Of a stretch of DNA of 64,000 nucleotides, positions 1 to 64,000 are shown piece by piece. Under the pieces are notes generated by a model that saw only the letters and a list, made by a program, of their open reading frames with translations, ran no database searches and was not told the origin of the DNA. Both the position numbers and the translations under genes were made by a program. This stretch comes from Paragonimus westermani (Eukaryota > Platyhelminthes > Trematoda > Plagiorchiida > Troglotrematidae): the NCBI GenBank assembly GCA_008508345.1, contig QNGE01000855.1, forward strand, positions 62,001 to 126,000, in the 5' to 3' direction. Position 1 is the first letter of the stretch. The number at the start of each line of letters is the position of its first letter.

Positions 1-197
1 CGCCGAGCTTGGCATTTAGGTTGCAAACGTTTCATCACCAAGCGAGGTGACATCATCAGTGCGTGAGTGTTCGGCGTATAATTTTGAATTTGGCGTTTGT
101 TGAAGTTGGATCGATGCCTGCTCTTACAGAGCAGAGTGGGTTGACCTACTGGTCTGAATTCTGGTTGGTCGGTTTCTGTCGTGTTTGGCCTGACCCA

Positions 198-851
198 CTA
201 TTGGTTGATTTTGTCGCAATTTAGCTTTGACCTGATGTCCGATTGGTTGTTCCCTGGAGTCCTTGGGCCGGAGTCTGATTGGCTGCTCTCTGTCGTTTGG
301 GCTTGATGACGTTTACGCCTCCTCAAATCCTTGATTCGCATTGGTTCATAGATTTTGTCTAGTTCGATGTGTTTGTTTATTGAACCGGTTGATGAGTACC
401 AAGCTTCGAGAAACTCTCTTGCATGTTTGGTATTTGCTTGAGTAAGGATTTCTGCGGTGTTCAAGTTGAAAGCGTGTCCAGTTTCGTCCTCGTGGGCGGA
501 GATCAGGGAAAACTGATCGTGCCTCTTGATGGCGAGTTCGTGTTCATGTAATCGTGTTGATAATTTCCGTCCGGTTTGGCCGACGTAGTGTTGTCTACAG
601 TCATTGCATTGGATTTTGTAAATGACGTTACTTCTGTCGGCGGGTTTGGATTGTTCTTTTGGTTTTGATAGTATCCTTCGTAATGTTGCTGTTGGCTTGT
701 GCGCTAGGGTGATGCCGTGTGTTCTCAGTAGTCTTGCGGTCATTTCTGATACGGTTTTGATGTAAGGTAGTGCAATTCGTTTTGCTGGTGGCTGAGCAGT
801 GTTGGACTCTCTGTACATTCGCGAACGAACTGTCAGATGTTCGGAATCCAC
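198..851 (-). CDS. Penelope-like element, C-terminal GIY-YIG endonuclease part
   Basis: An uninterrupted 217-codon frame encodes the C-terminal part of a Penelope-like retroelement polyprotein. Residues about 28-62 carry the linker typical of these elements (IPYIK-like start, then ARLLRTHGI and AHKPTATLRRIL). Residues about 75-150 are a GIY-YIG endonuclease: VIYKIQC, the CNDC pair, YVGQTGRKLSTRLHEHE with the catalytic Arg, then a GHAF segment and REFLEAW with the likely catalytic Glu, followed by SIN. The last 50 residues are basic and Gln/Ser-rich. Such domains nick target DNA for reverse transcription. The reverse transcriptase that should precede it is not visible between 852 and about 1400, so the copy looks 5'-truncated or the ATG is an internal Met. 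The absence of stops suggests a young copy or host use. It belongs to a different lineage from the copies at 25, 32 and 37 kb. Confidence 0.8.
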   Translation of the reverse strand: MDSEHLTVRSRMYRESNTAQPPAKRIALPYIKTVSEMTARLLRTHGITLAHKPTATLRRILSKPKEQSKPADRSNVIYKIQCNDCRQHYVGQTGRKLSTRLHEHELAIKRHDQFSLISAHEDETGHAFNLNTAEILTQANTKHAREFLEAWYSSTGSINKHIELDKIYEPMRIKDLRRRKRHQAQTTESSQSDSGPRTPGNNQSDIRSKLNCDKINQ

Positions 852-3800
852 TTAGGTATGTCGTACCCCTCAGAGAGGACTCACATCACAGTTTAAGAAT
901 ACGCATCTTGTTACATACGCACACAGGTAGTCAGTTGAAATTTTTGACGCACAAACTAGTCCAAGTGGAACTACAGTGTTGGATCGACCTCATGCTTTTC
1001 AAAATCCCGCGGGTCTTCCCGCTGTAAGTTAGCTTTTCGTGTTGTAGAAATTCACCTACGCAATCACGAGTAGCTGGCCTATGATCAAAGTTCTCCTAGC
1101 TCAAATTCATTGATGGTAACTCTATCACACTTCGTTACGTTCACACCAAACGATAGCGCGCACACACCGCGTTCACTTTCCAACGCAAACTGATTGGCCG
1201 AAGAGTGTACACCAAGCTTAACGACTTGTTGTCTCTGTATAGAATTCAGATACACACTATGTACTCGCGTCCATCAAAACTGTTTGGCCTTGTATGGCAA
1301 TGGCAACAGCAGACTGAACGCCACAAAGTTGTGTGCCGTGAAAATGAGGATAATCTTACGGTAGGTAGCAGAATTCTCTTTCCATTGGAAGAAAATAAGA
1401 AAGGAGTAGAACGCATTTAGACTGTAAATCACGATTTTTGGTCAAACTGAAGTAGAATTATGAAGAGTAGAGTACAAGGACATCTTCAGTGGCCACTTTT
1501 GTTCAGTTCGATGCTTAGAAATATTTCCTCTAAAAACATATTCATAAGAAACTTGGAGTAGCTAAGTTGCCTTAAAAATTCGGACTGGAAAGTCGGAACT
1601 TGTGATTCGTATGTTCTCATCTGGGATGATGTTTTGAGCATGTTGAAAAGCCTTATAGTTGATTGGAGCTCGAGAGAATCTAGCCATATAGAAAAACACA
1701 AGGAAGGGAGTCAACCACTGTTTGCGGAACGCTGCTACATGAGTAACCAACAGGGCAACTAGTAGTTCAGTACGAAATTTTACTGAGCTCAAAAACACCG
1801 ACTGAAACTTTTGACAGATAGCATGCCAACGTGCGTTCAGTTACGTATTAAAAGAAACTTGTCTGAAAAGAATGAGCTTCACACTCGTTACAGTTGATCA
1901 CGTCGGTTGGGTTCTTCGATATGGTTGTCCAGCACTTGACTTATTCATCTATCATCGCCAACATTGGAGAAGTGTAAGTGGTAAGATATGTGACTAGATC
2001 ACTCCGGTCTCATTTCATCCCCGACTCTGGTGGTTATGCCATTCTCAAGCAGTGCAACAAATCATCAGAAGGAATATCTTGCTCAAGGAACACAATCCTG
2101 ATAGATAGTAGTCACAATCGAACTATGGTTTACACCATACGTTATGTAACATCTTCCACTGGCTTTTATCGTGACATTTATCTCCTGATACTGACAAATT
2201 TCAAGATCCATCACGTTCACTAATCAAAAACCGTCGGTTTATCGATTTTATTGCCAGTCTAATTACCATCCTGTAATATTGTTAAAAATTTATGCGCTTT
2301 CCCTATTTTCCAGTTAGAACAGTGTATGCATCTTTTTCCTACAGGTGTCTAGTTTAGATTTCTGACGTTTGCTCCAGAACGATTGATATCACTGTCAACT
2401 ACTAGCAGGCTGATTATAAATTTTGTGAGGACCTGCTCTACTTCAGAGTGGCTCTACAGCCCACCTGTTTTCTCTCTTGATAATCCTCAATCTCTACATT
2501 TGTTATAGGTGCAGGTTTTTTTGCGGTCGGTTTCATTAAAGAAAATGTTGCTCGCTTTTCGCATAGTAATGCTAAACCGTTCACCGGAGTGAGCTGTTAT
2601 TTTGGTGGATGATTAGTTACTGCGCCACAACTCAATTAAAGCAATGAGATTTGAGTAACGGTTTTAGCTGGAATAATTTATGCTGTAAGTATTTGATGAT
2701 CAAAAGTCATCAGAAGCACACGACCACTTTCTTGGTTACTGTTACTGATCAACTATGTGTAACTACAAATCTCAGTATCTGCCGTTATTGTAGTGGGATG
2801 TTTGATCAAAATTCACCGGGTACGCATACCAGAGCAATGACGACGGTCACGAAACTGGTCTTGTGCTTCGTGGGAATTTTGACCATTAAGCACATACCAC
2901 TTACCTCACCACAGTTTATAAAATTGTAGTGCCACCTAAAAGCTTGAGGCAGACTAAGTTTCTACACAGCTCCGGTTAATGCTGTTAGCATCATTGTTAA
3001 TCGGCGAACTCAATTATGTCTGAGATAAACGGCACACATAACCTGCCAATGAGTTAGTGTCTACAGTTTTCACCATTCCCCGTTTCTGCAATAGGATTTG
3101 CGGTCCAGGTTCATCTGATGCACATTCCATGAGACTGGTAGTGTGTTAACAATTAAACGTATACTCCTGATGCTGTTGTATCTTATAAAATCATGATGTT
3201 ATCTGAGCAGAATGTGTTTATGCACATTTTCCTATATGCACTATCAACAGCCGTACTCACCTACGGACTCCGTCAGGTCAGGATGAGTAATCTACAACTG
3301 CTGCTGGTTGGTTTATCAAAGTCTTAAGTATGATACTGCTAAAATCTCATATTCTGAGTGAAAACCACAGTTTTTTCATGATCCATCTGTCCACCACGAA
3401 GCATAACATGTACACAATACTTCTAACAAAAGGCGTAGCCATCTACTGTTCTCGTAAAAGTGAATCATCAACTCAGCTCCTGATTTCACTATACAAAGCG
3501 AGCGATGGCTGATACATTTTTGAATGCACTATAGACATCTATCCGACACAACGTATCACTTGCAGAGATTCGTCCTACACAGATGGATTGAACGTATTGC
3601 GACGAATGGACAGCCAGTGATCGCTCACTCACTCACTTCCTTTGTATATATGTCTTGCAATGTGGTTGTGTCCTCACTAACCAAAAATACTGTGTTCATT
3701 TCATAAACAACACATAAACCGCATCATTTCCCTATAGGTTTGAGACAGTTAAATATCCAGTTTAAGCGACCTGGGAACAAAAGCAATCGCAGAGAAATTG

Positions 3801-4881
3801 GAAGTCACCCAGAGTAACAACGGTATGACCTAATTGCTATCAAAAAAAGACCATAATCACGCAGCCCGTTTCAACTACACTTGATCAGTTGAACTGATCG
3901 GCAGACAGCTTGTGTAATGAAAATGGCAAGCGTTACCCGCTGATTAATGATAACTTCCTAAAGTGAACATCTGTTCTTGTGCAAATACTATGAAACTGGC
4001 CTCACCGCTCTGTTGGACCTCGACTAGTACACATTATTTATGTTACCATACTTCATACGCAAAACCGTCAACTATTTTGAAGAACACCCAATCTTCGGAA
4101 CGCTGCTTCAACTAGTATTAACCATGTGCGCTGATATACGATTCACGCTACGTTGAATGTAAGAACGTCTTTTATCATTTAGCACCCGGTCAAAGGTAAT
4201 ATACTTCAGGTGAAAAATTTCCATACTACCGGGGTCACTGTCACTCAGCGACTAGAGCACATGCAGTGTATAAGCATAGGGTTCTTGTCAACAGGTCTAA
4301 TCCTGTCGGATGCTCAGACTGTCATAAATCAATCCTTAACCAGATTAACGAATCTACCACACCACTCCTGAACACTCTATAAATTTCTTCACTGTTGTTG
4401 CTTTTCTTATGTCACACGGTCTTTTTCAGATTACACTTGCTACATATACTGTACCTGTCCATATACGTGCAGACGTATTCATCTAACCTGATGCAAAAGG
4501 GACACATTACCTACCACAACATTTGAACCTACCCTGACCATTGCTAAAAACTGAATGCCGATCTTGAATGCTAGGCACTCAGGTATCTTCATTGGTTCGT
4601 GTATGTATTGGTCATTTGACGGAGAATAGAAGATTGTCTGCGCCAATCAAGCGCTGATTGAAATGATACAGTCTTTCGAGTGACAGCGTAACATAGTTCT
4701 CTTTTCACCTAAAATACATATACTGCCTTTTCGATTCAGTGTAGTATCTTTGAAATTGTTCCTCACTAAATTGCGTTCCTTTGTTTAGCTGAACGTGCAC
4801 ATGGTTGAAGCTCACGGTAAATTCAAAGTGACGAACAGCTCGTTTTTGCTTAATCAAATGAGTCAACTGAGTCACCGTATG
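852..4881. other. Stretch with no recognisable gene
   Basis: About 4 kb with only short frames of random-looking composition (all under 95 codons). I see no reverse transcriptase upstream of the Penelope-like frame. At 3241-3320 the plus strand reads STAVLTYGLRQVR, weakly like the LLYGCETW region of LINE reverse transcriptases, but it is too short to call. A possible tRNA-like SINE trace is listed separately at 4243-4318. Confidence 0.5.
4243..4318 (+). repeat. Possible tRNA-like SINE remnant
   Basis: The segment reads like a decayed tRNA: an A-box-like D arm (CAGCGACTAGAGCAC) and, about 40 bases on, a B-box-like T arm (AGGTCTAATCCTGTC) resembling GGTTCGAATCC with changes. This is the head structure of tRNA-derived SINEs. 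The stems are imperfect, so a functional tRNA is unlikely. It could also be chance. Confidence 0.3.
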
Positions 4882-5235
4882 TTACTGAACATGTGAATTG
4901 GTAGGTTCACACATCGCCTGCATGTAAGACGCATGAACTTGTGCCGGATCCATAGTTTTCTGTAAAGTTGCGGGAAAATCGTTTGCTTGAACTGGTCCAC
5001 CAGTAACCACATGAGCAAATACGTGTGGTGCCTCGGTTGATTGCGGAAACGCAAGGTCACCAGTGGTGGCCTCGTAGAAATTTCGCTGAAAAATTCCCCT
5101 TTGGTCACAGATAGGCTTTTGGAAGCATTGGGGCGTGTGTTGGACCAGAATAGTATCTGATTCCATGGGTTTTATTGCCTGTAGGTGAGACTTGGTCAGT
5201 GGGTGATGCCTTTTCTGAGTCGAACCACTTAGAGA
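4882..5235 (-). CDS. Candidate coding exon, product unknown (possible tail exon)
   Basis: The minus strand is open for about 127 codons from just after a TAA near 5267 to a TAA at 4882-4884. Its composition looks like real protein (Pro-, Gln-, Thr- and His-rich, little Leu/Ser/Arg bias), unlike the random frames around it. A strong splice acceptor, a pyrimidine run ending in CCAAACCAG, would start the exon at 5235 in phase 1 (CT completing a codon). The protein includes QRNFYEATTGDLAFPQ and ends CEPTNSHVQ. I recognise no domain. It lies on the same strand as the neuregulin-like gene and 3 kb beyond the other tail candidate, so it could be its last coding exon; the entry phase would fit the longer form of the 19.7 kb exon (exit phase 1). 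It could equally belong to another gene. Confidence 0.35.
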   Translation of the reverse strand, partial: SLSGSTQKRHHPLTKSHLQAIKPMESDTILVQHTPQCFQKPICDQRGIFQRNFYEATTGDLAFPQSTEAPHVFAHVVTGGPVQANDFPATLQKTMDPAQVHASYMQAMCEPTNSHVQ

Positions 5236-5989
5236 AGCTGGTTTGGAAAAAAGATGGTGGGATTAGGGCGCCAATGTTTTAAATGCAAAACCAATGTAAG
5301 TATGTCGGTGAGTAAGATTAAAAAAACAGCTGTGTATGTATTAGATGATTACCACCAGTAAAATATGGACCATTACAGTGCTAAAATAGTTTTCATTTGT
5401 TAGGTTGTTGAGATGTCCAAATAATCATCAGCGTGGCCAGATGATCCGAATGATAGTTTGCAAGTGATATATACATATATACAAGTGATATATACAAAAA
5501 TAAACGGGTTCGTTTGCAGTCCCTAGTTGGTACGGATCAATGATATAAGTGACCTCTGTCATCAAAACAAATTCACTCTAGTTTCACTGGGTTTCATACA
5601 GTGCACATCCTCCACTGAAGAGGAAATATTACAAGTGGCTGTTGTTTGACTCTGAGTATCGATCGCCTCGTGACTTCTGCAAAGAGCATTCATTCATCCG
5701 GTTACCGTTTGTCACACGACTCAACATTTCTTCATCCGTCCTGACATACTTCCGTGGGATTCGAAAAATTGACTGACAATGGTCAGAAAACTAGGCACGT
5801 GTCAGCCGGAAAAGCGCATGGCCCGATAAGCGATGTACTCGAATACTTACAGAGCAGCCGTACCCAGATGAGGTGATATGCAGCTATCTTAGTAGTTCTC
5901 GCACCGGAAATCTTAACAGCTGCTGGACCGAGATCTCACAGGCAATTTATGAAGCACGTATTTAGCATGCTGCAAGGGGGTACATGGGT
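5236..5989. other. Non-coding stretch with a short tandem repeat
   Basis: No coding frame recognised. A 14-base unit beginning CAAGTGATATATAC occurs twice at 5461-5495 with an AT-rich spacer. The right half may be the very decayed 5' part of the LINE that is recognisable from about 5990. Confidence 0.4.
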
Positions 5990-6590
5990 TAAACATACAT
6001 TGGGTCTCTGAGAAATCCGTGGGGTTGTTTGAAGCTAGAAGGAATATTCCTCCTGGCAGTTCATACAACAATTCTAAGAGGGAGGTCCGTGGGAAACTGA
6101 AACTTAACTTAAAGGCTGATCGTGAGAATTTGTTGATGATAAGACCTGAAAAAGTGGAGACAGTTTTTGCTTCAGTTGAACATAAGCAGACAAATCAAGC
6201 TTATCGGTGCTACTGGTCCCAGGCGACCGTCTGTCAGTGAAGCTATCAACGAGACAAATGGCACACTCATCCATATTAAGTCGAAAAGGTTAGAGCGGTA
6301 GGCGTAACACTGAGGGTAAGTTTAGCTGGCCTCCTGCTTCTAATGTGTTGCCACAAACTTGTATTGTAGCACCCTGGTCGGTAGATTTAGAACCATCTAC
6401 TGAGACTGAGGTTCCCAGTTGTATCTCAGATCTCAAACGTAATTGGGCTGCTGACCCAGACGATCTCGTGCTAGCACTTTTCAAAGAAGGTGAGGAAGTG
6501 TTTATTGAGACATCGACTCGGTCGTCTCAACCTGTTTGGATGTCGGAGACCATTCCTCCGCGATGGGGGAACTAGTTTGGGGGAATTTAT

Positions 6591-6893
6591 TTGGCCCCAG
6601 TCATTACCAAGGTTTTGGAATCCACTATAATTCGTCGGCTCACTGAAGCTCGAAATGGAAACATTAGGGAAGAACAGGCAAGGTTGCACCATGGGCGGGA
6701 ACGTGCAGATCACATTTTTGCTCCTCGTCAAACTCTGGAGCAGCTTCACATGTATTGCCGGCTAACACTTGCCGTATTTCTTGACCACAAAGACAAGTTC
6801 GATTCCGTGGGTCCATCTACACTTTTAGACTCGCTCAAACGCAGATTTGTACTGACCAAGTATGTGAACATACTGTCATCGCTCTATTCCTAA
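6591..6893 (+). pseudogene. LINE reverse transcriptase fragment, palm N-terminal part
   Basis: This 100-codon piece contains PVITKVLESTIIRRL, an EEQARLHHGR stretch that corresponds to the EEQAGFRPGR motif, and FLDHKDKFDSVGPSTL, which corresponds to the first catalytic Asp region (FLDIKGAFDSV). Changes at conserved positions (the K-to-H change after FLD, and LHHGRERADHIF) fit loss of function. It ends at a stop, and the reading continues about 60 bases later in another register. Confidence 0.8.
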
Positions 6894-6953
6894 GCTTTAG
6901 CTTAGGTTAGGGTTTACGATGAACCATCTAACAGTTTCAGCACCAAGGGCGGC

Positions 6954-7412
6954 GTACGTCAAGGCTGCCCAATTTCACCATCTTTGTTCAATTTTGTCAT
7001 AGAAGAAATAATGGAGGACTGTCTGTTACACTCACAAGATCCCGGTGTGGACATTCTGTCTAGAAGAATATTGATTGATCTTGATTGTGCTGACGACAAG
7101 GTGTTGCTGTTTGACAACCTCCAAGCCGCGCGAACAACGTTAGGTGCTACTTCGCGTTCTGCCAAGTACTTCAGAACTCGCTTTGCAGCCTCGAAATGCA
7201 AAGTGCTTCTGCAAGATTGCTGTGACCACATAGGTTTAATTTTAGTTAATGAAGTCATGGAGGTTGTTGACCGGTTTGTATGCTTAAGAAGCTGCATCGG
7301 CGGCAATGGAGTTGTATGGAATGAAGTAGAAATGCATATCTCTGAAACTAGGGCGGTGTTCGCTAACATGGGGGCACCTCTGACGACAGAGAGGTATTAT
7401 TCTGATGCCTAA
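6954..7412 (+). pseudogene. LINE reverse transcriptase fragment, catalytic core
   Basis: A frame of about 150 codons that starts with GVRQGCPISPSLFNFV, the diagnostic motif before the active site. It continues through DLDCADDKVLLF, where the YADD catalytic box has become CADD, and SKCKVLLQD, and ends in a degraded FVCLRSCIGG block (normally FTYLGSCIS). Downstream, a shifted and interrupted frame carries HRCLRSIV and the C-terminal GWDPRDS. With its Tyr lost and many stops in the flanks, this copy cannot be active. Confidence 0.8.
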
Positions 7413-8022
7413 AGGTCGCGTATACAAGAAAACAGTGACGGCTGTAATACTGTGCGGAGGCGAAACTTGACCACTCATGGTAGAAGACGTAAACCGTCTT
7501 CATGTATCTGACCACCGATGTTTGCGTTCAATCGTTTGTGTCGGGTGGCATCAGTGAGTAAGCAACGAGGAGGTAAGGAAGCAGGTGCTTGGAAGTGATT
7601 GCCGAACGGGCTCTTTTGTCCACTTCATACTTTTTCGTAGACTTAGGTAGTTAAAACGTGTATTAAAGATGTCAGCTAGTCGTCTGCAACACCGTGCACT
7701 CTTTGTTGACGTTGTGGCTGATTGGTGAAAGGTGCGAGGTGAACAGATAATGGCCTTTCGTAGAGAAATGACATCGTTTATGAAGGGGTTGGTCACTATT
7801 GATCGGGTTCGTCTCTCAGGCTGGGACCCTCGCGACTCACGGAGTCGGTGACTGGAGACGTTAGCTGAGATTACGGCTACCCGAACTTAGTGGTGTGAAT
7901 GTTGTCGTTGTTTGGCCGAGTTGTCTATAGAGTGAGGGCATTGAATAACGTGATGCAGTGAAAGCCGTAGGAGGCTCTATTGCTGATGACGCCTTACCTT
8001 TATTTATGGCTTAGCGGTCTGT

Positions 8023-8271
8023 TTACAAGTTGTGGGCATCTTGATGTTGAACATGGTCGTAGCTATTTTTTGGTGCTCCCGTTCCTTTCCGTCCCCTTCC
8101 TGTTTTCTTCGCTCTTGTTCTAGAGGATTTGCTTTCTTTCGTCTTCATGGTTGTGTGGCAGTTTAGAATCAGTGGTTCATACTGAGGTATTTGTGTCTGT
8201 GATGATGAGGATGAAGGTCGAGTGGATGTTGTTTCTACGTCATGCGGCTCAACTGTCGTGAATTCGGCGGG
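8023..8271 (-). CDS. Candidate cytoplasmic-tail exon, Ser-rich and basic
   Basis: The minus strand is open for 82 codons between a TGA at 8272-8274 and a TAA at 8023-8025. The protein is strikingly non-random: a Thr/Ser cluster (ETTSTRPSSSSSQTQ), then QYEPLILNCHTTMKTK, a basic patch resembling a nuclear-localisation signal (SRTRAKKTGRGRKGTG), and a His/Gln-rich end. Membrane neuregulins have Ser/Thr-rich intracellular domains with a basic patch, and this segment is downstream of the transmembrane exons on the same strand, so it may be that tail. A usable acceptor in this block is CGACAG with the exon starting at 8252 (phase 1 entry), but its pyrimidine tract is poor. The same frame continues upstream of the TGA, see 8272-8401. 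The stop codon lies at the edge of the LINE 3' end. The assignment to the neuregulin-like gene is inference. Confidence 0.45.
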   Translation of the reverse strand, partial: PAEFTTVEPHDVETTSTRPSSSSSQTQIPQYEPLILNCHTTMKTKESKSSRTRAKKTGRGRKGTGAPKNSYDHVQHQDAHNL

Positions 8272-8401
8272 TCATTGTTGAGGTGGAGAACTGCGGTGCA
8301 TAAAAAGATGTCCTCCATCGTACTGCGCAGCTGATAGCAAACAACGTGGCATGTGAACCACTGATGTATTGCTGTCTATGTTGATGGTGGTGATGATGCA
8401 A
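8272..8401 (-). CDS. Upstream part of the tail candidate, separated by one in-frame TGA
   Basis: In the same register as 8023-8271 and directly upstream, the minus strand reads CIITTINIDSNTS, then SAAQYDGGHLFMHRSSPPQQ, then TGA. If the TGA is an assembly error or polymorphism (CGA would give Arg), the exon would run from 8401 to 8023. An acceptor ending CCGTAG would start it at 8401 with one base, which is exactly the phase left by the transmembrane exons (phase 2 exit). Only 24 bases separate the TGA from the good coding stretch, too few for an intron, although a short intron starting further upstream is possible. The coding nature of this piece is less clear than that of its neighbour. Confidence 0.3.
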
Positions 8402-11279
8402 CTACGGAATATCACGACTGAATAGTTAACAGCGGAACCACCGTATGCCAACACGCGAAGTCGACGGGTTGCCTATGCTAGTAATATTCCGCCGTATTAT
8501 TGACCGCTGGAAACCGCTTAAGGTTGTTAATGCTCGAATAGCCTTAGATGACTGTAGGGGATGAACAGTCCGGCTTGAAACGGGTCACGCCACGGTGCTT
8601 TTGATGTCACTGATAGTTAAACAGAGTTATCTGAACTGATGAACTGCGGTTTCCTGTCAGGTATCAGAATACTCAACAACGGCAACACCATCTTTACAAT
8701 AAAAGGTAGGGTAGAATCGATTAGTGCATAAGTTGCTAGCTGGACATCCAAATGGAGTGGTTTTGCCTCCGTTGGCCTGGATACAAGAACTTGTCATAAG
8801 TATATAACTTCACTGTTATCCTCTCGGTATGACGTGATAGTAAGGAGCATTATCAGGCTTATCCACTTTTGAGGTGTATAAGTCCCTTCATAATAATAAC
8901 CGTCAACACTGACCTGCTCGGTCATTAGATCTTGTAGGCAAGATAGAGTACTGGGAACATCTTGGCTGAGTTGTTCAGAGGACTATGTAACTGCAAACGC
9001 TTCGCATCTGAGGTTGGAGCTTTCGGAAGTATGTAAGTGCATAAGACATGAACACAGTGTGCAGATTACTAAGTTTTTTCGAAAATGTAGAATAGCCTGG
9101 AAACGAAAATATCTTTATTACAGAACAGCCGTGTTCAACGTTTCGTTCGTTTCCCGACTGCGTACGGTGCTCGCTAGATGGTGCCGAATCAGTGGAAGCA
9201 TTATAGACTCATATGGAGATCAGTAAATTATAGAAGCATTGATACGGAGTGAAAATCATCCAATCGATCAGACTGCCAATATTTAAGAGTGAAAAGAGCA
9301 AAGGGAACAATCTATGCATGTTTCACGTCAGATAAGCACCAGCTATGCGATACAAATTGTCCCCCTCACCTTTTTGCCCACAGTACGCAAGTAAATTTAC
9401 ACTGCTGAAAACATACTGCAAAAGAAGATACGCCGAGGATTGACCAAAATCAAGACCATTATGCGGAGAAGTGAAGACAGAGTAGACAAAATAGCATAGT
9501 ATTGGTATAATAAAAACTCTAGGAGCTTTCCTGTTCATGACAGTGTCAGATTTGTACTACGTATATGCGATGAACACTGCAATGTTACACTAGACGGACC
9601 TTAGGGTGGGGCAGTTCACTGTCTTTTGAAACAAGCAGAAGACGTTATCACAGAAGCATGTGCACACAACACAAAAGACAAGGTGACAAGCAGACGTGGC
9701 AAAATTCTTAACAGCACAAGGTATATCACCGCTACTTCTGGTACAAACTGTTATGTGGGTGAGTGTAAACGCGGTGTCATCTGTGACCTATCACCATGCC
9801 GTTAAAACACACGTTTTTGTTAGACAGTTTACCAGTCAAGCTATCTGCAGTCCGCAGCCACTGGCATATTGTGTGGAAGTGACTGACCTGCACAATAGAA
9901 GCAGATAGACATTTGTGTTTAATTTTCATTCTGGTTGACATGTCACGGATACAGAAAAAGACTTGATCATTGCCACCTAGTTTGCTCCAAGATTATCAAA
10001 TCGAAGAACGGCCTTCATCAGAAGGTCATCTGGAAACTAGGCACACTTTTTGTCAACTAATTGGCCACGTATTTATTGTGGTTATCACGTTCGATCTACA
10101 TCGATCTGCAGATTTATTCTCTCTCTCTCTCAATATGGTTTCACGCAAAATGTGTGAAGCGAATTCCCAGCCTGAATTGTGTCTTCTGGCTAACTTACTC
10201 AGATACTGTTATAAAATTCACTCTGCTCTATACCCAGAGTTGCCTTTGGTCCACTTGACCCATAGAATTGACTAAATGGGGTTGAGAAATCTACCTCTTA
10301 AGGTAAATAGGGTGATTCTCTCAGGAATAATTCTTTTGAAATACAACTTCGTCCTCATTCTCACGTCTTGTTTACTGCGCTCTCTTCATAGTCATGGAAC
10401 CTCCATGTCCTAGAGACTTTAAAGTCCCGTTCGATCTGTTTCGTCCCACATACAACCTTAGACGAACACTTCCCATCCGCTCCCCAGACCTGCTCACACT
10501 GATCTGTGTGTTTATGGACGCTGATCGGTAAAACAAACTGCCGTCCAAATGAGTCCTGTAATGGCATGATTCGCCACCAAAACTGGTTAGCGGATCTTGG
10601 ATTTTTACTCTCCTTACCGAAATGAACTTAAGAAGTATACAATACAAAAATTGCGTCATTATTGTTAGCTACTTAGCGTTTGATTTAGGTTGACTTACTT
10701 AAGCAATAACGCCTGGTATTGTGTGGCACATCCAGATGGTGGTTTCCGAACCCTCCATGAGCCAGAGAGATATCTGTTTCGGACAAGTTGTTCTGAGCAT
10801 GACTTTGTCCTGACACCAATGGTGCGAAACTGTTGCGATCCTATTAAAGAAGGATTTGTGTAATGTTTATAACAAAAAGCTGCCTAGTTTTTTATCACTT
10901 AGGTGGTACTTGATCTTTCTTGCATTGTCCAGTCAATAGATATTTATGATGTGATTCCAAGCTATGTAATCGTTCAACAAAGTTGCTAGCAAAGACGTGG
11001 TCAAACGAGAGTCAGAAAACGTGAACCGTCCGCTGCACATGTTCGGCGAAGACTGTAACTATCGCAGACAGTCGTTTCGGTCACAGCGTTTCTATGTGAC
11101 ATGTGTAACATCCAATCATGTTTACGCCTGAGTGATATTCTATATCTCGCTACAATATATCTGAAGTCATTCTTTCGAAAAATGAAAATATTCTGTTGTA
11201 CCAGTTCATCAACAGACATGACATACACACACGATCGATCACCGAAACGCTTTCCAAGCCGAAGTTTACAAGCTTACAT
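8402..11279. other. Non-coding stretch
   Basis: Nothing recognisable. The longest frames (about 70-100 codons) have random composition and no motifs. A short TC run lies at 10118-10131. Confidence 0.5.
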
Positions 11280-11640
11280 AAACAGATGAATAGGCCATAT
11301 ACTAAGGATGCCAACTGTTTGTCTGCTACACCGAACCCTATCTGGGTATGCCGCGGTCGACTTGTGTAAGGTGCGATATGAGCAGATGGGGATCTGGTAT
11401 AATCAACTGAGATCGTTCACCAAAAGATTGGTCACAGTGGGTAGGACTCGCTTCAGAGTCGGTGGCGGAAGCCACTAAGTGAGATAGCAGTTAATCGGGT
11501 CTAGTGGCGTGAATTTTGTCGTTGTTTGGACGATTCGTCTGTGGGCAGTAAACTCCGTAAGGAAGTTACCTTGCTGATGACGCGTTACTTTCAGTTATAG
11601 TTCGGCCGTTTCCCCGCACAAAGTGGGGGTATCCAGACGT
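11280..11640 (+). mobile_element. 3' fragment of the same LINE family
   Basis: The segment starts in the reverse transcriptase C-terminal region (IGHILRMPTVCLLHRTLSG, like the family's LGHVLRMP...LPHRALF) and runs into the 3' non-coding tail shared with the 8 kb copy (GTGGCGTGAATTTTGTCGTTGTTTGG and GCTGATGACGCG). Only the last few hundred bases are recognisable, the usual outcome of 5'-truncated LINE insertion. Stops interrupt the frame. Confidence 0.7.
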
Positions 11641-11786
11641 TTTGTGTTTAGACTACAGACAGTTTCTTACAGTAGGTAAGTCTATTTTTCTCTTTTTGCT
11701 ATCATTTTGGCTATGCCTTACTTTAATTCTCAGAGTTGTATGACACATAAGACGCAATGCAAATTGTCCACATGCAGCTGTATTTA

Positions 11787-11819
<33 letters not shown>
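11787..11819 (+). repeat. (ATG)11 microsatellite
   Basis: Eleven uninterrupted ATG units, about 150 bases past the LINE fragment. It could be a variable-length marker. Confidence 0.95.
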
Positions 11820-14800
11820 TGGTTATGTTCAACATACCGATTATTACTGATGTGTGAGAATTTTCTCTAACCTCACATTAAACATTCGGGATAATGACGA
11901 AAATATGTCGCAATATTTCTTAACGAATACAGGAAAGCATAGCTTTGTGTTCAAAATATTATAGCCGAGATGGGTGAATGCAATGAGACAAGTTGTCTGC
12001 CATGTTCCACTGGGGACGTTTATTGGTAATGGTGAGCTTTAGAACATGGGCTCTAAATCCGACGTTTTCAACACAATGTTACCATATCCGTTTGAAATAC
12101 CTAAGATAAAATGAACCCGTCCATTCAGTAGCCTGAAAGACACATGAACAAGACAGAGTTTAGTGATCGTCGGAAGTGTACGAATATCCAACATGAGACG
12201 CTTTTGAGTAGGCGCGATCTAAAGTGAGTAAGATCGTCTTGAACGAAGTATTAGTTCCACAAAATATGAGCACATCTGAGGTAATCCAGAAAACGGCCGC
12301 CAAAATGTGACTTGCAGTGGTTCTGTGGTTCAATGTCAGTGCAATTCATCGGTTGTTCATTGGCTTGCCCCAGAATGTTCATTCACTTCCTGACTCAGAT
12401 AAGGGAAAACATTTAATATCAGGCTCGACACCGAGTTACCGAAAATGACGTTAACCTAATATATGGCTTAATCATACTGGAACCGGCTGTGTGGATGAAG
12501 TGATCCAACTGCATTTTCCGGCAGTGAGACCTAAATGACTTCCAAAAGAGTAAACAACACTACATTAACACTAATCTAACGACGTGAATGCCTGATGACT
12601 AGAACATCTAAGAACTCCTTCGGCTAATCAGACCCAGACATTATGCAACAAACAACGTTCCAACTTACTTTGCTCCGAGACTCTCTATTACGTTTCTTTT
12701 GAACGTTCTTTTGACACCTGTTAAACGAAGTTAGAAAGTTTTTCAACCAACATTCATGGGTGTATGCAACGAAGCAGATGTTGAAAGCATGCACAAACTC
12801 AAATACAAAATGAAAGCTCAATGTGTGGGTAGGCCTTTCGGCCATTGGCATGTGAAGTTTGAAGGTAGACAAGACAGAAAAATACGTTAGAGTACTACTA
12901 CTTGTCAGTAGCCCACTAGAATGCTCGACTATTTTTTAGAATTCCGAACAATGATAGATATCTCAAGCAATTGTATAACAAGAACAGTCGATCCTAATGT
13001 TTTCGATAAATTACCATAAATATACATATATCTGTGATGGGCAAGCTTAATCAATCCCATTGTGACAAGTGGTTTGTAGTCTGCCAGTTTTGGTGAACTC
13101 AGTTGTGCTGATGCAAAACGGTCGTTCCATTTAGTGAGTCTTGTACTCGGATTTTTTGCTAACTAGCCAGTTTCTAAAACAAGTTAGTACTGAAATGAGT
13201 TTTAAGAACAAATTACCAACTAGAGATCTCCATTGACCTGAATTAGTCTGGAATACGCGAAAGTGAGTTGTGTTCATAAAAGTGATCTCCTGTAGTGATC
13301 CTCATATCCGGTGAAGCGATAGATTAGAACAACGTGACATTCGCTTACCCGTTCAGTTTTACGCGAATTTCCGATTAATTCAATCTGATTAACAGTAGTA
13401 AACATTCACATGTTCTTTCACTTTGTTAGAACTACACTATATAATTAAAAAACTATTAATATTTGTCAATTACTTGGTTTTACATTAATATGCGTTTCAA
13501 CTATCATGTACGTTTATTCTTCAGAATCACGAGTGATCGATTGACAATAATGGTTTATTCTTAGCTTCAAGTGCTTCAATTTTGTTTGGGGTTTTTTTCG
13601 AAACGTCCTTGATTCGAGCTGTCTCAACGAAGAAAATTCATAGAATTCATATGTGAAAACCACGGGTTCATTCTTCAGTTCCCATTCATTAAATCCACTA
13701 GGTTAAGGATGACGCTGTTTGGTATTCTTTGATAAATGTTGCAAAATATGTTAAGTAGTTGGGACCATGGCTTACTAAACGGAACGGTCAAACTGCGATG
13801 TTTCAGCTGAGAGTGGCAGATCCTGTAACTACTTGTCAAAATGTTACGGATTGTACATTCAATCTATAAAAAAGTCGTCGAATAGCAATAACCCGCTGGA
13901 GTGATGTGCGATCAAAGAACGAAGATCACATTGACTGTCCACTAATGATGTGAGTGTACACGGCGATTTGTGAAAATTCTACAAACAAATGTACTTTTTC
14001 AGCTGAATTGCAAACTATACCAAATGTTCGGATAGATCTCATTTTGACTAGATTACCTATCCAAACAACGCCGAGAGACGGAGTTGAACAGACTACATAG
14101 GACACTGTCATAGCGGGATTTTCCTAAAACGTCTTCTAAAGTGATTACTGAATCTGAAAACGATCTCACCGTCTCAAATCCAGTATACCTGCTGAGGTTT
14201 TGTGAAATGTAAACAGGGTATACGTGGAATATCTAGTTCAGCCCAAGCGTACTAGTCAAAAGCAACTGTGTGTATGCACTTGACAAGAACTAGTACTTTA
14301 CCACCAGCACTCATCTTCAGCTTTCTATTGTGGTTATTTTTTTGTCAGTTCAGCTTAACTTCGGAGGAAATTAGTTTCCGTTTAGATTTTGTGTTTCCAA
14401 AGATTTTCTCTTTATTGATTATTATACTAATGTGTTTTTACTCGTGTACCAGTTGGATATATATCTGTCGAACATATCATGACTAGTTATGATTGAGAGC
14501 ATTTTAGATTTGATGATTTAGATGGGAACTGTACATGTCTAATAGGCATGCAATATCCGTCAACGAGACACATTCTGGTGAAGTCGGAAGTTTCTGTTTT
14601 TGGTTCTCATCCAAACCGCAACGTACTTCTCATATAGTTTCGATTCGTAACATTTTAACTGTGGAATTATTTATTTACATTTGCGCACTAACTTTTGTTT
14701 ATGACAGACAGGACAAACACAAGCATCGATCAGGTTGAGATGAAATTTTAGAACTCTGTATTACCAGGTTTTTGATGTACTCGGTGGGCTGTACGGAAAA

Positions 14801-17800
14801 CAACTGTCCATAAATTCATTGTGTATGAATATCAATACAGTACTCCTTATACAGTATAATCTTTTACTGACCACTTTTTAAGAATACCAAGTTTCCAAAA
14901 AGAGTGTAGACTACACAGAAGGTAGGAAGCCTCGACAACTTTGAAAAGAACTTCACTCACGTATACTCCTTGAACAGTTTCGCAAAGTCACTGTCGAGAT
15001 TGCAAAACCTTTAAGTCTCGGTCTCAATTGGGGGTATTTGAAATCTTGTAGAGACTAAACGGTAGGCATCCAAAAAATGGATGTATTCTCGAAATCCGCA
15101 TGTACTGTGTATTTCAGTGAGCCTGTTACAAAATCGGATCTAGTCCATCCGTAGCTTGAGCAAAGCTTTCTAACGTCACATATTAATCTTGAGTTACAAT
15201 CCAGTGCAGCTGATGAACTATGATCACCCATCTTGATCCGCAAGGACACCCAGATAGTCAACCCTATCATTCTGTTACTAATCGCTCATTGAGGGGTGTA
15301 CGCCACTGATCTGATGGCTGATAACGAAGCCATTTTTGACTGAACTGCATTTTACAATTGATTATATTCAGGACAACTCAAGGCTGCCTAGCCAAACCAC
15401 AAAAAAGAAGATCGTTTGGTTTGGCAGAACTAGAAATTAGGCAAGCCAGGTGTTTGAAGACGAGCGAAAATTCTTTATATATTCAGTTATGTGTACAGCG
15501 ACTCGAACGATCATGTTTGCTGGTGAATGATCATAACACTAAACAACAGCATACCATTTTCTCCCGAGAGCATTTCGCTTACCAAACAAGATGAAAATAT
15601 TTTCATTGCAAAGAACTATCCACCTGCTCTACGGTTTGTCTACGGCTAAGGTTGTGAAGCGGACGCATGGTAACCATGTGACAAGAGAAAACTGTACTAC
15701 CAACAGATCGACTATTTTCTTCATAGAGTACATTAGAACTAACCACACTCTGTTGGATTATGGTCGAAATTATAGGTTTTCCCCCACCACTTCCAATGAC
15801 ATTTCCTAAACAGTGTTTCAAACTAGTCAAAGTTCGCAATTAACTCGGAGGAAACGCTTTGTTCAACACGTGACTGACATAACAGTTACGGGTTAGAACT
15901 CCAGCACACTTTCCTGAGAAAACGGTGTTGACTACCACTCCATTGATATCACATCAGATAAGAGTAAATCAGCATTCGTTAATATTTAGTAACATTTGTC
16001 CTGAGTAGTGTTTCTGATCTGTTCGATAGGAAACAAAAGATAAGTACATGGTTAGTACTTCTCACGTGGAAATCACGGAAATCTAAGCTGAGCAGCATTC
16101 TGACAACTAACTGGTGTGGGTAAGAAAATATACTACTGGCGAACTGCAACAACAGGAAAACCTGAAGACAGCGCTCCCTCTCGAAGGGGTTGATTTAAAA
16201 GGTTATGTGAATGTGAAAATTGTCATAATTTGTTGACAGTGTTTATAGGGATTCCAATGATCTCGTTCGAGAATGATAGGTTGTTGATCTGTCAACCGAA
16301 CCATCATGGGACATCAACACGCCTCCAGTAAACTTGTCCTTACATGCTCCTTAATTAGCTTGTTGAAATCGTCCTATAAGCATTCTGGTCAGTCACCTCT
16401 CTGAAAGGTCGTACTCAATGTACAACCTGTTGCGAAGTTAATCACCTTTTGCCACACGCTCTAAGAGATAATGTGAAATGTTGAAGTATGTATGTGCATT
16501 CGATCAACGTCCGGCGCAATGTCTGGCAAGGATCACTCGACACAGCGTCCCACATTGTCAATGATTCCAACTCGGTCAGCAACGTTAACGTCTATGCCAA
16601 AAATACATTAACTTGTCCTTTGTTTGGCAAGATACTTAGCTAAGAACATCTGCTCAGGTTTTGCAACATGCTTTCAGGCGACACATCAAGAAGAATGAAT
16701 ATTCCATGTTACACAGAATGCTGAACAACACATCCTGACTTGGCACCACCATAAAAACAAAACAATACGGGATCTTACGCTGAGGATTTTCGACTCCGAG
16801 GTTTATGAAATTGCATTCGGCATAAGCATTACCGATCACGAATTAGTCTCGTGCCAGCACTTCCTCCCACCGTATCTTCCATACTTTCACTGTTTCAGTC
16901 GGTGATCCCCAAATTCAACAACCTTCAATCCAAAACAGATAACCTCAAACTCACCCCTCCTACTTGTCGGTGTTCTTAACACCGTAATCGTTCCAAACGT
17001 AAATCCCGTTCAAAATCGTAATACGTAAAGACGCTAGGTGAGAGATTTTCTCAATATGATGTAATTACATGAGACCACGGTACCTCCTTTTTAGGGACAA
17101 ATACCTTTTCATATTCGCATGTGATGAGCAAACGTTTCTTAATCGCCACTTGACAAATGGCCTGAAACACAGATTTAGATTCTCATCTCCCGAATAACTC
17201 GTTCTCCTATCAGTCACATCAAGTTCTATTGAACATAATGATTTAGAATATCAAACCATTGTTGCATATCTGTACAGCGCCGGACCTAGACACTAAAACC
17301 GTAAATGCCGGCAACTCACGTGCTAATCCTAGTTTGAGTTGGTCACGATGCAGAGCAGTACCAGAGTTTGGCCCAGGCATTCCACTTCATTCAGCGACAG
17401 TCCCAAATCACGAGATGGCATATATGCCTCAGCCGACAGGCACATAAAAGCCCACCTATCACACTGATGGGGGCTTAGCACACTTGATTTGTAGCCATGT
17501 CTCCAGCGTCCATGATTTGCGCATGTTTTAATTACATCGCAGATAGACAAACGAACAGACCATGAGTAAGAAGCTCTTTATAAACCAATTTTATCACACG
17601 ATGTAAAACACTCATTACACCCTTATTCTATAACGTCAGTAACGCGGCTCTTTTCAGAGAGCTGTGTACGGAACCAGTTACGTGTACGCCACTTACGTTG
17701 CACGCAGCTGCCCTATTTAGAAGGCCAGACGGACGCGTCACCTGAGCAACATCAAGTGCCAATCAAATTCATTCGAAATGTGAAGGTGGTTACTGTCTAT

Positions 17801-19739
17801 GGAACTGTGTCAATGAACCAGGAAATCGAAACCATCTGGATATGGGTTGCGTCCTTCCATTCACCCGATCCAGTCTGGACTACTTACGAGAAGCATAGAA
17901 CATTAGGCTCCCACACCGGTCCAATAGTGTAGGCGGTGATGTACTCACTACGTAAAATCAAGTACTTTCTGCTACTAATAACAATCATAGAAGATCCAGA
18001 AATTCGCACCCTACTTTATTCAAACTTGCTGGCCCGCTTGTAAGTAGTATAAGTGTTGTCCTTAATCTCAAATATGGTGGAGTGAAGCTAGGAATATTTG
18101 AGAGAACATCACAGTGACTCAATAAATCCGGAGTGATTGTGTAGACGGTACGATTGTGAAATAGCATCCAAATGGTGAGTATAGAGTGAACACCATGACT
18201 TTTTTTGTACCTTATCAACAAATCAAATCTGTCCCTTACAGACAGGAGGTTATGTATACAAAAACGAATGATGGTCAGGTCTACGTTGCTGTGGCAGGCA
18301 CAAAATATTCTACCTGATAGAGTTCTTGTGTCCTGTCGGTTCCTCATTTAACTTGACTGTAGAAGCCAACCAGTATTGCACATCAATATTGCTCGGTCGA
18401 TTCATTTACATCATTTGTTTTCTGTATGAAGCCGCTCTGTGTTGTATAAATATTGTCTAGCTAACCACCTAGCTTTCTTGAGTTTATTTATTGCTCAACG
18501 AGAGTTGCATCCATTTCTTTCGCATTTACCTAGAAGTACATGTAGAACTGGCCTGAACTGCTGACCATCCTTTATTGTTTGTAGTCATTAGTTACCGACA
18601 ATATCCACTCATAACGTGGCCGCTGAAATGTACACGAGACCGCCCTGTGCAGAGCAGCCCGCGTGTCACCTTCGTATTTAATCAGTTTACGTTAAAAACC
18701 ACCTTGAAAACAATACCCTCACATTCATTCACGATGAGTCCTCCATGACATAAATGACTTATTACTTACACCTTATGCACAAAAATCTCTCTTTGAATTT
18801 CCTGGACCGGTGGGTCGAAAATAGGATCACGTTTAAAATGTTTGTAATTTCCAACCAGAGTGGTAGGGAAATTCTGACTACTTGTATATTTCTGATGAGT
18901 AGTCGGGGATTTGGTTTATTTTCAAGTTGACCATCACTCACANTATTTAACAGTAGTTCGTAACTTCATCAAATTCACCATAACAACAGGAGGCAAATGT
19001 TCGCATGCAACCACAATAACAACGGCGGACAAAACAAATGGACATCGAATCTAGGCTCGCAACATGCAAAACAATCCTCGGTAATTGTAAGTGGGAGCAG
19101 TGCAGTTAACAAAAACGGGTCTATACACTGATGGTAAGGAAGTAATTGTTTTTCAACTCACGGATGAATAATATGAGTTTCATTGATTTGAATACCAAAC
19201 TTACGGCTAAACGCAGATCTGTTATATTCGGACAGACATGCTGATAAGTCTTATCCAGCAGAGGCTACTAAATAGATGAAAACCAGTCAGTAACCTTTGG
19301 AGTACGTGAAATTTGAGTACACGTTAGATACGGTTTCCATCAATGATTGGTTGACCGAGGTACGTGCGTCAAAACCAATACTCAGCTATCATTATATTCT
19401 CAACACGCCTGTCTGACACCGATACGGTGACGACAACAGAGTGTGAGTCACGGTACGAATATAGTTCAAGGTGGATAAAAGAATATTTATTCACTAACGG
19501 GCGTCGTCCGTATCTCCTGGTCCACATAATCCGAATCGACTGAAAATATTTACTATACACAAAATGACTACTGAATAAAAGTGATCCGTCAGTTAAAAAC
19601 GTGATTAGTCGGCTAAGAACCATACGTCTAGTTGACAAATTTGCCACACATTTGACTAAACGGACGTACAACCGAGTAACCTTGGTTCAACACGGTGAAA
19701 TTTGATGAAAGATGCTGAGTATCTGCACAAGAAACGTAC
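11820..19739. other. Long stretch with no recognisable gene
   Basis: About 8 kb between the LINE fragment and the leftmost transmembrane exon. If the tail exon candidates on the left are right, this is intron of the neuregulin-like gene. The longest frame, 17985-18347 minus (120 codons), has random composition and no motif. One undetermined base (n) is at 18943. Small exons without recognisable motifs could be hidden here. Confidence 0.5.
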
Positions 19740-19890
19740 TGGTCACCGCGTCCTTTGGCAATCAAATACACGAGTAATAGGATAGTCACCGGAAATCCTA
19801 TCCACACGCTCCACATAAGTGGTGTGATCACTTCGGACAACACATGTTTCAACATGTGCTCCATGTCAGGATCGGCCACTTCTGCGTAGG
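19740..19890 (-). CDS. Neuregulin-like protein, transmembrane exon B
   Basis: This exon encodes 49 whole codons: an acidic juxtamembrane stretch (EVADPDMEH), a hydrophobic helix (ITPLMWSVWIGFPVTILLLV, continuing into YLIA) and a basic stop-transfer start (KGRG), the layout of a single-pass type I protein. The acceptor is a pyrimidine-rich tract ending TTTAAAG, with the exon starting at 19890 in phase 1; a second acceptor (ACGCAG, start 19881) keeps the same phase. The donor GTACGT follows at 19739 after CA (phase 2 exit). A later donor (CAAG before GTTACT) would extend the exon to 19681 and exit in phase 1. Entry phase 1 fits the EGF exon at 23790-23845. Joining exon A to B shifts frame and stops after eight codons, so B seems to replace A. 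Confidence 0.7.
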
Positions 19891-20143
19891 CTTTAAATGG
19901 GGACAAACACAGGGGAACACACGATGTAGAATACGAAAACAGATAACATGACGGGGTCAGTGGACGTGTGAATACCTGATTAGATGTTAACGTAGTTTGA
20001 TGAGCGTGCACGTGCAATGAAGACTATGGTGCAAACAAAAAAGGGAAAACAGCTGAGAACGTACTCTATCACAACAATAAACATGCGCCATCAAAGTTGA
20101 CTTCTCAGATCGGGACGTACACGAATCGAATGTCATGGCTTAC

Positions 20144-20246
20144 CATAAAGTGATTATTAAAGCGATCAGGATAGTAAATGTTGTCACGAACAAAGCCCCG
20201 AAAATGGCCACCAGTTTGGTTTGCTGGGACAGCAAAAAGTCAAGAT
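20144..20246 (-). CDS. Neuregulin-like protein, transmembrane exon A
   Basis: A 103-base exon between a strong acceptor (TTTTCTTTCTGCTCCTATCTCACAG is the tract; exon starts at 20246) and a strong donor GTAAGC at 20143-20138. It has 33 whole codons with two bases at each end (phase 1 in, phase 2 out). After a short juxtamembrane part (LDFLLSQQTK) comes a clear transmembrane helix, LVAIFGALFVTTFTILIALI, ending in ITL. In neuregulins the exon after the EGF domain likewise carries the stalk and membrane span. The distance from the last EGF cysteine to the helix would be about 20 residues, suitable for ectodomain shedding. It lies only about 250 bases upstream of exon B and has the same entry phase. 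Confidence 0.85.
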
Positions 20247-23200
20247 CTGTGAGATAGGAGCAGAAAGAAAACCGGTGGCATGCCACTCAAGGTCGTTTTC
20301 TGACCTTCAAATAAACAGTTGCTATTGGTTATTCAGGTGCACGTATTCGGGTGACTTACAGTTAGAATGGCAACTTAACATCTGCATATTCAAAAACTAG
20401 TTGAACATGTGTTGGCTTTTTCACTCAGTGGTCATGATTGGACAGTTTTATTCTGATATTTTCCATAGGACAAAATCTCAGTTGTGCTTATGAAAACATA
20501 TAAGTAGTACGCAGGACATTTTGAAAAGTTTGAGTCAGTCAGAAATTTGAACCGTATACAGAAGATTGTTTTACCAGAACAACAGTCCATTATTCGGCCC
20601 TCAAGAATGACGGATGACAAGCAACCTCTAAGAGTTAATGTGGTGGCAGGCAAGTTCGTATACTTGGACTATTTTATTCACACAGTTTTTTAAGACGGTA
20701 TCCGATCTCTTTCCCCCCGGTTTTCGCAACGGTAGGTTTACAAAACAAACCTATGATCAAGGTTTTCCATCGGCCAATGATACCAACACGAAAAGTGGCA
20801 ATCCTATTGATAACTCAAGGTAGACAAGTACTGGAGTATGCACGCATTAAACTCTAGACCGATATTCTTCTAAACGATTTAGTCAATCAAAAGAAGAAAT
20901 CAGGCAGCGTGTTCCGCTAGTAAGTTTGAAAGTAATTGCTAGGAAGCCACCCATTCACACCTGTGAACTAACCACATTAGATAAGAGAACCGGCCACTGA
21001 AAAATGAGGTGAATTCAAACTCCACAGTTTAAAAGATACCACCGAATTTGAAAAGTGGAATTTGGATATCTTGTGGAAGAATCAGCAACAGTCTTGTAGT
21101 GCAGCCTCTACAAAAATCAGATTGCAAGCAACAAGCCAAACACCAAAGAAGTAACACAGTAACAAAACGGTTACTGACAACCGTATCAAGATTGACCTGT
21201 ATCACTGACTAAGACCGTAAAACACTGGAAAACTAACGCAGGCAATCATGATTTTCCTCTTATATCCATATCTGGCCTAAACCCGAAGAAAGAAGACTTG
21301 GGTGCGGGTAAATACAGTATGATTTCACCCACCGGTCTCTATTTAGCCGAGTAGCACATGTTCCCAACCGGGTCAATAATGAAATACCACCTCTTTAGTC
21401 AATTACAGTGAAACCAGAGGTCGCGATCTCAGTTTCCACCAATTCCATCCATACTTCAAGCAAAATAGGTGTCAGCTGTCGGTCTGATTAAGTATCTGTG
21501 TCACAAGTGAAAAGTCACTAGCAAACGAAATTACTAAATGCATTCAATTTATTTGGAACTGGCAACATCCCCCTATGGTAGATGAATATAGGTTGATTAT
21601 TCCAGGATTATCAATAACTAGTTATGAGGTCTCAAGCAATTCCGGCTTTGTCTTGAGTCAGATTCATACAAGCTAGAACAACGAGATGCTTACATTCTGG
21701 TTCATTTAGTTTGGACATTAGGAAGACAGGACGCTGGTGATGACCTCTTTGTTTTGTTACCGACCCAATTCATATACGAAAGCAGTCATATTGTCCAAAT
21801 CCACCAAAGCCATACGTGTATATTAAGTGATAGTTTGAACAGGGCATCGGTCCGAGCACGGACAAACTCGGATCAATCATCAGATGGAAATGAATTAATC
21901 AACCACAACCCACTGATCGACCATAGTCACCGATTCAAACGATCACAGCTTGGTGGGAGTAGAACTTATATTGCGACCCGGGCTTTGTTCAAAATTTGAC
22001 GTTGGAAATCTACATAATAGTATATACGCAATCTTGTCGAAGAGAAAACCATTAGACAAAAAACTCACTGACTAATTAGTGGGAAATGGCTGCAACTGTA
22101 CTGAACCATAGTTTAGGACACGAAACGCATCCTCCTGAGTTAATACAAGTGTTGCAAAAAAAGAAGGTAGACATCTACGGTTGCTACTTCTCAAATACCT
22201 AGCTTTCTAAAGTGCCTGATTTTCTACATATTTTAGAGATGAGCGTTGCGAAGGGACCTCGTTGTACATCAAAAGTAGCCCGATGGTTGAGAAACCAAAA
22301 TCTGAACAGCATTCCGATCGGTACAAAAGTTGTCTACTGGTATATAAATTAAGATTCCCTTTGGCATGACTCATACGATGTTGCACCAATGACACGGTAT
22401 GTGCCCGTTCCTGTGTGTCAAATAGACAAACCAACTGCCTGCATCACGAACTCTACAATTGTATACTGAATAAAGTTGCCTATTGAACGCTGTTGCACAA
22501 GCCACATCACCTTCCAGGTTCTGTGTGTGAATTGCAACCACTCTGAAACAACAAATCTAGGCTCCAAGAAGTTCTGCACTTCTGGTGGAACTCCATAGGA
22601 GGGCTGCGAACGCCTGTGTGTGGATCTATCACATGTGAAGTCAGACTAGTCGGACGGATGAACTAGAGTTTGGTTTACGGTAGCGTGATGGAAAGCTCCA
22701 CGTCTGAATAAAAAGCAGCCAGTCGTTTGATATGAAGCTTGCACGTTCAATTTACCAGGGTCATGTATGTTCGTCAAACAGTCCTACCAATGGAGAGGAG
22801 TGAATAGGCAGGACCAGATGTGGATACCAGAATACTTCAAAACCTCATTTACTGTTCTGGACTACCGAAGTAAATCAACGGCTCCTGGAGTGGGAAAACA
22901 TCAAGCCTCATCGGATGATAATTGTCTAACAGTTCAAAGTGGAACACAGAACTGAAGCCCAGCCTTAATGAGCGTGGGGTTCAACTACTAACTCAATCGA
23001 GAATATTCATGGCAGTCTTTATCATAATTTAAAATAACAGTTCACCTTCGATCTTCATGTGTCCAGCGGAATCGTATGATTTTCCGGGAAAAGTACTCAC
23101 AGCATATATATATATATATGTATCGATGGGTGATCTAAGTATCCTAGGACAAGTCAGCGCGGTTACCAAATCAGTAGTCGTAAAAATCAGTGTATAATAT

Positions 23201-23789
23201 TCATACTATAGACGGTAATAGTATCAACCTGGGACAATCTAACATTTTTGCTAAGTGAATTCTTTGTTCCCATGTGTAAACCAGACACTTTGGTGACACA
23301 GTAGAATAGTTCGGATGTCTACAAAGTCGTAGCCATGGCACAGTGGTAAGAAAAACAACGACCGGTAGAAGATGACAATATCTGTTTACCCTGGACCATC
23401 GTGAACAGACAACAACAAGAACCTACGCTGGTATTCACTCTGATCCACTGCTGTACGTTCACACTGAGCACCGTAGAAAGGCGTGTGACAACTGCAAAAC
23501 GAGGAGGCAAATATACGGGAAGAAGTTGGACACCATATAATCGAAGAAATTGGCACCGATTTTGATGAGTTATGAAAGGAAAAAACGCTCAGTTAGTTAT
23601 GGCACCATTAAGCTTGATTATCGATGATCTGTTAACACTATGGTGATTGCAAGGATGAGACTAGTGCGAGACTGTGTAAGGATGAGACTAGTGAATTGTG
23701 CAGCAGGTGTAACAACAAGTATGAACAATATGCACATATCTATATACACGTCAATTTGCCATAGAACCACGTGTCGTCTTCCTTCGTAC
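20247..23789. other. Intron of the neuregulin-like gene
   Basis: Between the EGF exon and the transmembrane exons (minus strand). No other feature is recognised apart from an (AT)8 run at 23104-23119 and a 16-base direct repeat AAGGATGAGACTAGTG at 23651-23666 and 23678-23693. Confidence 0.6.
23104..23119. repeat. (AT)8 microsatellite
   Basis: Short uninterrupted AT run within the intron. Confidence 0.9.
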
Positions 23790-23845
23790 CAAGCAGGCCG
23801 CCAATGTGAAAATGGCACCGATCGCCGAAATACTGATGTGGACAC
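23790..23845 (-). CDS. Neuregulin-like protein, EGF domain exon 2 (cysteines 5-6)
   Basis: This small exon encodes CPHQYFGDRCHF, the last third of an EGF domain; vertebrate neuregulins have the nearly identical pattern CPNEFTGDRCQ. It starts at 23845 after the acceptor CGTGTCTAAG with a single base (G) that completes the Arg codon begun by the exon at 25864. This is the same place, just before the fifth cysteine, where an intron divides the EGF domain in vertebrate neuregulin genes. The likely donor is GTACGA after position 23790 (exit phase 1, matching both transmembrane exons). A second in-phase donor (GTATAT after 23748) would add 14 residues to the stalk. The C-terminal third of the EGF domain is where vertebrate neuregulin alpha and beta forms differ in receptor affinity. 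Confidence 0.88.
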
Positions 23846-25161
23846 CTTAGACACGAATATGAATTGAAGAGAAACCATAAGTGATCAGCACCGTAGACAG
23901 GGAGTTTTAAATACTTTGGTTTCATATGAGAAACGTAATTGTGAATTTCTTTTCGGAAAATAACCAGATCCAAGGTCACATAAAACTTGGTATGGACGTA
24001 AATGAGGGCTAAACTTACTAAATATAAACGTGTTTATGTATGAAATCCCCATCAAGGCATTGAGATTCATACTAATTTACTCCGACTACTTAGTATATAC
24101 TCTATTCTGACATTAATTCGTACTTATTTACCCTATATTTTCAATGATATGAGCGTACACTTATAGGATAATTGCCTGTTTGCCTGTTTGTTTCGAAGGA
24201 GTAACGGGCTTGTAAGCTCATGGATTAGGAGTAACAAACTCAAGTGAGAGTCATTTCTGGTGAAGCATCCAATTATATAATCAATATTTAATGTCATTGA
24301 TTGACTACTACCTGATAATGTGGTGTTACGGGGCTAAACTCGTGCCTAATACAGTGACCTCACTGGAGCAACGTAGCTAAAACCTAGATCGTATGGAATG
24401 CTCATTAATTCTACATCGCCTGCTTCGTCCCTCTGGGGGAAGTTGGCCAAGTGAGTAAATCTTACCGTCTATTCCACTGAAACAAATGGACTGGCTGATT
24501 TTTGTCTTCAACATAATGTACATATGAGTAGGATAAAAATATATTAAACAGAATTCATTCAGCACTCGACCACCTCTGACACCTCGTGAAACCTAATCGT
24601 GTCAGTCGCCTAAATGTTAGCCTCAAAAACTATTCCTACGATATCCTAACAATCTGTTCTATTGGAAAGAGGGATGTTACACGCGAGTTCACGTGACCTC
24701 ATATGATCGATTCGTATTTACCAAGTATCCATTCGTCCCCGTTCAGTTTACTGGTCGCTGACATCCCGGCCACATTGAATCAGAAAGTTTCTCCGTACGA
24801 TCTAACCAATTATCAGGTTGGTCACATGATTATTTTAATCCTTAACTGTGTAGCATAAATTGGTGTATTCTCACACAGCTGGGTAGCTGTATGCTCGAGT
24901 ACGGTAAACGAAACTCAGCATAAGAAAAAAATGAGAATCCAATCCCCTTCGCAACGTAATAATCTATATTGAATCGCAGTGGCCACATAATCAAAGAAAT
25001 GGGACAAACTTGGTTTATCATGCTGAAGTGATTTTTTTGTTGATAAAAAATGATCTATGTTTCAATTGAGGTGTGTTTTGTTAGTATGCCTATGGGGCCG
25101 ACAACTAAGCGAGATACGGGAAAAATCTGGTGTCTGTATAGTTAACAAACATGATTAATGA
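23846..25161. other. Intron of the neuregulin-like gene
   Basis: No features other than short GTTT-type runs (24172-24193). The Penelope-like insertion at 25162 follows within the same intron. Confidence 0.55.
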
Positions 25162-25596
25162 TATCGCGACAAACTCGTTGGGTTAGTTCAAACCACCAAA
25201 GGACTCGTTCTACACAATCGCGAACGCAGTCGGTCTGACCATTCTGTCTCTCACGTTGTCTATCAGTTCACTTGCAGTTGCGGTGACGTTTACATAAGCA
25301 GAACAGACCGACGGCTATCTCAGCGCGTGACCGAACACCTCCCAAACTGGTTAAAACAGCGCATGACACAACTGGAAACCGATGGATCGGTTACTCGAAG
25401 CCCTGCGTCATCGATTGCCAGACACATCATGATAACAGGTCACCAGGTGGTCCCACTTAACTCTTTCAAAATATTATTACGTCAGCAGAACCCGAAGCTA
25501 CTGGCCTTTAGCGAGGCCATGCTGATTAGAGCTCACCAACCGGCGCTGTGTGCACAAAAGTGGGTGAAGCAACCTATAGGGTTGCCGTGGTGGTGA
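25162..25596 (+). mobile_element. Penelope-like element 3' end with GIY-YIG endonuclease frame
   Basis: An open frame of 144 codons, truncated at its 5' end by a TGA at 25159, encodes a GIY-YIG domain: HVVYQFTCSCG, then VYISRTDRRLSQRVTEHLP (the usual YIG is YIS here), then SIARHIMITGHQV and the Glu-containing LLAFSEAMLIRAHQPALC, ending LPWW and TGA. It sits in the intron between the two EGF exons, on the opposite strand to the gene. The reverse transcriptase part is absent, so this is a 5'-truncated copy. The loss of the second Gly of YIG suggests an inactive enzyme. Related copies are at 32590 and 37690. Confidence 0.8.
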
Positions 25597-25863
25597 TGAC
25601 AATACGTGGTGTGATTGTATGCGTGTCCATACCCTGTCTATCTCTACTGTCTGTCTTATATAACTTGCATGTTTTACGTTTGCGACTGATGAGAGTAAAC
25701 GAAATGTTAACATATCGCAACATATGTCTTCTTTCTGCGCTGATGTCGCTGGGTTAGGTTAAGATGTCAACTTAGAATCAGGTATTCTTATATTCAAAAC
25801 CGTCGGACAACTTCACTGATAATGAACAGAAGATAAACGAGGTATTACGTTTTGCCTACCGAC

Positions 25864-25963
25864 CTGCACTGCAACACGTTTCGGTCCGATTTGAGCATGT
25901 AGCATTGGCCACCGTTCAGGCAGTAGTCGCGATCTTCATCCGAGCATGGCACCAGTTCAGTAT
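25864..25963 (-). CDS. Neuregulin-like protein, EGF domain exon 1 (cysteines 1-4)
   Basis: A 100-base exon with 32 whole codons and two bases at each end. It encodes VPCSDEDRDYCLNGGQCYML and, after further residues, NVLQCR: C-x7-C-x4-C-x11-C, with the CxNGGxC core that marks neuregulin and related EGF domains. The acceptor is TTTTCTTTTAAACTGGATACAG (start 25963); its two bases AT complete the codon begun by A at the end of the Ig exon at 47881, giving Asn. The donor is GTCGGT at 25863 after AG, and the next exon supplies G to give Arg before Cys5, so six cysteines in EGF spacing result. Using the next upstream acceptor would hit an in-frame TAA, which supports this start. The EGF domain is the receptor-binding part of ErbB ligands. 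Confidence 0.9.
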
Positions 25964-28900
25964 CTGTATCCAGTTTAAAAGAAAACTTTGTTTACAACTC
26001 ATCTCATTGTCGACGATTCTGAGCCATGTATCGAACTTCGGACCATTGGATGGTACAGAATATTACAGACGTAGCATCAGTGAGGAAGTTTTAAAATATG
26101 TACTTGTAATTATGCATGCACATAGGTTTGTATATGTTAGAGCTGAACTTGTTTGTGTCAACCTAGTCGGACCACCTCTGTCCCATGATTAGGGAGCCAA
26201 CTCCCAAGCAGCTACTGCACGTATGGTTCACAGTAAGTAAGCAAGGCTTTGGTCCTCAAAAATCGCCATATCAAGAAAATATTCAAGTCATTCTCGTTGG
26301 ACTATAAACCTTATATCACGAGATGAATAAACCTTGAAACGAACCGCCTGAAATGGTGTAACTCGGATATGTGGTCAAATGTCGAGTGAACGACAGCTCC
26401 ATGGACGGGAATTAAAACGCTCAGTATAGAAATGCAATGCAGGCATACTGTTCTTGGTAACGTGATTGTGTGACGTTGAGACAAATTCAGACACGAATGT
26501 GCTCGTAGTGTCCGATTGGTAAAAATGCCAACAACGTAACTTTAAACAGGAGATACCGTAAGCAGTAAACCAATGTGGGCTCACTCGATCATGTTTTTCC
26601 AATCATGGAAAATGATGAGTGCTATGGTCTAATACACCACTAATAGTAATTCTCAGAAACTTGATTTAGGATGACTTTTTATCAAGATTTTTTGGCGAGT
26701 TATAACATGAAAGCTCTTTTGGTTCCTCCATAGTTTTAATGTTTGTTTGTTTGTCTGTCTGAATTAGGTCTTACTAATGAAATGGCTGTCTGGCTTGTGT
26801 TTCCGAACGACGTGGGTTTCATTTCCACACTAGTCAATCATCTAGCTACTTAGGTCCGGTTTCATAGACCATCAAAGCTTCTATTCACACACACTCCAGA
26901 CGAATTCCTTCGGGTCTAACAATGAATGCGGAATGTGTAGGTAGAACCATGAATGATATAGCATGGCCACTTGCAGCGTTCATACGATCCAAAGACGATA
27001 CGAATGGGAAACAAGTTTCTCGGGAATGTTATGCCGAACGGCATCAGTAATGCTATTCGATTGATCGCACGCTGGCGCTTCATACAACCGTTCATACTAA
27101 TAAAGAAGCTTTAATGAAAACCAAAGTCGGATTTTCTATCAACCTAGCTTAAATAGTGCACTTCTGCCTCCCAAGAGGGCGATGTTAAATTTTTGTCACT
27201 AAAACTTGTATCGACCGCAGAACTATCCTCGGCTCTCTGGGTAGCACTCACGTTCACATCTGGCACTATAAGTGAACAAACCACCACGAAAGTACACCGT
27301 TTTGCTTTAAGTACTCCTCCTTAGGATTCCGTTTTGTTCACTGAAAGAATTCGTCAATCTGCAGACAATTATATATCATTAAATGACTAGACTATCTATC
27401 AACACAAGCTAAAATTGTGGTCCAATTATTAACTGAACTGTGTCAAGCGTGTCTGTTAGTTTTGTGAAATTCAACTCTTTCTAAATAAGATTTGCACACA
27501 AAATTTCACAGCAGTAAGCCCTGTTTAATCTCTTGATAAACACTAATGAAGTTTGCTTAATGGCATTCATCTGAAGTCGAACTCTATAATATTTCACAGT
27601 GCCTGTGAATATTTACCATATGAATATAAATTACATTCTCTATTTTGAGTGATCCAGTAAAAGATAAGTATCCCCTTATAGTCTCAGTATCACAATCAAC
27701 GTAAACCATTCCAACAGATGTTTCATGAACAAGAGTACTGTAAATGAAATATCGGTTGTTTTCAAACGTTCATTAGTAAAGTCTCAGTCATTCCAGTTTC
27801 CCTCCTCTAGCAAACTACTTCATGTGTGGTTCTCATATCTTCTAAAATGGAGTTAGTGTGAATATACGCGTACTATGCAAAGCTCTCCATGGTACACTGT
27901 TTTCAAACAAATCTGTGATCAGTTAATACACTATCTTGAATAGCATAATTTGTACACTATCAGCGTCGACTTTTATGTGATCTCAAAAATCAATACAACA
28001 TTATCTCAAGGGCGTTTGACTGCGCAGTAATAAATAACATCATCTTGAGTTCTAGTTTTATGAGTATTGTTTCGACAAACTACATTTTGAAAAGAATTGT
28101 GAAATATAACAATGCGAAAACTTGAAATACTTCTTCGTTAAGAAAATAAACAAACAGTGGTGAGATCAAGAGAACCGAATCACGTTTTGAAACTGGCTCA
28201 TAATGGTAGGAAAAAGGGTAATTTTATTTTGAAACTCGATTTTTCGACACAAAACATCCAGCAGATTTCAAAACTAATGGTGACTTCTGACAGTCTTTGT
28301 CCTCTTGTCATGAAGAAAGTTCGAGCAATCCAACAGGCCTATTAACGTTACACGTGAAATCAAGACAATGAAATGAAAATATGGCGAATAACTGTCTACA
28401 CATTTTTCACAGATTTAATCACATAATATCAAGCCTTTGAAAAATTTTGACGAAAAGTGAGAACTTTGCACACATTTCGTTACGGTCGAATCAAATACAA
28501 TTCACCGAATTTTCTCCGTGTAACTATTGCATGATCCGGTAAAAAAATGTGCACACAGCAGATCGAAATCAACCCTCCAAGATGGACAACGGACAATTAT
28601 GTGAACCTGGTAGTGTATTTTCAGAATAAATTTCTGAGAAGTAAGGAAGGATTTTTTTTGGCTAACTTTCTCACTTAATAACTAAGTTAAGCGACATGGT
28701 TAATCACTTACCCATAAGAAGTTGTCCGGATTTTTCAGGTTGTGTGACTGCAAATAACACAATGAATGTGAAATGATTACATACGGTTGTTTTGTTTGTT
28801 GCATAACCTTCAAAAATATTCAACAATATTAGTTGCATGTTGGAAAGCCTAACGAATGCGTCAGTTATCTCGGGATGGAAATGCTGACAGCGTAAAAAGT

Positions 28901-30000
28901 TACGTTGATTGCTGTTTTGGTGTTTCACCTCCAGCTTACTTGTGAGTAGCATGTTTTATCAGGAAAAATGCCAGAGAAACATTGCAGGTTCTCGTCAGAT
29001 TTATGAGGCAACTGTGCCCGGGATGAAATGATGGAATATGCTATCAGGTGACATGAATAATGCAACGTTGCGCTCGTTAGGAGTAGTACGGTTGAGTGAA
29101 AAATTTACAATGTTAAAGAACAAACGGTCATGAAGTTCTTGCGGCAGAGTTCGGACAAGATGTATCGCCATCACTGCTGTGAGCAACGGATATCAAAAGC
29201 CGAATGATGTGTTGGAACTGACATTCTTTTCCAAAATGACACAGTACTATAAATCTACGACTACACAGATGCCATCCTCCAGAGCATAGTATTCAGCATT
29301 GTCCGCATTAAGTTGTATCGATTATGCTTACCTATTTTTCGGCATGCTTTGTCCTTGACCTTATGTAAGTGGAAGACAAAAGAGGGTTCCTATATTTTGG
29401 GGTTTTTCTAGAATAACCAAAGCTTACTGACACGGCGGGTTGGAAAATACGAATGTACAAGTAGCATTTGAGTACGAATACCAGGTGGGTTCATACACCG
29501 TGTGACGTCTTGGTCGAGTCGAGTCAGCGAATGTTTACTGTCCCTTACAGGGAGATGACCGTGTTCGCCAACGTTTTAATGCACACTATCTCAAACACCC
29601 CACTGTGTCCGGACTACCGTGAAACGGCGCCAACACTGCACGGTCAGGAAGTTTGCTAGTGTAAGCCTTTGCACACAGCTGGGACCTTGAGTGAATGTTT
29701 CCGTGTACCCACGTAAGTGCTGTCCCAACAGAATCCATTAAAAGCGGACTATTCTGGCAGTATAGTGCAATACCAGAAAAACCTCGAGGTTTTTTAACAT
29801 GACATCAATTCACCAAAAAGCAAGGTTGATACACGTCAAAAAGCGACGGAAATGTGTCATAACGAGAATAACGTAAAAAAACATTCGCCATAAAAAACTG
29901 TTGTATTTCTGACTCTTCCACATTCTCGCTATTTAAAATCAGGCCATCCCATCTTGAACGCAAACAAAGAGTCAGCGATCACGCTATGAAGGATCTCAAC
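25964..30000. other. Intron of the neuregulin-like gene, no features
   Basis: Part of the 22 kb intron between the EGF and Ig exons. Only short random frames and a (GTTT) run at 26740-26760. At 26800-26815 a B-box-like string (GTGGGTTTCATTTCCACAC) hints at a decayed SINE, but no A box was seen. Confidence 0.5.
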
Positions 30001-30350
30001 GCCACTCACAACTGATCACGGCTATCACCTTTCCATAGACTTTCCAGTCGTTCCTCTTCAAAATAATGCACTGAAGTCGAATTTCACTAGGGTTAAGGCT
30101 CGTTGGCAGTGCATTTGTTTGCCACAGCTTCGACTAGGACTCCGGCCACATATTCCTGAAGTAACTGTGTTTGTTGCCTCATCATTGGGCTCAAACTGGG
30201 TATGACCAAACTAACATATGCAAACACTCAGCCATATGTGCCTGCAGTCGCTGCCGGAATTAGGTGATTGTTTCTAGAGGAGACAGAGTAATTGTCTTGT
30301 GAGTTTCAATCGTTGACCCCACGGCATAGGATCTGGTTGCTACTGAACGG
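30001..30350 (+). repeat. Interspersed repeat, copy 1
   Basis: This segment matches, in reverse orientation, the one at 40290-40730. Long identical blocks include GTTAAGGCTCGTTGGCAGTG, CATTTGTTTGCCACAGC and ATATGCAAACACTCAGCCA, and similarity continues past them in the AGGAGACA region. A more diverged third copy is at 48490-48783. The family is not one I can name; it may be a SINE, a MITE, or the end of a longer element. Confidence 0.75.
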
Positions 30351-32589
30351 TGATATGTGAGTGTTCAAGCACCTACATTTCGACGATTTCGAGTTGAGCT
30401 TGGGAAGAAAATTTCAATATACGTAAGAAGTCAAAGGTCTTCAATAGCGCAGAGCCCGCAGTAGCGCCATCTCGATAAGATCATTAAGTTTACACTATGA
30501 AATTCAGTAAACACACGCAGATGAGCTTCCCATGTGGCCCCACTTAGAGGAACATTTTGTACAAACTATGAAGACATCAAACAGAAGTGATCGCTACTAA
30601 CTTGTCCATATAAACATGGAATAGATATGACGCATATAGTGAACGGACCCTCCAGATTATCTCGTAAAAATTCCCAGCGTAGTCATGAAAAACAATGTGT
30701 AGCGAACAAGCTCGTTTTCAGTGATTCATCATCAGGCTAAATACATCACATTTATCTTGTGCAGCAAAATCGTGTGTTCACCACTGAGATTTGACTTTCG
30801 ATTCGAAGAAGAAATAAAAGTATTAATTTCCCGATCGATGAAGAGGACATCGTGAAGTGATTAATAGTTTTTTGTTTCGATCACTGTTTACCACGTCGAT
30901 CTTTCTATCACACTGTGATACCTACGATCAACCAACTCAGTTATTCACGTAGGAATGGTACATTGTTTGGTGGTCACCGACATGCCATTTCAAGACTAGA
31001 ATGAAGAAACCACAATAACTTTATTTCGCACAAATATATGTTACAATTTACAGTTTCAATAGTGAGCAAATTCGATATTCGCACATTTCGAGAGTACAAT
31101 GCGAACGAGCAGTGTATCTGTGAATTTCTCTCAGTTCGATGTCAGCATCTGTCCGCGTGGTTTTGCCGGAATTGCAGGGTGATACTTTTACTGAAGTCTG
31201 GTCCTACACGGTTAATACTCGACCCAATTTTGTGGGGTTAGCACCACCACATATATAACAGTAAAAACACTATGGAGAAATGGCTGAATGTGAAACGATT
31301 TAACGACGGTAAGGGGAATATAGGTTAGAAATGCAAGAAGTCACAATACAATTGCTATCGACTGTGAATTTTGCCATACTCGACCTTGATGCCAACCTAG
31401 CGTTCGACTAAAACTTTGAACTTCAGCGAATAAGTCTACTCTAATAACAGGGCTTTCATCGAATTACTAGTCCAAGTCGAAACCGGGATGCGTGAACAGA
31501 ACTCTGCTCGACAGACGGTAAATTAGCACAAGCGAGAGCTATTTGGGTAAGCGAACCCGATAAAAAGAGGCTACCAAGTTAGATGACCGGTAATACCAAG
31601 CCGTACCCAAAACGCGACAGCTCATCTCGTCATTGATAATACGGTATTCTTACCGTACAGTGTTAATTTTCCTGAGACAGTAGTGGCGGAAGGTGGGCAA
31701 ATTGTGAACATCCTACGCAAGGCTTCATTTTCTTTTTAGGAGGACCGTTTGTTTAGTCATGTCATCATAAGTGACGGAAGCTAGCGACCGTTATCTGTAC
31801 TTTAATTAGACCATTAACGAACTCAGTAAACAACCCATCGGCGCCGATATAATCATCACAGTGGGCAAATATTTTGATTACTTCCAACAAACACCGGATC
31901 CCGCCAACCCTTGTGCTTAACAGGCACCAATGGCTTACCTGGTAAAAAAAAAAGAAGCCTCCAATCAATCAAGGGTGTGTTGAACTATTAGGAAGACATC
32001 TCAGAATACACCAATATCTTTTGCATCGGCAATCTGGGAATTTTTCACCAGGAAGCATTTTTGAATCGCAATACTCATGGTCAATTAATCAGGTACCATC
32101 AATAACCTTGCTCAACGAAAAACTGAACAGGAAAGGACAAACTGGGCTATGGCAAATACCTACTAACCTTGATCTTGCCCGAAACCCAGCGATAGACTAA
32201 CTTGGGGACGTTACCACAATTGGTGAATAAAAATCCCATTGTGCAGCTACGTCAACTGCGGCTCAAGGGGTATTTCGATGCATTTTATACCAATGACTGC
32301 GTTTGTGACTAGACAAGGTGCTCTTGTTACCGTGATACTTTACTCTCGTGAGAAAACAAGCCAGAAGAATTGGTGCATTCATTGGCCAGTAACGTTTTGA
32401 AGCATATCAGAGGTACAAATATGCCAGATTTTACTCAATTTTACCTTGACCAAACCATGCTATTATGTTATTGGAGCTGAAATGAAGAACTGAAAATACA
32501 GTCTCCCATGTTGTTTTTTGGTGGTTCGGTTAAAAAACAAATCAAAATCATCACTGTTGCTTCAAAATTAAACCTGTCAATTTCCATGC
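30351..32589. other. Intron stretch with no recognisable feature
   Basis: Only short random frames. A 10-base A run is near 31947. Confidence 0.5.
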
Positions 32590-32825
32590 ACAGCTGTCAC
32601 AAACATGCGAATCGCTTACTCGAAATCTCTCTTCATAGATTGCCAGACAGGTCATGGCAACAGGTCACCAAGCTGTCCCACATACCTCATTCAAAATATC
32701 GTTGAGTAATGGTAATTCGAAGTTACCGGCTCTTCGCAGAGTTACTTAAGTGGAAACTCGCCAGTCGGCGTTTTGTACAAAAGTGGTCGCAGGAACCCAT
32801 CGGGCCACGGTAGTGTTGATGTCGT
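32590..32825 (+). mobile_element. Penelope-like element remnant, copy 2 of the 25 kb family
   Basis: The DNA can be aligned by eye to the last 200 bases of the copy at 25162: GATTGCCAGACA, GGCAACAGGTCACCAAG, TCAAAATAT, GTACAAAAGTGG and the terminal GGGCCACGGTAGTG ATG region. Frameshifts and stops destroy the frame. It ends within about 20 bases of the start of recognisable Gypsy sequence. Confidence 0.65.
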
Positions 32826-32994
32826 GTCATGTGCGATGGTCGTTTGAACGGTCGGTGGGTTCACTCTCAAAGTTAACGGCCTGGCAGAATATGGTGTTGG
32901 AATCGATGGTCACGTAGTCAAACAACCTTTCGTCATTTACCCTGACGCACTTCAGGCTATCCTGAGGGCGGAATTTCTTGACCGCGTTGAGGCC

Positions 32995-33909
32995 GTGATT
33001 GATTTGAAACATGACAAACTCGAAACAAAGTACGGGGTGGTTCCACTAGTGAGACAGCTCAAACCTCAGCTCGGACAAATTCAAGCGAACGCACCCAGAG
33101 CAATACCAACATGTGACAGTCGGTTGCTGTATGAAGTGATACGCAAAGTTCAAGAATTGTTCACCACGGATCAGGACCAGTATGGCTATTGCGACTTGGT
33201 TGAACACGAAATCTTCATCGAGTTGAAACGATTTCGACCATTCGACCTCAGAAGAACCCCATTGCACTTGCAGCCGGAAATTGGATGACAATTGAAAGAC
33301 ATGCTGAAGGAAGGAATCATCGAGGAGACTGATAGCCAATTCAATTCTCGCGTCTCGTTGGTGAAGAAGTCCAGTGGTAAATTTCGGTTTTGCGTCGACT
33401 TCGGGCGGGTCAACGATATTACAGTCAATAAGGTCGAAGTAGTCCCGGCGGTGGCGGAGATTTTTGAAAAGTTACAGAACGTAAGGGTATCTACAGTGTT
33501 GGAATTACAGTCCGGATATAAACAGGTCTCAATCAAGCGGTCGAACTGAGACAGAACAGCGTTCACATTAGAAGGAAAGCAATACCGCTTCAAACGGATA
33601 CCATTCGGACTCTCAGGCGTCCACTTCACGTTCAGACCACTGATGCTGAAGGTGTTGGACGGATTGAGAAATATTGTTGTCTACGGAGACGATATCGTCA
33701 TTTACAGCACAAACGAGACAGAATATACAGTGCCCTGTTCAGCCGCATTGCAGAAAATCAAAAAAGTCGGCCCACGGGTCAATAGTTCAAAGTCTCAACA
33801 GGCGAAACAAGCGGGAGTACTTCTCGGTCACAAGGTCAGTCAGGGTGAGGTCCAGCCACTGCCCGAGAAACTGATGACGATCGAGGCTATTCCATTGCAA
33901 ACTTCGTAG
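32995..33909 (+). pseudogene. Gypsy reverse transcriptase, broken
   Basis: A single register with stops at 33286 and 33547, and a final one at 33907. Motifs: LKDMLKEGIIEETDSQFNS, a block like EGIIRPSxSPxxS; SSGKFRFCVDFGRVNDITV, like GxxRxCVDYRxLN; LELQSGYKQV, like DLxSGYxQI, with the first catalytic Asp replaced by Glu; KRIPFGLS, like MPFGL; and the catalytic box as YGDD (about 33682), followed by IVIYS. The box in Gypsy elements is usually YLDD or YxDD, so both Asp residues survive. The end GHKVSQGEVQP corresponds to the start of the thumb/connection. Confidence 0.85.
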
Positions 33910-33964
33910 AGAACGTTGCGACAGTTCCTCTGTCATAAAAAACTCCCCTGACTTCGCGAGTCCA

Positions 33965-34437
33965 TTGTACGAAATTCTGAAGAAAGATTGCCAGCTTCAC
34001 TGGTCAGAGAAAGTCAGTCAAGCGTTTGTCGAGATCCAAAGATTGATGAAGAAGGGACAGTTTACCCCGAAATTGCCAATGACTGGACACAGATTCGTTG
34101 TCGCAACGGATGCGAGTGATGCAGGAATCGGAGAGATACTGAAGCAGGAAAACGGTGTCGTGGAATATGCCAGTGGGTACTAAGGCCTGTTGAACGAAAC
34201 TATTCGACGACAGAGAAGAAGTGTTTGGGGATCGTGTGGGCCTTGGAAGAACGGATGCCGTACTTGCTCGGCTGATGTTTCCATGTGGAGACCGAACACA
34301 AACCACTGGAATGGATTAAATCGGCTAAGGACCCCCGTGTAAATCTGGCTCGTTGGAAATTAGGACTACAGAAGTACGATTTTACAATTCGCCATGTCGC
34401 CGGAAAAGAGAACTGTGTGCCCGATTCGCTTCCCTGA
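33965..34437 (+). pseudogene. Gypsy RNase H region, broken
   Basis: After a frameshift the connection appears as KKDCQLHWSEKVSQAFVEIQ, then VATDASDAGIGEIL, the RNase H start with its catalytic Asp. A stop follows at about 34182, and the register changes for ERNYSTTEKKCLGIVWALEE, containing the conserved TTEKE...IVWA-type block. It ends in HVAGKENCVPDSLP, the standard H-V-x-G-x-x-N-x-x-D-x-L motif, and a stop. Confidence 0.85.
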
Positions 34438-34446
34438 ACGCAACAC

Positions 34447-35214
34447 TTGGATGAGGTCCACAAGGACTCTATCGGATGTAACAGTATCAAACTGGAGAGT
34501 GACCCCGGAAGGTTACAAGTAACACACAGGATGGATACAGCCATGGGCTTAGTGATTGTCCAACTTTTGTCAGGAGGAAAACCGCCAGAAGACGATGAGA
34601 ATCCGGAATTGAAAGCTTTCAGAATGCACTGGCCCGACTTGCGGTTGAATAGTGCCGGAAGTTCGATGTGCCAACTTCGGCAGGGAATAAACGTTCCGAT
34701 CATACCGGCAAAGTTGAGGGCGACAGTTGTGAAAGAATGTCATCAGCTGGCTCATACGGGTTGTCATCAAACCTACGAAAATTTGAAGCAAAGAGCATAG
34801 TGGCCTGGAATGAAGAAGAGTGTTACCAATCATGTGCGGACGTGCCGGCAATGTCATTTACTGACGAGCACTAGCCACCCTAGCCAGTATACCACACCAC
34901 CAATCCCGGTCATTGAAATTGGAGAATTATGGTCGGTGGATGTGATGGGCCCCTTTCCAGTAACGACTTCCGGAGATCGATACAAATTAGCTATAACTGA
35001 ACACCTCACAAGGTGGGTCGAAGCAGTCAATATAGCTGATCAGCACTCAAGCACTGTATGCAGAGCAGTGATGGTACACATCTTTGCAGATCACGGAACA
35101 CCGCGAAGCATATTGACTGATCAAGGCCTCTGCTCCAAAAGTGAGGAGTTTCGGAACTGTTTGGAGCGTTTGGGAATCAAGAAGGTTCGCAAAACTCCAT
35201 ACCATCATCAGTAA
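34447..35214 (+). pseudogene. Gypsy integrase, broken
   Basis: The zinc-binding part is recognisable as ECHQLAHTGCHQTYENL and, after a TAG at 34798, WPGMKKSVTNHVRTCRQC. The catalytic core follows: ELWSVDVMGPFPV with the first Asp (about 34935), EHLTRWVEAV, and SILTDQG with the second Asp (about 35113). A TAA at 35212 interrupts YHHQ/NGLMEK, where the catalytic Glu should lie (normally NGxxER). Beyond this, scattered C-terminal pieces continue to about 35800 in shifting frames. Confidence 0.85.
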
Positions 35215-35847
35215 AACGGATTGATGGAAAAAACATTCACACAGTCAAGGAATAGTTGGCTGCGGAAGGAGGAAGCTGGGATGAAACGCTACCATTGATT
35301 CTGTTGGCCCACCGCTGTTCCCCACGAGGGATAACGAAAACGTCGTCATTCGAGCTGGTGTACGGGGGCATTCCACGCTTGCCAGTCGATCAAGAGACTG
35401 GTTTATGGGAGAACTGACGGATGACTACGCGTGAATTAGCGGAAGCTCGTAGATTGGCCAGCCGAAACTTGACAAACGCACAAGAAGTTTTCAAAGACCA
35501 GTCAACTGCGAGGTTATCGGGTCGAAGGGCTGTGTTCGAACTTGGATCTGAGATTAAATACCGAGATCAGCACTGCGCGGGGTGAACACGACGAGGATCT
35601 AAGAAGTTCCCGGCAAAGTGGAGGAGACCGTATGTAGTAGTTGAACGTCGTGGTCCAGTGTATCTGATAGAGACTGAGAAAAATTAATATCGAGTACAAG
35701 GGAGCCAGCTTTGTAAATGGTATAACACTCCGATTAGAAGAAGAGAAGGCACACCAGTTGTGTCAACAGCAATGAGGCCGGCACGCAGATCCTCGAGAGA
35801 ACGAAGAGGACCTGAATGCCTTTTGTTACAACTGGAACAATCTTTGT

Positions 35848-35858
35848 GGGGAGAGGAA
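35848..35858 (+). promoter_or_regulatory. Polypurine tract of the Gypsy element
   Basis: GGGGAGAGGAA, immediately followed by TG. In LTR retrotransposons this tract primes plus-strand DNA synthesis directly upstream of the 3' LTR. Confidence 0.75.
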
Positions 35859-36110
35859 TGTAATGAGGATGGGTGGTTGTAGTGTACTACTTACACCACC
35901 ACTATTCAGTAGTGAGGCAAAAGCATGGATTTAAACATCCATATGACCGCGGCACAAATACGGGAAGGATATGGAAAGGATCACTGAATTGCAGCATCGC
36001 ATAGAATGGATCTTGCTCCATGGGGAATTGAGAATTGGCGTCCATAGCGAACGTGACGTCCTGAGGCCAGTGTCGTGTGCAAATGCTCTGGTGAAGTTGC
36101 TAAAGGGAGT
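35859..36110 (+). repeat. Gypsy 3' LTR (partial)
   Basis: Starts with TG right after the polypurine tract. It shares TACACCACCACTA, CAGTAGTGAGGCAA and ATTGGCGTCCATAGCGA with the reverse complement of 52790-53324. Similarity fades after about 36110, so the right end is unclear. Confidence 0.75.
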
Positions 36111-37689
36111 CTAGTGGTTCAACTGTGCCCTTCGTATCTTCTAAGTGAAAAATGCTGTTTAAGAGCTTGTGTGACCGCGCCTGTTTATACCCTTGGACGT
36201 AACCCATCGGAGTTAGTCGAAATTAACCCGTACACTGAGGGTACATCAACGCTGATGGAATGCTTGATAAGATCATAAATCATATAGCTGAAACGCTGTT
36301 TGTGTTCACACCGACCGTGATCCGGGCATCATCTCAGTTTGTGTATGACGGGTCGGGTGTAAAGTGCCCGCTGTACGAACAGTTTCATTGTACGGCAGCG
36401 AAGTTTCGCTCACCCACACATGAATGTTTACAGACGTCAGCGTTCCTGAAGCATTCGCGACGTGTGGTTGTAGCACTGTGCCGGCCGTTTATCTGCGTGT
36501 CTTCAGTACGAAACGAGTCTGTGGACCACTCAGGCTAAAGAACTCGTTCCACAGGCTTGTGGGGTATAGACACATTCTACGAATGCCAATTTAACGTTTG
36601 CTACATCATATTTTGTTTACAAGTTGGGAATGAAATTCTTGCGCTCAATACAAACTGCGTTAAGGACACGAAGGGTCTGAAGTCAGGACTAGCTTCAATG
36701 AGACGTTCCTGGCCGAATGGCAGAAAACCTCCATGTTTAAGAACGGTGTCAGACGTTACTGAAAATACGATCTGATAAAGCTCAGGAGCTTTGTGTGCCA
36801 CAACTTCGTGTAGTCTCCGCATATGCTTCTATAGTCTACCTCCTAAACTCCGCAGTTGATCCACAACCGTTGTGACATGTAAACCACTTCAGTCAACTTC
36901 AAGTACATTTGGGACCGACTGACTAGTCTACAGGACATTCTCAATTTCGACCCAAAGGCTAGAACTTTCAAGTGTGCCCACAGAAATTAAGAAATGGTTG
37001 TTTTTGTATTTTTTTTCTTTATCTTAGAAATAACTTTTGTGTGTCCATGTTATCTCTGATCAAAGAGAATAACCGTTTTGTTTGTGAAAGACTTTTCTAG
37101 GAACAGCTCAATGGTTTGGAAGTTCAATATCCAAGCATAGTATTCTGAATGTAATGCAAATACAGTTGTCTAACGTCGTGACTGATGACAGATTATATGG
37201 GCAGTATGCATGTAGTATTTTGAATTTTAACAAATATGTTCAGTCTACTTCACTTTCAAGTCATTTATTTGCAGCTTATTCGAACCTCTCCGTCTGTCAA
37301 AAAAATGAAGCGACAGAGAACTCATCTGCTCTAAACATCCTACTCAATAGACAATAAGATGGCTAACTACGATCTTCAGTGCTAATTTGAAGGGGGGTCA
37401 AACTTCATTATTTCGTTTCTTGTAGAAAGTATATACAAACCAGATCTAGTGAGATCACCAATTGGTACAGCTGAACCAGTCTGCACTGGTGACTCAGTAT
37501 TGTAAAGAAGGAAAAAGTCGAATTTGGTCCCCACAAGATTTATCGACTTTCAGAACAAAGGGTCATTCAAAGCTGACGTGCGCACGGTTCAGAATGAGTG
37601 TAAAAGTGTTGTCTTTCTAAGATGATTTGATCACAAGTGACTCAAGTCAAGAAACTTAATCTGCTTTGACTGTTGCATAGCTTGCAACT
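36111..37689. other. Intron stretch, no feature
   Basis: No recognisable coding or repeat. The left edge may be the decayed end of the LTR. Confidence 0.45.
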
Positions 37690-37960
37690 GGATTGAGTTC
37701 GCCTTCTTCAACTAGAAACACTGCCCAGATTACTCACAATCATATTCTTCCGAATGATTGTCCCTCTTATAATCTACCAGTTCACTGCGGTGACTTATGT
37801 CGGCAGAACAGATCTACGTCTACGACAAGAATTGTTTGTATACATGCTAAAGTATTTGATAAGTATGGTGACAGACATGTATTAAGGACGGATTGCGTGA
37901 ACAGAAACCCAGCCTCATACTTTGCAAATGCGTATCATGAAACCAGAATATTTTAATGAC
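37690..37960 (+). mobile_element. Penelope-like element remnant, copy 3
   Basis: In one frame the DNA near 37766-37830 reads LIIYQFTAVTYVGRTDLRLR, which corresponds to VVYQFTCSCGDVYISRTDRRL in the 25 kb copy with a small deletion over the Cys pair; this copy keeps the YVG form of the YIG motif. Stops follow. Only the GIY-YIG start is recognisable. Confidence 0.6.
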
Positions 37961-40289
37961 GTAATTAACTGATTGAGTGTGTTACTCTGCAATCCGGACC
38001 ATACCTTGCTCGTTTCCTCTAAAACAATGGTAATTAATACACGCCGTTTGGCTCCGTATGTGCATAAGCTGTTGACCGAGGCAGTGTATCCGCCAAGGAC
38101 CTGACATATTTCTCTCCTGTGACGTAAAGTCTACTCGGAAGCACTTTATTGTTGATGCTCGCATTTGCTATGTGCCTGGGATCTGAAAACTGTGTATAGT
38201 CAGAATAAACGAAAGGAAAACATCTTGCGGCATGCATGTCTTCTTTTGGTTTCGATGAGCTGGAACAGTGAAACTGAGTGTCCCAAAGAATGGTCTCAGT
38301 GACAGAGACCAACACCATTAGTCGAGCTGCTCCGTTGACAACACTCGGTGTCACACGTTAATGCAGTACTGGTCAGTTTTAATCAAGTATTTGGTTTATC
38401 AGAGTAGGTCCGACGGCATTGTTTGACAGATCTGGATAATTATTTTCTACTATTCTTATACACACGGTTGTTTATTACCGTTGTTTCCCCAAGACAAACT
38501 AATGCCACCTTAAAACGTAGATCACAAGTTGTGATTCCTACGAACTGAGTCTGTCTTCCCGCAACGTTTCCCCACAACCAGCTCTCTTGTTGGAATAAAT
38601 GTACGTTGAATAGACCACAGAAGTCATGTTTGAAGTCAGTGATGTTCACAATATCCATCAAAGGATAAACCGCATAAGGGACCAACATGTCAAGCACTTA
38701 CATGTCGAAGAAGAATAAATTCGAGAAGCTTTTAAATGAACTACAGCTGGGCGACGGGTTACCGTCGTAACTTCTGTCTCATATGGACAGTCTGATCATT
38801 ATTGCGACACAGATTGTAAGTTACCTGAATAACTGTTGCTCCAGCGCTTACAACGATCTTTGCAATCGCCCTATTCTATTAGAAAAGCGACTGGCAGTGA
38901 AACTTTGACTCGTCTAGCTAACCATATTGTGGTATCATACAACTACATATTATCTGTATCGAACTCTTTCTCTAAAAACGCACATTTGCTTTATCAACTG
39001 ATTGAGCAGAGAAAAAGTTGCAAAGCAGATCACCTGTTTGACTAGTGAGCTTAAGGTAACAGTACGTTTCGGTCAACACTGGTCAAGCACAGAAATCGTT
39101 TGTCTTCACAGCACAGACAGTCTAAAATTAATTCATCTAGATTCTGTTACTACCACCCCATGTTTGGTACACATCCCAGAAGCTGCATAACCCAAGATAG
39201 TTTTGATATACGGGACAATGTATCGTCGACGAAATGGATCCGATGGCACTGCTTTGCGGCTGATTCTGCTGTCTCCAATTAACCAAGTTGATAATGTTTC
39301 ATCATGACACCAAGGCCAAGCTGAACACTCTCTAACATACAGGGTTTCAAGCAGTTGTCACACTTATGACTAAGCTAGATCCCTCTACTACTATCAGTTG
39401 TCCCACTTTGACAGTAGTCAACATCACCAGTATGAAAATCCATTGCCAGTAATCATTTATGGGGTTGCTAAATTTTCGGTATTCCCTGCAGCAAAATTTC
39501 AAACTTGTCGATCGTTTTCTCACTTCAGAAAATATTCAAGACATCTGACTTGGTGATTCTAGCATTAAGTTCGCTGTAAGCAGCCTCTTCCGAGTGTTAG
39601 CTGTTTTAAACTTTCGTACTTCACACTTTGTTCTGATGAGTTTGCACGCGAGCTACACGTAGGACATATATGTCATCTTGTCTTTGTGTTAAAGTTGCAG
39701 TCAATTGTTAATGATACGGCAATTAGCTAATTTCCTTATCCTCAGTCCTATCCAGCGTGTTTCGATCAGTCATCATCAGTGTTTGCTAGTACTAGTTTCC
39801 CATTAGGCACAAATGGAATAAAGTTACACACTTATACAGTTCTTCCGCAGTTTCATGGTCCCACCAGTAGAGCACAACACATTGGTGCATCTGTGTAAGA
39901 TTCGGACATTAGCGTTAGTATGCTCTGTCTGCGTAGTCGAACAAGCCTGTGTGACTTCGTACAGTAAGGAATCAGTTGACGAGATGGTCGAGCACATCAC
40001 TGTCATATGCCGTGTCATACGTCTCGGAGTTAAGACCAAACCTAAGGTCCATGTACATAAATGACTGAAAACGATGAGCCCTAACTCAGAACGGTGACCA
40101 AGCAAAAGTGTGACAGGTAAACCTGTAGTTTATAGGATATCGTAAAAACTTATTTAGATTTTGTGAGCGTTAATGGATCAAAGGAATTGAATGAACACTG
40201 ACAAAATGAGTTACTTACTAAACACAAACACAAATGTGAATGAGTTAGTAATATGACTATCGTTTTGTGGTGTTTGTCAGTGATTGGTT
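37961..40289. other. Intron stretch, no feature
   Basis: Short random frames only. I looked for a Penelope-type reverse transcriptase upstream or downstream of the 37.7 kb remnant and could not support one. Confidence 0.45.
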
Positions 40290-40730
40290 CAAATAGACGC
40301 AACAGAGTAAAACGCACGCCAAACCTGAAGAAAACCGAGATTCTCTACTACCCATCCGTATTGCTGAACAAGTTCTGTGATTTCAACCTGAGGGGAGGTC
40401 GTATTCGTGAGGTCATTGATTGCAGAATGCTGGACAGTTATTGTCTCTTCTCGAGACGACTGCTTAATTTCAGCAGTACTCACAAGCGAATGTGGCTGAG
40501 TGTTTGCATATGATAGTTTGGCCACACCCACTGTGAGCCCAATGACGTGGCAGTCAACACAGTTACTTCAGAAATATGTGACCGGAGTTCTAATGCAGGC
40601 TGTGGCAAACAAATGCACTGCCAACGAGCCTTAACCCTAGTGAAACTCGATTCTAGTGCATTTTTTTGAAGGGGATTAACTGGAAAGTCCATGGAAAGGT
40701 GACAGCTGTGAACAGTTGCGAGTGACATTC
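40290..40730 (-). repeat. Interspersed repeat, copy 2
   Basis: Reverse-complement match to 30001-30350. This copy is open through much of its length in the minus frame (82 codons, 40480-40728), with KARWQCICLPQPALELRSHI; the 30 kb copy has KARWQCICLPQ followed by similar residues, and the 48 kb copy RARQWCISLPRPKFELRPFH. I do not recognise a protein family. Confidence 0.75.
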
Positions 40731-41723
40731 AATCTGCACAAAAAGTTTGAATGGTTAATGGTTCAGCTATGTCATTAATGAACACAGACATGTTAGGCGA
40801 AAGGCAGGATTGTATTTTAATGACCAGTGAACAATAATCAACTGATAATTAGAAGTATATAAGCTGACCGATGAGTTTCGCGAATGTTTACAAAAACTGC
40901 CCTCTCAGCTTACACGAAGTTTTGCACTGATATGTCTAAACTAATCAGTCAAGATGATGTGAGAGTTTGGTTTCAAATTTACATTCAGCCTCGTGAATTA
41001 AATGCTATAACATTGGACTTCCTAACATGTACCTTGCATCGTTTCGAAAAACACGGGAGCCAAATCCGACTGAACCGTTCGTTGGTGGACAGATGATTTT
41101 GAGGCAACTTAGGTTTAAACGGAAAATTACAACAGGTGGTCTTTGATCATTCACAAAGCTTTCTTGGTAACCATTTGGTTGACTGTAGTATTGTATTGTC
41201 GTGATCGAATAACAAACTAACCTCGGTTATTTAAACACTTACCCATGTACTGGTTTTCATTTTACTCAATTTACTACACTCAGTTTAAGTAACATTCACA
41301 AATGACCACCACACAACCATACAAAAATGTACGGTTATTCCGAACTCGTCTTCATGCGATTAGGCGTCGATTCCATATATTCCAATGAATTTCTCTCGTA
41401 TCCCCAGAAAAGAACTAACTTAGCAGATCAAATCGATGCAGTGAGACAATTTGGAAACGAAAACTGCGAATAAGAATTCCACCACTGCGCGAAAGCTGTT
41501 GCTAAGAATGTCATCTGGCCGAAACAGCAAACACCAGTCGATCTGCCTTTCTTAGGAATTATGCTGAATTCTGCACGCACTGTGGTTAGCGTGCAAACCA
41601 GGAAGCATCCACCAATGCCGCAGAATGGGTTGGATGGTTTTGCAAACAGTTGTTCACAGTGGCTACTAGCGGAAGAGTGGACAACACTTTCGATCTAAAC
41701 GGGCCAAATCAGCACCACGTTCA

Positions 41724-41802
41724 CTGGAGAATCGAACCCACGACCAGAGAAAAATTGATAGTTTCTGGTCCAGACACTCATCCACTAGATCGTAGGGTAT
41801 CG
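41724..41802 (-). repeat. tRNA-like SINE head
   Basis: On the minus strand a B box (GGTCGTGGGTTCGATTCTCC, 41726-41745) is preceded by an A-box/D-arm-like CGATCTAGTGGATGAGTG and an anticodon-arm-like CTGGACCAGAAAC. The spacing is that of a tRNA gene, but the stems do not close cleanly, so this is a tRNA-derived SINE rather than a tRNA gene. The 3' body is not delimited. Confidence 0.55.
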
Positions 41803-44568
41803 GCCAGCTGGATTGCGAGAAAGTATGTGAATTGTTTTCCCTAGCTATTGTGCTTCATTCTGTGCATAGCCCATTTTGGCGAACACAGCCACACTTCCAT
41901 GGCGTATAATAAACCTTCGCTGACACGCTTTGAGTAAGAAGCTTGTCAATGTAGATCGTTATGCCGTGGTAGGATGCCGCTGTAATTTCACGGGCTCCTT
42001 TTGTAATTCGAGTTGTTTGGGGCTTCCTTCTTGACAAATCTTATCCTGACTGCTTTACAAAAATTTCTTATACAGACCTGCGAAAGTCCTGTCGATACAC
42101 CTTACAGTAAAAAATGATTTATACTCTTCTTTCATGTAGGTTACCAACCATTCAGAATGACGGAAGAGAGCTAGGAGGTTTGGTTGCAAAACAGGGAAAT
42201 TATCCAGCCTCTCTATTGTCAATACCGAAGAGAGTACCTTAGGAGACCAGAGTTGAGCTCTTCCGATCGCGATCCTAGTTTGAAGCCCGGCTATATATGG
42301 AGACATCAAACAACCCAGGATGGAGTCATGAAATGATATGGAACGGCAACAAGTTGTACATGACGAAAGATATCGTTCACTTGAAGGTGAAACAAAACAG
42401 GCATAATCGATTTTTCACAGCTGTATGTTATACTCACTGCGATGTATTCTGGTTGAGGATTTGCGAGTGAAACATCTCTATCCCCCTACGCGTAACAGAC
42501 CTGCATTTTGAACTGAACAGAAGACCGTTAATCCTATTCGTTCGAACACCAATTTTAGTTAAAGGTCTGCCATTTAGTTACCTAACAAATATTTGAACAT
42601 TCTAAAAACTCCTCACCCTAAGTTGTCTGAACGACCTACAAAGTCGTTTCCACAGGCCAATCACATGCAGTCTCCAAGCCGGATTAGTGAATTCGTTGAC
42701 GAATTAGCGCGGTAAACGCAGTTTCAAAATCCTTCTGCTTGATTCGTTCAACAACTCTAGTTTCAAGAAACCCTACCCCTCGCAAACAGCCAAAGTCGTT
42801 GCATAAATTACGTTTGTTCAACAAACGCTCATGTCCTGTGCTTCATTCCTGCGCTGGCCAAAGTTAATCACTGTCCGTAAGCCGCGGTATAAGGGAAAAA
42901 CCAGAGAAAGCTTACGAAGAGAAGGCAAAGTTCATTGACTACATAAATTGATCTCTGCCCAATGACAGATTTTAATGGATCTCTCAGTCTGCTGATATCA
43001 ACAGTGGTTTCCACGTCGCAGACATAGATAATTAGCAATTTGCTGACTATGAGTAGTTTACTTATTAGTAGAGTATATGTTCTGCTTATTGTCAGAGAAC
43101 CTACCGAAACGAAGGAATTTTAAGAAAAGACCGCAATTATCACTTATTTCTACTGTGCTTCGTCGGAAAAATTAAAACTGAGGGGATGTTTGCAAGCAAA
43201 CATTTGTTGTCCTTTAATTACTGAAAACCACAAGAAACACATACCAGTATTGAATTTCTCGCCTACCTAATGTTTACAGTTTCACTCACTGTGAACAGGA
43301 AGCGTGAAACTCAGGTTTCTGGTCTACACCGGTATATTTGACGACCTTGAGAATATGTTATTCTTCAAAACTGCGAATGACAATATTGCAGGATATTTTG
43401 ATCGTTCACTTACTCAAATACCTCATGAGTTCACATGATGTGGTCACTTGTCTGTTACATTTACCGCCTGAGTGAACAATTTATTCTGTATGTTCTATTT
43501 TTTTCCTACCAAAAGTAATGACTATATCGCTATACAATGTTTGTATTTTAATTATAGCTTTCCACGTTAAAGTTGTATGCTGGTCTTTTGACAGTGATTA
43601 GTGGGTTCGGGTATTAGCCTCTCAACAGTCAGGATGATCTGACATCTTCCCAGGGTCGGTCGGTATCGCGGAGTTTGTGACAACCGTGGTCTCTTTTCTG
43701 TCAATTAAGACAATGCATCTGGGTCACTTACATATACTCCGCGATTCAATCTTATTTCATGTTACTCTGTAGTAGTCACAAGTAATTCCACAATATCAAG
43801 TCACAAGACGAGATTTTAGTAGCCTTGACTACTCAACGAAACACCAAACGTAGTCGAAATGAGCGAAAAGCTGTCAGACTGCACGTAACGAAGCCCTAGT
43901 TGGATCGGTGTTGTCACGTCAGGTTGATGATTTTGAAATGACTTACGCAAACTCTGGGTCACGTTGACGCTAGTGCTATGGACAGTTGTCATCCGGTGGA
44001 ATTTCGAGACTGCTCTGGTGAACAAATAACGAGGGGTGGCTGTTGTGGTTGAAAACGGAAACAGTCAGTCAATATTAGTACTGTTGAGTGAACCTAAAGA
44101 TGGCTACAATTTGGCTTCCAGAAGACGAATATGGGTCCGCAGGAACCCGTGGTCTTGTATTGCCTGGGCGATTCACATCCAACGGTGATTAACTGTAAAA
44201 AGAAGCTGACACCAACATTTTCAAGGTGAGATGGGAACAAACTATCGATTGATGCCGTATACAACAGGGTGTTATCCAGTCACAAGATTACGTTTGCGTC
44301 GGACGTGCCGACAAGAACTGTGCAAAGTAAATTGTACTACTGATTGTGGTTTGAGTAAAGATAGATGAGATGGTCAATTTTCTCCAATCAGCAGAAAATC
44401 TAGGGTTGTCTGAGGTGGGTAGAACCTGGTACACCGGATTGAAGTTAACAAAGTGTACAAACTCACTCTGACAGAGCTTGCTGTATGACGGTGATACCGG
44501 TATGATCCATTCGAGTTTGTGAGAGAAAGGCAGTAATGGGCTGTCCCATATAACTTGTAGTGTCTTTT

Positions 44569-44586
44569 TATATATATATATATATA
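44569..44586. repeat. (TA)9 microsatellite
   Basis: Uninterrupted TA run. Confidence 0.9.
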
Positions 44587-47500
44587 AACACATTTGTAAC
44601 GTCTAAAGTCAACATTCACCAATGCGTGTGGTTTTATAACAGGGTAATACTCTAATTTATGTGTCTCATTTCACAAAAATGAGGGTTGTGCTACACTGAT
44701 TACAACTATTGAAATTAACAAAATATGGTACATATTAAGTAAATTCTTAATTCCTAATTAGGTAGTCATCACCTGGCACGTGTTGTGTGTTTAACACGCG
44801 ATGTGTGGATAGTCAACCAATAGATGTATGGGTTCACGGTTCACCTGAGGTCACCACGTGACGAGCCCAGGAGCAAACAAAGCTAGATAGTATGTGCTGT
44901 GTGTGCGTGTAAGCGATCAATCTACATGCGTGTAGACTATTTGGGATGGAGTGGGTGTCAGGGATCCGCACACCTTTTCCGACATGGTGTCACTGTTGTC
45001 CACCCAGTAAATCGTGTCAAACAACTGACATACCTGCAGACAGCTGAAAAACACATCAACAATTACAAGTTATCAAGATATCTAACTCAACAGTTGCCAG
45101 TGGTTATAGTATTCTAACTTAAAAATTCCTGACCGTCTGGTGAAAAATTGACCACAACAAAAAGCGGTTTATCAGAGCGCGAACTGGTTGACCGTGATGT
45201 ATCAAGTGGGATGATAGAGATGATGAGTAAAATTTCGGATAACTTTTCCGCATGTTCGTTGTTTAGTTAAACCGGTTGGATACGTTTTCCGTTTTTCTTT
45301 TCTAAGCATAGTTGCTACCAACATAGAAGAAAAACTACAATTTTCATCCTTGAGACTCGACGAACTCAACAATAATAGAAGTTTGAAAATCTCACTCAAC
45401 AACCGTTGTCCACATAGGTTAGACAACCGCCATCATAGCAAACAACACCTCTAAGCTTTCCCAGCCCATGATGATATAAGGATCTAACTGTCAACTTCCG
45501 ATAACCACCATGCATATTTCGAGGTGTGGTGTATACCTGTTTTGAAGTATAAAGCCCGCCTCTTATTACCGTCACTGCATGAATTACATCAATCGACGCA
45601 AGTGAATTTGGAGAATCTATGCTGATAAGCCAACAGATTGTAATCAACTCGTGATGACGTGAGACCATCTGTTTAGCTAAAAATCCTAAGCGGATGAGAG
45701 ACGGATGAGATAGTGTACAGTTCCACAAGCTCCCGTGTGTTAGGGTCAGAAGTAACCTGTTGTTTCGAATGTAGTTAACATTCCAAAAGTGCAAAATGTG
45801 TCCGGAACTGATCAGCATGATAATTTCCAATGTTTCTATGTATCGCTCACGTGTTAACTATCCGTAAGCACATTAACTAGAGGTTATTCTATTCCCAATT
45901 TCACATAACTCCATGACTTTCCCCATTATTTTTGTAATTAAATACATGGCTGGAAAAAAATGGAAAAGACAGCAAATCCCTGGAAAGTACCAACTGAAGC
46001 GGAGAGTGCTCAAGACAACCGCTTGATCCTAACACATAATGATGTCCATAAAAGTGCATACGTCAACATCAGTTCGAGAGCATAGTTTCAAACATTCACC
46101 TTTATTTGTTCACTTTTAGTCTGGTTCAAGCCTTCACTCATTCTGTGCAGTGTAAAGTCAAGTAAAGTCTGGCCTTGTAAAGTCTGGCTTTGAATAGTTC
46201 TCTAGGTAAGGGTACCAATGTAATGTCAAGGACAAGCTATCATTGTCAACCGCGAAAGACGCGTGGTCTGAAAATTTGCTTATCACACGAAACCTATTAT
46301 AAGGTATGCGAAAACATAGAATACGCAACGTGAACACTGTTTTGCATCACTGGCGTATATCTGCCTCCTTTGGGAAGCATCGTGATTTGTCTTGATGATA
46401 CGTTGCATACTATGTACACACACGTCTCCCGTGATCGTTCCTGGTCCGTCGTTCTCCTGGCGCTAAGATCTGTCCTTTAGTTACCAAGCGTACCAGTAAT
46501 GCCAAACTACTCACGAACGAGCGTTCCATAGACTACTGGGTGTTGAGATCGTATCAGTCTCAACGTAACTACGCAGCACATAATTCGCAATCGAAAACGA
46601 GACTAATTGGGATTGCAAATTTAAGTTTGTTAGTGATCATGATAAACTAGCCAAACGGGGCAAACTAAAGTTGGATAAAATCAAAAAGTCAGCTAATCAC
46701 CTAGCCAACTCTCTCCAGAATCGTAATGTAACTTGGTGAGAAGTAACCATATGTAGGACAACCGTGCAATGCGAGCACTCAGATATGTCGATGACTTCTC
46801 ACACCTCGTAGTGAAAGTGTACCGGTTACCACGAAAGGCATTTCAAAGTGTCAGCAAACTTAAGAGGTTTGCACCGAAAAACAAAAGTGGCTACCGACTT
46901 GCAATATGGTATGTCCGGGTACTCAGTACAGACGATTTCCAGGCAACACAGACGTAATGACATTATGGCAATTCTACAGTGGAACGAGACACCAACTCTT
47001 CCTTTCCATACAATCAGAATGCACGTAAAGATACCGAGTTTTCCTCCGTGTCTCTCCCCTACGGAACTAACTACTTTTGTGTTCCCTAGAGTTGACAGCC
47101 TTTGAAGCGGGGATATAGTATAAACACAAGCTCGCATAACCAAAGCACGCACGGTTGCCAAACAAAGACCTTAACTGCAGACAGACTGGAGTAACTCATT
47201 TCTATGTACGGTAGCTGACAGACTGATCTGCCAACAGGTCGAAGTGTTTTCAAGAACACGTATCGCTATCGAAGAAGAATGGAATTTAGCCAGGTTGTAC
47301 TACTTAGTTGAAAAAAAATTTTGTCGGGTCGTTCTAATATGTCTGAAGATGAATTTGGTGAGTAATTTGAATGTTTATTTTTGTCTCATCCACGTGAAAC
47401 CTTCACCTTCTATACCTCTCATGTTTAGTAAGACTAGAAACTACATTTAACTCGGTGACGTTTTGAAATAACAACTGCTTTATGCATCTTGCGAATCATT

Positions 47501-47880
47501 ATGAAACAACTTTTTGTTGTTCTCTAGGAACATGAACACCATACATAGACATCCGAGTAGCTTATACTACCAAAAACATCTTTGAAGGACCGTTGTTTCG
47601 GATGCAACCTGTCGGATAAAAAAACCACAAGGAGAATCCTGTGATAGTATCAATCAGAAATTGATAAATAAAAGTGTTGTTACACAAAGTTCTCGTTGTC
47701 CGATATTTCACCTTCTTGTGCTGGTCATATAGACCGCATACTCACCTAGAGCTACTGCCTGTATTATGCAACTGCAGGCACATAACACTCTATGGAATGC
47801 AATATGTAATTTTTCTGAGGCAGGAAAGTGAAGGATACTTTTTTGATAGTTAAACATTAAACAAATTTCCTAGGGCTTAC

Positions 47881-48005
47881 TTTGCAGGTTGAATAGTTCG
47901 CTCGCCTTACCCAGAGGATTTGTGGCCAAACACTTGTATTCGCCGGAATCGATTCTTATAAGATTGGAAATTTCCAGCACAGATTCAACATTGTCTTCAG
48001 ACACT
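47881..48005 (-). CDS. Neuregulin-like protein, Ig domain exon 2
   Basis: A 125-base exon with 41 whole codons: the C-terminal half of an I-set immunoglobulin domain. It contains VLEISNLIRIDSGEYKCLAT, with the D-x-G-x-Y-x-C signature that carries the second disulphide cysteine, then NPLGKASELF for the last strand. In vertebrate neuregulin-1 the equivalent exon reads LRINKASLADSGEYMCKV in the same layout. The acceptor is TTATTCTGTTTCAG (exon starts at 48005, one base completing AAA Lys with the AA of the previous exon), and the donor is GTAAGC after position 47881 (phase 1 exit). The exit base A joins AT of the EGF exon. The Ig domain of neuregulins binds heparan sulphate and tethers the ligand to matrix; the same role here is inferred. 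Confidence 0.9.
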
Positions 48006-48489
48006 CTGAAACAGAATAATGAGCAAAGTGATTCAGATAACCTTTTTCTACAAGTTGATTTGTACCCAGATTTAATCTTAACATGTAGGTCGACCTTCAA
48101 ACAGCATACATGCTTCTGATTGGTGGAAATACCGGCCAATCACTTTCAGCTTGGTGTAAACGCGCTATTTGGTGCACAAACTCTGCTTAAGCCAGAACTG
48201 TATTCGTTATGGTATCTGGTGTCTGGTTTCGTCAAACAACTATTACTTTTGCTGACAGACGCACAATCACACATCTGAAGAAAGAATAATGTTATTTATG
48301 CGTTTGATGCGTGTTTGATGCGGCTGATATCTCACCAATTCCCGATGCATCATTGTATGGATGTTAACATAACGCAAAAACAAGTCAAGAATAGATTTGA
48401 TCTCGTCAAGATTAGTTGGATAGTCGAAAAAATGAATCGGAACCAGAGTCGGTTGAAAGCACCGTCCAAAATGACGTGAGACTAATTTA
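48006..48489. other. Intron between the two Ig exons, left end
   Basis: Begins the intron of about 10.8 kb between the Ig exons. No feature before the repeat at 48490. Confidence 0.55.
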
Positions 48490-48783
48490 TTATTTCGGAG
48501 GACAATCAACTTGATCGATAAAGGCTTGTTCGAGTGAATATAATCGTCGTTCCCATAGAAGACAAAAAATTACACCAATTGCAGCGGACTTTTCAATAAA
48601 GTGGAATGGTCGGAGTTCAAATTTCGGCCTTGGCAAGGATATGCACCACTGACGAGCTCTAATAAGAGCGAAACTCGAGTCAAGTGCTTCTTTTCGAAAA
48701 AGGCTGGTCGGAGTTTCTATGTGAATGGGAAGACTGCGATAAAATGTGAGTGATGGCCAACTTGAAAAAGTGAACAGTGACAA
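48490..48783 (-). repeat. Interspersed repeat, copy 3 (diverged)
   Basis: Same orientation as copy 2. Corresponding blocks can be followed (CACTTGACTCGAGTTTCGCTC against CACTAGAATCGAGTTTCACTA; TGAACTCCGACCA against AGAACTCCGGTCA). A 97-codon frame spans it and matches the translated frame of copies 1 and 2 at several positions, though the DNA is more diverged. Confidence 0.55.
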
Positions 48784-51700
48784 AACTCCAGATTATTGTT
48801 TAAGCGGTTGGCAAGTTTACCTATTGATGAGGTTTATCTCTGAAGATAAGGGGGATAACATGATCAATAAGATTTAGTAGTCAGGTAGATGCGTACGTTG
48901 CTCATTACCCAAATGAATATACAGCAAACGTGTTTAACACAGGTCAAACAATCTGATGAGTTCCGTAGGTGGCCCGAACTTGTAAACATTGATGGTCATG
49001 GCGGTGTTGGATAGTAAGATCGACTTTGATCAATGGGGAGGTGACCAGAGAATACAAATCGTTCAGTAGTGCACACCTAACGTCTCAGTCTTCCCTAATA
49101 AACAAGGCAAATCTCAAGTTCGTATTGAATGATGGGTTAGGACAGGCTTTGAGGTCACCTGAATGCCATTTGCTTCGAAGTACATCTGCACTTGATTCCT
49201 CTGATCTGCCGATGTTTAAGCATTTTCTCTTGACCCGGTTTACTAATGTGATCCTGTGGTGTGAAATCGAATGTGGTCTAAATGTTAACACGGCATTCTC
49301 TCAAATACCCACAGATTCAATACTTGTGGCTAGCTGCCAGCTCGTCTCGCTAGGTAACCTAGTATAGACGGAGTCTGATTCCATCTAAAGTAATTCTTAC
49401 TCATTGTTCAATCGTGCAATATAATTTCAAAGTTTTCAATCAACGTCGCCAGCATGGTTTAACTTGGTACCTGCAGTTCTACCAAACGCAAGCTGCACAG
49501 GTGTTTCTCAGTTCATTTTAGTAGAGTTACTCGATAAGCGAATAAAAGACAATCTAACTTAGCATTCAGTAATTCATAGCGCTGACCGAGGAGACCTTGT
49601 TTAACAGTCCGAACTGCACGATCAGTCAAATCGTTTGATGTTGGTTGGCGCGCCATGTGCATCCGTTGTGCAGAATCTGAGTTAATTCACTGCGGATGAA
49701 AAGAGCTCCATGGTTGTTAGATCATACTTCAGGCATCCCCATCGTCACAAAGGCAGACCATGTTTTAGTGGTCATAAACTGATAGTCCATATGAGTCACT
49801 GGGTGAACACCCGTCATTCTAGGGTCAACATCAATTGTAACCAAAACGCCCTGGTCCGTTATCCAGACTAGAACGCCACAGGAACTCAATAACATGCTGT
49901 CTCTCTAACCAACTCTACGAGGATATTGAATTCTGTGAAATTTTCCACCGGTAGTTTCAACATATAGTGTCACACCTTCAATATGGTTCACTGGTAGAAT
50001 CGACATTTTGTCAACAGAAATGAACTCTTGAAAAAACCTTCGTCCTTGACTCTTTCGGGAGAGCACTATGCAGCTCTTTAAGCAACTTGTGTAAAGCATT
50101 TACGAGAAGGCTCCAGAAGACGCAGCCACCTTGTGAAGTCGGTTCGTTCTGTTTATGGCATGAGTGGTTTAAAGGCAACAGCAGGTCTTCAAGGCCATCA
50201 GGATCTGAGAAAAGTTTTTATCGTCTTAGTCTTCCAATCGTCTCATCCACTCACTTTGAACAGGCATTGCACCAAGACGCGGCTTAGGCTTAACAAATTC
50301 TGGTCGCCTGTCGCCTGGTAACCCGTTGGAAAAGGGCGTCGGAAGGAATGAGCAGCAGTGCTTCTGACCTAGGAAGTTTGTAACTGTAAACACAAACTCA
50401 ATATCCATTTTTGCATTCACTGTGAAGACGTGTTGGACTGCGTACTTCTCTCTTAATACTGCTAGTAATGGATGTGATCTTTATAAATTCAAAAATATCT
50501 CCTACTTAGACTTGATACGTAAAACGTTTGACTAGCATGTTTTTGCCCAAAGTGGAATAATTTCTCTAAACTGGTAGCAAAGCCAATGAGGAAAAATCAG
50601 TTGGGCACAAAGAATCACTCTCTGTTCAGTTTTAAAATACTGCCCTGCCACACTAGAGGGATAACTGAATAAACGAACAGTAATGAACAAAAGGAAAAAA
50701 CTTCCATATCTTCTCAGCATCGATCGAGGCTCTTTGTTGCAGTAAGCTCTAAGTTTAACATAATTCTTTGGGCACCAATGTATACGAAAAAGGCATAGTA
50801 GAAACTTGTGACAGGAAACATTGACAATGTGCCAACCAACAACAGAGTTGGATAGTAAGGTCGACTGCGGTCAATCCCAACACGACTAAAAGACGTGAGA
50901 CGTACAGTTTAACAGATGTAAAACATATTAGGCGACTTGGTCATAAAAATGGGAATATTCAATCCGACTATGATGTGCGTCCCACAATTTGTCCTTATCT
51001 AGTCTGATGACATTTTCGTTGAAATAAAATTACTGCACTGAGATATTCGAATTGCTCATCAGGTCCTTCCTAAATCTGCCATGGATACCATCGATGTGCT
51101 TAGATTTTCCCACTCAATATTGTATGCTAACAACATAAGGTTTACTACAACCTCAGTCCACCTGGCACAACTGACCACTTATACGGAAGATACGACCCAA
51201 ATAAGTGGCTCAAAGCTGCAATCTCTGTGACTTTTTCCAAGAGAACCCCTCATCCGCACTTTTGTTTAGCACATCGATGGATGAAGTTAGTCAAACTGTT
51301 AAACCTACAATTAATGTATTCTTGAGTCATGCATCATCTGGTGCGATCGCGTGTGTGGACAGAATGGTTATGCTTACGGAGAATGCGTAACTCCTGTAAG
51401 AGAAGTGTCGGAACTACACTTTAATTCACTGGGGTGTTGATGAATTCATGGAAGCCGTTCGATTTTATCATCAGGTTCAGCGAGAAGCATCACCACTCGG
51501 TACAGTGCGAGAATCCAATTTGCCAGTGGGATCATCTGCCTAAAACAAGAAAATGACTAAGTTCCGTATATCTGTGGTCAGTTCAGCTGACGATGGCGGG
51601 TAGCACTCAATCGAGAGTACCACATGACTAATGCACTTATAGAAATACACAAGTGTAGCGGAGATTGTCCAGATTACGGGAACGTTTACTACTTAAGTAT

Positions 51701-52790
51701 GCCAGCTAATCAGTCCTTGAAATTTCCAAAATCAAGCTGTTGCGGCAGCTGATCCATTGTTCTCTGAACATCTGGATTCGGCTCTTTAGAGATATGGCTT
51801 TTTTACATAGATTACTCGCTTATTAGTTTCAATGTCTATGTTGTGGCATAAATAGTGTTTTGCTGAGATTCACTCGTTTAAGGAAAATGCGATCGTCAAA
51901 TATGGCGACTTTTCAGGTGTTTCCGATGTGTTTTGCACCAGTCATGGTTGAGAACCAATACTTTAAGTGTGTTGAAAACTAGCGAGTTTCAGCACTCAAT
52001 GAAGTAAAACCCAGTAGGAACCAGTTTAGTTCGAAACATTAGAATCAGGCAATCAGTTCCGAAACGATTAACTGGAGCGCCAACCCACATATTATCTTCT
52101 CGTAGATTTTTCTTCGTGTTATCCCACTTATCCTCTCATCCTAAGACGCAGGCATCGGTCAGTCCTATCAAAGCGAGAATCACCGCAGCTGCAGTTAAAC
52201 TTGTACGGTATTGGTGTCCCCTTCTGAAACACAGAGGGTGCTAGAGGTCTGATGGGATAGGGTGTGCATAATAAGGCCACGTTTTATCTGTCGAATGGAC
52301 TTTGTTGAGCATTCCTTTCCAAGTAGCATGGAATCGTCTGCAACTCGATTAACAATCAGTTTGTCATAAGCAAATCTTCACTCGTAATTCCATGTTTTAA
52401 GTAAGTAGCCGTTTCGAACTCTCAGTAAAGGATATCGTGCCAGCCAGTGTTAATGCTTCAAGGGTGGAAAACTGTGAGAATTAAGGTGCTGTCCACCCCA
52501 GGATGGTCTTCAATATCCGGGTTGAAATAAAGTGCTATACTCTAATCACTGAACGCTAACGAAGAGAATGAACCCACTTTTCCGAAATCAGATGAAAACA
52601 AAAAACTGTGTTCGGTATGGTTTACTGAATTTAAGAAATTCTTAACTATTTGTTAGTCTTATGTTACAGTCAGTATGCTATTAGCAAATCCTCTGTCCAA
52701 TAAAACCTTCAAGATGTACTGTAAGGAGAAGGTGCTCCGTCATATTTTGAAGGGAGATGATAACCCAGGACCATTCATATGGTTGAACGA
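48784..52790. other. Intron stretch, no feature
   Basis: Short frames only (the longest is 113 codons on the plus strand at 49026, random composition). Confidence 0.5.
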
Positions 52791-53324
52791 TGTTGCCGAC
52801 GGTAATGGAGTGAGTCTAGTCCCAACATAGCCACAATTTAACCAACTGGCTAGAACGAGTCTAACTTCGAACGCTGACCTTCCCTGATTACGAAAGTCCC
52901 AATTAAGACCGATTAAATGAACTTCGGATATCTCCATATCGTCCGTTTACAACACTTAGCCCTTAGGTATTGCGTGCTAGAGTTGTGGACCAAGAGCGTG
53001 GATGGCACAAGGATCCTTTATTCGGCAAACCAGTACATGGGCTATGCCTTTCCACCGCACTACGAACAAAACACACGACACCGGTCTCAGAACGTCTCAG
53101 TCGCTATGGACGCCAATTCTCAGTTTCTTCATGTAGCAAGAGCCATCCTATGCGGTGCTGCACTCCAATGATCCTTTTCATATTCTTTCCGTATTTGTGT
53201 CGCGGTCATATCGGTGTTTAACTTCACGCTGTTGCCTCACTACTGAGTAGTGGTGGTGTGAGTAGTATGGAGTAACCGGCCGTCCTCCCTACGCTGGTAG
53301 TACATCCACCCATTAGGTTCATCA
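52791..53324 (-). repeat. Isolated LTR of the Gypsy family
   Basis: The reverse complement matches the 3' LTR at 35859: a start near TGATGAACCTAATGGGTGG (against TGTAATGAGGATGGGTGG), then CACACCACCACTACTCAG, TAGTGAGGCAA, TATGACCGCG, ATTGGCGTCCATAGCGA and GTGTCGTGTG. No polypurine tract or coding sequence was seen beside it, so it is most likely a solo LTR. The inner end near 52791 is an estimate. Confidence 0.7.
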
Positions 53325-54679
53325 GTGATGGTTGACGTCCTCTCTTAATCCGTTCAAAACAAGTCTGTCTCTATAAAGGAGTCACTGATTTTGCGCGATA
53401 CAGTTAAGCGTGAGAATACTCTAAATCTTTGAATGTTTGAAGATAACGGCACATGAACCATTACTCTTAACACCTAACCTACATTTGTCTTCCGATGTTT
53501 CTACACATTCTGCTCCATTCAGAGCCTTTCTGACTCCAATTCTTCGGGTTTGAGTTCAACAAACTCTATTTTGTACCACAGGCATCAAGGGCAATAAGAA
53601 CGTATATCACTGTTGATTTGTGATTCATGACATCGTACTAGATGGGTTGAAAGAAGGTAAACAACCCTTATAACTGGTCAAAGCTATTGCATTTACGTAG
53701 ACATTTCAATCAGGTCGTTCGAAAAAAGTACCAGATTCAAGATCTCCTCCTGTCAGAATACATCAGTGGTATACGTTCACGCCACGATGAGAGTTGAACA
53801 ACTGCCATACCCTCATGAGGCAACCGTTTTGACCATTAATTCAATGACACCGCGGTAGGCATAAACAAACTATCACACAGTAATTGCAAACCACATTCTG
53901 TTGTGAGCAGTACCTTGAGTACTCGATCGCCTCAAATGAATACATTGAAATTTCTGTAGCTTTAAATCAATAATCTCAAAATTGGAACCTCACTTCTGGT
54001 GAAAACAACATAAAGCGTTAAACCTGTTGAAACCTTAAGTGAGCGTAACAGAAACGTGATGTCCCCGTACGAATCGGAAAAACAGAACGAAACACGTCAA
54101 TAGGATCAGTGCCGTGTATGTCACGTGGCTGACAAATTGAGAGAAAGCGGACCCATTCTTTTCACCTGTTCTCTTCACAGATCACATCGCAAAATCGAGT
54201 AGGTTAGTCCAGCTTTCTAGTCCACAGTTATGTGCTTGTTCGATAAACACTGGGGAATTTTTCCGTGTTGACCTAGACATCTCCAGATCTCAAAGACTGT
54301 AAAATACCGTATGAGCAGAAGGTCTGGTAGTCAAGAGATGCCCCGCGGCATGAAACTTGTCGATCCGAATCTTGTTCGTACGATCTAGCCCTGCTGAGTC
54401 CAGAATGGATGTAACTGTTTAGCAGGTTGGAAGTAAACATCACTGAGTATGAACATCGAATGTGTACTGCTTTTGATTGCCGTCACTGATGAATAAGTCC
54501 GCTGCGCATGCAGTCCATGCATAGGTATAACCGACTGCATATTTTCGCGGTGGGACCGAAAGATGGACATTTTCATAACAACGATCCAATGACTCCGAGA
54601 AATTTTTGTTAGCCTTTAAAACCAGTTAGTTTATTTAAATCATAATGGTGGCTTTATCTCACAGACCAGCTCTATTGTG
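53325..54679. other. Intron stretch, no feature
   Basis: No recognisable coding or repeat sequence. Confidence 0.5.
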
Positions 54680-54835
54680 TTACGAAGGAGCGATTGTACG
54701 TATATATCGTTGGTCGAATACCTGATGATGGGTCACGTCTTCCACCATAGGCAACCGAGTTTTGCTGCCGTAAAGTAATACAAGCTTCAGAGTTCTATTC
54801 GAAGCTGATGAGACGTCCGTTAAAAGGAATAAAGA
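54680..54835 (-). mobile_element. LINE fragment, reverse transcriptase C-terminal part
   Basis: The minus strand reads LVLLYGSKTRLPMVEDV and then VFDQRYIRTIAPS before a stop, matching the LLYGCETW...VEDV...VFDHRCLRSIA block of the LINE family at 6-8 kb. Loss of the CETW cysteine and tryptophan and stops upstream show decay. It lies in the intron between the Ig exons, in the gene's own orientation. Confidence 0.65.
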
Positions 54836-57800
54836 CAGAAGTTTCTAAAACACAGCCGAGATCGTAGCCTTCAGCAGACTGGAGCAATGATCTACATCCG
54901 AAAAAGAATAAATCATACAACATCAGAGATTGTAAGAGAAGACTGCGAACATTGCTACTTCAAGTAGAGATCAGTATACTCATTAGAACTTGTTCAGATG
55001 TCACAAACACCCGGAAATTGTGGTGGAGGTTGTGTGGTGGACAGCCTTTAAAAATAATGCCCAATTCATCAATGTTAAGTTAGGTTGAAAACATTTGGAG
55101 CATAGTGAAATAAAGAACCGAAAAGCATCTGGAGATTTACGTGACGATGACAAACAGAGACTCTCAGAAGGTTCCAGGTAAACGAGAGTGGGTAGATAAA
55201 GCCTTGGAACAAATAAGCATTGTTGCTATGTGCAGTGTCGCTGGAGGACAGTTGGTTATACACAACATTGCTGCATACAGACAATGAATTGGCAAACTAT
55301 TGGATCACCATCGTATATCTGCCTAATCTCAGTAAATGAACAACTCTCTATTCAGGGCAACCATAATTTTTTTACAACTCCCATCTGTTGGAAATCATTA
55401 GAGATGATGCTGATGAGTGATTTCGTTTGAGTTACCTTCAAGTTTCATCACACGTTTAATCCTTGGAAGCAAGGCAGCGAAGAAGAATGAACAACAAACA
55501 GAGGTGACATTAAATTCAAAAATCAAAGTCCATGTTTACAGTGGGCAACTAGGTGGAGAGAAAGATGAGAAAATTAGTCTACCATAAATACCAACGTGAT
55601 GCAAAATTCCTCATTCTATCATCCTGTAATTAAGAGTTTACCGTGAATATTTTATCAAGACTTCGTGACATAGTTTCAATGAAATTTCCTTCGGTCTGAA
55701 TGTCAGATGTATTACACTTTGGTCTCCAAATAGACTGAATATCAGGGTTCACTTGAAAAGGCCTAGGTAAAGTGATATGGCATAAGTATGCGATGTTTCA
55801 TTATATACCTTTCTGACCGACAACCCACGTTTGTGTCTTTGAATGAACTCAGCAGGTACGCTGGACGAGACTGCAGCCCAGTGATTCGTGATTTTGTCAT
55901 ACACTACTTCATTAAATCGAGTGAGATGATCACAAAATTACTCATGTACCAGAAACCAAAAGGAAACAGAGAGTGTGTGCTTTAAAACAAAGGAACATGC
56001 CCAGTTAGCTAACTAACTTCGACCGTTGTAAAAGCTTTTTGTACACGAAAGACCACACAGCAAGGCTATGTATATTTTGGTCACATTCGGGTGATTCTTA
56101 AAGTCATGTTCCGCCGTGCCGAACGATGCTGCTCTGAACCTACATCCAACCAAAACCAACGGTCATGGATTCAGTTTACGGATCTGTTCACAGACTGCCA
56201 GACACTAAACAATAAGACGTGAGTAGTCGAAAGAACCTGCGTACGGTTAGTGTTGCTAAACACTGCCTATTTTAGGCAATCCGACTTTTTGGTTACCTTA
56301 TTCATATGCGATCGTGAAAGTTTTGACTGAAGCATGCAAGCACAAATAGATTTGATCAGAAACTCCGGTCGAATGCACACAGAGCTTCCTGTCAGCTGCT
56401 TTGTATATTGTTCACCTACAACGTTTTTGTCCGTGGTCATTTGGCTTATTTCCTATCACGCAGTTTCTCCGCATCCTGCCTTAAAAGTTCATCATTCCAT
56501 GATAGGACTACAACACACACAGTTAGGGTGTTTTTGAGAAAAATGTTTCGTGTGTGCATGGACAACCAAAAAATCAGTCGTACGTGCGTGATGAATAATC
56601 TGGAAAATTACCGCGTCAAGTTTTATTACTTTGAAGGGAAACAGTAGTGAACCCCATTATTTGACAAATTGTTGACTAATTTTCCTTACTTAAAATCAGT
56701 AAAATGACTCGCAACCATCCGGTTACCTTTATAAAGTATTCATTGCACCCAGGAACTTTAAATGCGCTGAACGTACTACCGTTAGCTGAATGTAGCTGCT
56801 GAAAGACATGAGTTGATGTCCAATATTACCTGTCGTCATCGATGGGATGTTAGTTTGTTTTGGGGTACATGACTCAGCTGAGATAACCGTGGGTAAATTT
56901 CACAGGCAAAGTGAACCAAACCGTTATTCTGTACACAGTTATTGTTAACTCACTGACAAGACAGGAAACAGCCACAGGCCCTGCTTGTGACCCATGTTCC
57001 AGACAGTATACTAAATGATAAGTTGTTAATAAAAATGTAGCCCATAATATTTATCGAGCGCCCATGATGAAAGTCCCCTTGCTAGCGAGTACAGTAGTTC
57101 TGTGTGCGAAATGGCCCATCAAAGGAGGCATGAACCATAGTTTATGCTTACTCACAACCGACTATGGATGTGAGAGGCCATATGAACCATTATTTCAGTG
57201 AATGATTATGTGAATTCAGCACTCTCGTTGACGACCAGTGATTATAAGTTATTCTAAAATGCTTCAGGTGGACACAGAAAAAAGCTTCAAAGTTTCAACG
57301 TTTTATAGGAGGATAGGACTTTACTACAGATGTTTCAATCATTTGAAAATGACGGAGGCAAAAATCATCACTCAAAGCCACTACTGATAATCTACTATCA
57401 TCACAACAATACCAATTCGCTTTGTCCCCCTAGTAAACAAGGCTAACTAGCTAACTAATTTTGTGTGGCAATATAATTTTTTCCCTTGTCGCTTTGCTAA
57501 TTATAACGATGAAGTGCTCATCTGAGGGAACGAATTATGTGGCTTGTGGTGATAGCAGCTATGCATGTCGAAACTGATATTGGCACGTCTTGCTTGATAC
57601 ACGGTGGAAGCATTTTGTTAAACGACTGAGGTGGGATGCATGGAAGCACGTTCTACTGTTACAAAATGAATATGGGAAAACGTCCCACTGTGAACACGAT
57701 ACTGTTAGTGAAGTGACCAGGTGAAGAAAAACGAAGTATCTAATCCAATCTTTTATCATCCTACGCTGAGGATACAATTTTGCATGTAGCTTACGTAGAA

Positions 57801-58838
57801 ACGTGGACTGTGATGGCGTAAGAGTGAACTCAGTTGTTACGGTGAAACTAGACCTCATTAAACAAGACATAGCAAATTACTGGCAATCACAAATCCCACA
57901 GATTCATCACGCGGAACTCATTTGAAGACAGAGTTCCCACGGATGGCCAAACTTCACTTGATGTCAACGGAAAGTGACGTACACAGCAATGACAGAAGCA
58001 TATGATAACTTCAGAGTTTTCCTGCAGCTTTAGGTTGCTTCTACTTACACCATACATGCTCTCTGATAAGAACCCACAGGTAACAGATCATTCACCTAAT
58101 TCAAAGCATCTCACAGTCTCCTTACCAAAGTTTATTCACAGTCCAATTATTACAGTACCAATTATCACTTCACCAAGTGAACTCATTTTCCGTACCGTGT
58201 TCTCAGACTGAACTGATAGTCGCATACTGTACTGATCAGGTATCAGCTTAAAATACTCAAAAATGCTCTAACTGATTGAAAACCAAGGGGTAAATACCCA
58301 ATTGTTGATCTGTCTTTGTTAGTGATGGCAATTACCTCAACCACAAAATGGTAGCTTCTTTTAGTTACTCGACGTGAGTGGATCTTCAGCTGTATGCAAA
58401 ATCTTGTCAGATCAACAGCTGCATCTCACTAGTGATGTTTGTTTCGAAATGTTTTCCCGAAAATGGTCACTAACAGAAAATTTGTTTCCGGCTTTAACTA
58501 ACTTCATTAGAGATGGATGATGCTAAATTAAAACTCAATCAAACCACAAATCACTACATTCGCAGACTAATACAAAGAATTTCAAAGCCGCATAGGTGCT
58601 TTAAGGGGCAAAGAGAAGAAGAATACATGGCGAATCAATAACTTAAGGAATTGCTGAGAAAGACAGTTTCTTTACAAACAACACAACCTTGCTTAGTCAA
58701 TTCATATGAACATGTTTTACTATCCAGTCAAAATCAAAAATGTTGCGGTGCCAAGCAAACCATTTCGGAAAAAAAATGTGATAATTATACGGCACAATTT
58801 GAAACGATACAAAAACATTACCCACTGCTTTGGCTTAC
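54836..58838. other. Intron stretch, no feature
   Basis: Right part of the intron between the two Ig exons. Only short random frames. Confidence 0.5.
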
Positions 58839-59001
58839 TTGATCATTTCAATTGAAATACTTTTATCGACCAAATTGAGTGATTTGCCGTTTTTTACCCA
58901 TACCAATTCCGGGCTAGGTTTACCGGAAGCGGAACATGTCACAGCCAGCTTGCTTCCGGGTTTCAACATCAGATCGTTTAAGGGTTGGATCTTGGGAGCG
59001 A
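58839..59001 (-). CDS. Neuregulin-like protein, Ig domain exon 1
   Basis: A 163-base exon with 53 whole codons and two bases at each end. It encodes the N-terminal half of an I-set Ig domain: LKPGSKLAVTCSASGKPSPE with the first disulphide Cys, then LVWVKNGKSLNL with the core Trp, then KSISIEMI. Vertebrate neuregulin-1 has the same elements in the same spacing (GSKLVLRC, FKWFKNGNELN, NIKIQK), and its gene also has an intron in this domain between the N- and C-terminal halves. The acceptor is CCTTTTTCCTTCTCTTCTGCAAAG (starts 59001, phase 1) and the donor GTAAGC at 58838 (phase 2 exit after AA). The exit phase matches 48005 exactly and gives Lys. Upstream exons with the N-terminus were not found in the window. 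Confidence 0.9.
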
Positions 59002-62000
59002 CTTTGCAGAAGAGAAGGAAAAAGGTCGAAGCACAAAAGAAAGTGAAGGTAACGACGGTGACGAGACTGATAGTTTTAAAGTTGTTTATGTATTCTATAA
59101 AATATATGTGAATACATTCATATGCATGAAATTTGACGTTAACTGTACATTTATTCACTATCCAAACCGGGTGGGATGAGTTACAAAACAGTTTTTTTTT
59201 CATTGAAATACTGGCCAACAGGCCAAGAAGATAACCAGTACGAAATGATACCCGTTCGACTTTATCATCATCGTACACACGAGATCATGGGTTAGATGTA
59301 ACGAACGCGTGGAACTGTGAACGGCAATTAAACGTGATTCGCACTACTAAAACAGCATTGTCAATTCCGTAACAAGGACACTGACTATGACTGTTCATAC
59401 ATTAACTTTCACTACCGTCAAAAGCTTCGGTTTTGTATTTAAAAAAAACAGCAATGAATTTAACTCTTGTTCATGCTGTCCCACAGTGTGCATGTGAAAT
59501 CATTAGCTTAATTCATGTAATCGGAGGAGATAAACACGATGTTAGTGTCATGTAAGTTATTTTCAACGTTGATCAGCTAGAGTAGAGAAACCCAATGTTT
59601 ATCGCTGGCGCAAGATACTTGGATATTTCTGGTCTGGATACTCTCGACATCTGTGTTTGACGTTCACATTCGGACGTAGGTTTCAGGTGGTTGATTCGGG
59701 AAAATCAGTGTTGTATTCCTTCATGACAGTCAACAGGAGGAAGTATCCTTCGGCTTTTTTGCTCATGCCCGAGTGTAATGGCCTCAAGCTGGAGCCACAC
59801 AGCTGTACTCGCTGCCAGTATCACCCCTCAATGTGGTTCCGATTTCAACAGATTGTTCTGGACAATTAAATCGGTAACCATGAGTCTTCTGTCAATCGGA
59901 AACAAGCGAGTTAATTGTAAGCTTTGAACGATGGCACCGTCCTTAAGTATATGACTTGCCATGATCCTGATCTGATTGTAGATATCAGATTTTTCAGACG
60001 ACAAACCAAACGTTCATGCTGGCAACGTTGACCATAACACTTATAATGTGCACGAAAAATGAGCGTGGCTTTACAATATGTTTAAACAGAGTAGTATCAT
60101 TACGAAAATCAAATGCGTCTCATCACGAAAGTTGATGAATATATCAAAGTCCCTAGTAATGGCGAACAATAGTACAACATATCTGTTAACTGAATGAAAT
60201 TTTCTACACGACAAACAATCAACTCATATCTGTCTTAGACACGAATCCACTTTAAGGTGTAGCTTACAACTAACTACGCTCATCCGTTTCGTCTGAAACT
60301 TCATGATATCGCCAACCTTTGGTTCATTAATGTATAGAACAAAAATCAGCTTCATTGAACAGTTGAAAATGCAACTAAAAAACGTGGCCGTATTCATGAT
60401 ATGCGGGTCAAAGTCAATCGGAAGGTAAACCAACTTACACCTACATCGAAGTGGTCATGAAGTCTGTCGACAAATCACATGACAAGAAAGGAACACTAAT
60501 CAAACGATCATCACTTTCCGTTCATTTGGGGGTACTGTTTTAGAAATACTTATACGTGTGACATATGTAGATTTACACCGGAAGGACAGATGATGTCAAT
60601 TCGAAGATGAGGTAGAACAGGCAGATCATGTTCAATCTGTTAGGTAGCAGAGGATACGAAATAACGCATGGTATAAGCTCTCACACAAAGTTATTTGGAC
60701 TACAGAGAAGATCGACGGTGAGAAAGAAAAACTGTACCTACCAGCTGTAATTTGGAAGACCAGAAACAGAAACATTTCGTCTCCCAGCCTCACCACTACA
60801 CGAATTATTTATAAGGGTGCGATTATTCGCCGTGGGAGGAAAAACTACCGACCTATACCTTCAGTTATAACGTGAACTGGACAGAAGTTGACAATGTGGG
60901 CAAAGCAATTACGACTTGTGTTTATTAGTAACAGACAGCTCGTAGACTGATTATATTGCTTCTCAATATGCTTGGGGATTTAACGTGAAATAACTTCGCT
61001 CTCTGGGTCACGATAATAAACTGACGGAAATTCTGTAGACTGAAAAAAACCAACAAAAGTGACTAGTTTATATTTCGATGTTTGTGTGGTTTTGTCTGTC
61101 TCACTCTACAGTGAAGTCTTCTCATTCCAGAATTGAATCAACAACGTAGGAGAAACAGACGTTAAAATTATTTGTATAAAACGTTACCAGACCAAGTGTA
61201 TCATGTCACAAATGCAAGATACATTTTGAAAATCACAATAACACAGAATCATCTGTTGTTAAAACCGTGAATAAACAGGTAAATTATCAACGTGGATTAA
61301 TGTATTCAGGTGCAGTGCAGGGACTGGACCTATTTTCGCATCAGTTCACAGTTCCAATCATTTTTGGTCTGTTACACAGAAAAACTGTGAAAATTGTACA
61401 ATGTACAATACTGTTTCTTTCGATGGTACGTTAAATATTTTGTGTGTTCTATTCGTCAGTGGTTAAGCAATATTTAAATATTTACGAATTCGATCCCACT
61501 AAAACTATCTCAAACTAAATCCGACGGTAAATCCAATCATCACCGTACCCCTTTAAATACAAAAATCCGGATGAGTTTGATAACGGTCCTCATGACATCC
61601 AGTGAATAATGAACGTTACAGAAACAAGTTATATGGATCACCTAGCTTTTGTACCTTGCCGATAGCTGACAGTGAAGTACAGCTGATGCTACCGTTAACC
61701 ACAGCAGCTTTGTGTATTATGTGGCACAGTGGAATTTGTGTTTAAAATATAACTGGCACGCTCAGCACTCAGTTAGCAGCAAGCTCCCATGTGTCTGGAA
61801 ATTCATCGGACTAGTTCGCTTGCCCGAATATCGAATATATATGTTGTTACAACAGACCGTTAATAAAAAATACGTGCCGTAAAAATTCAACTAAGCGTTT
61901 ATCGATTGTGTAGAATCGAAGGCCCTAAGTCTGTCTCTAAATTTGCATATATTGTTTCAGCATATTAAGTCAACTATCGATTACGCCAAACAAGAACAAC

Positions 62001-64000
62001 CCGAGGAAAAAACGAACTGTCCACCAAAATAGCCCACCGTTGGAAGATGAGTAGCAGCCACTACCGGTGTCTTCCAAATCCTGTTTTTGTGAACAGTAGT
62101 TTTGACCATAGTGTTGTGTACCAAACGGTATGCTTTGTTAAGAATTCGATAACAAGTCAGCTCTAGATTGAACGGCAATCTTCGACGCGAGATACGCTAG
62201 GCATAACTAGAGAGTTGGGTTCTACGAGGGTTGTTATCAGCTGAATAGGTTACTTTTTACAGAATCAACCGTTCCTCCAGACTGTAAAATGAGCGTGAAA
62301 TTACCGATACTTATTAGGGAAGAACCTCAAGTCTCACGATTGTTCGGCAGTAACAGAATGAGGACAGAAACACCGTGTTGTTGCTGTGGATACTGAACAT
62401 CGAAGGTATTGTGCGCAAAGAAAAATCGTCATTGTAAAGGGTTGTCTGACCTACAGTAGATTTCAAATAAAACGTTGTGCGAAAATGAGAAGTTCCTGAG
62501 TTCGGAAGATGGGAGAGACTGTAAGATGAAGTGAACATTACAAATAGTAACGTTCTAGGAAAAACCTTGCTCACTTCCTCATAGTTAGTTGGTTCGTTAG
62601 TGATCTGTCTGCGGAACGACCAGTGTGTCAGCATAGTATATAAGCTAGCCTCTTCAGAGCGGTATGAGACTTTAGAACGTGTAATGACCGTGACCGTACT
62701 TGTTAAACATGCAGAAATGCTTACGCACATCACATTCAACGTTTGCATTATCAGCTCCAATCCACCATTCCTTTTAACACAGTACAAACAAAAAAGTATG
62801 TTCCGTTCTATAAAATACGAGAAGGTGTGCTTCTTCCATGTGATCCAAAAATCTCTCATTCAACAGAAAGACTAGGTTCACGTGATTCCATAGGTTGTAT
62901 GGTTGACTCATTGTACCAGTCAAGTCACGTTGTAATGGTGCGAGAAACAAGATGGATCCAACGTGGGACTCTTGACTTGTGAACAAGGAGCCACATCCAA
63001 CATGACTATGGTGACCGAAGTCCACTAGAATGTTCTGGAACATAGCAAGCACTTTCCAAACGTCTCATGGTCGTCGAAATTACTAGTGATGTGCGAGTAG
63101 TTAGAAGAGAGGGATATTTTTTGAAGACAACGGCTGACAATCGTACACACCCCGGGCAAACCCACGACACCGAATGCAGACGTCGCTCTAGGTGATTATC
63201 ATATGCTCAGATGTATTAAATACCGACGACACCGTGTCTGAACAGCAGTCCAGTATCCTGGAGTACATACGCGTTATGCAAACCAAATTAAGTTGTTCAT
63301 TGCCTTGTCACCTAATTCTAAGTTGAGGATTTTGGTTTACACAAATGTTGCGCGCAGCAAACTGTACCGATCACATAATTGGGCACAAAAGCACTGTCGC
63401 AGTCAACACCGTTATCGGATCGACAGTTATTTTTATTTATATGCGTCAGCTGGTCACTGAACCCTAGTAACCGAAACACAATCTGATCCTTAACACAACC
63501 ACAAATTACAGTTCTTAATATATTGAGAGCTGATTTTATTCACCTGGTCACTTCATATCATACATATGCGGAGAAGGGTACAAGAAAAGACAAACGGGAA
63601 TGTAAACAATTGATTGACAGTCTTGACGTATGCCGACGTGATACTCACGCAAACGATCTCGTGAATTGTCTGCATTAGTAGAAATGAACTGACAACATTG
63701 TAACCTGATTATTGCTGTCCTCAAACATTAGGAAATATCCTTACAAGCGACAAGGTATAGACTGTAAGTTTATTTCCAGGCCCTTATGGAGTAAGTGACG
63801 AAAGCATTACTGATTAGGGGTACTTGAATTCCAGAACATGTGTCCAAACGGTTGGAGGGACGCACCTTGCATTTGACGAATCGATTGTTTCTGAAAATTA
63901 CACCTCAACATCGTCAATCATATATGCTATCAAAAGACTACCAAACCACTTCGATCATAATAGATACCTCGAATTCTCGTTATCGAAACTTGTTAAGGTT
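59002..64000. other. Upstream region of the neuregulin-like gene, no exon recognised
   Basis: The exon before 59001 must end with one base of a codon and may carry a signal peptide or N-terminal extension. I could not pick it out. The 181-codon minus frame at 62314-62859 is the longest in this part but has random-looking composition and no motif, so I do not call it a gene. The real start may lie beyond 64000. Confidence 0.5.

Follow-up and report, generated by a model that had tools for sequence, protein, structure and literature searches.

Flatworm stem cells are steered by EGFR signalling, which in the parasitic species is also a candidate target for drugs, an example being afatinib on EmER1 (PMC12963305). 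A cestode neuregulin has been tested by RNAi and two-hybrid assays and interacts with the parasite EGFRs EmER1 and EmER2 (PMC12963305), and a neuregulin-like ligand of Schistosoma mansoni is tabulated in PMC4914847. The statement in a first-pass annotation of the present locus that such flatworm ligands are little characterised is limited by these two papers. Our literature search returned no paper combining neuregulin and trematode, and among the matches listed none dealt with a choice of EGF exons in neuregulins of flatworms. NRG-type ligands have been defined by one EGF domain, an Ig I-set domain and a membrane span (PMC4914847), and ErbB ligands by a splice site between EGF cysteines 4 and 5 and an EGF module near the span (PMC1618406). 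All verified ErbB ligands have Arg before cysteine 6, except the tomoregulins, which have Tyr, Gln or His (PMC1618406).

We analysed a window of 64,000 nucleotides from the lung fluke Paragonimus westermani, in which six small minus-strand exons had been described between 19740 and 59001 as an in-phase chain that encodes an Ig domain, then an EGF domain with six cysteines and finally a membrane span. This description of the chain is confirmed. Five pieces (IgA-IgB-EGFa-EGFb(b2)-TM) have GT/AG sites and boundary phases 1-2-1-2-1-2, and the interval also contains a sixth exon, a 36-nt linker (28747-28712). The layout on the minus strand is as follows. The first half of the Ig I-set domain is encoded by exon IgA (58839..59001, phase 1 to 2, GT/AG), to which the P. 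heterotremus protein P0005 aligns in tblastn with 91% over 54 residues. The second half, with the motif DSGEYKC, comes from exon IgB (47881..48005, phase 2 to 1, GT/AG), also matched by P0005 in tblastn. The linker exon between Ig and EGF (28712..28747, phase 1 to 1) has splice sites and agrees with P0005 in 11/12 residues, a match that is weak on its own (12 residues, E 0.07, tblastn). Exon EGFa (25864..25963, phase 1 to 2) supplies EGF cysteines 1-4 and by itself matches neuregulin 1 in the PDB (9.8e-6). Cysteines 5-6 are encoded twice, by exon b2 (23427..23491, 65 nt, phase 2 to 1), which was seen in the first reading, and by exon b1 (23790..23845, 56 nt, phase 2 to 1), which was overlooked. 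The EGF cysteine spacing is C-x7-C-x5-C-x11-C-x-C-x8-C; the second gap is x5 and not the x4 first given. The TM exon (19740..19890, phase 1 to 2; 100% to P0005 over 51 residues) contains the juxtamembrane stalk and the membrane span, which is borne out by a hydropathy maximum of 2.14 at residues 388-408.

The gene is larger than the ~39 kb first described, as three tail exons and the first exon lie outside that interval; its span is ~73 kb in all. Tail exon 1 (12669..12717, phase 2 to 0, with P0001 and P0005 matches) encodes a basic segment after the span, and it is followed by tail exon 2 (10699..10840, phase 0 to 1; P0001 98%, P0005 94%) and, in the gene model, by tail exon 3 with the stop codon (4882..5237; 93% to P0001 over 117 residues). 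The first exon, for the signal sequence and the N-terminal domain, lies at 140191-139582 of contig C855, ~14 kb past the end of the window. A TM-exon acceptor 12 nt downstream was ruled out because P0001 has the upstream acceptor, and a longer b2 exon ending at 23390 was ruled out because its phase is wrong for the TM exon. Rfam gave no match at gathering thresholds.

The P. westermani database protein P0001 aligns without gaps to the EGF second half, span and tail with 256 of 265 residues identical, and P. heterotremus P0005 matches IgA, IgB, the linker, EGFa, b1, TM and two tail exons in tblastn. A search with a strict EGF-exon pattern gave two hits in the window, against none in 100 first-order simulated 64-kb strands. 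Taken together, these matches and the absence of the pattern from simulated strands indicate that the exon chain is not due to chance.

The Ig domain was confirmed as I-set by Pfam on joined IgA and IgB (1.1e-15; 2.6e-15 in the full-length model). For both EGF forms, the closest EGF-domain relatives are ErbB ligands: the best PDB matches are neuregulin 1 for EGFa+b1 (2.2e-11) and heregulin alpha for EGFa+b2 (1.8e-8), and an ant-venom EGF peptide is also among the matches (rank 6/44 and 4/41, respectively). In Pfam, the isolated b1 EGF domain scores 22.1 bits against a cut-off of 21.5, and the full-length model 15.4, below the cut-off. The gene has an I-set domain, one EGF stretch and a span by hydropathy, as in the NRG-type definition. 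The intron after 25864 is in phase 2, and b1 and b2 both begin one base before cysteine 5, which places the splice site between cysteines 4 and 5. The EGF module is near the span: from cysteine 6 to the start of the span there are 32 residues in the b1 form and 35 in the b2 form, counted on gene models. Exons of EGFR-family receptors are present in the same genome.

The first exon, outside the window, provides additional evidence. NRG2_N (PF25518) is the top family for the N-terminal domain (9.5e-4), at 19.8 bits and thus below the 27-bit cut-off, and PF25518 matches at E up to 1 in 4/9 aligned proteins. The structure predicted for the full-length protein was of low quality (mean pLDDT 60.7), and this domain was therefore folded and searched alone. 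It is predicted to have an agrin-NtA/netrin-like fold; TIMP, PCOLCE and the complement C3/C5 chains, which share the fold, rank below agrin NtA. The cytoplasmic tail has no recognised domain, and Pfam at E up to 1 gave no match to the neuregulin intracellular domain, which is not among the NRG-type criteria of PMC4914847, in the full-length model. The best structure match of the EGF domain, the cysteine 4/5 splice site near the span, the NRG2_N-like N-terminus and orthologues named pro-neuregulin-2 together give good support for a neuregulin-type ErbB ligand, which adds the gene to a family already known. The interpretation of the first-pass annotation as a flatworm neuregulin-like ErbB ligand is thus supported. 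Its refuting condition, a placing of Ig and EGF among general adhesion proteins by profiles, was checked: the Ig by itself is a generic I-set with matches to many adhesion proteins, but the EGF is closest to neuregulin-1.

What is new is the second, tandem exon for the EGF second half, within the part of the growth factor that binds the receptor; the gene itself is known in other flatworms. Exons b1 and b2 are 298 nt apart and have identical phase. Inclusion of both, or of neither, breaks the reading frame, and therefore an intact product needs exactly one of them; the two single-exon products are 595 and 598 residues long. The arrangement is that of an NRG1-style pair: two tandem cysteine-5/6 exons with the same phases, exclusive by frame. 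The b1 exon, with GDRC followed by HFHIGGLL, is neuregulin-beta-like, has splice sites and is matched by P0005, P0006 and P0007 in tblastn; b1-type sequence is found in six orthologue models. The b2 exon, with GAQC followed by ERTAVDQSEYQ, has Gln in place of the conserved Arg before cysteine 6 and, among the database models found, occurs in one, P. westermani P0001, to which 23/23 residues are identical. Two partial Opisthorchis viverrini models (P0003, P0004) continue from EGFa into unrelated sequence with neither b1 nor b2.

On this basis, the locus probably encodes a membrane-anchored neuregulin-type ErbB/EGFR ligand of the Paragonimus lung fluke, of which two forms would be produced by splicing in exactly one of b1 and b2. 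The protein would comprise a signal sequence, N-terminal domain, Ig I-set, spacer, one EGF, membrane span and cytoplasmic tail, and receptors of the EGFR family in the fluke itself may encounter its ectodomain either shed or presented. Both b1 and b2 are inferred to be used in RNA, and the two forms may differ in receptor binding: the b1 form would be a conventional beta-like agonist, and the b2 form, with no arginine before cysteine 6, could be weaker or of different specificity. As a tentative extension, which we consider possible but not likely, mutually exclusive splicing might act as a switch between the b1 agonist and a b2 form lacking the receptor-contacting arginine, which could bind weakly, bind a different fluke EGFR or serve as a membrane-bound blocker. 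The b1-type exon of Fasciola gigantica likewise has Gln before cysteine 6, so a form without the arginine may still be functional.

It is rather unlikely that b2 is a relic or never-used exon in an ordinary trematode neuregulin with b1, its presence in the P. westermani model being a predictor error. Each of the six other trematode models found to cover the EGF domain completely (P0005-P0010) carries b1-type sequence, the conserved Arg is missing from b2, and a single model uses it. However, b2 keeps both splice sites, exact 2 to 1 phases, the aromatic-x-G-x-x-C signature and an open frame, with an EGF-domain score about that of b1. Its polypyrimidine tract (14/17 vs 11/17) and donor (6/9 vs 5/9 consensus bases) are better than those of b1, whose donor ranks last among the ten of this gene. 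It is also unchanged in P0001, whose 9/265 differences all fall in the tail; as the compared sequences are closely related, this identity is weak evidence of constraint. Origin of b2 from a repeat was ruled out by its one match in the 823-Mb assembly, in a search that skips very common words. The P879 and PHET gene tags presumably belong to the RNA-seq-aided annotation of PMC7370270. They are absent from the text of that paper, and such annotation was therefore not counted in favour of b2.

Less probable still is that b1 and b2 are the flatworm counterparts of vertebrate beta and alpha, which would make the pair as old as the bilaterian ancestor. Over 13 residues (BLOSUM62), b1 scores 45 with beta vs 19 with b2, and b2 scores 29 with alpha and 24 with beta; six b1-type segments compared (five distinct) prefer beta. 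The best PDB match is a beta form for b1 (3u7u, taken as beta by reading of its sequence) and an alpha form for b2. On shuffling, the b1-beta preference is significant (p 0.005) but b2-alpha kinship is not (p 0.28), and the residues are too few for a tree. In addition, the frame shift upon double inclusion in human NRG1 falls in the beta exon (PMC11360300), which implies that alpha precedes beta there, opposite to the order in the fluke gene.

It is very improbable that the chain belongs to an adhesion or matrix protein of a general kind and is no ErbB ligand. In favour of this reading, the joined protein finds neurofascin, DSCAM, contactin and titin as best PDB matches through its Ig, and its Pfam EGF scores are below cut-off; the Ig alone would fit. 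Against it stand the single EGF near the membrane, the cysteine 4/5 splice site, the neuregulin-1 top match, the resemblance of the N-terminus to NRG2_N, the orthologous trematode proteins that bear the name neuregulin, and the same layout in the tested cestode neuregulin (PMC12963305).

A complete lung-fluke ligand gene offers a likely endogenous partner for the fluke receptors. Should both exons prove to be used, the pair would be a one-gene test system for how receptor choice responds when the final third of an EGF domain is exchanged, and it would help to decide whether alpha/beta splicing of neuregulins arose in vertebrates; if the splicing switch is true, protostomes too would have alpha/beta-type splicing, either evolved convergently or inherited from the bilaterian ancestor.

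Among known systems, the public P. westermani models P879_05143 (P0001: end of EGFa, b2, span and tail) and P879_09411 (P0011: first exon) represent the same gene, but as two separate models that lack the exons for the Ig domain and EGF cysteines 1-3. The first reading and the public gene models each caught the gene only in part. The trematode proteins P0005-P0010 are alignable over the N-terminal domain, Ig and EGF, and differ in having the b1-type EGF exon only in the protein models compared. Those of F. gigantica (P0008) and S. mekongi (P0010) are named pro-neuregulin-2, and those of P. heterotremus (P0005), Opisthorchis felineus (P0006), Calicophoron daubneyi (P0007) and S. turkestanicum (P0009) are orthologues that do not bear this name. 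Echinococcus multilocularis EmNRG (EmuJ_000090400) is alike by its described layout of signal peptide, Ig, one EGF and span; it is a cestode protein, and the word 'intron' is absent from the text of PMC12963305. Vertebrate NRG1/NRG2 differ from the fluke gene in three respects: Pfam found no neuregulin intracellular domain in the fluke model, the order of the exon pair, known here from DNA and gene models, appears reversed, and b2 lacks the Arg before cysteine 6 shown by both human forms in PDB alignments. They share with it the order Ig, spacer exon, EGF, span and tail, an N-terminal domain that in the fluke resembles NRG2_N below the cut-off, the EGF split between cysteines 4 and 5, and two alternative cysteine-5/6 exons (alpha/beta), double inclusion of which shifts the frame in human NRG1-VII alpha-beta3 (PMC11360300) as it does here.

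The window corresponds to positions 62001–126000 of contig C855 in an 823-Mb assembly. The gene lies on the minus strand, and its exons in the window are bounded by GT/AG sites in matching phases: IgA (59001–58839), IgB (48005–47881), a linker (28747–28712), EGFa with cysteines 1–4 (25963–25864), the alternative exons b1 (23845–23790) and b2 (23491–23427) for cysteines 5–6, TM (19890–19740) and three tail exons (12717–12669, 10840–10699 and 5237–4882). All of them join in phase with either b1 or b2 after EGFa. These bounds and phases bear out the in-phase chain of Ig, EGF and membrane-span exons proposed in the first-pass annotation. The first exon (C855 140191–139582), which carries an N-terminal domain as well as a hydrophobic signal stretch, is located ∼14 kb past the window end, making the whole gene ∼73 kb. 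The N-terminal domain itself (L004:3583–4005, a stretch of the same assembly; C855 139583–140005) is predicted to have an agrin-NtA/NTR fold, and its NRG2_N-like profile match was below the cut-off.

Two introns contain mobile-element remains. Decayed LTR-retrotransposon pol frames (32848–35214, plus strand), judged by eye to be reverse transcriptase, RNase H and integrase-like, lie between IgB and the linker exon, and the G+C peak of the window (0.466) falls in 32001–36000. A reverse transcriptase fragment (6906–7412, plus; Pfam RVT_1, 2.5e-8) lies in the intron preceding the last tail exon. A 217-residue frame (198–851, minus), with a sub-threshold GIY-YIG match (0.0085), is, by resemblance, possibly a Penelope-like element.

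The joined exons matched Pfam I-set (1.1e-15), and the best solved-structure relatives of the joined protein, found via the Ig domain, were neurofascin, DSCAM and contactin. The Ig domain alone is generic; the EGF domain, unlike the Ig, is specific. Neuregulin 1 headed the 44 PDB matches of EGFa+b1 (2.2e-11), heregulin alpha headed the 41 of EGFa+b2 (1.8e-8), and EGFa by itself matched neuregulin 1 (9.8e-6). Other ErbB ligands followed. A single EGF peptide from ant venom ranked close to the neuregulins, and weaker matches were to urokinase, factor IX and Notch domains. Stein and Staros (PMC1618406) characterize ErbB ligands by an EGF module that lies near the span and is interrupted by a splice site between cysteines 4 and 5, and the fluke gene has both features. 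It also has the NRG-type layout described by Barberan et al. (PMC4914847). Protein-collection searches (E up to 0.001) retained 4 of 53, 6 of 108 and 12 of 7,401 candidates; pooled, these came to eleven proteins from trematodes, of which two carry the name pro-neuregulin-2, plus an insect fasciclin-2 that aligned over 18% of the query. The neuregulin-like assignment made earlier is supported. The gene is of a known kind; what is new is its pair of alternative exons.

One neuregulin-like locus was found in the 823-Mb assembly with the Paragonimus heterotremus protein (P0005) as query: among the best candidates scored, seven of nine matches were exons of this gene, and the other two (C32 and C556) were weak and confined to the Ig part. 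Candidate receptors exist in the same genome, as judged from L-domain exons closest to LET-23/EGFR (C901, L024) and to ErbB3 (C722, L025). An insulin-receptor-like L-domain exon was found on C4983, and a further receptor L-domain exon on C901 (L026).

The gene model was identical to P. westermani P879_05143 at 256 of 265 residues, gap-free, and the nine residues that differ all fall within the tail. The cleanest exon matches to P. heterotremus were TM (100%, 51 residues), tail exon 2 (94%) and IgA (91%), most of the remainder extending into intron residues at their ends. The comparison points to a member of the trematode genus Paragonimus distinct from these two sequenced isolates, possibly a further P. 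westermani lineage. P879_05143 covers part of EGFa, b2, the span and the tail, and the first exon is annotated apart, as P879_09411. Both are without the Ig exons and the first three EGF cysteines; therefore, the first-pass annotation had recovered exons missed there, and the public models are incomplete.

The EGF second half of the P. heterotremus, Opisthorchis felineus and Calicophoron daubneyi proteins differs from that of P879_05143, and with these three as queries b1 was found 298 nt upstream of b2. Each of the two exons is entered in phase 2 and left in phase 1. The frame stays open to full length (595 or 598 residues) with just one of them, whereas skipping both gives a stop at codon 353, and including both a stop at codon 399. 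An exon pattern (AG-bounded, phase-2, C-x3-aromatic-x-G-x2-C, phase-1 GT) matched only b1 and b2 in the window and over 174 kb of the contig on both strands, and had no match in 100 simulated 64-kb strands. The b2 region had one match in the assembly. b1-type sequence was also present in Fasciola gigantica, Schistosoma turkestanicum and S. mekongi; two partial O. viverrini models had neither sequence. Donor consensus scores were 5/9 for b1 (23790) and 6/9 for b2 (23427), the TM and first-exon donors also scoring 6. Regulated exons often have weak donors, as b1 and b2 do.

b1 reads as beta-like: its BLOSUM62 score was 45 against vertebrate beta and 19 against b2 (shuffle p 0.005 for b1–beta), and each of six b1-type segments (five distinct) preferred beta. 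Kinship of b2 to vertebrate alpha was not significant. b2 has Gln in place of the Arg before cysteine 6, which is described for verified ErbB ligands other than tomoregulins (PMC1618406) and whose replacement in human EGF is reported to leave <1% binding (PMC3554757), a loss that may be partly structural (PMC1618406). Because of this replacement, b2 may form a weak, differently aimed or blocking ligand. In F. gigantica, the b1-type exon likewise carries Gln at this position, which counts against such a reading.

By analogy with vertebrate NRG1, whose alpha and beta EGF types are described as differing in receptor binding (PMC5317163), the use of b1 or b2 would give the fluke a choice of two ligands. 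The order of the alternative exons appears reversed relative to human NRG1. As in vertebrate NRG1, where double inclusion is reported to shift the frame (PMC11360300), including both b1 and b2 breaks the frame in the fluke.
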